This document shows positions 1-64,000 of a stretch of 64,000 nucleotides of DNA, piece after piece. The translations under genes were made by a program, and so were the position numbers. The DNA lies in the NCBI RefSeq assembly GCF_000226095.1, contig NC_016476.1:2852001-2916000 (forward strand). Reading direction: 5' to 3'. Position 1 is the first letter of the stretch, and each line of letters opens with the position of its first letter. This stretch comes from Thermothelomyces thermophilus ATCC 42464 (Eukaryota > Ascomycota > Sordariomycetes > Sordariales > Chaetomiaceae). Below the pieces are notes generated by a model. It ran no database searches. It saw only the letters and a program-made list of their open reading frames with translations, and was not told the DNA's origin.

Positions 1-252
1 CGACAAGTACCTGGAGCTAGCCTCTATGATTCTGGAGAGGAGGAACAGGTTGTTGTGGCTGGGTGTACGCATCGCGGCGCGCGAGGGAGGTGGCAAGTCG
101 TTGACTTTTTTGATCCCAAGACCAGGATGTTCGGCGTCAACCCGGCATATGAGGTTGAGCTCGATCTGCAGTTACCGGAAATGCCACCTATCCCGAGTCA
201 GAGCGTGGATATGGATATTGAGGATTTGCCTGATGCGGGGAGCGTGGCGTGA
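1..252 (+). CDS. 3' end of an unidentified gene (C-terminal 83 residues)
   Basis: An open frame enters from the left edge in frame 1 and ends at TGA 250-252. The visible tail contains a stretch reading WQVVDFFDPKTRMFGVNP and then an acidic end (MDIEDLPDAG). Its composition and third-position GC look like real coding sequence, unlike the overlapping frame-2 ORF, which is Arg/Trp-rich. I do not recognise the family. The start and most of the protein lie outside the window, and an intron just upstream cannot be excluded. Confidence 0.45.
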   Translation, partial: RQVPGASLYDSGEEEQVVVAGCTHRGARGRWQVVDFFDPKTRMFGVNPAYEVELDLQLPEMPPIPSQSVDMDIEDLPDAGSVA

Positions 253-1007
253 GTGGAGCAGAAATCTGGGGTGGCGGCCAGCCGCGACTCGGAGAATAGG
301 AAAAAATGACAAGCCAAGGAACACAAATGGTCCCTAACCGGCTTACGACCAGCATAGCAGCAGCAGCGTAATGACCTTGGCACAGGAAGATTTCTCGTAC
401 GAGGTTCTCCACCCGACCCTGCCGATCCCGACGACTTGCCGGCTTTGACCTGAGCCGAAAATGCAACCCATTCTCCGACCTAGGCTCGAAATCGTTGTGG
501 ACGAGTTTGATGTATTAGAAGATGTACCTTGTTTTCTTCTTTCCCTATATCCGTATGTCTCAAAATGGACCTTCGCTGTTTTGATGTTCATATTTCCTGC
601 CCCCTGAGAGATGCTTAGAGTGGTGATGGCATTCGATGGGTTGTCACTGTGTTGCGGGGTTAACCATCTTTGTGTACCATCTCCCTACCCCCTAAAAGAG
701 AGAGCTACGCCAAACAGCAATGATTCGGAAATCGCCCTCACATCCGTCGCCTTCCATACCACCCGGAAGACATCCACCAGCACGGTGAGAACGCGCAACG
801 TCCCGCGAGTTGCTCGGCTTTGGGAGCATCGTCCGATCGTGCTCCCCCGGCACTGGGTCCCCACTCCGTTCGGCCGGCCAGACGGACAGCAGCACGCGGA
901 TAAAATATGTTCCGGCCGTAGCACCAAAAATCTTTTTGCGAGTGGGATTTGGCATGCTGAATCGACCTGCCTCCACAACCAAGATTCACGTTTGGACCCG
1001 CTCCACC
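253..1007. other. intergenic stretch, no supported gene
   Basis: Short ORFs occur on both strands, but none has recognisable motifs or a consistent coding look. The last part (from about 810) is open in the same frame as the first exon of the kinase-like gene and may be its 5' UTR or an extended N-terminus, since in-frame ATGs exist at 810 and 954. Confidence 0.5.
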
Positions 1008-2102
1008 ATGCGCAGATCCACAAGGAAAATGTTCCCCTTCGAACACGGCCAGATACTGCAGGGCAGGATATCCTCTTATACAATTGCTGCTGCTCTTCGC
1101 AACCGTCAGGGAGGACCATGGCTTGCTACGGACGTAATTCTGCCAATTCTCTTATGAACCTCTTTCTAACGTGGAGCAGTGGTCCAAAGCAAGAGAGAGT
1201 CACGGTGAAGGCTGCACCAGCAAAGCGCCTAGAAAACGAAGCCCGGATGCTCCGACTATTCCAAGGGTGTGACTCGATCCGCCAGCTGGTCGATAAGGTC
1301 GAGGATCCACGATCCTTGGTGCTCGAATATATGGACGACACTGCATTTAACTTGCTAAAGGCGAAGCGTCTTCCTAAGGCTGAGGCCAAGCGTGCCCTCA
1401 AAGCCACGGTTCAGGCACTTGTTGTACTACATGAAAAGAACATTGTACACACAGGTACGTTCTAGATACGTAATGTTTGCTCTCTAGATATAGCAGAGTA
1501 ACGCTAATCGTCCTATAGATATCAAACCAGATAATATCCTTGTCAAATATAGCCCGGCTGGTACTCTATATAAACTTGGCGATCTAGGAGACTGTTCTAC
1601 GCCAGACGTACCCTCGAACGATGGAGGGCATTTAATCGGTGCCGAACTCTTCTGTGCTCCAGAGGTGCTGCTTGGAATCCCCTGGACAGTCAAGGCTGAC
1701 ATCTGGGGCCTTGGTGCCACAGTACGTGCTTTCTAATCATAGTAGCATCTAACTCTCTAATGCCAGCTACAGGGAATTACTCTTATAACCGGCCGATATA
1801 TATTCTTACCAAGAAATGCCCCCCCTCCGGGCGATCCGCGATTATCCTTAGCAGTCCTCCAAATCCAAAATGACTTCTATGGGCCTATTAGTAGGCAAGC
1901 GCTCCACGGCCTGGCGGATGACTCGATTCAGCCGTTGCTAGAACAGTTCGAAGTGAACTATCGGCCATTCCCTTTGTCATCCGCCTCTGATATGATCAAT
2001 CAAGAGGACCTCGATTTCTTTGGCCACATCATGAAGATCGACCCGAGACAGCGCCCAACTGCAAAAGAGATTTTGGGACACCCATGGTTCAATGGTGTCT
2101 AG
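1008..2102 (+). CDS. protein-kinase-like protein, four exons
   Basis: Proposed exons are 1008-1133, 1190-1454, 1519-1721 and 1767-2102 (TAG 2100-2102), giving about 309 aa. Kinase landmarks occur in order: a VTVKAAP motif with the VAIK-type lysine; ENEARMLRLF as the helix C region with its Glu; VLEYMDD as the hinge; IVHTDIKPDNIL as the catalytic loop (HTD in place of HRD); KLGDLGD as the DFG position (DLG); CAPEVLLG as the APE motif; KADIWGLGAT; and a C-lobe ending RQRPTAKEILGHPWF. No clear glycine-rich loop is visible. The introns are 1134-1189, 1455-1518 and 1722-1766; the first uses an AAG acceptor, because the nearer CAG at 1177-1179 would break the frame. Start 1008 (CACCATG) has good context, but 954 or 810 is possible. 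The K, catalytic-loop D and DLG Asp are retained, so activity is plausible. The substrate is unknown. It resembles lineage-expanded fungal kinases rather than a core kinase. Confidence 0.75.
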
Positions 2103-2377
2103 AGACCGAGAGCTTGCGTTAGGGTCTCGTATCGATCACGGACTGATATATATACTCATCGTCGAGTTCAGCTCTAGTTAGATCTACTGCAAGGCGTTTT
2201 CACTCCAATATAGCTCAATGGCTTTCCAGCCTCTTTGATGAACAAAGCTTGTTCTCCTTCGAACTTCATCAGCCAATCTGTCAAGGCGGGATGCGCTATA
2301 AACGAGCATTCTTTTGTCCTAACTATTATCCAGCTCTAGTCATGCGAAGCCCTCTACCTCGCGTATTGCTCCATAAC
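2103..2377. other. intergenic stretch between convergent genes
   Basis: This is the 3' flank shared by the kinase-like gene (+) and the relic gene (-). No gene or repeat is supported. Confidence 0.5.
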
Positions 2378-2990
2378 CTAGTAGTGCCGAGACTCAAGGT
2401 AATTACCCTCGGCATCGAGGAGGACGGCAGTATAGTGATTGTCATCTCCATGCTCAGACTCGCTTCCTTGAACATTAGCCAAAGCCTACAGGTTCGAGCT
2501 TGGTTCGCAATATCGCTGCTTACCGCATCACGATTTTCTCGGCTTCTGCAGGAAATGCCTTGGTATCCCTTTCCACGGCTGCTTTGAACCCTGATTTCAT
2601 GGTCTCGGTAATGACTGACTCGGGTCGGTTCCAAAAGGATGTCTGGGTCGCAACACCAAGGGTAAGGGACTTAGCACCCTTGATGACAGCGCCGGTCGTG
2701 ACAAATGCCTTGACCGCGTTGCCCGGCATGTTTGTAGCTGGGAATGGTATGGCGTGGATCTACGCTACTGGCGCAAATAGCAACTTGAAGTTCCTCTGTT
2801 GCCCTGGTCGTATAAGCCTTCATGACAGCTTTCTGGCTCTCGAGCAGAGCCTCTTGGCCTTTTTATGCTCATTTTCCCGGAAAGCAACAAAGTACGGAAG
2901 TATACGGATCCGTAGGCCGAGGGCTGGAACCAACATGCATTGTTGGGCGAATATAATGCCCAACTCTCCAGGCAGCATTCAGAGACGGCT
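2378..2990 (-). pseudogene. frameshifted relic of an unidentified fungal gene
   Basis: Protein-like sequence reads on the minus strand but switches frame several times. Around 2980-2860 the frame gives ...ALGLRIRILPYFVAFRENE. From about 2855 to 2775 a second frame gives ALLESQKAVMKAYTTRATEE. From about 2755 to 2523 a third gives IHAIPFPATN and TGAVIKGAKSLTLGVATQTS. A final block (about 2475-2378) gives GSESEHGDDNHYTAVLLDAE and stops at TAG 2378-2380. One switch (near 2858) looks like a single-base deletion in an AAG-GAG context. The last could be an intron (acceptor CTGTAG), but no canonical donor restores the frame cleanly. I do not recognise the family. A badly split multi-intron gene is the alternative. 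Confidence 0.45.
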
Positions 2991-4095
2991 AAGCAGTTCA
3001 ATGTTATTCGCTGCTACGCGATCTCGCTGCTGTGAAACAGTACAGCAATATCAGAGCGGATCACTTAGACTAGCACCAACGAATCCGAGATGTGCCCAGC
3101 CCAACGGGCCGCCAGGACTGAAAGTCGGCCAACTGCAGAAGCAGACATGCAGATTTTACATGCAGCCATATTTCCATTTGGCATTTGGTAACCTTCTTAA
3201 GACCCCAGGTGTGCATCATGTGGTGGGCCGTGTGCGGAGTAGCTGATTGGCGAGGCACAGATTATTATAGTACTCGACATTGCCGACTTCATCGGTTGAA
3301 CTCGTCGCTGCGACTACAACAATAATCATACAGTTGATCCCCCTCTTGCTGATGCCCAAGTGTGAGGTCATTGGATGTCTGATCAGGCACCTATAACCGT
3401 TACCAATCCAACACATCCATCTTGTTGACGAAAGATTCTCAAGCGCTGCAGATGCGACGTGTTGTCCTAACTGGGCGGCCTGCTGCTTGGGTGGAGGGCC
3501 GTCATTGGCGATCGTGTGCGTGCTTTCTGAGGCGCGCAAGGATGATTGGACACGCCGGCTCAAACGGATTTATGACTTTTGATGATGGCTGCCACTAATT
3601 TCTGGAGCGCTACAGACTCAGACGGGTGCGCTGCTTCTCTATTCGAGACTTGAGGGGTTTAGCGCCAAAAGAGTAACCACCTAGGCAGAGACTAATAAAG
3701 GGAGGACAAGCCGCTCATTCGACTTCTATTGTTTACTGCTAAATCATCAACATTCAGTTCAATCTTCCAGACGCTTCTCACAGGCTCTTCGAAATTGCAG
3801 ATCTTCCGTTAGGATTCTCGGTGTTGTGCCATACCTCCTAGTTCACTCTCCTCTTCGTCTTCGCAGCGAAGTAAAGTCCCTCCTCCTTAATCAGCGTTCC
3901 TGTGACTTGTCAGGCTTTCCACATCCCACACCCTTGAACTACCTTAGTTCCGGTACGTGTGCATCACCCTTATCGAACCAGATTCTCTCCCTATCCACCT
4001 CACGATTTGCTTCTCCACGTATTGCCCAAATCATTGAGTTGGGTGTTAACCCCAAAGGTCTCCCAAGTCATAGTCTCCCGCAAACCACTCGCAAT
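2991..4095. other. intergenic stretch, no supported gene; leader of the small Cys-rich gene at its right end
   Basis: The minus-strand frames at 3070-3560 look weakly coding in patches (for instance VTKCQMEIWLHVKSACLL) and may be more 5' debris of the relic gene at 2378-2990, but no model can be supported. From about 3700 the + strand becomes pyrimidine-rich (CTTCTC-type), as in fungal 5' leaders. Confidence 0.4.
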
Positions 4096-4287
4096 ATGCC
4101 GCCGCAACGGGATGTCTGCACACAGTATCAAATCCGGTATGCTTGTGGGCATTCTATCAACTCTGAATTCGTAAAATGCCACAAGCATGAAGACAAGGAG
4201 GAGGAACGTTGCCGTTATGGGGTGTGGGAATATAAAGAAGAAAAGACTTCTGGGCACAAGTGCAGAGAATGCCTAAAGAGTGCTTAA
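4096..4287 (+). CDS. 63-aa Cys/His-rich small protein
   Basis: The frame is open much further upstream (from 3826), but that part is Ser/Leu/Pro-rich and looks untranslated. Start ATG 4096 gives a compact 63-residue protein with the pattern C-x9-C-x-H (CTQYQIRYACGH), then CHKH, C and C-x2-C (KCRECLKSA). Six Cys and several His in 63 residues suggest a small zinc-binding or disulfide-bonded fold. There is no signal peptide, so a zinc-type intracellular protein is the better guess. Small proteins of this look are common, usually unnamed, in Sordariomycetes. No function is assigned. Confidence 0.55.
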   Translation: MPPQRDVCTQYQIRYACGHSINSEFVKCHKHEDKEEERCRYGVWEYKEEKTSGHKCRECLKSA

Positions 4288-4556
4288 ACAACAGTTTGCG
4301 TTCTGAGGACTGCTGAGCTTGCGCGGGATGGCAATTGGTGGATTAGTGTAGTTGTGACGGGCACCATAGTCAGGCCAGCTCGCACATACAAGATCGTTGT
4401 TGCTATAATGAGAGCAAGAACTAGATGACAGGTTAGGCATGCGACCAGAGCTTAGTACTAGAGCAGAGGCCTGTGACATATAACATGACTAGAGACATGA
4501 GCCTGTAAGAACAGGAGCGGGAATCCCGCGACAGTAGTCGAGTCAAAAATTTGACA
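4288..4556. other. intergenic stretch between convergent genes
   Basis: It lies between the small Cys-rich gene (+) and the broken kinase-like gene (-). Nothing further is recognised. Confidence 0.45.
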
Positions 4557-5880
4557 CTAATTCATGTCCCAAGGGCGTCCAGCTCCAGACTCGTCAACCA
4601 ATTTTTCTGCTAGACTCTGCTTTTCATCGTCTACCAAACCATTTTCGGCTTCCGTAATAGGGGTCGAGTGCTCGAAGTCGATAAACTTAGGCCCATTAGT
4701 AGTGATAATAATGTTATATCTGCAAAGATCGCCATGGACGACGAGGTTATGTAGCTTCTCAAGAGCTTTACTACACTCCTCAAAGTCTGCGACATTTGCA
4801 ACGCGACCTTCCACCGACTCGACTAGGAACCCAACGACGCGATCTGGACTCTCTTCGAAAACGTATCCGATAAGTTTTGGTGCCACGTCAGATTCTGCTA
4901 GGCGGTGGTAGGCTTCGACTTCTCGGATCAAGAGAGGCAGTTCGAATGGAAACCGGGCAATCTTGAGGAACGCAGTCCGTCCGCCATAGACCACCTCGGA
5001 AACTCGGTGGTTGACTGAGCGCCGAACGTCGAAGCTAAATATGTCGTACTTGGGGTATCTCTCGAGGACGTGTTCCTCTGGGAGGGCATGTGGTTGGAAT
5101 GCGTCAGTTTCGCACCGGATGCGGTCACCATCCATATAGACGCGTAGTGTTGTCCAGTCGCCACTCCATTCTGACAGTTTGCTGAGCTCTTTGATAACTG
5201 AGGGACCGTATGTGCGTTTCTCTTCAGGGATGATGTTTAGGTTCGTGATGGTGACGTATACGACCCGATTCACGCCACTTGAGATTCGTCGGACTCTGTA
5301 TAGACAGTCGTCACGGCCTGGATCAAGAGAGAGAAGAATGTCCTGCTTCAGCACTCTATCCACGTATCTGCGATGTTCGGATGAGTTAGCGAAGCTACTC
5401 GTGTTACGTAGCCATGGGGTTTGCTAGACGGAAGAGGCTACCGGTCGGGGAGGCGGGGTAGATTCGGTGACTGCATCGTAGACTCGGTCCCATATACACG
5501 AATCATCGGAATCGTCGGCGAGATCTACTTTTCGGAGGGGCTTGATACGGTCGAGGTCGAAGTCGTCAGAGCTCAAGTCGTAGAAGGTCGCTCCGTAGGG
5601 TGCCACGACCCGCCCTCGTAGGCAGCAGGCGGGCGGCAGCAAGGTTCTATATCCTGGATAGAAACGCAAGAACAAGCTTCCCGAGATCTATATAAAAGTT
5701 AGATGAGCATATGCAACGAATTCAGCGAGCCATACCTTCGTGGTCAAGCTGGTCAAACGCGTTAATCGAGAAGGCAATGCTCTTGCGATTGTAAATCGAC
5801 CGATACGAACCGCGAAAGGCGTTAAGGCTGTTCCTAATGGGGTGTTCCACAATGATCTTTGATCGTAGCTGGTCTGCTAT
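4557..5880 (-). pseudogene. APH/kinase-like gene interrupted by an in-frame TAG
   Basis: The minus-strand frame from about 5675 to stop 4557 is continuous except for a TAG at 5424-5426. The sequence on both sides of it reads as one protein: PPPRPVASSV before the stop and TPWLRNTSSFANSSEHRRYV after it. The C-terminal half is kinase/aminoglycoside-phosphotransferase-like: FLKIARFPFELPLLIREVEA (Lys and helix-C Glu positions), VHGDLCRYNIII (catalytic loop HGDxxxxN) and KFIDFEHS (metal-binding Asp). A likely 5' exon lies at about 5740-5880 (SIAFSINAFDQLDHE), followed by an intron with GTATGG and TATATAG borders, but the phase does not join cleanly. No 18-nt intron could remove the TAG, so a nonsense mutation is the simplest reading. 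CAG to TAG is a CpA-to-TpA change. Readthrough or an undetected splice is the alternative. Confidence 0.65.
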
Positions 5881-7349
5881 TGCTGCGTGGCATTCACGTC
5901 AATTGGAAGCAGAAGATGTTTCGTGACTGCTGCAGCAGTTCAGCCGAGCCACCCAGCCATTGCAAACATTAGTCAGCAAAATGATTGGCCAGGCACGTGG
6001 AGACGAGTACCCAACCATTCTCCAGCAGAAAAGTTGCCAAGCCGTGCAATCCCTAGAGGAGGCGGCCACAACCGCGTCGACACGAGCGATGCTGCGCAGA
6101 TGATTGCATCGAGAGGAACATGTATGCCAGGAGGTGGGAAGGGAACCAACAGCAGGTCAAGATTTGAAAGACAGGGCTCCAGAGAGCATCAAAGGCGAAA
6201 CGCATGAGGTGATCATGATTCGTGAACTGCGGGATGTGGGATTGACGGATCCAACACGAACAGGCTCGAAGAAGGGCCAGAAGAATGGACAAAGGCGGCG
6301 GCAGCACGTGGGTCGTCGCAGCCATGAGATGGGATGACATGGCGCCAGATTCTGGTGGGCTCACGAGTCGAATCCAGGCCACATGAAAGACGCGTCCGCA
6401 GACAACGTACTGCATTACTCCGCTAGGCCCTTTCAGAGGACTTGTCTGACTGGGTTTGTTACAACACCCGAGACCCTATCGACAGAACTTCCCCGTGTAG
6501 TTGAGTTCACGGTGGGAAGTGGTAAGTGATTGGCCTCCTCCGCGTATAGGAGAGGTCGAGACACACAATGACTCTGAAGTATACCTATGGTTAGATGTGG
6601 ACTCATCTTTGTAGGGCGCCCAACCGGCAGGCGAAGGCCGGGGCGCGTGCCCGCTGCCACTATAATTACTAGGAACAGCGTCTGCATTGTTTCCTGCTTC
6701 CAATTGTGTCAGCATTATGGTCCACTTATATTAGATGAGAAATCCAAGCCTATAACTATCCTAGCAACACTGCTAGATTCAAATGTTATATTAGACTAGG
6801 CGTCGTCAAGATTGTCGCTGTTAGACTTGTCATCGCTAAAGATCTCGATAGGGTCGTTCAACGGCGTTTTGGTACCACTAATTGATTAGACCGAGGATCG
6901 CCTGTATCCTCTGGCGCCGGCGGAGGTGGTAGGTATATAGGAATTGAAGAGACCGTTGAAGTAGGGGGAATCTAAGCTAGAATACCGCCGTTCGAGGAGT
7001 ATATGCAGATGGGCAAAATGAGTTTTAATTAGGGCCTATGCTGGGGGGAATGTTAACTAATCGGTGAGATTGAGAGGGAACGAGCGAAGGAAAGGGAGGA
7101 GAATGTCGAGAGCACAAAAGAGGGACGTCGGAGGCCAGCGACTCAATTCATGCTGCAGGTGCTACTGGGTTTCTGAGAGTATAATTACTGGTCGTACGCA
7201 ACGCTATGCCCGATCGGGAGGGGCGCCATTCCCAACGGGTGCGACAGCGAGTTCTCGATTAATTACTCCGTATTACGGGTTATAATAATTATGCGGCTTC
7301 CGACCCTCCCTAGTCCGAATTAACCTCCGCCGCATCGTTCCCAGAGCCA
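5881..7349. other. 1.5-kb stretch without a supported gene
   Basis: Several ORFs of 70-120 codons occur on both strands, but each is Arg/Ser/Pro-rich with no motif. A minus-strand frame near 6476-6715 (ending around GAPYKDESTS) is the least unlikely small ORF. From about 6780 to 7330 the base composition turns more AT-rich, with TTAATTA-type runs, and could be an old decayed repeat or promoter DNA. The last part is the upstream region of the gene at 7350. Confidence 0.4.
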
Positions 7350-8483
7350 ATGATGAATATTGACTCCGCAAACAACGACGACACCAACGCTCCTGAGAAG
7401 CCATATCAGGGCCGGTCCGGGCAGCCTCCTCCGTCTTCAACCCTAAATCTCTACCGGCGCCTCCCCTTCGGGCGCAAGCACTTCTTTGGGCACGAGAACC
7501 CTGACCGGGCCGCCGAGTTCTTTGTCGTCAACCCCGTACCACACAAACACCACAACTCATGGCGCCCCATCTTCTACCGCGGAGATAACCCCAAGTACTC
7601 GGGCCTCAGCACTCCCGTCGGCCGTGCCCTGCGCACCAAGATGTGGAACAGGTTTTACATCCAGATCGGCGACGGCGTGGCCGAGGTGCTCCAGAACAAG
7701 GAACGCGTCAAGAAGCGCAAAAAGTACGAGCGCAAGCAGAAACTGCGCAAGTTCTTCTGCCAGGGCGAGAAGCCGCCGCCGGAGCCCCTCGAGGACCCGC
7801 AGGAGGTCCGAGGGCTCGTCGCCGTCTTTGAGATGAAGCGGTGCGGCTTCCTCGGGCGCGCCCTCGAGTGGGAGCTCGGCGGGCAGCGATACCAGTGGAA
7901 GGGCACTCGGCGCTTCCAGACGGGGGCCTTTCGGGGGCTCAAGGGTGTGTCGCACGACTTTAAGGTGAAGCACTTCCCCCTGAACGAAAGAATTCCATCA
8001 AGTAATCATGGCAATAATTATTAGGTGAAGAGAAGAAGGAGCAAAAAAAGAAAAGAAAAACAAAACACCAAAGCCATGATAATTCCAAACTGACGTTCAT
8101 TGGGTCCCCAGCTAGTCGACGCAAACAACAACATCGTCGCCACCTTTGAGAAAGACCGGTGGGCATCCTGCAAACGGTCCGAGAAGCTCGGCCGCCCGCC
8201 CAACAAGAAGCGGCTGTTCCTCGGCACGCTGCAGCGCTATCCGGCCGCCGACGCGCCCCCGCCCGCCGCCGTCCTTGAGGCCGTCCGGTCGGCCGGCCCG
8301 GACGCCGCCTACGGGCTGCCCGAGAAGCTGACCAAGTACCTCAACCTGCAGGGATCGCACTCGGGCGACCTCACCGAAGAGGCCATCGCCTTCACCTGCT
8401 GGATCGCCGTCGAGGCCGAGCACAGGCTTCGCTACAAGATCTTCGACCTCATTGAGGAGGTCCTTGAAAACATAGGCTCATAA
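7350..8483 (+). CDS. conserved hypothetical protein, possible tubby/LURP1-like fold, two exons
   Basis: Exons are 7350-7964 and 8112-8483 (TAA), giving about 328 aa. The 147-bp intron starts GTGAAG, has CTGAC near its end and closes at CCCCAG; removing it joins GVSHDFK to LVDANNNIVATFEKDRW in frame. The protein has a Pro-rich N-terminus, a block FYIQIGDGVAEVLQ, a very basic segment KKRKKYERKQKLRKFF (about residues 120-137), then FEMKRCGFLGRALEWELGG..YQWKGTRRF and LVDANNNIVATFEKDRW. This repeated beta-strand style resembles tubby C-terminal/LURP1-like superfamily proteins, but that is a fold-level guess. The last 100 residues look helical (GDLTEEAIAFTCWIAVEAEH). No signal peptide or membrane segment is present. 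ATG 7350 is followed by a second Met; either could serve. Confidence 0.75.
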
Positions 8484-9066
8484 TTAGGCTTTTTCTTTCT
8501 TTCTTTCTTTCTTTCTTGTTAATTTTGACACGTTGGTCGGGAAGTGAATCTACTCTTGTCAGAAGCGCCCGAGCTTCTGGGACGCTAGCCACGAGCAATG
8601 CAAGCCACTTTGCAGGCTCGCCGACGCACGGATCATCTTTCCTTTGTCTAATTTATATCGCTCTTTCTCTCCTTTGTAGATAGTTCAACAAGGGCACTCT
8701 TTCTGTTCCTTCCTTGCCACTACTCTCAACGCCTCCCACACGCTTATTCGAGCTCGCAACTGCGTTCGGCAACTCTCGGTGGCTTTGCGCCATGGCCTGG
8801 TGCTTTTCTTTCCTTCCTTCCCTCGATAGACACCCTTACTCCTTCCTTCAACTCGACACACCACACTCCCTTCGTTAGAGGTTGATATAGATCATGTTCA
8901 GGGCAGGTCAGGTACCTGCTAGTAAATTAGATGCTGTTTTGATTTCTCGGTTAATTAGTAAGTGGCACCACCAGCACCACTTGTAATTAAGCATTTCGCA
9001 GCATCGATCGTCCGACCTCGATTCTTATGTCCCGGAGGGGCCGCGCTCCCCCACAACAAGGGCACC
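8484..9066. other. intergenic stretch between convergent genes, with a TTTC microsatellite
   Basis: Just after the stop codon a run of about six TTTC units lies at about 8492-8518. The remainder is pyrimidine-rich, without ORFs of interest, and holds the 3' ends of both flanking genes. Confidence 0.55.
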
Positions 9067-9824
9067 CTAGAGCAACAACAACCCAGCAACAACCCCCACG
9101 ATTCCCATAACCAACCCCTGACCGCCCGTCCCGCTTACAACTCTCCCGGCGGCATTGTCATCCGGGTTTGCTGTCGAAGTAGGGTCGGACGTGGAGGTGG
9201 CGGAGGTGGACGTCCTTGAAGCAGTGTGGGACGAAAAGGCGGTACTACTGGCGGTCCTAGTGGTAGACCCGGCACCATCCGAAGGGGAGCTCTCTTCCTC
9301 CTCCTCGCATTTAACAAAACCGTTGCGGTTGGGCGCACCCGTGTGGGTCATGGCGCCGGCGTAGACGCAGCTGCCCCGGTAGTTAGGGTTGATGACGACG
9401 CGGTCCGGGCCGGGGGCTCCTGCGACGAGGTTAGCCTCTACTTCGTCCTCGTGTTCTCCTTGCCGCCTCCGTTCATCTTTTCTCCACCCCTAATAGTTAA
9501 TCGTAACAAGGTAGACGCACCGCCCGAATAGACGGCTCCGCTAGCCAGGAGGGGAAACTCCTGGAAGGGTCCCGAGATGGAAAAGGTGAGGCCCTCGCGG
9601 TTGTTAAACCTGTGCGGGTAGTTGTTGGTTCCTAGTTGCTCGCCGGCGGCATAGAGACGGCAGCCCTCAGCCACGGCGTCGTCAATCTCCTGCTTGGTGT
9701 AGCTGGTGCTGCCGCACGTTACACTCGACAGCGAATCAGTGCCCTGCCGCGGCTCGAGCGACCCAGTGGCTGCCGTGGCCACGGCATAGATAGCCAGGGT
9801 CAGCGTCGGAATGGTGTTGCGCAT
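9067..9824 (-). CDS. secreted, GPI-anchored RNase T1-type (guanyl-specific) ribonuclease
   Basis: Exons on the minus strand are 9824-9521 and 9419-9067, with intron 9520-9420 (GTGCGT...GCAG), giving 218 aa. Residues 1-20 form a signal peptide (IPTLTLAIYAVATAATG). The catalytic domain spans about 35-133. Compared with RNase T1, the active-site set is complete: Tyr69 and His71 in NNYPHRFNN, Glu89 in FQEFPLL, Arg108 in PDRVV and His127 in MTHTG. RNase T1 cleaves single-stranded RNA 3' of guanosine. A Ser/Thr-rich stalk (about 140-185) and a hydrophobic end (GLVMGIVGVVAGLLLL) follow, the layout of a GPI-anchored cell-wall protein. The classical enzyme lacks this tail and is about 104 aa when mature. 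Possible roles are nutrient scavenging or antagonism at the cell surface; neither is shown by the sequence. Confidence 0.9.
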
Positions 9825-10645
9825 GGTTGCGGCCGGGTACGAGGGTTGGAGACCGTGGCTGTAATGTTACCGTGCCGGGGTGCCACGGCGTCGGGGGGTG
9901 GTGTCGTGGTGAGTAGTTGCGTTTGTGCGCAGGTCGGGTGATGGCATGACCGGAATTAAAACTCGGGAATCGACAATTAAAATTGATGGAGCCGAATGGG
10001 AAAAGCGCGCCACAATCTAAGTCAGGGGTCGGTTGCCTGCCAAGTCTCTGGGATCCACCAAGATCGACAGGCTCCACGATTCGATTCATGCCTCTTCCAG
10101 CTGTTCCCTTACTTGTCGTGTAGTGTTGTGTAAGCTCTACAGTAAACTTTGCTGTTTACCTTCTGTCTGTTAGCATGCGTTAGGCAAAGGGATGATGGAT
10201 CGCATGCTTCGCGGCTCCCCGAGTTTTCAAGTCATTTTGGAGCAGTGGAATGTAATTCTGGACTTCGGAGAGATGCACAGTCCCGAGTGGTTTGCGGATA
10301 TCGGGGAGCTACACTAGTGTACGAACCCCCTGCCGGATTTGGTTTCAATCAAGACGGAAGGTGACAGCTACTTGGGTAGCAACCCCACTGACGTCAACTG
10401 TCACCGAGACTGGCCGAGATCGAATGCGACCTACCCCATAGGTCAGCCCCTGCTGCCTAGCACGAATGGAAGCCCACTGAACACATTACCACATGATTGC
10501 CTCGAAACGGTTCTCCAGCGCAACACAACTCAAATTACGCTCGCCGCTAGCCCCGTTTACACTACCATCCAGACTCATCCTCCGCGGCTCCGTGAATCGG
10601 CCCGCGAACGACGTTCAATTTCTCAAATCACTCGGCTCCAAGAAG
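9825..10645. other. divergent promoter region between the RNase and DUF3632-type genes
   Basis: This 0.8-kb intergenic region serves two divergent genes. It contains no supported ORF. An in-frame ATG at 10493 would extend the right-hand gene by 51 residues that are Ser/Arg/Leu-rich with few acids, so a mitochondrial-type leader is conceivable. GTGACGTCAAC near 10390 (TGACGTCA, a CRE/ATF-like palindrome) lies at 10389-10396. Confidence 0.4.
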
Positions 10646-11462
10646 ATGAGCACCCCGGCTCAACTGCTCGAGCCCCTCACTAACCCCTCCGCGACCGCGG
10701 ATACGGTCAGTGCGGCCGTGCAGGGGCTCAACAACCAGGCTCGCGCGTCCGCTTCGACGATTGGAGACTACCTCTGGGACGCCTTCAATGCCGTCTTCAA
10801 GGCTGCCGGCCGCACCCCGCCAGAGCATCAGGGGCATCTGATTGATTTTCTGGCTCAGTTGCGGGGAACGACTGTCACGGACGCGGAGGGCAAGGCGCTG
10901 AAGCACGAGGACGGCGAGGTATGGAGGGACTTGCCGACGTTTGGCTGGGTTGCGAGGGATTTGTGGAATTTTGGTATGGGAAACCTCGCCTCGGGTTCAC
11001 TTTAGTTCATACCACTGATCCAAAACATTCAAAATAGAGCCAACAGAGCCCTCGGCGACAGCTCAGGACATCTCCAAGTGGGAGAACTGGACCACTTTCC
11101 TCGCACAGCTGACTGCTCGGTCCGCGGGCGGAGGCTCCGATCCCTTTGACTTCTCCGTGTTCGCGCTCTGGGCCCTACGAGATGCGCTCGAGGAGGAGGG
11201 GGGGTCGGCCTCGAAGCCGGCAGTGCGCCTGGCCTCGTTGTGGGTGCGATTTGTCGGTGAGCGGCTCCGCAAGCTGTCTGCCGAGACACGCGACCTGGAC
11301 GGGAATATGGGCTCCTCAGCGGGCAAATATGGACAGCGCGGGTGGAAGGGATTCAACGAGGACAGATGGAAGGCATGGGCAGATGAGCTCAAGACAGCGC
11401 AAGCGACACTTGGGCCGGATGAGACGATTGAGGGGGCGGTGAAACTGATGGAAGAGTTGTAG
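10646..11462 (+). CDS. DUF3632-type fungal protein, two exons
   Basis: Exons are 10646-10973 and 11038-11462 (TAG), giving 250 aa. The 64-bp intron begins GTATGG and ends AATAG; joining gives WNFE-PTEPSATAQDISKWEN in frame. Features typical of the DUF3632 family are visible: a helical N-terminus, the block LPTFGWVARDLWNF at the end of exon 1, KWENWTTFLAQLTA after the intron and DFSVFALWALRDALE. The C-terminus is helical (WKAWADELKTAQATLG). The function of the family is unknown. There is no signal peptide from this start; start 10493 is the alternative (301 aa). I recognised the family from memory of its pattern, not from a search. Confidence 0.75.
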
Positions 11463-12690
11463 GAGCAAGGATTCACGTGTCTCGGTTCACATGTCTCGTA
11501 TCATCTCGAGAAGTCAGTTGTGGGGGAAGTTAGTTCAATGAAGACGATGGGATGCTGCTACTCAGGCTGCTGTTTTCTGGGCAGACGCTAACCCCGCCTG
11601 CTAGCCTAGCCTACCAAAGTGTGCACCCGGTCGTCGGTATGCAGGGCAAAAACACCTTTGCATACGTGCGTTCTTCGTACACTATGCGTCTGCGCCGTCG
11701 GGGACGCCGCAGGCCAAGTTCGCATCAATATTTCTCCGCATTGCGTGGTAACGTTAAAGTCAAATATTTTCGTCCGCCCAATCAACTTGTTTCAAAGCGC
11801 GAGGCTTGCAGGTGACAATTGTGGCTGCCTTGTCAATTAGTGTGGTCTCGACTTCGTAACGGTTCAGGGTCTGGAGATTAAGCACAGACGAAACAAGGGA
11901 GCTTATTAAGGGAGCCAGGACGAAACGCTCACCCTCTCTCTTGGGTCAGGCAAAAAATGCAGACTGACAGCCCCGCGTATCCTTAGCCTCGCTTGACATC
12001 GGGCAGGGGGGAGGGGTGCTTCCACTGGTAGTGTGTGCTCCTGAAAGCGGGACCCGCCCGACCCAACTCGGCGCCGTGCCCTGCAAATAAACTGCAAAAA
12101 CGCATGCGGAAGCCGCCGCATCCTAGTGCTTGCCTTGGCTTTCTGATTGGATGCTTGGCACCCTACCCACGGCTGGGGAAGGAAGGGGCAACTCGGCTCT
12201 GTGGCCGCGCGGGGCGGGAGAGGGTGGAGGGCCGTGCTAATCTCGTAAATTGCAGCAATTGTCCACGGTTTCCGTTGCTTCCTAGACTCTCTTAACCAAG
12301 CTGCATTTTTCTTTCAAACCTGCCCTCATCGCCTGCTGCCGCCCTTGCTTTGCCCGACAATCGCCAGATAATTGCTAGGGCTCTCCTCGAAGTGCATCGG
12401 ATCGCTGCGCTCCCCTACCCGCCTCCGTGTTGACCTGACGAGCCAGGACCTTGCACGCGCAGCTGCTGCGTAGCCCCAAAAGGAAGAGCTGTCACCTTGG
12501 GAGGGGGCGCCCCGACAATGGTGCTGTCCCCGCTACCGATCGGCGATTGCGTTCCAACTCCCGCTCTTGCTCCACGCACGCGCACACGCGCCCGTAGCCC
12601 CCGCGTCGTGAGCGGATCCGCAAACTGCGCCATCGAACGGTAGCCGTGCGCGCTGTCCGTCGACGCCAAGCTCGCGACCCCGTCTCCATC
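11463..12690. other. intergenic stretch and likely 5' leader of the Clr5-domain gene
   Basis: About 1.2 kb has no ORF showing coding character. The last 350 bp is GC-rich and lacks in-frame ATGs before 12691, consistent with a leader. Confidence 0.45.
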
Positions 12691-13991
12691 ATGAACCAGA
12701 CTTCGCCCACGGAGGGCGAAGCCAGGGCCCTGCTCGCTACTGCCGAGAGCGTCACCGGATTGGTGCTCGACGACCACGACCCCCGAATTTTCATTAAGGA
12801 AGAGTCGACGAGCCCATTTCCGGACGATGGCAGGTCGCCGGGCGCTGGCGCACTCAAAACAGAATCCGCCAGCCCCCCACAAAAACTGCCCACCGCGCCG
12901 GCTCGGAAGGCCAGCTTAGCGTACCAGAGACCTGGCCGACATGGAGTGAAGGGGGCGTCTTCCCGGGCCAGTCTGGCCAAGGAACCGCCCACACCCGGGC
13001 AGCCCATCGTGCCGCGCAAAAACCAGGACTGGGAGCCCTGGAAGGGCATTCTATATGAACTCTACATCACACAAAACCGTATCCTTCGCGACATCATTAC
13101 CATTATGGAGACAAAGCATAACCTCAGGGCTACCTCCAAGATGTACAAAAACCAGCTGGTAACCTCTAATTCCCATCCCGATGCCCGTCTTGCCCCTCCC
13201 CCCGCCCCTTATCGGCACAGACTTGACTGACGCTGGCCGACCAGGCTCGATGGGGTTTTTTCAAATATGCCATCAAGGGCCGTTCGCGGGCCAAGGCAGA
13301 AGCACCAAACGACCGGGGCTCAGACGACTCCTTCGACAATGCTCTCATATCACCAAGAGATCAGTTGTTGCTACACGCAGACAGCGGGTCCCGAAGCATA
13401 CAGGCTGGGCTCACGGCCGTCCGCCGTTTCATTCACGGACACATCGACCTGGACCCTTCCAACCTCCAGGTGGAAGAAGTCGCGGGGTTCGTTGACCCCT
13501 GCTACCGGTATTTCAAAGTTGCCATGGATCTCTTCGATCTCCAAGAGAACGTCGAGGGCGGACGCGTCCTACGGCTCGCCTTTCTCCAAATCGAACGCAA
13601 GATATCCAAGCCCACCCTGAAATCCTTCTCCGACCTCTGCTTCCTCGTTCCGCACCTCCTCCTCGAATCGAACCGGCGAGACATTCTCTCGGCCTATCTA
13701 CATTACGTCTCTCGCCTAGCTGTCGTGAAATTCGGCAAGCATCCGGTCTCAGAGCTTGCGGCCTCCTTTACCTCGCTTCTCAACGAGCGCCCCGAGGACA
13801 TGATGCGCTTCATTGTGCTTCTCTTCCAATTAAACGCCGACACGATCGCGTCCCTGCCAGGAATACTCGATCGCAACGCAGAGTGGGCGCGGAACCAGTA
13901 TGTCGCATGCAAACGAACCGCGTCTGAAGTTCGGTGGCTATCGTCGCCACTGTCGGTCGACGACGGCAGTACTAGCGTGATCGGCAGCGGT

Positions 13992-14031
<40 letters not shown>

Positions 14032-14519
14032 GGCGCATTGACGAGGATGGCGAGGGGTACAGCCACCGGATGATCCGCCTCGAGGCGCAGAGCGTATACT
14101 GGGCACAAAAATTGATCATGCATGATCCCGTTAGCGACGAGATTGCGAGTCAATGGCTGCAGCGGCGGTTTTCCGAGGACTACGCCTCCAAATGTGAGGC
14201 ATATCTAGCGCAGCTCAAGGAGATGGTGGCGACGGGCGGGTTTCCTGTCGTATTTGCTCGCATGATGGAGTCGCTGTGTGTCGGGTGGCTATATGACTAT
14301 TACGACGCGGTGGGCGACTGGGAGAAGGCGTTTGAATGGGGCCGGCACGGGCTCCAACTAGCCTCGGACGAGCAGTATGCGATCTGGTCGATACACCTGG
14401 AGGATCTGATGAGGCGGCATGGCCGGCCGGAAGAGGCGGAGGAGCTGAGGAAGAAGAGGAGGGAACATTCCTGGTTGGAGAGAGTCAGGTTGGAGGTGGA
14501 CCGGCTGATTTTATCCTAG
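12691..14519 (+). CDS. Clr5-domain protein, two exons
   Basis: Exons are 12691-13158 and 13245-14519 (TAG), giving 580 aa. The 86-bp intron (GTAACC...ACCAG, with TTGACTGAC as branch site) falls inside the Clr5 domain, at a point homologous genes often split. The domain lies at about residues 112-170: DWEPWKGILYELYITQNRIL, then IMETKHNLRATSKMYKNQ and, after the intron, ARWGFFKYAIKG. S. pombe Clr5 acts in heterochromatic silencing, but most filamentous-fungal Clr5-domain proteins have no known role. The N-terminus is disordered and carries two psi-K-x-E motifs, IKEE (about residue 34) and LKTE (about 55), which are possible SUMO sites. The C-terminal 400 residues are helical and TPR-like in feel (WLYDYYDAVGDWEKAFEWGR), interrupted by a poly-Ser tract encoded by AGC repeats. 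The start is the first ATG after the GC-rich leader (CCATCATG). Confidence 0.85.
13983..14032 (+). repeat. AGC trinucleotide microsatellite encoding poly-Ser
   Basis: A run of about 13 AGC units, preceded by AGCGGCAGCGGT, encodes SGSGSSSSS...SG within the Clr5-domain protein. It is in frame and probably length-variable between strains. Confidence 0.85.
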
Positions 14520-15296
14520 GCTCTCTCCTAGGCTCCGGGAGGTGTATTCTCTGATTTTCTCTGTACTTGCTCTAGCGCTCGGGACATACCATTGGAGGGT
14601 CTCATGGGTCGGCGGCATCAACGGTTTGTTATTTGTTATTTTCTTGGGAGCATTGTAATCATACCTAGGGCACCATTGCAACTCGGAACCAGGATCGGGC
14701 TATTGGCCAAGCGAAAGGAATTGTGTATATTAGGAGCTTCATACCGTGTCCCTGTCGGATCACGGCTGAAAACCAAGTACATTTACTGCCAGCGAATCGA
14801 GGCTAGTATTATTAGAGTGCGGCGGCGCACAGTTAATAGCACGCCTGTAATACCGCCTCCCGAGTTACCCCTTAAGATTCTACCAGCTAATTAAGGTAGG
14901 TGCAGTATTAATTACTTCCTCGGCCGCGAAGTTAATCTACTCCTGGGGTCCGAGTCTCCGCCGAGTAGCAGGTCTCGCAAGGGAGTGGCTGTTCCGTTGG
15001 CTTCTCTTTGATTATTATCTCTCTCGGCTCACTGTTACTGGGATCCGGCTAACAATTCCTTTGTCTGGTCAAATGCTCTTCACTAATTATGGACAGAAGA
15101 ATCCTATAGTTCCTCGCATTGTCTACGCTGTGCCTCGTCGACGCCTTTGTCTTGGTTATGATACTCAAACCTCCACCCGCCGTGGCCATTCGGTAAATTG
15201 ATCACCTTATTTAAAACATCTGGACTCTCCAGACCGAAGCCAAGGTCTTGCCAAATCTCGCCGCTAACTTTCTTCACCAACTACCTACCTAATCAC
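14520..15296. other. intergenic stretch and promoter of the SNF2-type gene
   Basis: No ORF with coding character is present. The centre (about 14750-15000) is richer in AT with TTAATTA patches. The final 100 bp is CT-rich and shows TATTTAAAA at about 15209. Confidence 0.4.
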
Positions 15297-15323
15297 ATGG
15301 TCCTCCAGAAGCACTTTGGTTGA
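15297..15323 (+). promoter_or_regulatory. 8-codon upstream ORF just before the SNF2-type start
   Basis: ATG 15297 opens a frame encoding MVLQKHFG and stops at TGA 15321-15323, six bases before the main ATG at 15330. The uORF start context (CACATGG) has a purine-poor -3 but G at +4. If it lies on the mRNA, ribosomes would have to leak past it or reinitiate at very short distance. Confidence 0.5.
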
Positions 15324-15329
15324 ACCACC

Positions 15330-18300
15330 ATGAGATTCGAAGCGAGCGACTACAACAAGTTGACCACGCTGGGCGTTAATGTTGTCCAGTGGGAGACCAA
15401 CAAGCAGTGGCGCAAACAGCTGATCGACTTTGTCCCCAAAGATATTGTCTACGAATACGGGGTATTCGAACCCGTAGATTATAGCTGGCCCCTGTTTCAA
15501 GACTTTCTCGCCAAACGCTTCCCGGGATACAGCCCCGAGACACACGTCGTCGTGTTCGCCCAGCACGGCTTGGAGGAGCCGGATAAGAAGGCTCGGGCGG
15601 TGCTGGACCAGGAGACCCTGGCTGACATTCTCTGTGAGGTTGTCGAGGGCGCCATCGCGGAGCAGGTGCCTCCCGGATCCGATCTCTATTTTCTGATAGC
15701 AGCTCGAGAGAACCCTAAAGTGCCTGTCCCGTCGACGAGGCCCAACCCGATAACCTCGGTGCCTGCTGCTGAAGAATCCAGCCAAGGCATTATTGCTAAC
15801 GACGCAGATTACTTCGACTTCCCTGAACTAGCCGACTTTTCGTCGCCTCCGGAAAGCCGTCTATGGCGGGCCGAGATTGAGATCGAGGAGTGCGATGATG
15901 ACGAATACTCTGGCGACGAGACCACGATATTCGAGGCCTCGGTCGCCAGGCGGGTGCGGTTCGCCGACGATGAGGCTGGCCATCATGACCGCGAGTGGTC
16001 GGTCTACACTCCTCCTTCCGACCTGAACGATGACAACGTCCCAGATAACCGTGCCGTCGAAACACCAGCCCGCGCGCCCGCCTCCTCCAAAGCTAGCGGG
16101 CTCTCCCCGAGCAACGGAACGTCTCCGGGCCCCCGCAAGACACCTGCCCTCACTTCTTCTGCCAGGGGAGGGGGAGCGCCGTCCACTCGCGGAAGAGCCG
16201 CTGCGGGCGCCACCGAACGCCCAGCCGCGCGGAACGTCCGGTCCACCAGTAGCCGACCATCAACCCGTACCCAGGCCGCCCGTGCCAGCGTTGCTGGTCG
16301 TTGCGAAATCTCTAGAGCCCCCCTTGCCAGCAGCAGCAGCACCACCACCACCACCACCACCGCCGCCAAGCCGAGACCGGCGTCGAGCAAGCTAATACCC
16401 CCGGCCGGAAACAGCAGCGCTCAGGGGGGAAGAAGCACCCGGCGGGGGAACGGGACGGCCGTAGTCGCTTCGCCACGCGCGGCGGCGGCCCTGACCGCCA
16501 GCAACTCCGCCGCGCCTCCCCGGGACGACCCCGTCGAGCAGGTCGAGGCGAGCCTGGCGGAGGCCGACTACCGTACGGCCAGCACGGCGGACGACGACTA
16601 CGGGGCCGTCGACGGGTGCGCGACGGTGGACGCGTACGTGGGCAGCTACAACTCGGGCGACGGCGAGCAGGCATGGGCGCGGTGCCTCGACTTCTTCAAC
16701 ATGGACGCGGGCGAGTGGAGGAGGCGAGAGGCGCTTGCGGCAGCGGCCGGGGGAAGAAGAGGGGGCGAGCGCAAACGGGTGCCGATGAAGAAGCTGCCCG
16801 GCATGACGGTCGGGCTGTTCGACTACCAGCTGATGGGGGTGTACAACCTGGTGCGGCTCCTGCTGACCGACGTGCCCGGCGGTCTGTTGTGCGACGAGCA
16901 GGGGCTGGGCAAGACGCAGGAGATGTACGGAGTCGTGGCGCTCGCGCACACCCTGAGGCGGTCCAGGGCGGAGGTGCGGGCGGCGTGGCAGAAGAGGGCG
17001 GCGGACGACAAGAACAACAGCACGAAGAAGAATGCTGCGAATGGTGCCGGGAGTCATGCGAGCAAGGGGGCTGGCGGCACCGGCACCGTCCAGCAGCACC
17101 ACCCCCCCGGGGTTGTCGGCGCGCGGTCCTGCCCGTTTGACGAGCGGTACGGAATCCGGTGTTACTGCTACTCTGAGCTGACGCGCGCTCTAGCGGACAG
17201 GCTGCCAGAGGGACCTAACATCATCGTGGCGCCGTCGAGGGGCTGTGCCTCGATGGTCAGGGACGCCAAGACCAAGCTGGACACCAAGGTGTTCAAGATC
17301 CGGGGCTGCCACGAGGGCGGCGATAAGGAGGACGCTCTGTCGTCGGCAGACGTCGGCTCTCTCCGTGCCACCATCACCGCAAGCGCGGGGCGCGACGGGT
17401 CGGCCGGCTGCTACAAGTACAAGGCCGAGCCGGGGCAGAGCAGCTACATCATCTTCGTCTCGCCCGAGTTCATCCCCCGCCTCAACAGCCAGTTTGCCGT
17501 CCAAGTCAAGGTGGCCAACTCGGTCCACAAGACCAAAAAGAACGCCCTGCTCCCCGGCGTGGTGCTCATGGACGAGTTCCACGAGTACGCCATCGGCACG
17601 GAGGACGGCGAAGAGGGCCGCACTGTCGCGTGGCTCCGGCATCTCACCAGGCGCTGCCTCGACTCGGACCAGCCGACCCCGCTGGCCTACTTTGTCTCGG
17701 GCACGCCCCTGGGCCACACGCCAGCCGATCTCCGCCCTGCATTGTCGCTCCTGGAGAGGAAGCCTTGGCGGGACGGGGGCCATCCGCTGAACGGCGCCAC
17801 CGCGGCTGCTTTTGATGATCTCGTCAGCACCTTCGACGGTCTCATGGCCCGCCAAGCCGGCGGCGAGGTCGTTGCCAGACCCGACATCGCCGACTACCGC
17901 CGCCGGCTGGACCGCATCCTCAAGTACACCATGGTCCGCCGGCTGGGCACCGACCGGTTTCAGGGCCGCAACCTCACGGACCTCGGGCCGCTCAGGGTCA
18001 ACATCACGGACCACCAGCTCCCCGCTGCCCTGACCGACGGCATGCGGGCTCTGGCTGGGCAGACTCGCGACCTCGCCGTCGCGGCGGCCGCCGAGCAGGG
18101 CATCTCTGTCTCCCGGCTGCTGCGAACCAAAAAAGGCGAGGCCCTCCTTCTCAAGCTCCGCCTGGCCTCGACCTTCCCTGCCATCGCAGCAGCAGCAGCA
18201 GCAACAGCAGCAATAGCCACGCCCGCCGCCGACTTCGCCTTCACCTCGTCCGAAACCCACCGCCAGCTGGCTGCCGCCAAGGGCGACGTCACCCGGACCA

Positions 18301-19064
18301 TGTACTACACCCATGTGGCCGCCTGGTCACAGGGCAGCCCTAAGCTCGAGACCATCCGGCAGACCATCACAACCATGCTGGCCGACAAGACCCCGATCCC
18401 GGGTAGCCCGTCGACGGCCAAAAAGTACTGCATCTTCACCCCGATCGAGGTCGAGGCGGTATTGATCCAGTGCTACCTGCTCCGGCTAGTCAAATGGGCG
18501 CGCGAAGAAAAGCCCAGCACCACCACAACCGCCGCCACCAAGAAATCATCATCCTCCTCCTCCTCCTCCCTCTCCTCGCTGTTGCGTGGCCTGAAGCCCG
18601 TCCTGCTGCACGGCGGCATGGCGCAGGCGGAGCGGCAGCGGGTGCTGGACGCGTTCCTGGCCGAGGGCAGCGCGGCGGCGCCCAACGTGCTGGTGGCGCC
18701 GCTGGCGCTGGCCGGGACGGGGCTCAACCTGCAGCGGGCGCGCTACAGCACCGTCACCGGCCCCGCGTGGACCAAGCGCGAGACCCAGCAGGCCTACTAC
18801 CGCGTCCACCGGGTCGGCCAGCGCATGGGAACCCGCCTGGCCCTGCTCACGGCCCGCTGGAACCCGGCCGAGCGCATCGTCCTGGCCGGGTACGAGGGAA
18901 GACCGGTAGGGGGTGAGACAGCGGAGGTGGTGGTGGTGGAGGAGGAGGAGGAGGAGGAGGTCTGGGAGGTCGGAAATCGGTTCTGTTGCCGGGGTGAGGG
19001 CGACGACGGTGACCATGGTGATCGCGGGCTGGTGGAACGGCACCAGATGGCGCGGGCAGCGTAG
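15330..19064 (+). CDS. SNF2-type (SF2) helicase-like ATPase, intronless, 1244 aa
   Basis: The single ORF starts at ACCATG 15330 and ends at TAG 19062-19064. Residues 1-160 are folded and of unknown type (MRFEASDYNKLTTLGVNVVQ). Residues about 190-470 are acidic, then Ser/Pro/Ala-rich and disordered. The SNF2 ATPase follows: LFDYQLMGVYNLVRLL as the Q-like region; DEQGLGKT as Walker A (GLGKT at 525-529); LMDEFHEY as motif II (DEFH 748-751, where DEAH/DEGH is usual); VSGTPLG as motif III (790); RGLKPVLLHGGMAQAERQ as motif IV; LALAGTGLNLQRA as motif V; and QQAYYRVHRVGQ as motif VI (1153-1164). Such proteins move along or remodel DNA-protein complexes using ATP. A GGA repeat codes a Glu run near the C-terminus. 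No RING, bromo- or chromodomain is evident. It looks like a divergent Sordariomycete Rad5/Rad16-like or transposon-neighbour SNF2, not a core remodeller. Confidence 0.88.
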   Translation: MRFEASDYNKLTTLGVNVVQWETNKQWRKQLIDFVPKDIVYEYGVFEPVDYSWPLFQDFLAKRFPGYSPETHVVVFAQHGLEEPDKKARAVLDQETLADILCEVVEGAIAEQVPPGSDLYFLIAARENPKVPVPSTRPNPITSVPAAEESSQGIIANDADYFDFPELADFSSPPESRLWRAEIEIEECDDDEYSGDETTIFEASVARRVRFADDEAGHHDREWSVYTPPSDLNDDNVPDNRAVETPARAPASSKASGLSPSNGTSPGPRKTPALTSSARGGGAPSTRGRAAAGATERPAARNVRSTSSRPSTRTQAARASVAGRCEISRAPLASSSSTTTTTTTAAKPRPASSKLIPPAGNSSAQGGRSTRRGNGTAVVASPRAAAALTASNSAAPPRDDPVEQVEASLAEADYRTASTADDDYGAVDGCATVDAYVGSYNSGDGEQAWARCLDFFNMDAGEWRRREALAAAAGGRRGGERKRVPMKKLPGMTVGLFDYQLMGVYNLVRLLLTDVPGGLLCDEQGLGKTQEMYGVVALAHTLRRSRAEVRAAWQKRAADDKNNSTKKNAANGAGSHASKGAGGTGTVQQHHPPGVVGARSCPFDERYGIRCYCYSELTRALADRLPEGPNIIVAPSRGCASMVRDAKTKLDTKVFKIRGCHEGGDKEDALSSADVGSLRATITASAGRDGSAGCYKYKAEPGQSSYIIFVSPEFIPRLNSQFAVQVKVANSVHKTKKNALLPGVVLMDEFHEYAIGTEDGEEGRTVAWLRHLTRRCLDSDQPTPLAYFVSGTPLGHTPADLRPALSLLERKPWRDGGHPLNGATAAAFDDLVSTFDGLMARQAGGEVVARPDIADYRRRLDRILKYTMVRRLGTDRFQGRNLTDLGPLRVNITDHQLPAALTDGMRALAGQTRDLAVAAAAEQGISVSRLLRTKKGEALLLKLRLASTFPAIAAAAAATAAIATPAADFAFTSSETHRQLAAAKGDVTRTMYYTHVAAWSQGSPKLETIRQTITTMLADKTPIPGSPSTAKKYCIFTPIEVEAVLIQCYLLRLVKWAREEKPSTTTTAATKKSSSSSSSSLSSLLRGLKPVLLHGGMAQAERQRVLDAFLAEGSAAAPNVLVAPLALAGTGLNLQRARYSTVTGPAWTKRETQQAYYRVHRVGQRMGTRLALLTARWNPAERIVLAGYEGRPVGGETAEVVVVEEEEEEEVWEVGNRFCCRGEGDDGDHGDRGLVERHQMARAA

Positions 19065-20826
19065 ATGGGGTTGCAAGTGATTATCAAATCCACTGACTGC
19101 CCAAGATATCATCAACAAAAAAACCCTTTTAATGATTGATTGCTGTTGCTGGACAAAGGGCAACTAATAATTAAGGTTGAATTGAAACCTCCCAAGAGCC
19201 CAAGCAAGATGCGTGTTCCAACCCAAACAAATAATTAAGTATATTATAAACTTGTATCAAATCAGGAGTAAGAAATCATACAAATACAGCGAAGTTACTC
19301 ACCATCCAGTTTTTTATTCCCCCTTTTCTCTTTTTTGGTTCTGTTGTTGATTGTTGTTATTGTCGTTGTCATCGTTGTTCTGTTTGATGACGCTGCAATC
19401 CTCCTATTCTAGCAGCAGCGGATGATTGATATACCGAGCCTTTGCTCATTGCAAGCCTCGAGTCATAATTACGCTGAGGTTCGGAACCTAATTAGGGTGC
19501 TGATGATGGTGTTAGAGGACAAGGCAGTGAAGCTCCTCCCTCCGACGTAGGTAAAATGCACTGTGGCACTTCGTGACACATTTTCGTAACCCAGACAAAG
19601 AAAGAACCATGCAGGCATCAATCATCTCGGGTGGGTCAGGTAAGTGCTCTAGGTATGTACATACATACCTGAGGTAAGCAGACCGAGGAGGCGTGTTCAA
19701 GGTTGTTTGTTGGCGTCGAACTGGCTGTATCTCTTTCCCGTTACCAAAAAGCCAGCCTCTTCCGGACCAAAACAGTCGAGGAATTTATTACATCGGGATT
19801 CGATGCCAAATAATCATCATCAATATGCATGCAATCCGTTCTTGGCACTGTTGCCTCGGCTCCTTCCTGCCTGGGCTCAGTTGCTCGTTCCTCACCTCAG
19901 GAAGCGTTCACCGCAACACAGTTCCAGAGCAGCAAGTCAAATGTGAGAACCGGAAACAAGGCAGCGTGCCTGACAAGGCCCGTCATCGTCCCCGGTTTTG
20001 ACACGCAAGCCCGACGTTTTCCAGGTGTGCACTGCGACACCGTCGGACTTTGGCGGCGTGGTGCGTTGCGGTCTCAGGTCCAATCAAGGTTGCCCTGTCC
20101 AATCAGCTCGCCCCATTCCACGCGCCAACGCCAGGGTGGTGGGTACATCCGAGAACCAGGCAATTCCTCAGCATCCCCATGTCATGTCCGGCATATGAAC
20201 CAATGCTCTCTGTAATACTGGGTTAGCAGCCGGCTGTTGCTTGCAGCAAAAGCAGGAATATATAATTTGCCGTGTGCGTGGTGGTTGCTGCAAGTCTCGC
20301 TCACCTGGCCGTGGTACCTCCGTAACTGCTCGGTTGAAGCTTGGTGGAAGGGTCTCGATGCCCTCTTCTGACACGCAATCCCCACTTCGCTCCCGTGCAT
20401 GCCCTAGCCGAGTCAGCTTGGCGACCCAGCCAACATCCCAACGGCGTCCAATTAATTCCATTCTTTCATCCTTTTTCGCAGCCCGCTCCAGTTCCACCAC
20501 ATGGCCTTTCTCCCGCTCCTCAACCTCCACTACCACAACTACCCACCTCGCCGCGGCTGCCTCCATCAACAGCTGTTGGCGGTGCCCATCCTCCTGCGGC
20601 TTCGATTTGCGTCATCAGCGATACCAACCATCATCTTACGCTTGCTGCGTCTTTGCTGCATCTTCCAGATCGTTGATCCCTGAGCAACACTCGTGTTCCA
20701 ACCTTTTCTTGTTCCCCTTTTCTCTCCTTTTCGCTTTCGCCCATGCCGCGGCCAACCACAGCAACCCTGCCTTTGATGTGATTCCTGACTCAGCTACCCC
20801 AGAAATTCCACGTTGTCGGCCCCAAG
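19065..20826. other. long intergenic region; 3' flank of the SNF2-type gene and 5' leader/promoter of IRE1
   Basis: No convincing gene is present. Near 19653-19672 lies a near-palindrome, AGGTATGTACATACATACCT. The last 600 bp is pyrimidine-rich and GC-balanced, as expected for a long fungal 5' leader. It holds several ATGs, including a 12-codon uORF at 20743-20781 that itself ends ATG-TGA, 45 bp before the IRE1 start. Confidence 0.5.
20743..20781 (+). promoter_or_regulatory. 12-codon uORF in the IRE1 leader
   Basis: ATG 20743 encodes MPRPTTATLPLM and terminates at TGA 20779-20781. The last sense codon is itself ATG, so an ATG-TGA start-stop element is embedded at 20776-20781. The transcription start is unknown, so its presence on the mRNA is inferred. 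Confidence 0.4.
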
Positions 20827-23800
20827 ATGGTGCGACGGCCGCCTGGCCATGTCGCTCCCCAGCGGAAATACCTCCTGGCACTCGCACTGATCCTGCTCCC
20901 GTGGCTCCCCCTCGCCGATGCTCAGCAGCAGCACCAGCGCCAGCCCGTGGCAGCCCACCAGCTTCGCTCGCCCTCCGAAGACGACCAACATGCCGCAGTC
21001 TCGGGCCTCACAGCGACGACCGCCGTGACGGGGCGAGAGACGGCCGAGATCCCCCGCATCCAGCAGCAGCGCAAGGCTCTCAGGAGCAGGGAGGCCGACG
21101 GCAGCGAGGAACTTCGTCAGCGGATCCTCGCCCATCCTCGCGGTGATCACGATGTCTACGATGATGGCAGCAACAAGAACAACGACTACAACCGCAACCA
21201 CAACAACTTCAATTCTGACGATGCGCGCGCCCCCGCTTTGGCTCCGGATCTGTCCGTTCGAGCACCACCTCCATCACAGTACAGAGGCCCCAACCCCGGG
21301 GCCGGACTCTCGCAGCATGTTGCGCGGAGCCTGGAGGATTGGGAAGTGGAAGACTTTGTTCTTCTGGCGACCGTCGATGGAGACCTCTACGCCAGCGACC
21401 GTAAGACTGGGCAAGAGCGCTGGCACTTCAAGGCCGACCACCCCATGGTCGAGACCAGGCATTTCAGGACCAACCGTTCGGTCCTCGATGACGACTACGA
21501 CCCAATCGACCATTACATCTGGGTCGTCGAACCCACTAGGGATGGGGAGCTCTATCTGTGGAGGCCCAACGAGAATGGCGCCGGCCTGGCCAAGATGACC
21601 TTGACCATGAAGAAGCTGGTCGAGGAACTGGCGCCCTTCAACGACAAAACCAACCGCGTGCTCTACACCGGGGACAAGAAGACCACCATGGTCACCCTAA
21701 ACGCCGCGACGGGCACCATCATCAAGCAGTTTGGCTCCACGGGCAGCTACGTGAACAAGGTCGAGTCCGAGAGCTGCTTCAAGCCCAACGCACTGGCGGA
21801 CGGCGAGGAGGAATGCAGCGAGGACCGCACCATCACGCTCGGCCGCACCGAGTACACTGTCAGCATTCACCGTTCCGACGGTCAGCCGATCGCATCCCTC
21901 AAGTATTCCGAGTGGGGTCCCAACATGCAGGACAGCGACCTCGTGCAACAGAATCTCATCACCAAGGACAGCCGCTACGTCACGAGCCAGCATGACGGCA
22001 AGATCTACGGCTTCGAGTATGGCCGCTTCAGTGAGGAGCGGCCCGTCTTCACAAAGACCCTCTCATCGCCCGTCGCTCGGGTGTTTGACGTCCTCCACCG
22101 CTGGGAGCCCTCGACGGGCAAGGATCCGGAACTCATCGTCCTGCCCCAGCCCCCGCTACCGGCCGGTGACGAGGACAGCCTGCGCCTCCGTAGCGAGAAG
22201 GTGTTCATCAATCAGACCGAGGAGGGGGGCTGGTATGCTCTGTCGGGAAGCCGGTATCCCCTGATCCTCTCGGCCCCGCTCGCGCCCATCCATCGCGTCG
22301 ACTGGTGGAGAATCAGGGAGGCTTGGGACCTGCTTCCCGAATCTCAAAAGTCTAAGGCACTAGTGGGAACGCACCAACTGCCAAACGGTTTGAGCACGGC
22401 CGATACGGTCCAGCAGCCGGCGTCGCGCCTGTTGCTAGATGCCCCTCGCGGCGAGCCCGAGGGCCTAATTGACGGCAACATCGCCAAGCCGCCGCCGCCG
22501 CCGCCTCTGCCCCCGCCTCAGCCGGAACCGAGTAGGATTTTCGAGACGGCGAAGCGGGTACCTGAGTTTGTCGTTACAAGGGTTTTTGACCTCGTCAGCA
22601 ACCCCGCTGCGATCGTGATCTTCGTCGTCACGGTGTGGGTGCTCTACAAGGAAAGAATCGTGCATTTCGGTCGGTCATTCAAGGGCAGGGTCGATCTCCT
22701 GGCACCCGGGATCGCCGTTAGCCGCACAGAGCCAGGCCCGGAGGCTCCACCAAAGGACAAGACTGTCGTTGCCGAGTCGGCAGAACCGAAGACACAAATT
22801 GCAGCTCCAGATGCCGCTTCAGATGCCGCTCCCGTCAATACCGTCGTCCCTGTCGACACTGTTCCCGCCATTCCCGCCGTTGACGCTCCTCCCGAGGCCC
22901 CGCCGGACGCGCAGCCCAAACCACAAGTGCCTTCCCGCGAGCCCCCTCCTACCGTTACCTTTGCTGAGCCTCCGGCGAACAATGAGGCAGCCGAAGGGGC
23001 GGAAGCCGCCGCCGCCGCTGCTGAGCCGGTCAAGAAGAAAAAGGGCCACAGGGGCCGTCGTGGGGGTGTCAAGCATCGCAAAGGGGGCAACAAGGACAAG
23101 CGCGATAACTCTCAGTCTCGCGATGACGATCCGGCGCAGGAGACTGTTGACGAGGTGGTCAACAAGGCCAAGACCCTTGTTCGTGAGCCTAAGCTCGAGC
23201 CGGACATTATTACTGTCTCTGGGGCCGCCGATGAGGTGTCGGGCCATATTCTCAAGATGGGAAGCCTCGAGGTCAACGAGGCTGAGCAGCTAGGCACCGG
23301 CAGTAACGGCACCATTGTCTTTGCCGGAAAGTGGGACGGCCGCGATGTCGCCGTCAAGCGCATGCTGGTCCAGTTCAACGAGATTGCCAGTCAGGAGACG
23401 CGCTTGTTGAGGGAGAGCGACGATCATCCCAATGGTGAGTGGGCTCGTCGCCAAGAGGTGGCCTGTTCTGCCAAAGCTAACGGAAACAGTGATCCGCTAC
23501 TATGCTCAGCAAGAACGCGCCGCGTTCCTTTACATCGCGCTCGAGCTCTGCCAGGCTTCGCTGGCCGACATAATTCAGAAGCCCCATTGCTATAGGGAGC
23601 TGGCGCAGGCGGGCGAGCGCGATCTTCCCGGCGTTCTGTACCAGATCGCCAGCGGCCTGAGTCACCTGCACAGCCTCCGCATCGTCCACCGCGATCTCAA
23701 GCCCCAAAATATCCTCGTCAATATGGGCAAGAACGGTCAGCCGCGAATCCTTGTCTCCGACTTCGGACTCTGCAAAAAGCTGGAAGGCGGGCAGTCTTCT

Positions 23801-24655
23801 TTCGGTGCCACGACTGCCCACGCTGCGGGAACCACTGGCTGGCGGGCGCCGGAGCTGCTGATCGACGACGACGCTCCGGGTTCGACTACCATGACGCTCA
23901 CCGATCCGGGCTCCAGCCTGCATAGCGCGTCTGGCTCTGGTGTCGTCGAGGGCCCGGGACCGCACAGCCGGCGCGTGACGCGCGCCATCGATATCTTTTC
24001 ACTCGGTCTCGTCTTCTTCTACGTCCTGACACGTGGCAACCACCCGTTCGACTGCGGCGACCGCTTCATGCGCGAGGTCAACATCCGCAAGGGCAACTAC
24101 AGCCTGCAGCTTCTCGACTCGCTGGGTGATTTTGCCTTCGAGGCCCGCGACCTCATTGGCAGCATGCTCAACGCCAACCCGAAGCTACGTCCCACGGCCC
24201 TCGAAGTCATGGCCCACCCCTTCTTCTGGAACTACAAGAAACGCCTGGCCTTCCTGTGCGATGTATCAGACCACTTCGAGAAGGAGCCCCGCGACCCGCC
24301 ATCCGCTGCCCTTAGCCACCTCGAGTCTTACGCGCCGGAGGTCGTGCAAGGCGATTTTCTCAAGCACCTACCTAGAGAGTTTGTCGAAAGCCTTGGCAAG
24401 CAGCGCAAGTACACGGGCACGCGGCTGCTGGACCTGCTGCGGGCTCTGCGGAACAAGCGCAATCACTACGAGGACATGCCCGACTCCCTCAAGAAGACGG
24501 TGGGCCCGCTACCTGACGGCTACCTCGCCTTCTGGGCGTGCCGCTTCCCAAACCTGCTGATCGTCTGCTGGAATGTCGTCTATAACCTGCACTGGGAGAA
24601 CACGGATCGGTTTAGGGATTATTATGTGCCGGCCCCGCCCTCCTCGAGTATGTAG
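20827..24655 (+). CDS. ire1: IRE1 ER-stress sensor kinase/endoribonuclease, two exons
   Basis: Exons are 20827-23434 and 23490-24655 (TAG), giving about 1257 aa; the 55-bp intron (GTGAGT, GCTAAC, ACAG) lies in the kinase N-lobe and joins DDHPN to VIRYYAQQE. A signal peptide (about 1-33, KYLLALALILLPWLPLADAQ) precedes a luminal beta-propeller-like sensor with WHFKADHP and TLNAATGTIIKQFG. One membrane helix lies at about 592-612 (AAIVIFVVTVWVL). A 200-residue disordered linker contains a Lys/Arg/Gly-rich patch (KKKKGHRGRRGGVKHRKGG). The kinase begins near 816: LGTGSNGTIVF, VAVKRM, IVHRDLKPQNILV, VSDFGLCKK, with a Gly/Ser insert before RAIDIFSLG. The C-terminal KEN RNase domain contains KYTGTRLLDLLRALRNKRNH, keeping the Tyr, Arg-Asn and His of the nuclease site. 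IRE1 senses unfolded proteins in the ER and starts unconventional splicing of HAC1-type mRNA. Confidence 0.97.
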
Positions 24656-25725
24656 TCGAGGAGGCGGAAAGAGTGTGTAAGGGCGAGTGCAGATATCGTG
24701 GGGAGAGGAGGTTCTCAGTTTCGGATCAAGTATATTTTGTTCGTTCAGTTCGTTATTGTTCTTGCAGTTTTAGTACTGCTTCTCGTGAAGCGGTCAACAG
24801 CGAATGACCTGTTTCTTCCCGTCTGCAATCTGACCCAAGCCAGTCTTGTTTGTGCTGAACAGCATCCGTCAATGGTCCGGACGTACCCTGCTGGATATTC
24901 CTCTCGATACCTGTTTGCTCCTAATGAGGACCGTGTGTCTTTTTGAGATGACAGTTTGCGGGAAAATGTCGTCGGTAGCTACGTCGCCAGAAAGCTTCAC
25001 TGGGCGGAAGAAATATACGTGATGCGTATACACAAGATATGGTTGGTGTGTAAGTTGACGGGAGATACGGCGGGCGATTGTCTCTGTGCCCCAGACGACA
25101 TCGAAAAGCAAAAGGTTACAAGGGGGGCCGCCCAAGGGGGATAGTCCCCGAGTTACGTCTGGAACACTCAACCTGCAAATGGCTCCTTCGCCGTGTCGAT
25201 ATGGGTCCCCCTTTCCTGTCTCGGGATGTGTGCAAACGATAAGGGGACCGTCTATGTGCTTCAAAATCAAAAAAAAGAGAAGACTCGGGGAAATGTTCGT
25301 CAACTTTTGAGCTATTATTCCCCCCACTGGTGATATTTCACTCCTTTTTTGGACACTTTGTGGTCGTTGAGCCCCATTAATGGATGCTAAATAGAATACT
25401 TTTGCGCTACATCTCTCATGGTGTCCACCAGGGAACATCCTAACGGCACTTGAGAGACGATCCATTCGCCAACGGGTATGGTATCCGCTCAAGGGGCACT
25501 CACTGCCACGGGTCTAGAGAGGTTTGGGAAGCAGGTGTTCGCCGGAGAGCGACGCTATCATCTCGCAGGATATCCTGTCTCTCTCTAAGTGGATCCGGAT
25601 TGTCGAGTCCTTAACCACTCCTTATACTACTGTATCCCTCGGCCCTGCGTTGTAAGTTCCAAAGTTATTTTTCAGGGGTGAGGACTTCACGAACTTGATC
25701 AACCAAGCCCTCCCGGCTGGTCGAG
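24656..25725. other. intergenic region between convergent IRE1 and Hel2 genes
   Basis: About 1.07 kb. A 207-codon open frame on the minus strand (24869-25492) lacks recognisable motifs or typical codon bias and is probably chance. The region should hold both 3' UTRs and poly(A) signals; AATAGAATA near 25391 is a weak candidate only. Confidence 0.45.
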
Positions 25726-28217
25726 CTACCCCCACTGCACCAAAACCTGCTTCTTCTTCTTCTTCCCACCTCCTGCTCCCGCTTGCTGTTGCTGCCCATC
25801 CCCTCCACCATCTGCACCAACCCCGGTCTGAGGAGTACCAGGGGTGTTGCTTCCGGAGCCACCGGCGCCCCAGCTGAATCCCGTCTCCCTAGCGGTGCCA
25901 AAGTCACGCCTGACCGCGCCCCGGCCATAACCGAAGATGGTCGTCTGTGGCTTGGGCGCGGCCGGCAGCGCAGGGAATGCCTCTTCGCTGTTGCCAGGGA
26001 CCGAAGTGGTTTTCCCTGCCTGCTGTGACCGTTGCGGTGGTGGCAATGCGCCACTACCCGCACCCCTGGAGATTGCGGGGGTCGACCCCCCGATCCATGT
26101 CGGCTGGGTCACACTGGGGCGGCTGGCACCCGGGAGGGCGGGGAAGGCAGCGGCGGATGGGACCGATGCCGAGGGCGATCCTCCGGCGGCGCTCGCGAAG
26201 GGAGTGGAGAGGGAGACGGAGGGCGCGGGGGTGGATGAGGACGGGGCACCCGACGCGAGCGACATGACGGATCCGACACTCCCGCGGCGGGTGCTGTTTT
26301 TGAGCTTGAGTACGCGAGTGGAATGGCGCAGCTGCGCGGCCGCGTTGGCTGCGGGGTTAGCGGTGCTGCTGCTGGCGGCGGCGGCGGCGGCCCAGCCTGT
26401 GGTGGAGGTTGTGGCGCCGCGCATGCCCTCGAGGGAGGGCAGGGACGGGTAGTCCTCATTGATGGCGCGCCAGTTGTTCCAAGCCCTGCGGAGGGCCTCG
26501 CCCTTTTTCTTGTCTTCGAAAAGATCGGCGACTTCGCGGACGACGGTGCCGAGCGCGTTGGAAGAGGTTTCTGAAAAGAGGGCAAAAAAGGCATCAATGA
26601 GTTGTTCGGGCGTCATGGAGCCCTTATTGTAGGTAGAGACGTGGGATCGGAAGGTGGCCATCTTGGTGGCGTCGTTGCCGAGGAGATTGGAGGCACGCTC
26701 AATGACGGCACCGTGGCGGGTGAGGCTGGCGCGTTGCTCGGGGGTCAGGTTGGAGAGGTCGGTGATGCTGAGATTTTCCATGGCGTCGAGGATGGGTCGG
26801 CCGGATGAAGCGGGCGGCCGCGGCTGCGGAGCGGCGTTGCTGGGCGTCGGCCGAGAAGGCCCTGGTGGTGCCGGTCGGGTCGCCCCTGTTTGCAGCGCCA
26901 TCTGCCGTTGGAAGGCCAGCTCGTCCCGCCGCAGCGGCTGAGCCGAGCTGACCGGCAACGGTTCTGCGTTGGGATCTGGGCCGCGCCGCCGCCGCTCCCT
27001 CACGTTGCCTCCCGCCCTCCGTTCCTGCTCGTACCTCTGACGCAGGTCAAAGTTGGACAGATCGACCACCCTAGACTCCCTCCCCCTTGCGTACACGTCA
27101 CCGTGTTCCTCCAGTTGGTGGGCCTTGAGGTCGAGCGCAGTCTCGAAGACGACGAACTTCTTCTCGAGGCAGTTGCGGTCAAGGCAAAGAAAGTGTGCCT
27201 CTTTAAAGTGCTTCTCGAGCTCGTTGTAGTCGAGGTAGTACTGCGGTTGGGAGGAATGCCGGTCGCAGATGAAGCAGCGCTCGTGCTTGTTCCTGCAGTG
27301 CTCATACAGCTTGTCGCTGTCGTAGAATCGCTCCCCGCAGAAGCCACACAGAGGATGGCCCCGGAAGCCGGTCTGGTCGGCGGCCCCCGGCTTGTCGTCA
27401 CCCCGTCGCATGTGCTCGGTCAGCTGCTTGTCGGTAAAGATGTCGTGCTCGTGCGTGAACACCTTCTTGTTCCGGGTGCACAGGTCGCACATCTTCTTGC
27501 GATGCTCGTTCCTGACATGGCGGTGCAGGTCCTGCCAGCCGAGGCCGGCAAAGTCGCACTCGGCATCCGGGCAGTTGTAGCGGAGCAGAAGAACGGTGTC
27601 GCCGACAATGTCCTCTCCGGCATAACGGATGCCAATGTTTTCGTCGGTACTGGTGATGTCGGCGTCGGTGTACTCCTCGAACCGCTTCTTGCCGTCGTCG
27701 GTGAAGATGACGAACGGGGCCGTTGTCTGGCAAGGTCGGTCAGTCCATGTCCCCTCCCCTCCTTGCCCTGCTGCTGGCATGACGGAACACATACCCTGCA
27801 ATGGGGACAATCCTTGTTCTTGTACAGCGCCCTCAGCCGCAGGGCACAGATGTGGCAGGTGACGTGGTTACAAGGCGCGACCGAGTGGTGGCTAATAGGG
27901 TTAGCGCAGATGAAGCAGACCTCGACGTCGCCGTCTGCCCCTTCGTCTCGGGTATCGTTCTTGATCTTGAAGTTCGGCTGCTTTCCGGCAGGCGGTGCCT
28001 TCGGCTCGTCGCTCGCCGGCTCGCCGGCAGCCTCGGCCGGAGGGTTGTTGTGTGTGCCGCCGTGATGCGACCCTCCCCTGCCCCTTCCCCTGGCGCGGCC
28101 TCCTCTTCCACGTCCACGTCCTTTGCCTCTGTGACCGCCGCCTCGGGGTCCCGACGGCGCATTATCCGGTGCGCCTCCGCCGTTGTTTGCTGGCGCGGCT
28201 GCTCCAGTCGAAGCCAT
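25726..28217 (-). CDS. hel2: Hel2/ZNF598-type RING E3 ubiquitin ligase of ribosome quality control, two exons
   Basis: Minus-strand exons are 28217-27795 and 27726-25726 (TAG), with 68-bp intron 27794-27727 (GTATGTG...GCCAG), giving about 807 aa. The N-terminus is RG/RGG-rich (about 28-50), typical of RNA binding. The RING (C3HC4) spans residues 101-140: CFICANPISHHSVAPCNHVT then CHIC and CPHC; the intron follows it directly. Downstream come the conserved TTAPFVIFTDD block, zinc fingers CPDAECDFAG..H..H, CDLCTRNKKVF, CGFCGERFYDSDKLYEHCRN and CFICDRHSSQPQYYLDYNEL, and a disordered Ser/Ala/Pro-rich tail ending in KKKKKQVLVQWG. Hel2/ZNF598 ubiquitinates small-subunit ribosomal proteins on collided ribosomes and starts RQC. 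Start ATG 28217 (GGCATGG) is preferred; no upstream in-frame ATG exists in the window. Confidence 0.95.
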
Positions 28218-29344
28218 GCCGATGACGCTGTCGTTTGCGAAGAGCAAGAGCTATGTGGAAGCCGCGGGCGTGTGCCGTCACCTCTCGTCAGCAATGGCTC
28301 GCTGTGCCTCTGCCTCCCGAGTTGAAACTGCTCAAAAGACGGGGCGCTGCAAGATGCTCGTCGTTTGAGAGTGCGTCGGCACTGGGCAACCTGCGACCCG
28401 TGGGCGAGGGCGAAAGGGTGGAAGTTGTCTGCAGCTCGATGGCGCCGGGATGGTGGGGTCGAACTCTCGGAGCTTGGGTTTGAAATCAATCAGCGAGCAA
28501 ATCTGGCAGGGGCAAATGCTGTTTTTTAAACCTACATGCTACAGTGCCGCAGTGGTTGGCACACAGCCCGGAGAGTGGGTCCCAGCGGATCTAGCCGGTG
28601 TTTTCCTTAAAGGTTCGCCGTGTGTGTCATCAGGGGAGGGGGGCTGCTGAGAGAGGTGCAACGAATGGCGTCACGCTGAGTCTTAACACCGATCTCGTTC
28701 ACAGGCAGCAGGAAGTGGATGTCCCCAAGAAAGGAGTCGATATCTTGACTCCCCCGTTGTATGCAAGCCTTTCAATCCTATGCTTTCCCCCTAACCGCCC
28801 CTCTGCCCGCAACAGGAAAAAAAAAGAAGTACGTACGTAGATGATACAGAATACCAGATGCAGCGCTGAAAAAGAAAAATAAGACTTCGATGTTCATCAC
28901 CTCACTTTTCCTGGTCACCGCTCCCAAACTACCCTTTGCCTTCAATAAGAATAAAGAAAAACGGGGGATCCTGGACTTGCTGAATATCCTTAACGTCGCA
29001 AGCGTCGGCTCTGCGACTTGATATTTGCCAAAGTTGAAACAGGAAGAGAGGCAAAATTGAAATTGCCCTGCGCGACAAGCCATAAGGGGTATATGTCTCG
29101 GTCCGCGGCGTTCTCAGATGGCTTGATGACGAAGGAATCCGACGAAAGACGCGGTGTGGCGCTTCCGTGGAATCCGCCCTTAGAATTCCCGGTAAAACAA
29201 ATCGAGATCCTGACGCTTAGTGTATCAGCGAACTGAAGAGAAGCGGCGTGACCGCATCATCCCTATGTCAGGTCAAGTGTCTCCCGAGAACGCCATGCAC
29301 TCCGGCCTATCCTGCCATAACCAACCGTAGTTCCGGCTCAACGG
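28218..29344. other. promoter of hel2 and 3' flank of the SWIB gene
   Basis: About 1.1 kb of non-coding sequence between two minus-strand genes. Short ORFs are unconvincing. A purine-rich A-run (GGAAAAAAAAAGAAG) lies at about 28815-28829, followed by ACGTACGTA. Confidence 0.5.
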
Positions 29345-30327
29345 CTACTCCTCGACGGGATAGAGTTGATTCCCGAGAAGCTTGTTCATGGAGAACATGT
29401 TAATCTTGTCCTGTTTGAAGACGGCATGCAGTTTCTCATCGCAGCGGATCTGCCGCTTGTCGTTGGGGTCCTGGAGCCCGTTTTCCTTGATGTAATCCCA
29501 AAGCTTCTTGACAACTTGCGGGCGGGACAGCTGGAGCGCAGAGAGTGAGCCGGCGAACAGAACAAGACGATATACCGGGCAGCACCTACCTGGCTCTCTC
29601 CGCAGAGATTCGCCAGCGGTTCGCTGAGATTGAAGGGCTTCTGAAAGCCACCTCCGGCCTTCCGCTTCGGTTTTTCACTGCCTTCGGAATCCTCGGCGTT
29701 GCTATCGTCGTCGGAGCGCACCCGCTTGGCGCTCTTTTTCTTGGTCGCCTTGGCCTTCATCTTTGTCTTGGCCGTGCCGGCACCGCGGGTCACCCGGCCG
29801 CGAGATAGCCGGTTCTCTTGCGCCTGGAGCTCAGCGGCCAGGCGCGCATCCGCATCCTCGCTTGGGCTCTCCCGCTTCTGTTTTTTGCTTGCTGGCGGCA
29901 GCGAGACCTCGATGGCGCCCTCGCCCGTCTCGCCATCGGAGGCCGAGTGGCCGTTGGTGCCGTTCGCGCCGGATGTTGGAGTCGGGACCTGGGCTATCTC
30001 GTTGGAGATGGCGTCGAAGCGGGCCTCGATCAGCCGCTTGATGGCATCCTGGTGATAAACAAGCGGCGTCAGTACCCGGAGCTAACGGCCCAACGTGCGC
30101 CAGGCACGAACTTTCTGATCGCTGAGGTCCTTGCCGACAGCTTCCTCTAGACCCTGGCGGATCTTTTTGCGCGTCACTGTCTCAAGGTCGGCCGAGGCAA
30201 GAATGTCATCAATGATGCGGGTGTAGGTGGCCCTCTCGTCGTCGGTCACTGTCGCTAGTTAGCAGACAGGAACAGAGCAATCGTAATCCTGGTTGTCCGC
30301 ATCTGTCCACATACAAGGAGCAGACAT
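29345..30327 (-). CDS. DEK-C/SWIB domain protein (Uaf30/Tri1/Spp27 type), four exons
   Basis: Minus-strand exons are 30327-30315, 30248-30112, 30048-29590 and 29530-29345 (TAG), giving 264 aa. The first coding exon is 13 nt (ATGTCTGCTCCTT, then GTATGT); the next exon resumes at a CAG acceptor and keeps the frame (MSAPLTDDERATY). The other introns are 30111-30049 (GTTCGT...CACCAG) and 29589-29531 (GTAGGT...CTCCAG). The N-terminal helical bundle is DEK-C-like (residues about 5-60: TYTRIIDDILASADLETVTR). The middle is charged and nuclear-localising (KAKATKKKSAKRVRSDDDS). The SWIB/MDM2 domain is C-terminal (about 180-262: FNLSEPLANLCGESQ, LSRPQVVKKLWDYIKENGLQ, KLHAVFKQDKINMFSMNKLL). Yeast Uaf30 belongs to the RNA polymerase I upstream activating factor; Tri1 is a paralogue. 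Which orthologue this is cannot be told from sequence inspection alone. Confidence 0.92.
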
Positions 30328-32673
30328 GTTGCCGGGACAATAGGGCGCATCAATCGCGCCCGACTCTGGGAGGTTCTTGGAGCTGCGCGATGACTGCGAT
30401 TTGCCGTGTTGTCAGAGTCGGGAGGGTTCGCACGGCGACCGGCTAGAGCAAGACGAGAGAGGTGGAAGCAGACGGAAACGACGAATTGGCGCCCTAGGAT
30501 GAGGCAGCTTACGGACGGCAAGCGCTGGGTAAAACGGTGCTGATGCAGGTTGGGTATGGGGAAAACAAGAGGCCTGGAAAGTGAGGGTGCGATTGTCGCC
30601 CCCGAGCACTTGGAGAGTGGGGAAGAGAGACCTTGTCTGGAATCGCCTGGAGTTCGGACACGGCCCAGCCCCGGCAAGGCTGTCGGAAAGGAAAGGATGC
30701 GGCTGGTTGGGCGGAAGGGAGAACGGAACTGCTGCGTAGCGAGCCCGGCGATGCGGCGATCAAAGCGATCAAAACCCGAAGCTTGACGTCTCGGTTGGAC
30801 CGAGTCACCATGAGAGTGCCAGCAATCGCAAGGTCCACGTTGGGGCGGCTGCGGCTGCGGCTCCGACGATGAGGCGCGTGGCTAGAAGTGGGGGGATCGC
30901 TGCCGTGGTGATCACTTGCTACCCAATCATGTCAATCAATTCTCCGAGCCGAACGGCAGTTCAAAACATGGTTCGCAGCCTACCTGAACTCTGTAATCTG
31001 TATTCCGCATTCGTACGAAGCATTCCGTACGCCGCCGTACACGAGAAGCACATAATCAGAGAAGCATACGAGAAGCACCACCGAAGATTCGCGCCACGTG
31101 GTTTCCACAGGATATCTTGACTTCGAGCTACCAATGTAACTACTCCTGGCGACCGCAATGTAGTGCCGGAAGGCAGAGCAACGAAACTCTCCCATAAGTA
31201 ATCCAAGTAGCAGAAATCGCCCTTCATAACAACCTCCGCTTCTTTACCTAAAAGTTACTAATAAGGTAGATATGTAGAGGCGCAACGAAGTGGGGCCGTA
31301 GAGAGGAGGGGCCCAGAGAGAGCCGTCTAGGGAAGCGCCCACAAAGCGACATTAGTAGCAACCCCGAGGCAATGTTCGTCAGTACGGTACTTCGTGCTAC
31401 TGTTGAAATCGCTTTGCACCGACCTAACTCTAGTGGCGCCTTACCGTGCATGTGCAATAATCCTGGGATCAGTGGCTAGCAGGTACTGTCTGGAAGTTCT
31501 CTCCGTTATAAAGTATGCTGGCCTCGAATTCTTCAGGTTCGCCCAGAAAATGGAAACTGTACAAGTTGTCCCTTCAATCTTGCGCGCCGGTTTGTCGGTT
31601 CTTCTGGGCCATAGCTCGCTGTACAAATCTGTACCTTCGATTCCCACTCGCCCCAGGTTGTCTCGCATGTGGTTCCGGTCCGCGAAATTCACCCCAATAT
31701 CGCGCAGTGTGACTTTCGCCCTGCGTTCCATGCCTTAGGCAGGTCCAACTGCCACGTGCGAGAGTTCATCTTGCCCACTCCTTGAGCCTGTGATAGAGAT
31801 TGAAGGTGACGTCCCCGATCAGCGATTCGGGCCGGGGAACGCTGCAACTGCAAGCTGTGCTGTAATTTACCCACAAGGGTGAATAGAGAATCTCTCTGTG
31901 ACTCTGGCTGCGCGACGTTGGGAGGGGGGCTCTACAGCTATTAGTGATTCAAGTGCTTCGCAAAGTCACGTTTTGGCTGTTTCGAGAATGTGCTCTGCAA
32001 ACACGCAGCGCACCTCTGAAATGGCCATGTCCATGCCTTAATTACACGGAGCTCGTACGTCGGGCATTAATAAAGCCCTTGACTCCGAGGGATTGTTCGG
32101 TATAACGTGCCACCAATTTTGGAACCGCGAGGCGTATCTGTGAGTGAGGCAAGTACTGTACAGATGTGTCCCAGACCTACTATGAAATAGTATTTAACTT
32201 GGAAGTCAAAAGTGACGTTGTTGCTCAGACCCATTCAAATACTCCTAACCCCAAACAATTAAGTTACTCTAACCTCAATCTACATATCGTGGGGGTGCTC
32301 ACATGGGCCTCTGGCGTCGTCGTGTATGTATATTTTTCGACTCTGTAAATCCAATGTTATATTTAAGTCGTGCTGCAGTGGCACTCTAGTTAATTAATTG
32401 GCCCCCATTTCAGATTGCAACCCACAGGTGTTCGTGACCCCAGAGATTGCGAGGGTTGCTGGCACTGCTGTTACACAAGGCCGGGTACGGACAAGGGGGC
32501 AGGGCAAAGAAATGCAAGAAACGTCGAAGGTCTGGGGTTTTAACGGGGTATAAGCGTGTAAGCAAGACTCAGCAGGCGAATAGCACGACGCCCAGACAGT
32601 GTGTTACAGTATATGACTGCCAGTGGGTCAGATCTGACTGACCTACCAACAGGGATGACGAGCCAAGGTCAAC
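30328..32673. other. 2.3-kb gene-poor transition next to the repeat block
   Basis: No gene is supported. A minus-strand frame at 31441-31731 (DIGVNFADRNHMRDNLGRVG) has a mildly protein-like composition and could be an exon relic, but it has no homologue I recognise. Composition falls gradually in GC toward 32.6 kb. The border with mutated repeat DNA is sharp at about 32.67 kb. Confidence 0.45.
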
Positions 32674-33749
32674 ATGTATTTAGACAGCTTCTCTAAGTGC
32701 CTCTGGCACTTAGAAGAATCAACGCTTTTATTACCTACTTCTACAGACTATAATAGTTAGTCTAGGAGTGCTGCCTATAGTGTAAATACTACTATAGTAT
32801 TGTACCTTTATAGCCTTTCTAAGCTATACTAATTATAGCTACTAAGCTATAGCAAGTAGTGCCTACTACTAGTTCGAATCTATAATCTTATTACTAATTA
32901 CAAGTGTTTAAACGCTATAGGAGACTATTTATCTAGATAAATAACTATATCCCTTTGCTTAAATAGATGCCTAAACGATTAGATATAATAGTAATAGTAA
33001 CTTTGTTAAGATCTAATAAATAAGCCTAAACTATAATAGGTATATTAGACCTATTACTTTATTGTTAAAAATGCCTATTAGCGTTAGGTTTAGAGGCTTA
33101 CTTTAATAGAACTTTAAATCCTTAAGCTAGTAGTATCCTTTAAGGAGGCTAACTAGTATTTAGCTTATATATAAGACTTTAATAACTACCTAATTAGTAA
33201 AGATTACCTAGAGTTATAGAATCTTAATAAGTATATATTAAAAGGACTTGTAAACCGCTTTATTAAGCGCTTTCTCTAGCTTTTAGACTAGGCGCTTATT
33301 TTACTATTATTATTGGAAATAAGAGCTATACTAGAAGTATGAGTTTAAGAGGAATCTTAATATAGGGGACCTTTAGAGACCCTAAAAACGTTAAGCCCTA
33401 ATAGCCTAGTTTAATAATTTACTATATTATTAGAAATAGCCTTATAAAGGATAAGTTTACTTATTAGCCTATTAGATCTACTGGAGATATTAAGGCCTAA
33501 GCTAAATTTAATAGGTCTAAGTTAATAGGGTAATTAGGCACTAAGTAGACCTATTAGAATTACCTAAAGTATAATTATAATTAATATATTAAGGGAACTA
33601 TTAGAAAGGGAAGAATCTTAATAAGGGTCTTCTTAAACCCTTTAGCTAATAGCCTATCTAATAGAAAGATCACTAATAGCAATGCTAATACTAGTAGGAG
33701 ATACCCTAATTAAGGGGTATATACCCTTCTTACTATTAGATTTAACTAA
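32674..33749 (+). mobile_element. Ty3/gypsy-like element G, left fragment (5' end and start of gag)
   Basis: From about 32674 (TGTATTTAGACAGC) the DNA turns abruptly TA-rich. The beginning holds a perfect 9-bp inverted repeat (CTAAGTGCC-TCT-GGCACTTAG, 32693-32713), probably in the element's LTR. Later sequence is mutated coding DNA on the + strand, full of TAG/TAA where CAG/TGG/CAA codons would be. It is cut at 33750-33754 by insertion of element A (TSD GGAGA) and continues at 56950. The exact LTR borders could not be fixed because no second copy is in the window. Confidence 0.6.
32693..32713. repeat. perfect 9-bp inverted repeat at the repeat-block border
   Basis: CTAAGTGCC at 32693-32701 and its exact complement GGCACTTAG at 32705-32713 are separated by TCT. 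It lies within the first 40 bases of the presumed LTR of element G. Confidence 0.8.
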
Positions 33750-33754
33750 GGAGA

Positions 33755-34207
33755 TGTAACGAACCCAGCTCAGACTTCTTCTAAAAGGGTTCAGACGAAG
33801 GTACATCAAGCGGGACAAGCGTACAGGTCGTCTAAGGGATTCGGTGAAGCCAAAGGGTTTATAACAACACTAGAGTTATCTCTTACAGTAGTTAGCGATG
33901 CTTGGTATAAGTACTGTGATTATAGGTTGCTATTACTAGTAAACTCCTAGAGTCTACTATAACGAGTGGCTATCTATATATATATATACTTCTACCGATC
34001 GCTTATAGTCCCTTTCTATTTTATCCTTAGATCGCCTTTAGTAGCTAGCTATCCTCTGCTATCTTTCCCTTTTCGGTAATCGTTTGCCTGTGGTAGCCTG
34101 TGCTCCTTAGTGATCCTGTGTTAGCTTTGCTTCGTGCCTTTCTTGATTAGTGGCTTATTTAGCCTCCTATACCCTACCAGGTCATGGTATATAGTTAGCT
34201 TGTAATA
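33755..34207 (-). repeat. 3' LTR of element A
   Basis: 453 bp, starting TGTAACGAACCC and ending GCTTGTAATA on the + strand. On the element's own strand this is TATTACAAGC...GTTACA, a mutated form of TGTCACGAGC...GTCACA seen in less mutated copies. It contains a TATATATATATATA run at about 33975. Confidence 0.88.
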
Positions 34208-37200
34208 TGATACCCCCTCTTTAGGGCTTTTAACCTGAAAGCTTCTTATAACTTTTTTTAAATACCATTAACACCCCCTTTTTCTGGTAGGTAATGTCCT
34301 TCTTCTGCTAACTTCCTTTTATTATAGCTAATTATATTCCTAGGAATCGTCGTAATCTTAAATATAAACGATACGCTATTACGATCAAGATTAAGCGAGA
34401 GGGTTATAAGGTCGCTATACCTTACAAGTATTATTAGAATATAAAGCCACGAAAGCGTTATATAATAATAGAGGGTTTAAACAAGTGTCAAAACTATATT
34501 TATATAGGTAAGAAGTGTAGTAGTCTAAATGTTATAGATACCCGTAGGTTCCTTGTTATTTTTCTTCGTAGTCTTAGGTTACTAACTATCTTAGTCCTTT
34601 TAAATTTATCAGAGTAGGAGAAGGTTTTAAGAGAGATTACTAAGACTAAGGTACTACTTGCTTAGACGCTAAGCCGTTTAAGTCGATTACGTCGTTTATA
34701 GTAATCTCTACATGATCGTAGTACTAAAGTTTTTCATCGTAGTATAGCTTATCTAGAAAAGGAGGAAGAACTAGATACTCCTTTGCTAATGTCGGAGACG
34801 TAGACCCTTATAGGTTAGGCTTAGGCGTTAAATACTTTTGACGTGCTTAATTAGGAGTCAATTAGGTTAGATCCTAGTCCTAATTCTAGTAGGTTCCCCT
34901 CTTTTTCTATTAGGGAATAGGCTTTAGAGCCGGTTCTTATAGCTAGTTAGGATTCTACTAGTAGAATTACTCTAGTTTCTTAGGGTAACTTAGATTCTTA
35001 ACTAGTTCCTATAAGTTATCTTCTAGTCTAAAATTAAGCTATTTAACTAGGTATTATAGTTCTCTATTAATAATATATAAATCTAGAATTTCTTCGATAT
35101 CCTATTCTTTCTCTTCGTCCTTTACTTCGATGTTTATAGCAATTTTAGTGTTCTTTAGCGCTAGTTCGAGAAGTGAAATATAAAAAACGTCTATCTATAG
35201 TTATATAGATGACGGTAATAATAGTCAATAGTTAGATGTCGAAATTTGTTCTTTGATAACGAAGGGTCTAACCTTCTTAAAGTTTAGCTTCGTGCTTAGT
35301 CGTTTAGTTCGCAGGTTTCGTACAATTAAGTAGACTTTGTCTCCCCTCTCTAGGCAAGGTCCCTCGAGCCTATACTTATTATAGTAGTCCTTTATTCTAG
35401 TCCTAATAAACTCGAGTTCCTTTTTAAGCTTCTCGTATGGTATATATATTTGTTCTACTTTGACTACTACTCTCGGCACTATAACCTCTAGTCCTTGCCT
35501 AAGGTCTACTTTATATCTATAGTTTGTAAAGAACGGTATAACTTTGGTCGTTTCCGTTAGTGTTATATTATAAGCAAGTTATATTATTAGTAATAGTATG
35601 ACCTAGTTGTCTTGCTAATAGTTGACGTAAGAATAAAGGTACTACTCGATAACTTGGTTTAGTCGCTCCGTTTGTCCGTCGGTTTGTAGGTAATATGCTG
35701 TTAATAGCTTGCTATTAACGCCTAATTGTTGTATTAACGCTTACTAGAACTTCGATACGAACTTGGTATCTCTATTAGTAATCTATTCTTATAGCTAAGC
35801 GTATACTAATATAACTTACTAATAGATTATGTCTACTAACTGTTCCGCTGTCTAGGACTTCTTATAGGGAAAGAAGTATGCCTATTTAGTTAGGCAGTCT
35901 ACTATAATGAGAATACTATTATAGATTACCCCTATGGCTATATCTTTAGATTCTAGTAGTTTCGTAATAAAGTCTATCGTAACTAAACTCTATAGTTTGT
36001 TAGCTATTAGCAGTAGCTAAAGTAGCCTATATAGCTTATATTGTACCGTTTTGCTTCAATTGTAGATATCGTAGCTCTGTACGACTTCCTTAACTCGTGC
36101 CGTTAACTATAGAAAGTCATAGTATTTCTTGACTTATATAACAGTCTTCGTAACTCCTTTATATCCTCCGAGTTTCGACTTATAGAGTTTTCAAATCATT
36201 TATAGCTATTGGTCTTTGTTATAGATATACGTTTTACCTTAGTACTAGAGTTTCCTATCTTTTTCTTTTACTTTATTAGGTACCGCTAGTCTAGGTATTG
36301 CTTAATACTATGCCTTGTCGATCCTTTCTTCTCGAAAGATTATATAATATTCTAGGAACGAGTCGAGTAGATCGTCTTCTATAGGTGTCTACGTTTCGTG
36401 ATATAGCGTTCCATCTATTCGTTCCTTGAATAACGGTGGCGTTATTTCCGTTTGTCCTTCTATACGATCTGTTTATCGGCTTAAGGCATCTGCTTGTATA
36501 TTCTCCTTGCCCTTCTTATAGTAGATCTTAAAATTGAATTCTACAAGGAATTCTACCTATTATATTTGTCGTCTATTAAGCTCCTTTATCATCGTAAAGT
36601 ATTATAAATTCTTATAATCTATATATACTTATACTAGTTTAATCGTACTACTAAGGTATAGTTGCTATTCTTTAAAAGCTTTAATAATTGTAAGTAGTTC
36701 CTTGTCGTAGATTAGATAATTAAGATATAGTTTATCAAGCTTCTTTAAAAAGAAGGCTATAGGATATAGCTTCCTTTGTTCGTCTTGTTATCCTAACTAT
36801 CCTCCGATGGCGTAGTCTGAAGCGTCCGTTTCTACCTTAAATGGCTTCTTAGGGTCTGGTAGCACTAGTACTAGATCTTTAGTAATGGCGTTACGGATCT
36901 ACGTAAATGCTTGCTTGTGTTACTCTTCTTATTAGAATTTAGCGTTCTTCTTAGTAAGTTCGTACAAAGGTCGTACGATTGCTCCAAAGTTCCTAATAAA
37001 TATCTGGTAGAAGTTCGTAAATCCGATGAAACTTTATACTTCTGTAACTGACGTCGGTTATAGCTAATTCTTAATAGCTTTAACTTTTAAAGGTTCTATC
37101 TAAATTTGTCCTAGGGATATCTTATATCCTAAAAATACTATCTTCCTAACGTAGAATTTACTCTTTTCCTTATTAACTAATAGCTTATATATATATAACG

Positions 37201-39884
37201 TATCTAGTACTACTTTTATATACTTCTAGTGTTTGTCTATTATCTTAGAGAAGATAAGTATATTGTCAAGATAATATACCGTAAATTTGTTAAGAAAGGG
37301 TCGGATAGCTTGATCGATCAGGGCTTAGAACGTTACTAGCGCGTTCGTAAGTCCGAATAGCATGACAAGGTACTTATAATGACTATAGGGTATTCTAAAG
37401 GCCGTTTTCTACTTGTTGCCTTCTTTGATCTATATATAGTTATAGGCCGATGGCAAGTTAAGATATATAAAGTATTAGGCTCTTACTAACTAATCTCGAA
37501 GCTATAAGATTCGTAGTAACAGGTATTAGTTTTTTATAGTCTATTTATTAAGTTACTAATAGTCAATATATAACTATAGCTTTCTATCTTTCTTAAGTAC
37601 AAATAAAATTAGGTAGCCTACTAGCGATATCGATAGATAGATATATCCTCTTTAAAGGTTCTCCTCTAAATATCGCTTAAGTTCTTCGTTCTATATCTAG
37701 CTTATATAGTAAATCTTAAAGAACTTTAGTCATGCTCCTTCCTTAAGCTTAATCTTGTGATCCTATAGACCGTGCTCTAGTAATCCTTCTAGATACTTTG
37801 GTTCGAATGCTAGGTATCCTTTGTATTCCTTTAGTACTTCCCTAGTCTTGTCTCGTCTCTTGGCTTTCTAATAGTATATAAACTTGGTTCCGTCTATAGT
37901 GATGCTAGCGATTTCTCCTGTCTCAACCTACTACTCTAGTTATAGTACTCCGTATTCGTTAATAGAGAGAATAGCTATCGGCGGTTTAGCTCGTTCCTCC
38001 TGTCATAACGTCGGTATCGTTATACCACTTCTTCTAGAGTCTATAGTAGTCTGCCTACTACTATCTGTCTCTTGTAGTAGATCCGTAGGATATGCCTTCC
38101 CCTGAGCATCGTCTGCTTACGATCCTTGTACGCTCCCTATCTCGCTAGTCGAATACGACTCCGTTTAGGGTTATAGGTAGCTACCATTCTTCTAGCTAAT
38201 GTCCGAGTTATAATCTTTATATTATAATAACCCTAATATTATATCTTTATTGTTATCTATATCTATAATACTAAATATAACTACTATAGTCTTCCTTACT
38301 ATAGTAATGTTAATCGGTTTGGTCTTCCTATATACCTATTATGTTGGAAATGGCCCTTTGACTATGCCATGCTTTTACTTTATTCTCTAGGGTATCTATA
38401 GCTAATTTATAAGCGTCGGCGAAATCAGATTTATCTCTGCTCTACTATCTACTAGTACAAGCATTTCGTACTATCTCTATTATGCTATTATCTATAGTCG
38501 CTTGTCTTGCTACCGTTGTCTAAAGATTACGGCGATTTCCTATATTTCCGCTAGAAGGTCTCGATATAGTGGTCTCTTATACTAGTTCCTCCTATATTAC
38601 GCTACCACTCGCCGCTATACAGGCGTTAATAGTTTCCAGGCCCCTCGGAAGGCCTTAACCCGTTTCCCAAGTTAGTGTTAACCTCTTCGGTTATTTGGCT
38701 AATAGTAGCTTCGTCAATCGTACTTATTTCTATAAGCCATTAAGTGCTTATAGCTTCCTACCATTAGGTCTGTTCTACTTTTCGTCGTATATACTATAGC
38801 TTCATCTAAAGTTCCTAGATCTATGATTTCTTTTTATCTACGTAATAGAGGCAGTCGTTACTCTAGCACAAGTCCTATATATCTCGTTCTATTCCGTGGT
38901 ACCTAGGCTAGGCTCGTTTTGGAACTACCGTAATGCCTTCTAGATTATAGGCTTCGATCTTCTAAAGCAATTCGGCTGCTCTGTTTCCTGTATTATAGAC
39001 CTATTCTATAGGGCAGAGGCTTCTATCCTCATTTCCTTGTCGGGTCGGCTAGTGATTGTTTTCGAATTTGTTACGAAAGTAGTATCGGCATTTGTGTAAT
39101 ATATACTAGAACTAGGGCACTTGTATATATGCCTTGTGTCGTAGGTATAGTTATATAGCGTTGCCTAGAAGGTATTAGAATTCTTTTCTAAATCCTTCCT
39201 ACTATACGTAGACTGTAGGTACTCTAATGCTAAGGTAGGAATGTTTCTTCTAGTAGTTTTCCTATATACGTTCGTCTTTTCTATAGTGTACGCATATAAA
39301 CTAATACTCTAGGTTCTATACGTTATAGCTAAGTTGCTAATCGTTAAAATACTTGGCATAGCTATTAAGCCTATTATATATCACAGGCTATTCCCCTTTA
39401 ATGGTTTCTACGATATATTAGAGTTCCCTTATCTTGTCCCTTATCTTATCGCTTTACTAGGCAAGTCGAATCAAGCGTCTATCCCATTTACGTAGTTCCG
39501 TACTAAGCCGGAAAACTTCGTTATAGTACCATTCGATTCGTTCTTAGAGGAATAGAATATTAGGTCTAGGTCTTTCGATTCCTTAGGTATCGGTTGTCTA
39601 CGATCTATCCTACCTCTAGGTAACTATAAAACCCTACTGCCTTAGGGCTAGGAGAATCGAAATTGGTAATATATACTCTCCTGCCATATCCTATTTGGCA
39701 AGACCTATCTCTAGGTCTACCATAACTAGTTTAGAGTATAGTACTTATTTGTCTTTACCGTTGCTGTCGTATCTAAGACTAACTATATTACTATCCCTAT
39801 CTTCGTAGCTTGTAGCCGCTACTTTAATAATATCCTTAGTAGTTTTGTCAATAGCTATAATTTCCTTTCTAGGGACTGTTTTCT
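34208..39884 (-). pseudogene. RIP-degraded gag(3' part)-pol of element A
   Basis: Read on the minus strand from high to low coordinate: gag 3' part (39884 to about 39000), a protease-like region near 38450, RT with YLDN at about 37255-37285 (YLDD in B and C), RNase H (about 36500-36900), integrase (about 35300-36300; GDKVYLIVRNLRTKRLSTKL at about 35280-35340) and a chromodomain relic near 35050-35110. Stops occur every few dozen codons, mostly TAG/TAA where CAG, TGG or CAA stand in related copies. The longest intact stretch is 84 codons (35225-35479). No functional product is expected. Confidence 0.85.
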
Positions 39885-40342
39885 TATTACAAGCCAACTA
39901 TATATCGCGACCTGGTGAGGCATAGGAGGCTAAATGAGCCACCAATCAAGAAGGGCACAAAGCAAGGCTAATATAAGATCGCTAGGGAGCACAGGCTATT
40001 ATAGGCAAACGATTGCCAAAAGGGAAAGATAGCAGAGGATAGCTAGCTACTAAAGGCAATCCAAGGACAGGATAAAAGGAGACTATAAGCGATCGGCAGA
40101 AATATATATATATATAAATAGCCACTTGTTATAGTAGACTCCAGGAAGTTCACTAGTAATAGTAACCTAACCTACAATTACAGTACTTATACCAAGCATT
40201 ACTAACTATTATAGGAGATAACTCTAGTATTATTATAAACCCTTTAGCTTTACCAAATCCCTTAGACGACCTATATACTTATCCTACTTAATTTACCTCT
40301 ATCTAAACCCTTTTAGAAGAAGTCTAAGTTAGGTTCGTTATA
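39885..40342 (+). repeat. 5' LTR of element C
   Basis: 458 bp, TATTACAAGCC...GTTCGTTATA, a mutated TG...CA LTR. It contains a TATATATATATAAATAG TATA-like stretch at about 40107-40127. Confidence 0.9.
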
Positions 40343-43300
40343 TGTTGCTATTACTCCCTTTGTTTTGTCATAGCTTAGAACAGAGGTAATTTCGACCTTG
40401 ACATCAATATAGCTACTAACGTTACGGCCAAATAGCTACTTGCCTAGCTCGGTCAACTCTAGTAACGGATCTAGGAGTTAGACTAGAGAGATAAGGTTGC
40501 TTAAGCTCGGATCAAGGAACTCGAAAACGGCGAAAAGCACTTATAGAAGCTAGTTAACAAGGCCTACGCCAAAATTAAGGCACTCGAGGGCGCCAAAGCG
40601 AGCCGCATTAAGATCGAACTACCTAGCAAATACGGAGGAACTAAGGAAGATCTTATAGGATTCCTAACGAACCTCCGATCTTACTTCTAGCTTAATGATG
40701 ACAAGTTTCTGGATAATAAAGCTAAAGTCCTCTATATAGCTATAAGACTAGAGGGCAAGGTATTTAGATAGTTTAAGCCTATATAGAATGACTATCTTAT
40801 TAAAGAAGACGAAGATAACTAAGATATATTTATATAGGTAGTCTTTTAATCCTATGACTAGTTTAAAGAAGAGCTTTAGAAGGTTTTTAGCAATAAAGAT
40901 AAGAAGATTTATATATAAGAAAGACTTGCTAATCTCTAATGGACTAAGTTAGTAGCCTCCTATACTATATAGTTTAGATAGGATATACTTAAGTCTTAGC
41001 TTAACAATAAGGCATTAATATAACTATTTTATAATGGCTTAAAGGAAAAGGTTAAAGACAAACTATATAAGTATGACTAGCCTAAGACTCTAGATAAATA
41101 TATTATATAGGCTATTAGAATCGATAATCGACTCTATATACGAGAGTAGTAGAAACGAGGTCAGATAAACGGAACTATAGTCAAGGCTAACGATAAGAAA
41201 AAACGAGTATATGTTAGCATATTACATAGGACGTATCCTAAAGCTATAGATATAGATGTAGCATAGAAGTAGGACAAGAAAAAGACGGCTAAAGATAAGT
41301 CTAACGTTACTAGCTATAACTATAGAAAGAAAGGACACTATAAACAAGAATATCGAAGCCCAAAGAAGGACTAGAAACCAGTCCCTAGGAAGGAAATTAC
41401 GGCTATTAACGAAACCGCCAAGGATATTATCAAAGTAGCGGCTACGAGCTACAAGAATAGGGATAACGACACGGACAGTCTTAGATACGACGGCGATAGT
41501 AAAGACGAACAAGCACTATACTCCGAACTAGTTACTATAGACCTAGAAACAGGTCTTGCCAAATAGGATATAGTAAGAGAATATACACTACTAATTTCGA
41601 TTCTCCTAGCCTTAAGGCAGTAGGGTTTTATAGTTACCTAGAGGTAGGATAGATCGTAGACGACCGATACCTAAGGAATTGAAAAACCTAGACCTAATAT
41701 TTTATTCCTCTAGGAATAAATCAAATAGTACCGTAACGAAGTTTTCCGGCTTAATATAAAACTATACGAACGGGATAGACGCTTGATTTGACTTATCTAG
41801 TGGAGTAATAAAATAAGGGACAAGATAAAGGAACTCTAATATATCGTAAAAACTATTAAAGGGAAACAGCCTATAATATACAATAGGCCTAATAGCTATA
41901 CTAAGTATTTTGATAATTAGTAACTTAGCTATAACATATAGAACCTAGAGTACTAGTTTATATACGCGAACTATAAAAAAGACAAATATACGTAGGAAAA
42001 CTACTAGAAGAAATACTCTTACCTTAGCATTAGAGTACCTACAGTCTATATATAGTAGGAAGGATTTAGAAAAGAATTCTAATACCTTCTAGGCAACGCT
42101 ATATAACTATATCTACGATACGAGGTATATATACAAGTGCCCTAGTTCTAGTATATGTTATACAAATACCGATACCACTTTCGCGACAAATTCGAAAATA
42201 ATCACTAGCCGACCCGACAAGGAAATAAGGACGGAAGCCTCTACCCTATAGAATAGGTCTATAATGTAGGAAATAGAGCGGCCAAATTGCTCTAGAAAAT
42301 CGAAGCCCGCGATCTAGAAGGCATCATAGTAGTACTAAAACGAGCCTGGCTTAGGCACTATAGAATAGGACAAGATATATAAGACTCGTGCCGAAGTAAC
42401 GACTGCCTCTACCACGCAGACGAAAAGAAATCGCAGATCTAGGAGCTTTAGATAAAGCTATAGTACGTATGATAGAAAGTAGAACGGACCTAATGGTGGG
42501 AAGCTGCTAGCACTTAATGGCTTATAGAAATAAGTACGATCGACGAAGCCGCTATTAGCCGGACAACCGAAGAGGTTAGCACTGACCTAGGAAACGGGTC
42601 AGGGCCCTTTAAGGGGCCCGAAAACCATTAACGCCTGTATAGCGACAAGTAATAGTATAGTATAGGAGGAACTGGTGTAAGAGACTACTATATCGAGACC
42701 TCCTAGTAGAAATATAGGAAATCGCCGTAATCTTTAGACGACAGCGGCAAGACAAGCGATTATAGATAACAATATAATAGAAATAGCACGAAATGCTTAT
42801 ACTAATAGATAGTAAAGTAGAGATAAACCTAATTTCGCTAATACTTGTAAATTAGCTATAGATACCTTAGAGAATGAAGTAGAAGCATGGTATAGTTAAA
42901 GGGCCATTTCTAATATAATAGGTATATAAAGAGACTAAACTAATCAATATTACTATAGCAGGGAAAACTATAGTAGTTATATTTAGCACTATATATATAG
43001 GCAATAATAAAGATATAATATTAGGATTATTATAGTATAAAGATTATAACCTAGACATTAGCTAGAAGAATAGTAGCCACCTATAACCCCGAACGGAGTT
43101 ATATTTGACTAGTAAGATAAGGAGTACATAAGGATCGCGAGCAGACAATACTTAGGGGAAGGCATATCCTATAGATCTACTACAAGAGACGGACAATAGT
43201 AGGTAGACTACTACGGACTCTAGAAGAAGCGGCATAACGACACCAACATTACGATAGGAGGAACAAGCTAAACTACCGATAGCTATTCTCTCCGTTAACG

Positions 43301-43505
43301 AATATAGAGCACTATAACTAGAGTAGTAGGTTAAGATAGGAGAAATCGCTAGCATCGCTATAGTCAGAACCAAGTTTATATACTATTAGAAAGCCGAGAG
43401 ACAAGACAAGACTAGGGAAGTACCAAAGGAATATAAAGGACACCTAGCATTTAAACCGAAGCATCTAGAAAGATTACTAGAACACGGTCTATAGGATTAC
43501 GAGAT
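40343..43505 (+). pseudogene. RIP-degraded gag and protease of element C (upstream half)
   Basis: The gag start codon is ATA at 40409-40411, where element B has ATG. A well conserved helix follows at 40540-40780 (KYGGTKEDLIGFLTNLRSYF). The zinc knuckle at about 41314-41370 reads YNYRKKGHYKQEYRSPK, with Cys codons turned to Tyr (TGY to TAY). A protease motif is at about 42795-42830 (LIDSKVEINLIS, where DSGAE is expected). Sequence runs to 43505 and is then broken by element B within the beginning of the RT domain. Confidence 0.85.
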
Positions 43506-43923
43506 TGTGACGAACCCAACTCAGACTTCTTCTAAAAGGGTCCAGACGGAGGTAGGTTAAGCGTGACGAGCAGGCAGGTCGTCTAAGGGATTCGGTAAAG
43601 CCAAAGGGTTCATAACAACACTAGAGTTGTCTCTCACAGTAATCAGCAATGCTTAGTATAAGTACTGTGATTATGATTGTTACCACTGGTAAACTCCTAG
43701 AGTCTACTATGACGAGTGACTATCTACATGTATATATAATCCTAGTGATTACTCCTAATCACGGTGATCGTGAGTAATCGCATGGTGGTGATCACCCTGA
43801 TCGCTAGTGAGCGTAATGATCACTGTACTTCCTATGTTGTAATTAGTCCTTCCGTTCCTTCGGCTTGATTGGCCCGTTTGTGCCGGTGGCCTAGGCAGCA
43901 TCTGTATACATATTTCCATGACA
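43506..43923 (-). repeat. 3' LTR of element B
   Basis: 418 bp. The right-hand part on the + strand (43737-43923), which is the 5' (U3) portion on the element's strand, is unlike the LTRs of A, C, D and F. It carries a hairpin GTGATTA-CTCC-TAATCAC (43745-43762) and the palindrome GGTGATCACC (43787-43796). The other part (43506 to about 43736) matches the other LTRs closely. Confidence 0.9.
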
Positions 43924-46900
43924 CGATGCCCTCCCTCCGAGGCTTTCGACCTGAAAGCCCTCTTTTTAGGCCGTCTCAAATAGCGCTAACATCCCTCGTG
44001 TTCCTTGTACGTGTTTTTCTCCTTAGTCCTCGTTACCCTTTGTGCTGTTAATTATACCGTCTAACGCGTGTAGATCCCTAGCGTCTATTCGTCATAAGCG
44101 TTTAGCTCAGTTTATTTCCGATCATGGGTTTATAGTGATAGCGTGTTCCTATTACGTAGAGTATAACCGAGTGTGTAAGATGATTGAAAAATCTCGTTGC
44201 TACGAGGCTTACGTGCATTGGGGTCGTGCTTACGATGGTTCCGGCGTTCTAGTTTCTTCTTGTAAGTTCCTATTTTCTTGCGAGGGCACGTCTCTGATCG
44301 TAACGTAGTAGATCGTATCATACGCGAGTAATATCGTTTGAAGGTTGAAGAGAAAGAGGCCGAAGCCTTGCTACGGGAATATTAATACAAAGCTTCTGAG
44401 GCGTTAGCCTGTCTGACTCGGGTTTGTGAATAACGAGAGTTCCTAGTAGAGAAGGGGGCAGATATAGTCGCTCGGGGTTTATTAAATCTAGACGAATTAG
44501 AGGTAGTAGAATAGTAGGAATCGGGGGCTGTCGTATAACTTAACGGTGGCGTCGACGTTATTAACTAGGGCGCTATTTTCGGTTCTGTCCTAGGTTTGCC
44601 TTTGGCCGATCTAGGTTCTGCTGATAGAACTGTTCTAGTTTCTTAGGGTAGTTCAAGTTCTTGACTAGTTCCTATAAGTTGTCTTCTAGTCTAAAATCAA
44701 GCCATTTAACTAGGTACTATAGTTCCCTATTAATAATACGTGAATCTAGAATTTCTTTGATGTTCTATTCTTCTTCCTTGTCTTCTGCTTCGATATATAT
44801 AGTAACCTTGGCGTTTTTCGGTACTGGTTCGAGAAGTGAAATATGAAAAACATCCGTCTGTAGTCGTATAGATAACGGTAACGATAGTCGGTAGTTAGAT
44901 ATTAAAATTCGTTCTTTGATAACAAAGGGTCTGACCTTCTTAAAGTCTAGCTTCGTGCTTAGTCGTTTGGTTCGTAGGTTTCGTATAATCAGGTAGACTT
45001 TGTCTCCCCTCTCTAGGCAAGGTCCCTCGAGCCTATGTTTGTCGTAGTAGTTCTTTATTCTGGTCTTGACAAACTCGAGTTCCTTTTTAAGCTTTTCATA
45101 TAGTGCGTACATTTGTTCCGCTTTGACTGCTGCTCTCGGCACTGTGACCTTTAGTCCTTGCCTAAGGTCTGCTTTATATCTGTAGTTCGCGAAGAACGGT
45201 GTAACTTTGGTCGTTTCCGTTAGCGTCGTATTATAAGCGAGTTGTACTGTTAGTAATAGTATAACCTAGTTATCTTACTAGTAGTTGACGTAAGAGCGGA
45301 GGTACTACTTAATAACTTGGTTTAGTCGCTCCGTTTGTCTGTCAGTCTGCGGGTGATATGCTATTAACAGTTTGCTATTAACGCCTAATCGTTATATTAA
45401 CGCTTGCCAGAATTTCGATACGAACTTGGTATCTCTGTTAGTGATCCATTCTTACGGCTAAGCATGTACTAATGTAACTTGCCGATAGATTATATCTGCT
45501 AACTGTTCTACTATCTAGGACTCCTTGTAGGGAAAGAAATATGCCCACTTAGTTAGGCAATCTACTATAGTAAGAATACTATTATAGGTCACTCCTGTAG
45601 CTATGTCCTTAGATTCTAGTAGCTTTGTAATAAAGTCTATTGTAACTAAACTCTATAGTTTGTTAGCTATTGGTAGTGGCTAAAGTAGCCTATACGGCTT
45701 ATATTGTGCCGTTTTGCTTCGATTACAGATGTCGTAGTTCTATACGACTTCCTTAACTCGTGCCGTTAACTATAGAAAGTCGTAGTGTTTCTTAACTTAT
45801 GCGACAGTCTTCGTGACTCCTTTATATCCTCTAAGTTTTGACTTGTGGAGTTCTCGAATTATCCGTAGCTATTGATCCTAGTCGTAGATATATACTTTGC
45901 CTCGGTACTAGAGTTTCCCATCTCTTTCTTCTACTCCGTTAGGTATTACTAGTCTAGGTGCTGCTTGATACTATATCTTGTTAATCCTTTCTTCTCGAAA
46001 GATTACGTAATACTCTAGGAACGAGTTAAGTAGATTATCTTCTATAGGTGTCTGCGTTTCGTGATGTAGCGTTCCGTCTGTCCGTTCCTTGAACAACGGT
46101 AGTGTCGTTCCCGTTCGTCCTTCTATATGATCCGTTCGTCGGCTTAAGATGTCTACTTATACGTTCTCTTTGCCCTTCTTGTAGCGGATCTCGAAGTTGA
46201 ATTCTACAAGGAATTCTGCCTATCGTATTTGTCGTCCGTTAAGTTTCTTTGTCGTTATAAAGTATCGTAGGTTCTTATAATCTATATATACTTATACTGG
46301 TTTAATTGTACTACTGAGGTATAATCGCTATTCCTTGAAAGCTTCGACAATCGCAAGTAGTTCCTTATTATAAATCGGATAATTGAGATGTAGTCCGTCG
46401 AGCTTCTTTGAAAAGAAGGCTATAGGATGTAGCTTCCCTTGTTCGTCTCGTTGTCCTAATTGTCCTCCGATGGCGTAGTCTGAAGTGTCCGTTTCTACCT
46501 CGAATGGCTTCTTAGGGTCTAGTAGTACCAGTACTAGATCTTTAGTAATGGCGTTACAGATCTATATAAATGCTTACTTATATTGCTCTTCCTATTAGAA
46601 TTTAGCATTCTTCTTAGTAAGTTCGTATAAAGGTCGTACAATCGCTTTAAAGTTCCTGATGAACATCTAGTAGAAGTTCGTAAATCTAATGAAACTTCGT
46701 ACTTCTGTGACTGATGTCGGTCGTAGCTAATTCTTAATGGCTTTAATCTTTAAAGGTTCTATCCGGATTTATCCTAGGGATATTTCGTATCCTAAAAAGA
46801 CTGTCTTCCTAATATAGAATTTGCTCTTTTCCTTGTTAATTGATAGCTTGTACGCGTGTAGCGTGTCTAGTACTGCTATTACGTACTTCTAGTATTTGTC

Positions 46901-49900
46901 TATCGTCTTAGAGAAGATAAGTATATCGTCAAGATAATATATTACAAATTTGTCGAGAAAGGGTCGGATAGCTTGATTAATTAGGGCTTAGAACGTTGCT
47001 AGTACGTTTGTAAGTCCGAATAGCATGACGAGGTACTTATAGTAGCCATAGGGTATCCTAAAGGCCGTTTTCTACTCGTCGCCTTCTTTGATCTATATAT
47101 AGTTATAGGCTAATAGCAAGTCAAGACGTGTAAAATATTAGGCTCCTGCTAACTGATCTCAGAGCCGTGAGATTAGTGGTAATGGGTATCGATTTTTCAT
47201 AGTCTGTTCGTTAAGTTACCAATAGTTAACGTATAACCGTAGCTTTCTATCTTTCTTAGGCACAAATAGGATTAGGTAGCCTACTAGCGATGTCAACAGG
47301 CGGATATATCCTCTTTAAAGGTTCTCCTCCAAATATCGCTTAAGTTCTTCGTTCTATGTCTAGCTCGTGTAGTAAATCTTAAAGAACTTCAGTCGTGCTC
47401 CTTCCTTAAGCTTGATCTCGTAATCCTATAGGCTATATTCTGGTAGTCCTTCTAGATGCTTTGGTTCGAATACTAGGTGTCCTTTATATTCCTTCGGTAC
47501 TTCTCTAGTCTTGTCTTGTCTCTCGGTTTTCTAATAGTATACAAACTTGGTTCTGTCTATAGTAATATTAGCGATTTCTCCTGTCTCAACCTACTACTCT
47601 AATTATAGTGCTCCGTATTTGTTAACGGAGAGAACAGCTATCAGCGGTTTAGCTCGTTCCTCCTGTCGCGATATCGATGTCGTTATGCCGCCTCTTCTAG
47701 AGTCTGTAGTGGTCTGCCTGCTACTATCCGTCTCTTACGGTAGATCCGTAGGATATGCCTTTCTCTAAGCATTGTCTGCTCGCGATCCTTGTACGCTCCC
47801 TATCTTACTAGTCGAATACGACTCCGTTTAGGGTCATAGGTGGCTACCATTCTTCTAGCTGATGTCCGGGTCGTAATCTTTATACTATGGTAACCCTAAT
47901 ATTATATCTTTGTTGTTGCCTATATCTACGATGCTAAATACGATTGCTATAGTCTTCCCTGCTATAGTGATATCGATCGGTTTGGTCTCTCTACGTACCT
48001 ATTACATCGGAAATAGCCCTTTGACTATACTATGCTTCCGCTTCATTCTCTAGGGTATCTGTAGCTAATTCACGAGTGTCGGCGAAATCAGGTTTATCTC
48101 TATTCTACTATCTACTAGTACAAGCATTTTATACTATTTCTACTGTGTTATTATCTATAATCGCTTATCTTGCCGCCGTCGTCTAAAGATTGTAGCGATT
48201 TCCTATATTTCTGCCAGGAGGTCTTAGTATAGTAGTCTCTTACGCTAGTTCCTCCTGTACTATGCTATTACTTGCCGCTACACAGGCGTTAATGGTTTCC
48301 GGGCCCCTTGAAGGGCCCTAACCCATTTCCTAGGTTAATACTAACCTCTCCGGTTGTTCGGCTAATAGTAGCTTCGTCGATCGTGCTTATTTCCGTAAGC
48401 CATTAAGTGCTTACGGCTTCTTACCATTAAGTTCGTTCTGCTTTTTATCGTATATACTATAGCTTCATCTAAAGCTCCTAAATTCGCGATTTCTTTTTGT
48501 CTACGTGATAGAGGTAATCGTTGCTCTAGCACGAGTCCTATATGTCTCGTCCCATTCCGTAGTACCTAGGCTAGGCTTGTCTTAGAACTATTGTAATGCT
48601 TCCTAGATCGCGGGCTTCGATCTTCCAGAGCAATTCGGCCGCTCTATTTCCTATATCGTAGACCCATTCCACGGGGTATAAGCCTCTGTCCCCGTTTTCC
48701 TGTCGGGTCGGCTAGTGATTGTTTTCGAATTTGTCGCGGAAGTAATATCGGCATTCGTGTGCTATACACTAGAACTAGGGCACTTGCGTATATGCCTCGT
48801 GTCAAGGGTATAGTCATGTAGTGTTGCCTAGGAGGTATTAGAATTCTTTCCTAAATCCTTCCTACTATATATAGGCTATAGGTACTCCAATGCTAAGATA
48901 AGAGTGTTTCTTCTAGTAGCTTTCCTATATACGCTCGTCTTTCCTACGGTTCGCTTGCATGAACTAGTATTCTAGGTTCTATATATTGTTACTAAGTTGC
49001 TAATCGTTAAGGTACTTGGTGTAGCTATTAGGCCTATTATATATCATAAGCTATTCTCCTTTGATAGTTTCCACGACACGTTAGAGTTCCCTTATCTCGT
49101 CCCTCATCTTATCGCTCTACTAGATAAGTCAAATTAAGCGTCTATCCCGTTCGTATAGTTCTATGTTAAGTCGGAAAACTTCGTTATAGTACTATTCGAT
49201 TCGTTCCTAGAGGAATAGAGCATTAGGTCTAGGTCTTTCGATTCCTTAGGTATTGGTTGTCTACGGTCTATCCTACCTCTACGTGACTATAAAACCCTAC
49301 TGCCTTAAGGCTAGGAGAATCGAAATTGGCGGTATATACTCTCCTACTATATCCTATTTGGCGAGACCTATCTCTAGGTCTACGGTGACCAGTTCGGAGT
49401 ACAGTGCTTGTTTGTCTTTACCGTTGCCGTTATGTCTGAGACTGTCTGTGTTACTATCCTTGTCTTCGTAGCTTGTAGCCGCTACTTTGATAACGTCCTT
49501 AGTAGTTTCGTCGATAGCCGTAATTTCCTTTCTAGGGGCTGGTTTCTATTCTTTCTTCGGGCTCCGGCATTCTCGCTTATAGTGCCCTTTCTTTCTATAG
49601 TTATAGTAGGTAATATTGGACTTATCTTTGATTGCCTTCTTCTGGTCTTGCTTTTACGCTACGTCTATATCTATAGCTCCGGGGTACGTCTTATATAAGG
49701 TACTGACGTACGCTCGCTTTTTCTTGTCGTTAGCCTTAACTATGGTTCTGTTTATTCGACCTCGTTTCTGCTACTTTCGTGTGTAGAGTCAATTATCGAT
49801 CCTAATGGCCTACGTGATATATTTATCTAGAGTCTTAGGCCGATCGTACTTATATAGCTTGTCCTTAACCTTTTCCTTTAGGCTATTATGGAACAATTAC

Positions 49901-50577
49901 ATTAATGCCTTATCATTAAGCTAAGACTTAAGTATATCCTATCTGAACTATATAGCATAAGAGGCTACTGACTTGGTCTGTTAGAGATTAGCGAGTCTTT
50001 CTTACGTATAAATCTTCTTGTCTTTGTCGCTAAAAACTTTCCGAAGTTCTTTTTCGAAACGGTTATAAGATCGGAAGACTACCTATATAAACGCGTCTCG
50101 GTCGTCTTCGTCTTCCTCTATAAGATAGTCGTTCTACGTAAGCTTAAACTATCTAAGTACCTTGCCCTCTAGTCTCGTGGCTATATAGAGGACTTTGGCT
50201 TTGTCATCTAGAAACTTGTTGTCATTAAGCCAGAAGTAGGATCGGAGGTTTGTCAGGAATCCTACAAGATCCTCCTTAGTTCCTCCGTATTTGCCAGGTA
50301 GTTCGATCTTAATGCGCTTCGCTTTAGCGCCCTCGAGTGCCTTGATTTTGGCGTAGGCCTCGTTGACTAACTTCTGCAAGTACTTTTTGCGGTTCTCGAG
50401 TTCCTTGATTCGAGCTTAAGCAGCCTTGTCTCTCTAGTCTAACTCCTAGATCTGCTGCTAGAGTTGACTAAGCTAAGTGAGCAGCTGTTCGGCCGTGATG
50501 TTGGTAGCCATGTCGATGTCAAGGTCAAAGTCACCTCCGTTCTGAACTATGATAGAACAAAGGGAGTAGTAACAACG
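43924..50577 (-). pseudogene. gag-pol of element B, RIP-mutated but best preserved
   Basis: On the minus strand gag starts at ATG 50511-50509 (MATNITAEQLLT, then TAG where Gln is likely). A clean block at 50379-50149 gives AYAKIKALEGAKAKRIKIEL and KYGGTKEDLVGFLTNLRSYF. The zinc knuckle lies at about 49610-49555 (YRKKGHYKRECRSPK). RT has YLDDILIF at about 46945-46915; RNase H follows. The integrase C-terminus is an open 125-codon frame, 45142-44765 (LERGDKVYLIIRNLRTKRLS), followed by a chromodomain (about 44765-44640: EILDSRIINRELQYLV, WLDF). The tail from about 44600 to 43924 is unlike the corresponding part of A and F. Stops are mainly TAG. Confidence 0.88.
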
Positions 50578-50995
50578 TGTGACGAACCTAACTTAGACTT
50601 CTTCTGAAAGGGTCTAGACGGAGGTAGGTTGAGCGTGACGAGTAGGCAGGTCGTCTAAGGGATTTGGTGAAGCTAAAGGGTTTATAATAATACTAGAGTT
50701 GTCTCTTATAGTAATTAGCAATGCTTAGTATAAGTACTGTGATTGTGATTATTACCATTGGTAAACTCCTAGAGTCTACTATGATAAGTGACTATCTACA
50801 TGTATATATAATCCTAGTGATTACTCCTGATTACGGTGATCGTGAGTGATCGTATGGTGGTGATCACCCTGATCGCTAGTGAGCGTAGTGATCACTGTAC
50901 TTCCTATGTTGTAATTGGTCCTTCCGTTCCTTCGGCTTGATTGGCCCGTTTGTGCCGGTGGCCTAGGCGGCATTTGTATGTATATTTCCGTGACA
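50578..50995 (-). repeat. 5' LTR of element B
   Basis: 418 bp, the same length as its partner. In the first 200 bases all differences I could see between the two LTRs are C/T or G/A changes (for instance CCC/CCT, CTC/CTT, GTCC/GTCT), with no indels. Confidence 0.9.
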
Positions 50996-51000
50996 GAGAT

Positions 51001-51019
51001 TAAGCTTAAGGAAGGAGCA
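51001..51019 (+). pseudogene. 19-bp sliver of element C between two insertions
   Basis: TAAGCTTAAGGAAGGAGCA is all that remains of C between B (with its TSD) and D. Together with the flanks at 43505 and 51475 it restores an uninterrupted reading frame at the start of the RT domain (KLKEGA), which confirms both insertion events. Confidence 0.85.
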
Positions 51020-51469
51020 TGTAACGAACCTAACTTAGACTTCTTCTAAAAGGGTCTAGACGGAGGTAGATTGAGCGTGACAAGTAGGCAGGTCGTCTAA
51101 GGGATTCGGTGAAGCCAAAGGGTTTATAACAACACTAGAGTTGCCTCTTATAGTAATCAGTAATGCTTGGTATGAGTACTGTGATTGTGATTGTTACCAC
51201 TGGTGAACTCCTAGAGTCTACCATAACGAGTGACTATCTACATGTATATATACTCCTTCTGACCGCTTATGGCCCTCTTTGGTCCTGTCCTTGGATCGCC
51301 TTTGGTAGCTAGCTATCCTCCGCTATCTTTCCCTTTTGGCAATTGTTCGCCCGTGGTAGCCTGCGCTCCCTAGCGATCCGTGTCAGCCTCGCTTCGTGCC
51401 CTTCTTGATTGGCGGCTCATTCAGCCCTCTGCGCCCCACCGGGTCGTGGTATATGGTTGGCTCGTGACA
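51020..51469 (-). repeat. solo LTR D (chromovirus family of A/C/F)
   Basis: 450 bp, TGTAACGAACC...GGCTCGTGACA, with 5-bp duplication GAGCA (51015-51019 and 51470-51474) and no internal element sequence. It is of the same type as the LTRs of A, C and F and less mutated in its right half (GCGCCCCACCGGGTCGTGG). It arose by insertion of a complete element followed by LTR-LTR recombination. Confidence 0.92.
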
Positions 51470-51474
51470 GAGCA

Positions 51475-54400
51475 CGACTAAAGTTCTTTAAGATTTACTA
51501 TATAAGCTAGATATAGAACGAAGAACTTAAGCGATACTTAGAGGAGAATCTTCGAAGAGGATATATTTATCTATTGATATTACTAGTAGGCTACCTAATC
51601 CTATTTGTGCCTAAAAAAGACAGAAAGCTATAATTATATATTGACTATCGGTAACTTAACAAACAGACTGTAAAAAACCGATACCTATTACTACTAATTT
51701 CATAGCTCCGAGATTAGTTAGCAGGAGCCTAATATTTCATACGTCTTGACTTACTATTAGCCTATAACTATATATAGATTAAAGAAGGCGACGAGTAGAA
51801 AACGGCCTTTAGGACACCCTATAGCCACTATAAGTACCTCGTTATACCATTTAGACTTATAAATACACTAGTAACGTTCCAAGCCCTAATTAATCAAGCT
51901 ATCTAATCCTTTCTTAACAAATTTACAATATGTTATCTTGACGATATACTTATCTTTTCCAAAACAATAGACAAATACTAGAAGTATATAAGAGTAATGC
52001 TAGATATATTATACGCGTATAAGCTATTAGTTAATAAGGAAAAGAGCGAATTTTACGTTAGGAAGATAGTGTTTTCAGGATACAAAATATCCCTAGGACA
52101 AATCCAGATAGAACCTTTGAAGGTCAAAGCTATCAAGGATTAGCTATAACTAACATTAGTCACGGAAGTACGAAGTTTCATTAGATTTACAAACTTCTAT
52201 TAGATGTTCATTAGGAACTTTAGAGCGATCGTACGACCTTTATACAAACTTACTAAGAAGAACGCTAAATTCTAATAAGAAGAGCAACACAAGCAAGCAT
52301 TTACGTAGATCCGCGACGCCATTACTAAAGATCTAGTACTAGTACTACTAGACCCTAAGAAGCTATTTAAGGTAGAAACGGACGCTTTAGACTACGCCAT
52401 CGGAGGATAGTTAGGATAATAAGACGAACAAGGGAAGCTATATCCTATAGCCTTCTTTTTAAAGAAGCTCGATAGACTATATCTTAATTATCTAATCTAT
52501 AACAAGGAACTACTTATGATTGTCAAAGCTTTTAAGGAATGGTGACTATACTTTAGTAGTATGATTAAACTAGTATAAGTATATATAGATTATAAGAATT
52601 TGCAATACTTTATAACGACAAAGGAGCTTAATAGACGACAAATATAATAGGTAGAATTCCTTATAGAATTTAATTTTAAGATCTGCTATAAGAAGGGTAA
52701 AGAGAACATACGAGCAGACGCCTTAAGCCGACGAACGGATTATACAGAAGAATAAACGGAAATAATACTACTATTATTTAAGGAACGAATAAATAGAACG
52801 CTATATTACGAAATACAGATACTTATAGAAGATGACCTACTCGACTTATTCCTAGAATGTTATATAATCTTTTAAGAAGAAAGGATTAACGAGGTATAGT
52901 ATCAAGTAATACCTAGACTAGTAGTACCTAATAGAGTAAAAGAAAAAGATAGGAAACTCTGGTACCGAGACAAAGCGTATATTTACGATAAAGATCAATA
53001 GCTACGAATGATTTAAGGACTCTACGAGTCGAAACTCGGAGGATATAAAGGAATTACAAAGACTATCGCACAAGTCAAAAAACACTATAACTTTCTACAG
53101 TTAACGATACGAGTTAAGGAAGTCGTATAGAACTATAATATCTATAATCGAAGCAAAACGGTACGATATAAGCCGTATAGGCTACTTTAGCCACTACTAA
53201 TAGCCGACAAACTATAGAGCTTAGTTACGATAGACTTTATTACGAAACTGCCAGAATCTAAGGATATAGCCATAGGGGTAATCTATAATAGTATTCTCAC
53301 TATAGTAGACTGCCTAACTAAATAGGTATACTTCTTTCCCTATAAGGAGTCCTAGATAGCGGAACAGTTAGTAGACGTAATCTATTGGCAAGTCGTATTA
53401 GTATACGCTTAGCTATAGGAATAGATTACTAACAAAGATACCAAGTCCGTATTAAAGTTCTAGCAAGCGTTAATATAACGATTAGGCATTAATAGCAAGC
53501 TATTAACGGCATACTACCTACAGACTAACGGACAAATGGAATGACTAAACCAAGTTATCAAGTAGTACCTCTGTTCTTACGTTAACTACTAGTAGGACGA
53601 CTAGGTTATACTATTACTAACAATATAACTCGCTTATAATATAATGCTAACGAAAATAACCAAAGTCATACCATTCTTTATAAACTATAGATATAAAGCA
53701 GACCTTAGGCAAGGACTAGAGGTTATAGTGCTAAGAGCAGTAGTTAAAGTAGAACAAATGTATATACTATATAAGAAGCTCAAAAAAGAACTCGAGTTTA
53801 TTAGAACTAGAATAAAGAACTACTATAATAAATATAGGCTTAAGGGACCTTGCCTAAAGAGGGGAGACAAAGTCTACCTAATCGTACGAAACCTACGAAC
53901 TAAACGACTAAGCACGAAGCTAGACTTTAAGAAGGTCAGACCCTTCGTTATCAAAGAACAAATCTCGATATCTAACTACTAACTATCGTTACCATTATCT
54001 ATATAACTATAGACAAATGTTTTTTATATTTCACTTCTCGAACTAGCGCTAAAGAACGCTAAGGTTGTTATATATATCGAAGTAAAGGATAAAGAGAAAG
54101 AATAGGACATTAAAGAAATCCTAGATTTATATATTATTAATAGAGAACTATAATACCTAGTCAAATAGCTTGATTTTAGACTAGAAGATAACTTATAGGA
54201 ACTAGTTAAGAATCTAAGTTACCCTAAGAAACTAGAATACTTCTACTAGTAAAATCCTAACTAGCTATAAGAATCGGCTCTAAAGCCTATTCCCTAATAG
54301 AAAAAGAGGGGAACCTACCAAAATTAGGACTAGGATCCAACCCAATTAACTCCTAATTAAGTATATCAAAAGTACCTAATACCTAAGCCTAACCCGTAAG

Positions 54401-55003
54401 GGTCTACGTCTCCGATATCGGCAAAGGAGTATCTAGCTCTTCCTCCTTCTCTAGACAAGCTACGCCACGATAAAAAACCTTAGTACCACGATCGTGTAGG
54501 GATTGCTACAAACGACGTAATCGACTTAAACGGCTTAGTGTCTAAGCAAGAAGCGCCTCGGTCTTAGCAATCTCTTTCGAAACCTTCTCTTACTCCGATA
54601 AATTCGAAAGGACTAAGATAGTTAGTAGCCTAGGACTACGAAGGAAAATAATAAGGAACCTATAGGCATCTATAACGTTTAGGCTACTATACTTCTTGCC
54701 TATATAAATATAGTTCTAACACTTGTTTAAACCCTCTATTATCATATAACGCTTTTATAGCTTTATATTCTAATAACGCTTATAAGGTATAGCGACCTTG
54801 TAACCCTCTTGCTTAATCTTAATCATAATAGCGTATCGTTTATGCTTGAGATCGCGACGGTTCCTAGGAACACGATTAGCCATAGTAGAAGGAAGCTAGC
54901 GGAAAAAGGACGTTATCTATAGGAAAAGAAAAAGGGGTATTAATAGTATTTAAAACAAGTTATAAGAAGCTTTCGGGTCGAAAGCCCTAAAGAGGGGGCA
55001 TCG
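51475..55003 (+). pseudogene. RIP-degraded RT, RNase H, integrase and chromodomain of element C (downstream half)
   Basis: The RT fingers/palm begin at about 51480 (FVPKKDRKLQLYIDYRQLN at about 51608-51660), and YLDDILIF lies at 51928-51955. RNase H follows (about 52330-52720; ETDALDYAIGG). The integrase zinc domain (about 53030-53190; GGYKGITKTIAQVKKHYNF) and DDE core (about 53225-53600; IDFITKLPESKDIAIGVIYN) are recognisable. The integrase C-terminus is open from 53644 to 53982. A chromodomain relic lies at about 54110-54250 (EILDLYIINREL, LDFRLEDNL). In-frame TAG/TAA codons interrupt every domain. Confidence 0.87.
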
Positions 55004-55461
55004 TATCACGAGCTAACTATATACTACGACCTGGTAGGGCACAAGAGGCTAAATAAGCTACCAATCAAGAAGGGCATAAAGCAAGGCTAACATAGGATCG
55101 CTAGGGAGCGCGGGCTACTATGGGTGAACGATTGCCAAAAGGGAAAGATAGCAGAGGATAGCTAGCTACTAAAGGCGATCCAAGGATAGGATAGAAGGGG
55201 ACTATAAGCGATCGGCAGAAGCATATATATATATAAATAGCCACTCGTTATAGTAGACTCTAGGAAGTTCCCTAGTAATAGCAACCTAACCTATAATTAT
55301 AGTACTTATACCAAATATTACGAACTATCATAGGAGATAACTCTAGTATTATTATAAACCCTTTGGCTTTACCGAATCCCTTAGACGACCTATACGCTTG
55401 TCCCGCTTAATTCACCTCTGTCTAAACCCTTTTAGAAGAAGTCTAAGTTAGGTTTGTTATA
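55004..55461 (+). repeat. 3' LTR of element C
   Basis: 458 bp, the same length as the 5' LTR, TATCACGAGC...GTTTGTTATA, followed by TSD TTTCT. Differences from the 5' copy appear to be transitions. Confidence 0.9.
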
Positions 55462-56496
55462 TTTCTACTCTTTCCTCGGGCTTTAATATTCTTGCTTGTA
55501 ATGCCCTTTCTTTCTATAGTTATAGTAGGTAACATTAGACTTGTCTTTAGTCGTCTTCTTTCGGTCCTACTTCTATGCTATATCTATATCTATAGCTCTA
55601 GGATACGTCCTATACGAGGTATTAACATATGCTCGTTTTTTCTTGTCATTAGCCTTAACTATAGTTCTATTTATTTGACTTTGTTTTTACTACTCTTGTA
55701 TATAGAGTCGATTATTAATTCTAATGGCCTATATAATATATTTATCTAGGGTCTTAGGCTGGTTATACTTATATAGCTTGTCTTTAACCTTCTTCTTTAA
55801 GCTATTATAGAATAGTTATATTAATGCCTCGTCGTTAAGCTAAGACTTAAGTATGTCCTATCTAAACTATATAACGTAGGAGGCTACTAACTTAGTCTAT
55901 TAGAGACTAGCAAGTCTTTCTTATATATAAATCTTCTTGTCTTTATTACTAAAAACCTTCTAAAGCTCCTCTTCAAAACGGTTATAGGATCAAAAGACTA
56001 CTTATATAAACGCGTCTCGGTCGTCTTTATCTTCCTTAGTAAGATAGTCGTTCTATATAGGCTCGAACCATCTAAGTACCTTGCCCTCTAGTCTCGTAGC
56101 TATATAGAGGACTTTAGCTTTATTGTCCGGAAACTTGTTATCATTAAGCCGAAAGTAAGATTAGAGGTTTATTAGGAATCCTATAAGATCCTCCTTAGTT
56201 CCTCTATATTTACCAGGTAGTTTGATCTTGATGCGGCTCGCTTTAGCGCCTTTAAGTGCCTTGATTTTAGCGTAGGCCTCGTTAACTAGCTTCTACAAGT
56301 GCTTTTTGCCGTTCTCGAGTTCCTTGATCCGAGCTTAAGCAGCCTTGTCTCTCTAGTCTAACTCCTAGATCCGTTAATAGAGTTAACCAAGCTAGGTAAG
56401 TAGCTATTCGGCCGTAACGTTAGTAATTATGTCGATATCGAGGTCGAAATTACCTTCGTCCTAAACCATAATAGAATAAAAGGAGTGATAGCAACA
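55462..56496 (-). pseudogene. 5' part of gag of element A (beyond insertion C)
   Basis: Minus-strand continuation of A's gag, joining the segment that ends at 39884. The zinc-knuckle region lies at about 55540-55467, the conserved helix block at about 56290-56060, and the start codon position (56430-56428) reads ATA where B has ATG. Multiple stops are present. Confidence 0.8.
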
Positions 56497-56949
56497 TATA
56501 ACGAACCTAGCTTAGACTTCTTCTAAAAGGGTTTAGACGAAGGTATATTAAGCGAGACAAGTGTACAGGTTGTCTAAGGGATTTAGTAAAGCTAAAGGGT
56601 TTATAACAACATTAGAGTTGTCTCTTACAATAGTTAGTAATACTTGGTATAAGTACTATGATTATAGGTTGCTATTACTAGTGAACTCCTGGAGTCTACT
56701 ATAACGAGTGGCTATCTATATATATATATACTTCTACCGATCGCTTATAGTCCCCTTCTATCCTGTCCTTAGATCGCCTTTGGTAGCTAGCTATCCTCTG
56801 CTATCTTTCCCTTTTCGGCAATCGTTTGCCTGTAGTAGCCTATGCTCCCTAGCGATCCTGTATTAGCTTTGCTTCGTGCCCTTCTTGATTGGTGGCTCAT
56901 TTAGCCTCCTGTGCCCTACTAGGTCGCGGTATATGGTTAGCTCGTAATA
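56497..56949 (-). repeat. 5' LTR of element A
   Basis: 453 bp, TATAACGAACC...GCTCGTAATA on the + strand, followed by TSD GGAGA at 56950-56954. It pairs with 33755-34207. Confidence 0.9.
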
Positions 56950-56954
56950 GGAGA

Positions 56955-59216
56955 CAATTATAAGATTATTCTAATAGGCTATAGTTAGACTCCTATAGAA
57001 TATTATAACTAAACTAATAGATATTAGTTCCCTTTAGCTATAGCTAGTATATATATTATTATAATTAGCTATTAACTAGGTATAGAAGGTTATTAATATT
57101 GGCCTACTCTGGCTCGATACCGATTAAAAGATTACTAATAGCTAGCTAATCTTCTATTATAAGAAGATCTGTTACTATATAGATATTAACCTCTAGATTA
57201 GGTATATTTGTAATATAGTTAGAGGAAATGTCTCTAAGGAACTCTTTCTATAGAATGACCTATAGGTATTATTTCATAGGTTAGTACTATAGTAGTATAA
57301 ATAGTAATTATTACCTACTAAGAAAGAGACCCCCTACTTAAGTATAGAGATATAGCTCTAAAGGATTAAGGAATAGTTTAGCATCTAGTTTAATTAGATA
57401 GGCTAATAGCTAGTTTAGAATAGCTATACTAAGGATAACCTTATCATAGGTAAATTAATCTACGAATTTGCGATAGACCTTTTCTATTATGCCTAAGTCT
57501 AGGGAGATAAGATAAACCATTAGCTTTTGACTAGACTTTAGTTAGCGATAACCTTAGCGCTCTATAAGCTCTGTCCTAAGCTATAGGAAATAAATATACT
57601 TAACTAATACCTCCTTTATGTCACCGAAAAATAGGAGGCACTCTCTAAAGAGCTTAAAGCTAAAAGAAGGGTATAGAAAGCTACTATATTTAACGTTAAA
57701 GATACTCCTAATAGACTAAGCGGTAGTAATAGTAATAGTGCTTCCGAAGATCAAGCTAATTAGTCACGTACTAAGCTAAGACAGGGTAATTAAGGCTAAT
57801 AGTACTGGTCTAACTACTATAGGCAGAGAGAGGAATGGAAATATAGATATCTTCTATAAGGAGAGTAATACCGAAGCTAGGATTAGGAGCCTCGCTTAAA
57901 AGACTATAACGATAACGATAGGGGTAACCGTTCCTAGGGCACTAGACCCTAAGAGAAGGGCAGATATAGCAAATGGAATCCCTACTTCTAACAGTTTTAT
58001 TACTATAGCTAGAAGTATATTAATAAGGATAGTACCTATTACTACTATAATATAGTAATAGTGTCTAGTAAAGACAAGAAAGCCAAAGCCGAATATAAGG
58101 AACTTAAAGCTATTAGCTACCTCCTAATTAGTAACTATAAATCTAAGACCAATAGAGATGGTAGTAATAGAGAGGCGTACTTCCTTAGTATCATTAAGGA
58201 AGACTATAATGTCTATAGGCTTTGTAAATAGTCATTCGTAAGCTAAGGAGTGTTATACCGCTACCTACATCAGGATTATAGAAAGAAATTACGCTTACCT
58301 AAACTGCCAAAGGAGGACCTTCCCTAGATAGAACGGGACTTCGTAGAAGGAGCGGCTATACCGTTAGAATTACCCGAGGAACCATAATAACAGGAAATCA
58401 TACTCCTGTCCTTCGAGCCTAGCCAAGTAATAAAAGCCAACCCGAGTATAGAAATACCTTTCTACTAGCTAAGGAAAACGTCTTACCTATATATTCTCTG
58501 GTTTAAGCCAACCTAGGAGACTAGACTATAGATATCTATTTTAATATAGGCAGTTTAACCAACCTAGTTAACTAGATATAGATCTCCTAATGGGTAAAGA
58601 ATCCTTGATAGATTAAGGGCAAGCCTTATACTCTTAAGGGAGTTAATTCGAGGACTAGGATTAGCGAACAGGTCGAATTTGACTTCTATATCCTAGGGGA
58701 AACCAGGAATACGCCTATTAATAGATATATCTATATTATAGCTAATATTATCGATAAACTTGCTCTAAAAATGCTCCTAGGCACTGACTTTATAACGGCT
58801 TATAATGTCAAGATTGACTTTATCAAGGGCATTTATACCTTTAGATCGCTAGTAAATATAAAGGTTTATAGGGACGTTATAAAGAAGAACCCTAAGCTTA
58901 TCTCTTAGAAGGTTACTACTATTTAGTATACTATTATTCTTATATACTCTACCTAGATAGTTAAGACTTACTTTATTCTATTGCCTAATAGTATCTTAGA
59001 GGACAAGTACTTCTACTTTACTACTAGCCGAGACAGAATCTAGGATGCTATAGTTAATCGGTATATACCCTAGGTAGCTATCGTTAGAAATGATACTAAT
59101 ACCCCCATAATTATCCGGAAAAGAGATAAGATTAGCTACCTCCTAGAATACTATAGGGAAAATACCACTACCTAAGTTAATATAAGTAATATAGAGGATA
59201 TATAGATGTGACGAAC
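56955..59216 (+). mobile_element. Ty3/gypsy-like element G, right fragment (gag, protease, PR-RT spacer)
   Basis: Continuation of the element interrupted at 33750. A degraded zinc-knuckle (YYYSQKYINKDSTYYY-like, Cys codons turned to Tyr) is at about 57990-58050. An aspartic-protease tail is at about 58755-58860 (LKMLLGTDFITAYNVKIDF). A spacer with the pattern of fungal gypsy PR-RT linkers (RYIPQVAIVRNDTNTPIIIR) is at about 59060-59120. It is cut by element F at 59217, before RT. It is a different family from A, B, C and F, judged by its unrelated gag and leader. Heavily mutated. Confidence 0.75.
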
Positions 59217-59658
59217 CCAGCTTAGACTGCTTCCAAAAGGGTTCAGACAAAGGTAAATTAAGCAGGACAAACAGGCAGGTCGTCTAAGGGATTCGGTAAA
59301 GCCAAAAGGTTTATGACAACACTAGAGTTATCTCTTATAGTAATTAGCAATGCTTAGTATAAGTACTGTAATTATAGGTTGCTATCACTAGTAAACTCCT
59401 AGAGTCCACTATAACGAGTGACTATTTATATATATATATACTTCTGTTGATTGCTTATAGTCCCCTTTTATCCTGTCCTTAGATCGCCTTTGGTAGCTAG
59501 CTATCCTCTACTATCTTTCCCTTTTAGCAATTGTTTGCCTGTAATAGCCTGTGCTCCCTAGCGATCCTATATTAGCCTTGCTTCGTGCCCTTCTTGATTG
59601 GTAGCTTATTTAGCCTGCTATACCTTACCGGGTCGCGGTATATAGTTAGCTTGTAATA
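59217..59658 (-). repeat. 3' LTR of element F
   Basis: 442 bp, TGTGACGAACCCAGC...GCTTGTAATA on the + strand, of the A/C/D type with a TATATATATATA run near 59431. Confidence 0.88.
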
Positions 59659-62600
59659 CGATGCCCCCTCTTTAGGGCTTTTGACCTAAAAGCTTCTTAT
59701 AACTTATTTTAAATACTACTAATACCCCTTTTCCCTAGTAAGTAATGTCCTTTTTCTGCTAGCTTCCTTATGCTATAGCTAATTATATTCCTAGGAATTG
59801 TCGTAATCTTAAATGCAAACGATACGCTATTACTATTAAGATCAAGCGAGAGGGTTACAAGGTCGCTATACCTTATAAGCGTTATTAGAATACGAAGCTA
59901 TAAAAGCATTATATAATGATAAAGGGTTTAAATAAGTATTAAAACTATATTCGTATAGGTAAGAAGTATAGTAGTTTAAACGTTATAGATGCCTATAGGT
60001 TCCTTATTATTTTCCTTTATAGTCTTAGGTTGCTAACTATCTTAGTCCTTTTAAATTTATTAGAATAGGAGAAGGTTTCAAGGGAAATTACTAAGACTAA
60101 GGCATTACTTGCTTAGATACTAAGCCGTTTAAGTCGATTACGTCATTTATAGCAATCCTTATATAATCGTAGTGCCGAAGTTTTTTGTCATAGTATAGCT
60201 TGTCTAGAAGAGGAGGAAGAACTAGATACTCCTCTGCCGATGTCAGAGACGTAGACCTTTATAGGTTAGGCTTGGGCGTTAGGTACTTTTGACGTGCTTG
60301 ATTAGGAGTCGATCGGGTTAGATCTTAGTCCTAATTCTAGCAGGTTCCCTTCTTTTTCTATTAGGGAATAGGCTTTAGAGCCGGTTCTTATAGCTAGTTA
60401 GGATTCCGCTAATAGAACTACTCTAGTTTCTTAAGGCAATTTAGGTTCTTAATAGGTTCTTATAAGTTATCTTCTAGTCTAAAATCAAGCTATTTAACTA
60501 GGTATTATAGTTTTTTGTTAATAATATATAAATCTAGAATTTCTTTAACGTCCTATTCTTCTTCTTTGTCCTCTACTTCGATATATATAGTAATCTTGGC
60601 ATTTTTTAGTACTAGTTCAAGAAGTGAAATATAAAAAATATCTATCTATAGTTATATAGATAATGGTAACGATAGTTAATAGTTAGGTATCGAAATTCGT
60701 TCTTCGATAATAAAGGGTCTAACCTTCTTAAAGTCTAGCTTCGTGCTTAGTTGTTTAGTTTATAAGTTTCATACGATTAGGTAGACTTTGTCTCCCCTCT
60801 CTAGGTAAGATCCTTCGAGCCTATGTTTGTCGTAGTAATTTTTTATTTTAGTCCTAATAAACTCGAGTTCCTTTTTAAGTTTCTTATATAGTATATATAT
60901 TTGTTCTGCTTTAACTGCTACTCTTAGTACCGTGACCTCTAGTCCTTATCTAAGGTCTGCTTTATATCTATAGTTCGTAAAGAATGGTATAACTTTGGTT
61001 GTTTTTGTTAGCGTTATATTATAAGCGAGTTATACTATTAGTAATAGTATAACCTAATCGTTTTGCTAGTAGTTGATGTAAGAACGGAGATATTGCTTGA
61101 TAACTTGGTTTAGTCGCTCTGTTTGTCTATCAATCTATAGGTAATATGCCGTTAACAGCTTGCTATTAACGCCTAATCGTTATATTAACGTTTGCTAGAA
61201 CTTTAATACAAACTTAGTATCTCTATTAGTAATCTATTCTTATAGTTAAGCATATATTAATATAACTTGCTAATAGATTATATCTATTAGCTATTTAGCT
61301 ATCTAGGATTCTTTATAAGGAAAGAAGTATACCTATTTAGTTAGGCAATCTACTATAGTAAGGATACTATTATAGATCACTCCTATAGCCGTGTCCTTAG
61401 ATTCTAGCAGCTTTATAATAAAGTCTATTGTAACCGAGCTCTATGGTTTGTTAGCTATTAGTAGTAGCTAAAGTAGCCTATACGGCTTGTATCGTGCCGT
61501 TTTGCTTCGATTGCAAATGTCGTAGTTCTATACAACTTCCTTAATTCGTGCCGTTAACTATGGAAAGTCGTAGTGTTTCTTGACTTGTACGACAGTCTTT
61601 ATAACTCCTTTATATCCTCCGAGTTTCGACTTGTGGAGTTCTCGAATCATCTATAGCTGTTAATCTTTGTCGTAGATGTATGCTTTGCCTCGGTACTAAA
61701 GTTTCCTATCTCTTTCTTCTACTTCGTTAGGTACTAGTAGTCTAGGTATTGCTTAATACTATATTTTATTAATCCTTTCTTTTTAAAAGATTATATAATA
61801 TTCTAGGAATAAGTTAAGTAGATTATCTTCCATAAGTGTCTACATTTTATAATATAGCGTTCTGTCTATTTGTTCTTTAAATAATAGTAGTGTTATTTCC
61901 GTTTGTCCTTCTATATAATCTGTTTATCGGCTTAAGATGTCCGCTTATATATTCTCTTTGCCCTTCTTATAGCGGATCTTAAAGTTAAATTCCGTGAGGA
62001 ATTCTACCTATTATATTTATTATCTATTAAGCTCCTTTATCGTTATAAAGTATCGTAAATTCTTATAATCTATATATACTTATACTAGTTTAATCGTATC
62101 GCTAAGGTATAGTCACTATTCCTTGAAAGCTTTGATAATTATAAGTAGTTCCTTGTTATAGATCAGATAATTAAGACATAGTCTATCGAGCTCCTTTAAA
62201 AAGAAGGCTATAGGATGTAGCTTTCCTTGTCTGTCTTGTTATCCTAATTGTCCTCTAATAGTATAGTCTAAAGCGTCCGTTTCTACCTTGAATAGCTTCT
62301 TAGGGTCTAGTAGTACTAGTACTAGATCTTTGGTAATAGCGTCGCGGATTTGCGTAAATGCTTGCTTATGTTACTCTTCCCATTAGAATTTAGTATTTTT
62401 CTTAGTAAGTTTATATAAAGGTTATATAATCGCTCTAAAGTTCCTAATAAATATTCGGTAGAAGTTTATAAATCCGATGAAACTTCGTACTTCTATAACT
62501 AATATTAGTTAGGGCTAATTCTTGATAGCTTTAACCTTTGAAGGTTCTATCTAGATTTGTCCTAGGGATATTTTATATCTTAAAAAGACTATCTTCCTAA

Positions 62601-64000
62601 TATAGAATTTGCTCTTTTTCTTGTTAACTAATAGCTTATATATATATAGCGCGTCTAGTACTGCTTTTATATACTTCTAGTGTTCGTCTATCGTCTTGGA
62701 GAAGATAAGTATGTTGTCGAGATAATATACTGTAAATTTGTCGAGAAAGGGTCGGATAGCTTGATTAATTAGGGCTTAGAACGTTACTAGCGCGTTTGTA
62801 AGTCCGAATAGCATGACGAGGTACTTGTAGTAGCTATAGGGTATCCTAAAGGCCGTTCTCTACTTGTCGCCTTTTTTAATCTATATATAGTTATAGGCTG
62901 ATAGTAAGTCAAGATATGTAAAATATTAGGCTCTTACTAACTAATCTTAGAGCTATAAGATTAGTAGTAACAGGTATTAGTTTTTTATAGTCTGTTTGTT
63001 AAGTTACCAATAGTTGACGTATAACTATAGCTTTCTATCTTTCTTAGGTACAAATAGAATTAGGTAGCCTACTAGTAATATTAATAGGCAGATATATCCT
63101 CTTCAAAGGTTCTCCTCTAAATATTATTTAAATTTTTCGTTCTATATCTGGCTTGTATAGTAAATCTTAAAGAACTTTAGTTATACTCCTTCCTTAAGCT
63201 TGATCTTATAATCCTATAGGCCGTGTTCTAGTAGTCCTTCCAGATATTTCGGTTCGAATGCTAGGTGTCCTTCGTATTCCTTTGGTACTTCCCTAGTCTT
63301 GTCTTGTCTTTTGGTTTTCTAATAGTATACGAACTTGGTTCTATCTATAGCGATGCTAGCGATTTCTCCTATCTTAACCTACTACTCCTATTATAGTACT
63401 CCGCATTTGTTAACGAAGAGAACAGCTATCGGTGGTTTAGCTTGTTCCTCCTATCATGATATCAATATCATTATACTGCCTCTTCTAGAGTCTATAGTAG
63501 TCTGCCTATTACTGTCCGTCTCTTGTAGTAGATCTGTAAGATATGCCTTTCCTTAAGTATCGTCTGCTTATAATCTTTACGTGCTCCTTATCTCGCTAAT
63601 TAAATATAACTCTATTTAGGGTCGTAAGTAGCTACTATTCTTCTAGCTAATATCCAGGTTATAGTCTTTATACTATAGTAACCCTAATATTATATCTTTA
63701 TCATTACCTATATCTACAATATTAAATATGATTACTATAATCTTCCCTACTATAGTAATATTAATCGGTTTAGTCTCCCTATATACTTATTACGTTAGAA
63801 ATGGCCCTTTAACTATACTATACTTCTACTTTATTCTCTAGGGTATCTATAGCTAATTTATAAGTATTGGCGAAATTAGGTTTATCTCTACTCTATTATC
63901 TACTGGTATAAGCATTTTATACTGTTTTTACTATGCTATTATCTATAATTGCTTGTCTTACCACCGTCGTCTAAAGATTACAGCGATTTCCTATATTTCT
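59659..64000 (-). pseudogene. RIP-degraded pol of element F (partial)
   Basis: On the minus strand from the window edge downward: a protease region near 63900, RT with YLDN at about 62735-62700, RNase H (about 61950-62350), integrase (about 60700-61700) and a chromodomain relic (about 60560-60480). Every domain has premature stops. gag and the 5' LTR lie outside the window. Confidence 0.83.

What the first reader, a model, noticed from the sequence alone, without database searches (positions are those of the whole stretch)
32674..64000. Fully resolved four-layer nest of gypsy elements, each layer dated by its own TSD
LTR ends and 5-bp duplications fit together exactly: G split by A (GGAGA), A by C (TTTCT), C by B (GAGAT) and by solo LTR D (GAGCA), and G again by F. 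Net lengths after removing inserts are 7.6, 7.6 and 7.5 kb for A, C and B. This gives a strict relative insertion order within one locus (G, then A, then C, then B and D; F only after G) and a natural series for measuring RIP load against insertion order.
Basis: seen in the sequence. Interest (0 to 1): 0.8.

Follow-up and report, generated by a model that had tools for sequence, protein, structure and literature searches.

The report
Retrotransposons nested four layers deep
A block of jumping genes inserted one inside another in a fungal chromosome is as described, and in the sample examined the older layers tend to carry more of the fungus's own defensive mutations than the layers inserted into them, although nests of this kind are already known in fungi.

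Summary
The nest is real. Own lengths of A, C and B are 7613, 7627 and 7490 bp. Other copies run uninterrupted across the empty sites. Beyond the window G ends in its own LTR, with TSD CAGTG on both sides, and holds one more insert, H. So the ~48.8 kb AT-rich island is one nest of seven insertions with identical 5-bp TSDs. Corrections: TSDs prove insertions but date nothing; A and B are coded on the minus strand, C on the plus; B and D are not ordered. RIP tends to follow nesting: in 10 of 10 same-family full host/insert pairs, from here and 200 kb of contig C1, the host has the higher RIP index (9 of 10 on derived sites). Here C>B is clear, A and C tie. LTR pairs differ by 817 transitions but 5 transversions, so RIP carries nearly all the divergence. 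Nested fungal LTR clusters with TSDs are published: a new member of a known kind.

The parts
32597..32601 (.). left copy of the outer target-site duplication CAGTG (right copy at window-equivalent 81404-81408)
32602..32854 (.). left LTR of outer element G, 253 bp; partner LTR ends at window-equivalent 81403
32855..33754 (.). G internal piece 1, with the GGAGA copy at 33750-33754
33755..39884 (-). element A, left piece (LTR 33755-34213 plus internal part); coding strand minus
39885..43505 (+). element C, left piece (LTR 39885 to about 40343); coding strand plus
43506..50995 (-). element B, uninterrupted, 7490 bp, LTRs 43506-43923 and 50578-50995, TSD GAGAT; gag-like piece 50149-50415, RNase H piece 46328-46561, integrase SH3 piece 44765-45265
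51001..51019 (+). short piece of C between B and D (includes one GAGCA copy), collinear with A, F and B
51020..51469 (.). solo LTR D, 450 bp, TSD GAGCA
51475..55461 (+). element C, right piece (LTR about 55001-55461)
55467..56949 (-). element A, right piece with LTR 56496-56949
56955..59206 (.). G internal piece 2, with the ATAGA copy at 59202-59206
59207..64000 (-). element F, uninterrupted, continues to window-equivalent 66819; TSD ATAGA; strand taken from its collinearity with A

Best explanation
The island is a nest built by repeated retrotransposition into one site of gene-bearing DNA. An LTR element (G) inserted once. Three elements then entered G (A, F, H), C entered A, and B and D entered C; D is now a solo LTR. 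Shown: the junctions, TSDs, collinear halves and order. RIP (C-to-T mutation of repeated DNA before meiosis) loaded the layers, and hosts tend to be ahead of their inserts. Shown as a trend: host above insert. Inferred: that D lost its body by recombination between its LTRs, that the gap in load reflects the number of sexual cycles, and that hosts were at least partly RIPed before they received their inserts.
For: Junctions and TSDs. Other copies continuous across the sites. RIP index by layer: A 1.22, C 1.15, B 0.93, D 0.53, F 1.12, G 1.37, H 1.42, flanks -0.48 and -0.69. A coordinate-only parser over 344 kb (window plus 280 kb fetched) placed 22 full and 2 solo family members, all with exact TSDs; 6 of 52 LTR anchors stayed unplaced. 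In 10 of 10 full-full nested pairs the host has the higher RIP index (sign test p=0.002); shuffling the values over the 22 elements gave this in 288 of 200000. Derived-site fraction: 9 of 10, Wilcoxon p=0.0039. Of 8 informative TSD positions, 3 carry the RIP-type base in both copies, among them the first T of TTTCT in A, and none is discordant.
Against: A and C tie on derived sites, one C1 pair is close (0.453 against 0.448), and the pairwise count has C slightly more mutated than A. The 10 pairs come from 8 hosts, and C is both host and insert. F carries more derived sites than A or C though nesting does not make it older. Elements of mixed LTR subtypes are compared. The TSD evidence rests on 8 informative positions of 60. 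The parser selects for matching TSDs. Host tracts next to junctions are not spared, but by the same measure element ends are not spared either, so that test does not tell whether RIP came before or after insertion.
Confidence: 0.8

Rival explanations
1. All layers piled up in one burst without sex, and RIP then mutated the finished nest at once; differences in load are noise or subfamily composition.
For: LTR pairs of the 22 elements are almost free of transversions (817 transitions, 5 transversions in 8972 columns), so ordinary substitution gives no age gap. A and C tie.
Against: Host above insert in 10 of 10 full pairs by RIP index, 288 of 200000 by label shuffling. RIP-type bases shared by both TSD copies at 3 of 8 informative positions, 0 discordant; small numbers.
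Confidence: 0.15
2. The block is a misassembly of similar repeats.
For: The LTR-end pattern of this family matches 1782 places in the genome, which makes assembly hard. Reads were not available.
Against: Seven insertions each have an exact 5-bp TSD, which false joins would not be expected to produce. Copies in the block differ by about 8-25%, so they do not collapse easily. The genome of the likely species is called telomere-to-telomere in PMC4761134 (passage seen).
Confidence: 0.03
3. RIP load differs between host and insert because of subfamily, copy number or chromatin context, not age.
For: B differs from A, C and F in LTR type. Solo LTRs are reported as mostly little RIPed in crapaud (PMC10787394, section 11 read), which could explain D without youth.
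Against: The order also holds for one pair with the same LTR type (C1:9554 host 0.776, 10994 insert 0.710, both B-type; for type, for index); for A and C, both A-type, the index agrees but derived sites tie.
Confidence: 0.2

Closest known systems
Nested LTR-retrotransposon clusters of Mycosphaerella graminicola (PMC4522978; section 8 read, other passages seen)
   Same: An LTR element is the base, other elements lie inside it in several levels, short TSDs bound the base, and GC drops across the cluster; one published cluster is 47 kb with TSD TGGAA, much like this 48.8 kb nest with CAGTG.
   Different: Here A, B, C, D and F belong to one very abundant family, so host and insert can be compared for RIP load site by site. 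The parts of that paper I saw give no such comparison.
crapaud LTR retrotransposon of the Podospora anserina complex (PMC10787394; abstract, section 11 and passages seen)
   Same: An abundant LTR family in a fungus with RIP, with subfamilies that differ in one half of the LTR; solo or fragment LTRs there are mostly little RIPed, and D here has a low index.
   Different: Homology with crapaud was not tested. In the passages seen, nesting order is not used as a time axis.
Ty3/gypsy (Metaviridae) LTR retrotransposons
   Same: LTRs with TG..CA ends, 5-bp TSDs, and the order gag, RNase H, integrase in B.
   Different: The copies here carry many RIP-type changes and only short open frames were found. 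No chromodomain was found in the pieces tested.

Membership tests
Ty3/gypsy LTR retrotransposon (A, B, C, F) | paired LTRs with TG..CA ends and a short TSD | tested here: met
   terminal bases are RIP-changed in some copies (right end of A, both ends of C)
Ty3/gypsy LTR retrotransposon (A, B, C, F) | integrase downstream of RT-RNase H (unlike Copia) | tested here: met
   B, minus strand: gag-like DUF4939 at 50415-50149, RNase H at 46561-46328, integrase SH3_Tf2-1 at 45265-44765; the RNase H piece matches Ty3 RT/RNase H, E=3.1e-05. In A and C only the SH3 piece was tested and it scores below the Pfam cut-off (27.9 and 22.3 bits against 30); F was not tested by protein, only by DNA collinearity.
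Ty3/gypsy LTR retrotransposon (outer element G) | Ty3-type reverse transcriptase | tested here: inconclusive
   LTR pair of 253 bp and TSD present; no Pfam hit for the pieces scanned; weak match to Ty3 RT/RNase H, E=0.02
chromovirus (gypsy with an integrase chromodomain) | chromodomain at the integrase C terminus | tested here: inconclusive
   only short open pieces scanned; no chromodomain hit
RIP-mutated DNA | C-to-T transitions in repeats, with high TpA/ApT and low (CpA+TpG)/(ApC+GpT) | tested here: met
   RIP index 0.53 to 1.42 by layer against -0.48 and -0.69 in the flanks; 817 transitions to 5 transversions between LTR pairs
RIP-mutated DNA | mutations arise before meiosis through the RIP machinery (RID/DIM-2) | not tested
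   the genes were not sought here; PMC7882544 (passage seen) places Thermothelomyces thermophila among genomes with more than 10% RIP

The most novel reading that the evidence does not exclude
RIP stratigraphy: where RIP outruns ordinary mutation, nested insertions of one family form a layered record in which each layer was mutated before the next arrived, so nesting order plus RIP load counts sexual cycles over a span too short for the substitution clock. The two TSD copies preserve the host's RIP state at the moment of insertion. Within each element the outward-facing end of an LTR is less RIPed than the same stretch of its partner, which could mark where homology recognition fades.
Probability: 0.45. 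Interest if true: 0.55.

Novelty: new member of a known kind. Interest (0 to 1): 0.38.

Why it matters
Nested LTR clusters are ordinary in fungi, so the structure itself is not news. What is useful is that the order inside such nests is known independently of any clock. That lets one ask directly how quickly RIP loads a new copy, whether old copies saturate, and whether insertion and sexual cycles alternated. The likely species is described as lacking a functional sexual cycle (PMC4761134, passage seen); yet in G, A, C, B and F the two LTRs, identical at insertion, now differ by 31 to 45 transitions, so, if this is RIP, each passed through sexual cycles after it inserted.

Tried and rejected
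Rfam scan of the window: 0 matches. Tandem repeats: 6 short arrays, none bearing on the nest. Identical TSDs as proof that hosts were RIP-saturated: by the 5-mer identity of LTR pairs 13.2 of 22 were expected identical and 22 were, but the parser selects for matching TSDs and only 8 of 60 TSD positions (12 inserts in full hosts) were informative, so it is suggestive only. Host tracts beside junctions as a test of RIP before insertion: not spared (131 of 237 derived, 124.5 expected at 40 bp; p=0.012 for excess at 150 bp), but element outer ends are not spared by this measure either (414 of 781, 367.1 expected at 80 bp, p=0.0024 for excess), so the test does not discriminate. Only the comparison of outer with inner LTR copies shows sparing. 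Transversions as an age for each layer: 0 to 2 per LTR pair, too few. Target-site preference: insertion positions are spread out except B and D, 19 bp apart in C; not pursued. Literature on RIP load against nesting order: the listings showed nothing I recognised as such a test; most listed papers were not opened. PMC12543289 was searched for passages only and gave nothing relevant. One search failed on its search term.
Full report
WHERE IT IS. The window is C5:2852001-2916000 of a 38,744,216-base genome in 7 contigs. The best matches of a flanking eIF3B gene are from Thermothelomyces fergusii and Corynascus sepedonium, both 95%. Size fits Myceliophthora (Thermothelomyces) thermophila ATCC 42464, given as 38.7 Mb and telomere-to-telomere in PMC4761134 (passages seen). 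I recall the exact base count as that strain's, but no call confirmed the species. In 1-kb steps GC is 47-70% left of 32 kb and 32-43% inside the block; right of the island it is 48-64% in 2-kb steps.

THE OBSERVATION. Self-comparison shows the LTR copies and the collinear halves. Junction sequences give exact ends and 5-bp duplications for A (GGAGA), C (TTTCT), B (GAGAT), D (GAGCA) and F (ATAGA). C's piece between B and D is collinear with the same place in A, F and B. G's LTRs are 253 bp; the left one starts at 32602, the right one ends at window-equivalent 81403, both flanked by CAGTG. A further element, H, lies in G at window-equivalent 71729-78986 with TSD ATAGC (read by eye) and LTRs of about 0.33 kb at 83%. 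The AT-rich island of 48,802 bp is therefore one nest: G holds A, F and H; A holds C; C holds B and D.

INDEPENDENT CHECK WITHOUT EXCISION. Matches of G elsewhere in the genome run on across the A-site in 22 of 42 non-own rows, across the F-site in 18 of 32 non-own rows, and across the H-site in 10 of the 28 rows that cover G (counted; search tables are capped). The stretches fetched, chosen among the continuous ones, show 10 of 10 empty A-sites, 9 of 9 empty F-sites and 1 of 1 empty H-site.

WHAT THE ELEMENTS ARE. Open pieces of B on the minus strand match gag-like DUF4939, RNase H and the integrase SH3 domain in Ty3/gypsy order. A's integrase piece is also on minus and C's on plus; F is collinear with A in the same orientation. 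The LTR-end pattern, with up to 2 mismatches, occurs 1782 times in the genome against 1 for the reversed control. B differs from A, C and F in one half of the LTR. D has 0 transversions to B in the shared half but an A-type other half, with 2-3 transversions to A, C and F there and 44 to B. Two open pieces in the G parts, and others in G and H, give no Pfam match above the cut-off; one G piece has a weak match to Ty3 reverse transcriptase (E=0.02).

RIP AND ORDER. RIP index by layer is G 1.37, H 1.42, A 1.22, C 1.15, F 1.12, B 0.93, D 0.53, flanks -0.48 and -0.69. G and H are other families and not strictly comparable. D's index equals that of one B LTR (0.28 and 0.53 for the two), so RIP does not order B and D. 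Pairwise counts show B clearly less mutated than A, C and F, F more mutated than A and C, and C slightly more than A. A coordinate-only parser placed 22 full and 2 solo elements with exact TSDs, none needing a mismatch; 6 of 52 LTR anchors stayed unplaced. The host has the higher RIP index in 13 of 13 nested pairs, 10 of them with both partners full. On sites where at least 2 of 6 or more other copies show the alternative base, C or G being taken as ancestral, the host is more derived in 9 of 10; A and C tie at 0.542 and 0.544. Label shuffling reproduced 10 of 10 in 288 of 200000. The 10 pairs come from 8 hosts, and C serves as both host and insert.

THE CLOCK. LTR pairs of the 22 elements differ by 817 transitions and 5 transversions in 8972 aligned columns (one pair contributes only 53 columns because its LTR is interrupted). 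Ordinary substitution thus barely resolves these insertions; nearly all divergence is RIP-type.

BEFORE OR AFTER. At 8 informative TSD positions of 60, 3 are RIP-type in both copies and none is discordant; 4.2 derived would be expected if hosts already had their present load. One of the 3 is the first T of A's TTTCT, where 14 of 20 other copies have C, so A was most simply already mutated there when C arrived. Numbers are small. Host sequence beside junctions is as derived as the rest of the host or slightly more, but so are element ends by the same measure, so this does not tell before from after.

ENDS OF ELEMENTS. The outward-facing 64 columns of LTRs are richer in GC than the same stretch of the partner LTR in 36 of 42 comparisons and poorer in 6 (21 of 22 full elements usable; p=2.8e-6). 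Among discordant sites the mutated copy is the inner one in 63-83% in the distance bins up to 210 bp. In G, 11 left and 11 right LTRs differ in the same sense in the first 64 and last 66 columns (p=0.0045 and 0.0008) and not significantly in the two middle bins (p=0.11 and 0.15). In Zymoseptoria tritici new RIP mutations were most frequent in the distal windows of LTR elements (PMC10294615, passages seen); that compares ends with the interior, not outer with inner LTR ends, so the two need not conflict.

COMPARISON WITH WHAT IS KNOWN. PMC4522978 (section 8 read) describes 78 nested clusters in M. graminicola; 49 have an LTR base, 35 of these with verified TSDs, one of 47 kb. It also cites nests in other fungi including N. 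crassa (passage seen). PMC10787394 (section 11 read, abstract and passages seen) reports LTR subfamilies differing in one half of the LTR and mostly little-RIPed solo LTRs in Podospora. PMC7882544 (passage seen) lists T. thermophila among genomes with more than 10% RIP. The nest is an ordinary structure, well resolved; the host-above-insert RIP trend is the part worth following.

Noticed in passing
L001 7729 to L002 4986 (window-equivalent 71729-78986): Element H, a third abundant LTR family, inserted in G outside the window with TSD ATAGC; part of it matches A, C, B and F at 57-58% DNA identity.
   Followed up: partly
window 32602-32854 and L002 7151-7403; LTR pairs of 21 elements: The outward-facing end of an LTR is less RIPed than the same stretch of its partner LTR, in G copies and in the A/B/C/F family.
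   Followed up: partly
window 51020-51469 compared with 43506-43923 and 33755-34213: Solo LTR D looks like a mosaic: no transversions to B-type in one half, A-type in the other half, as if LTR subtypes exchange halves.
   Followed up: partly
window 43501-51019 in C: B and D inserted 19 bp apart in C although independent (different TSDs, different LTR type).
   Followed up: no
hosts: 9 of 12 inserts lie in the opposite LTR orientation to their host; too few to call a bias.
   Followed up: no
C1:380625-388639 (122625-130639 of the fetched stretch): A solo LTR with TSD CTTCT that is itself split by a full element.
   Followed up: no
C5:2850191-2850442: A lone G-type LTR match (92%) lies just left of the window.
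   Followed up: no
L003 157-1566 and 2735-4375: Genes right of the island encode a TCP-1/cpn60 chaperonin subunit and eIF3B.
   Followed up: no
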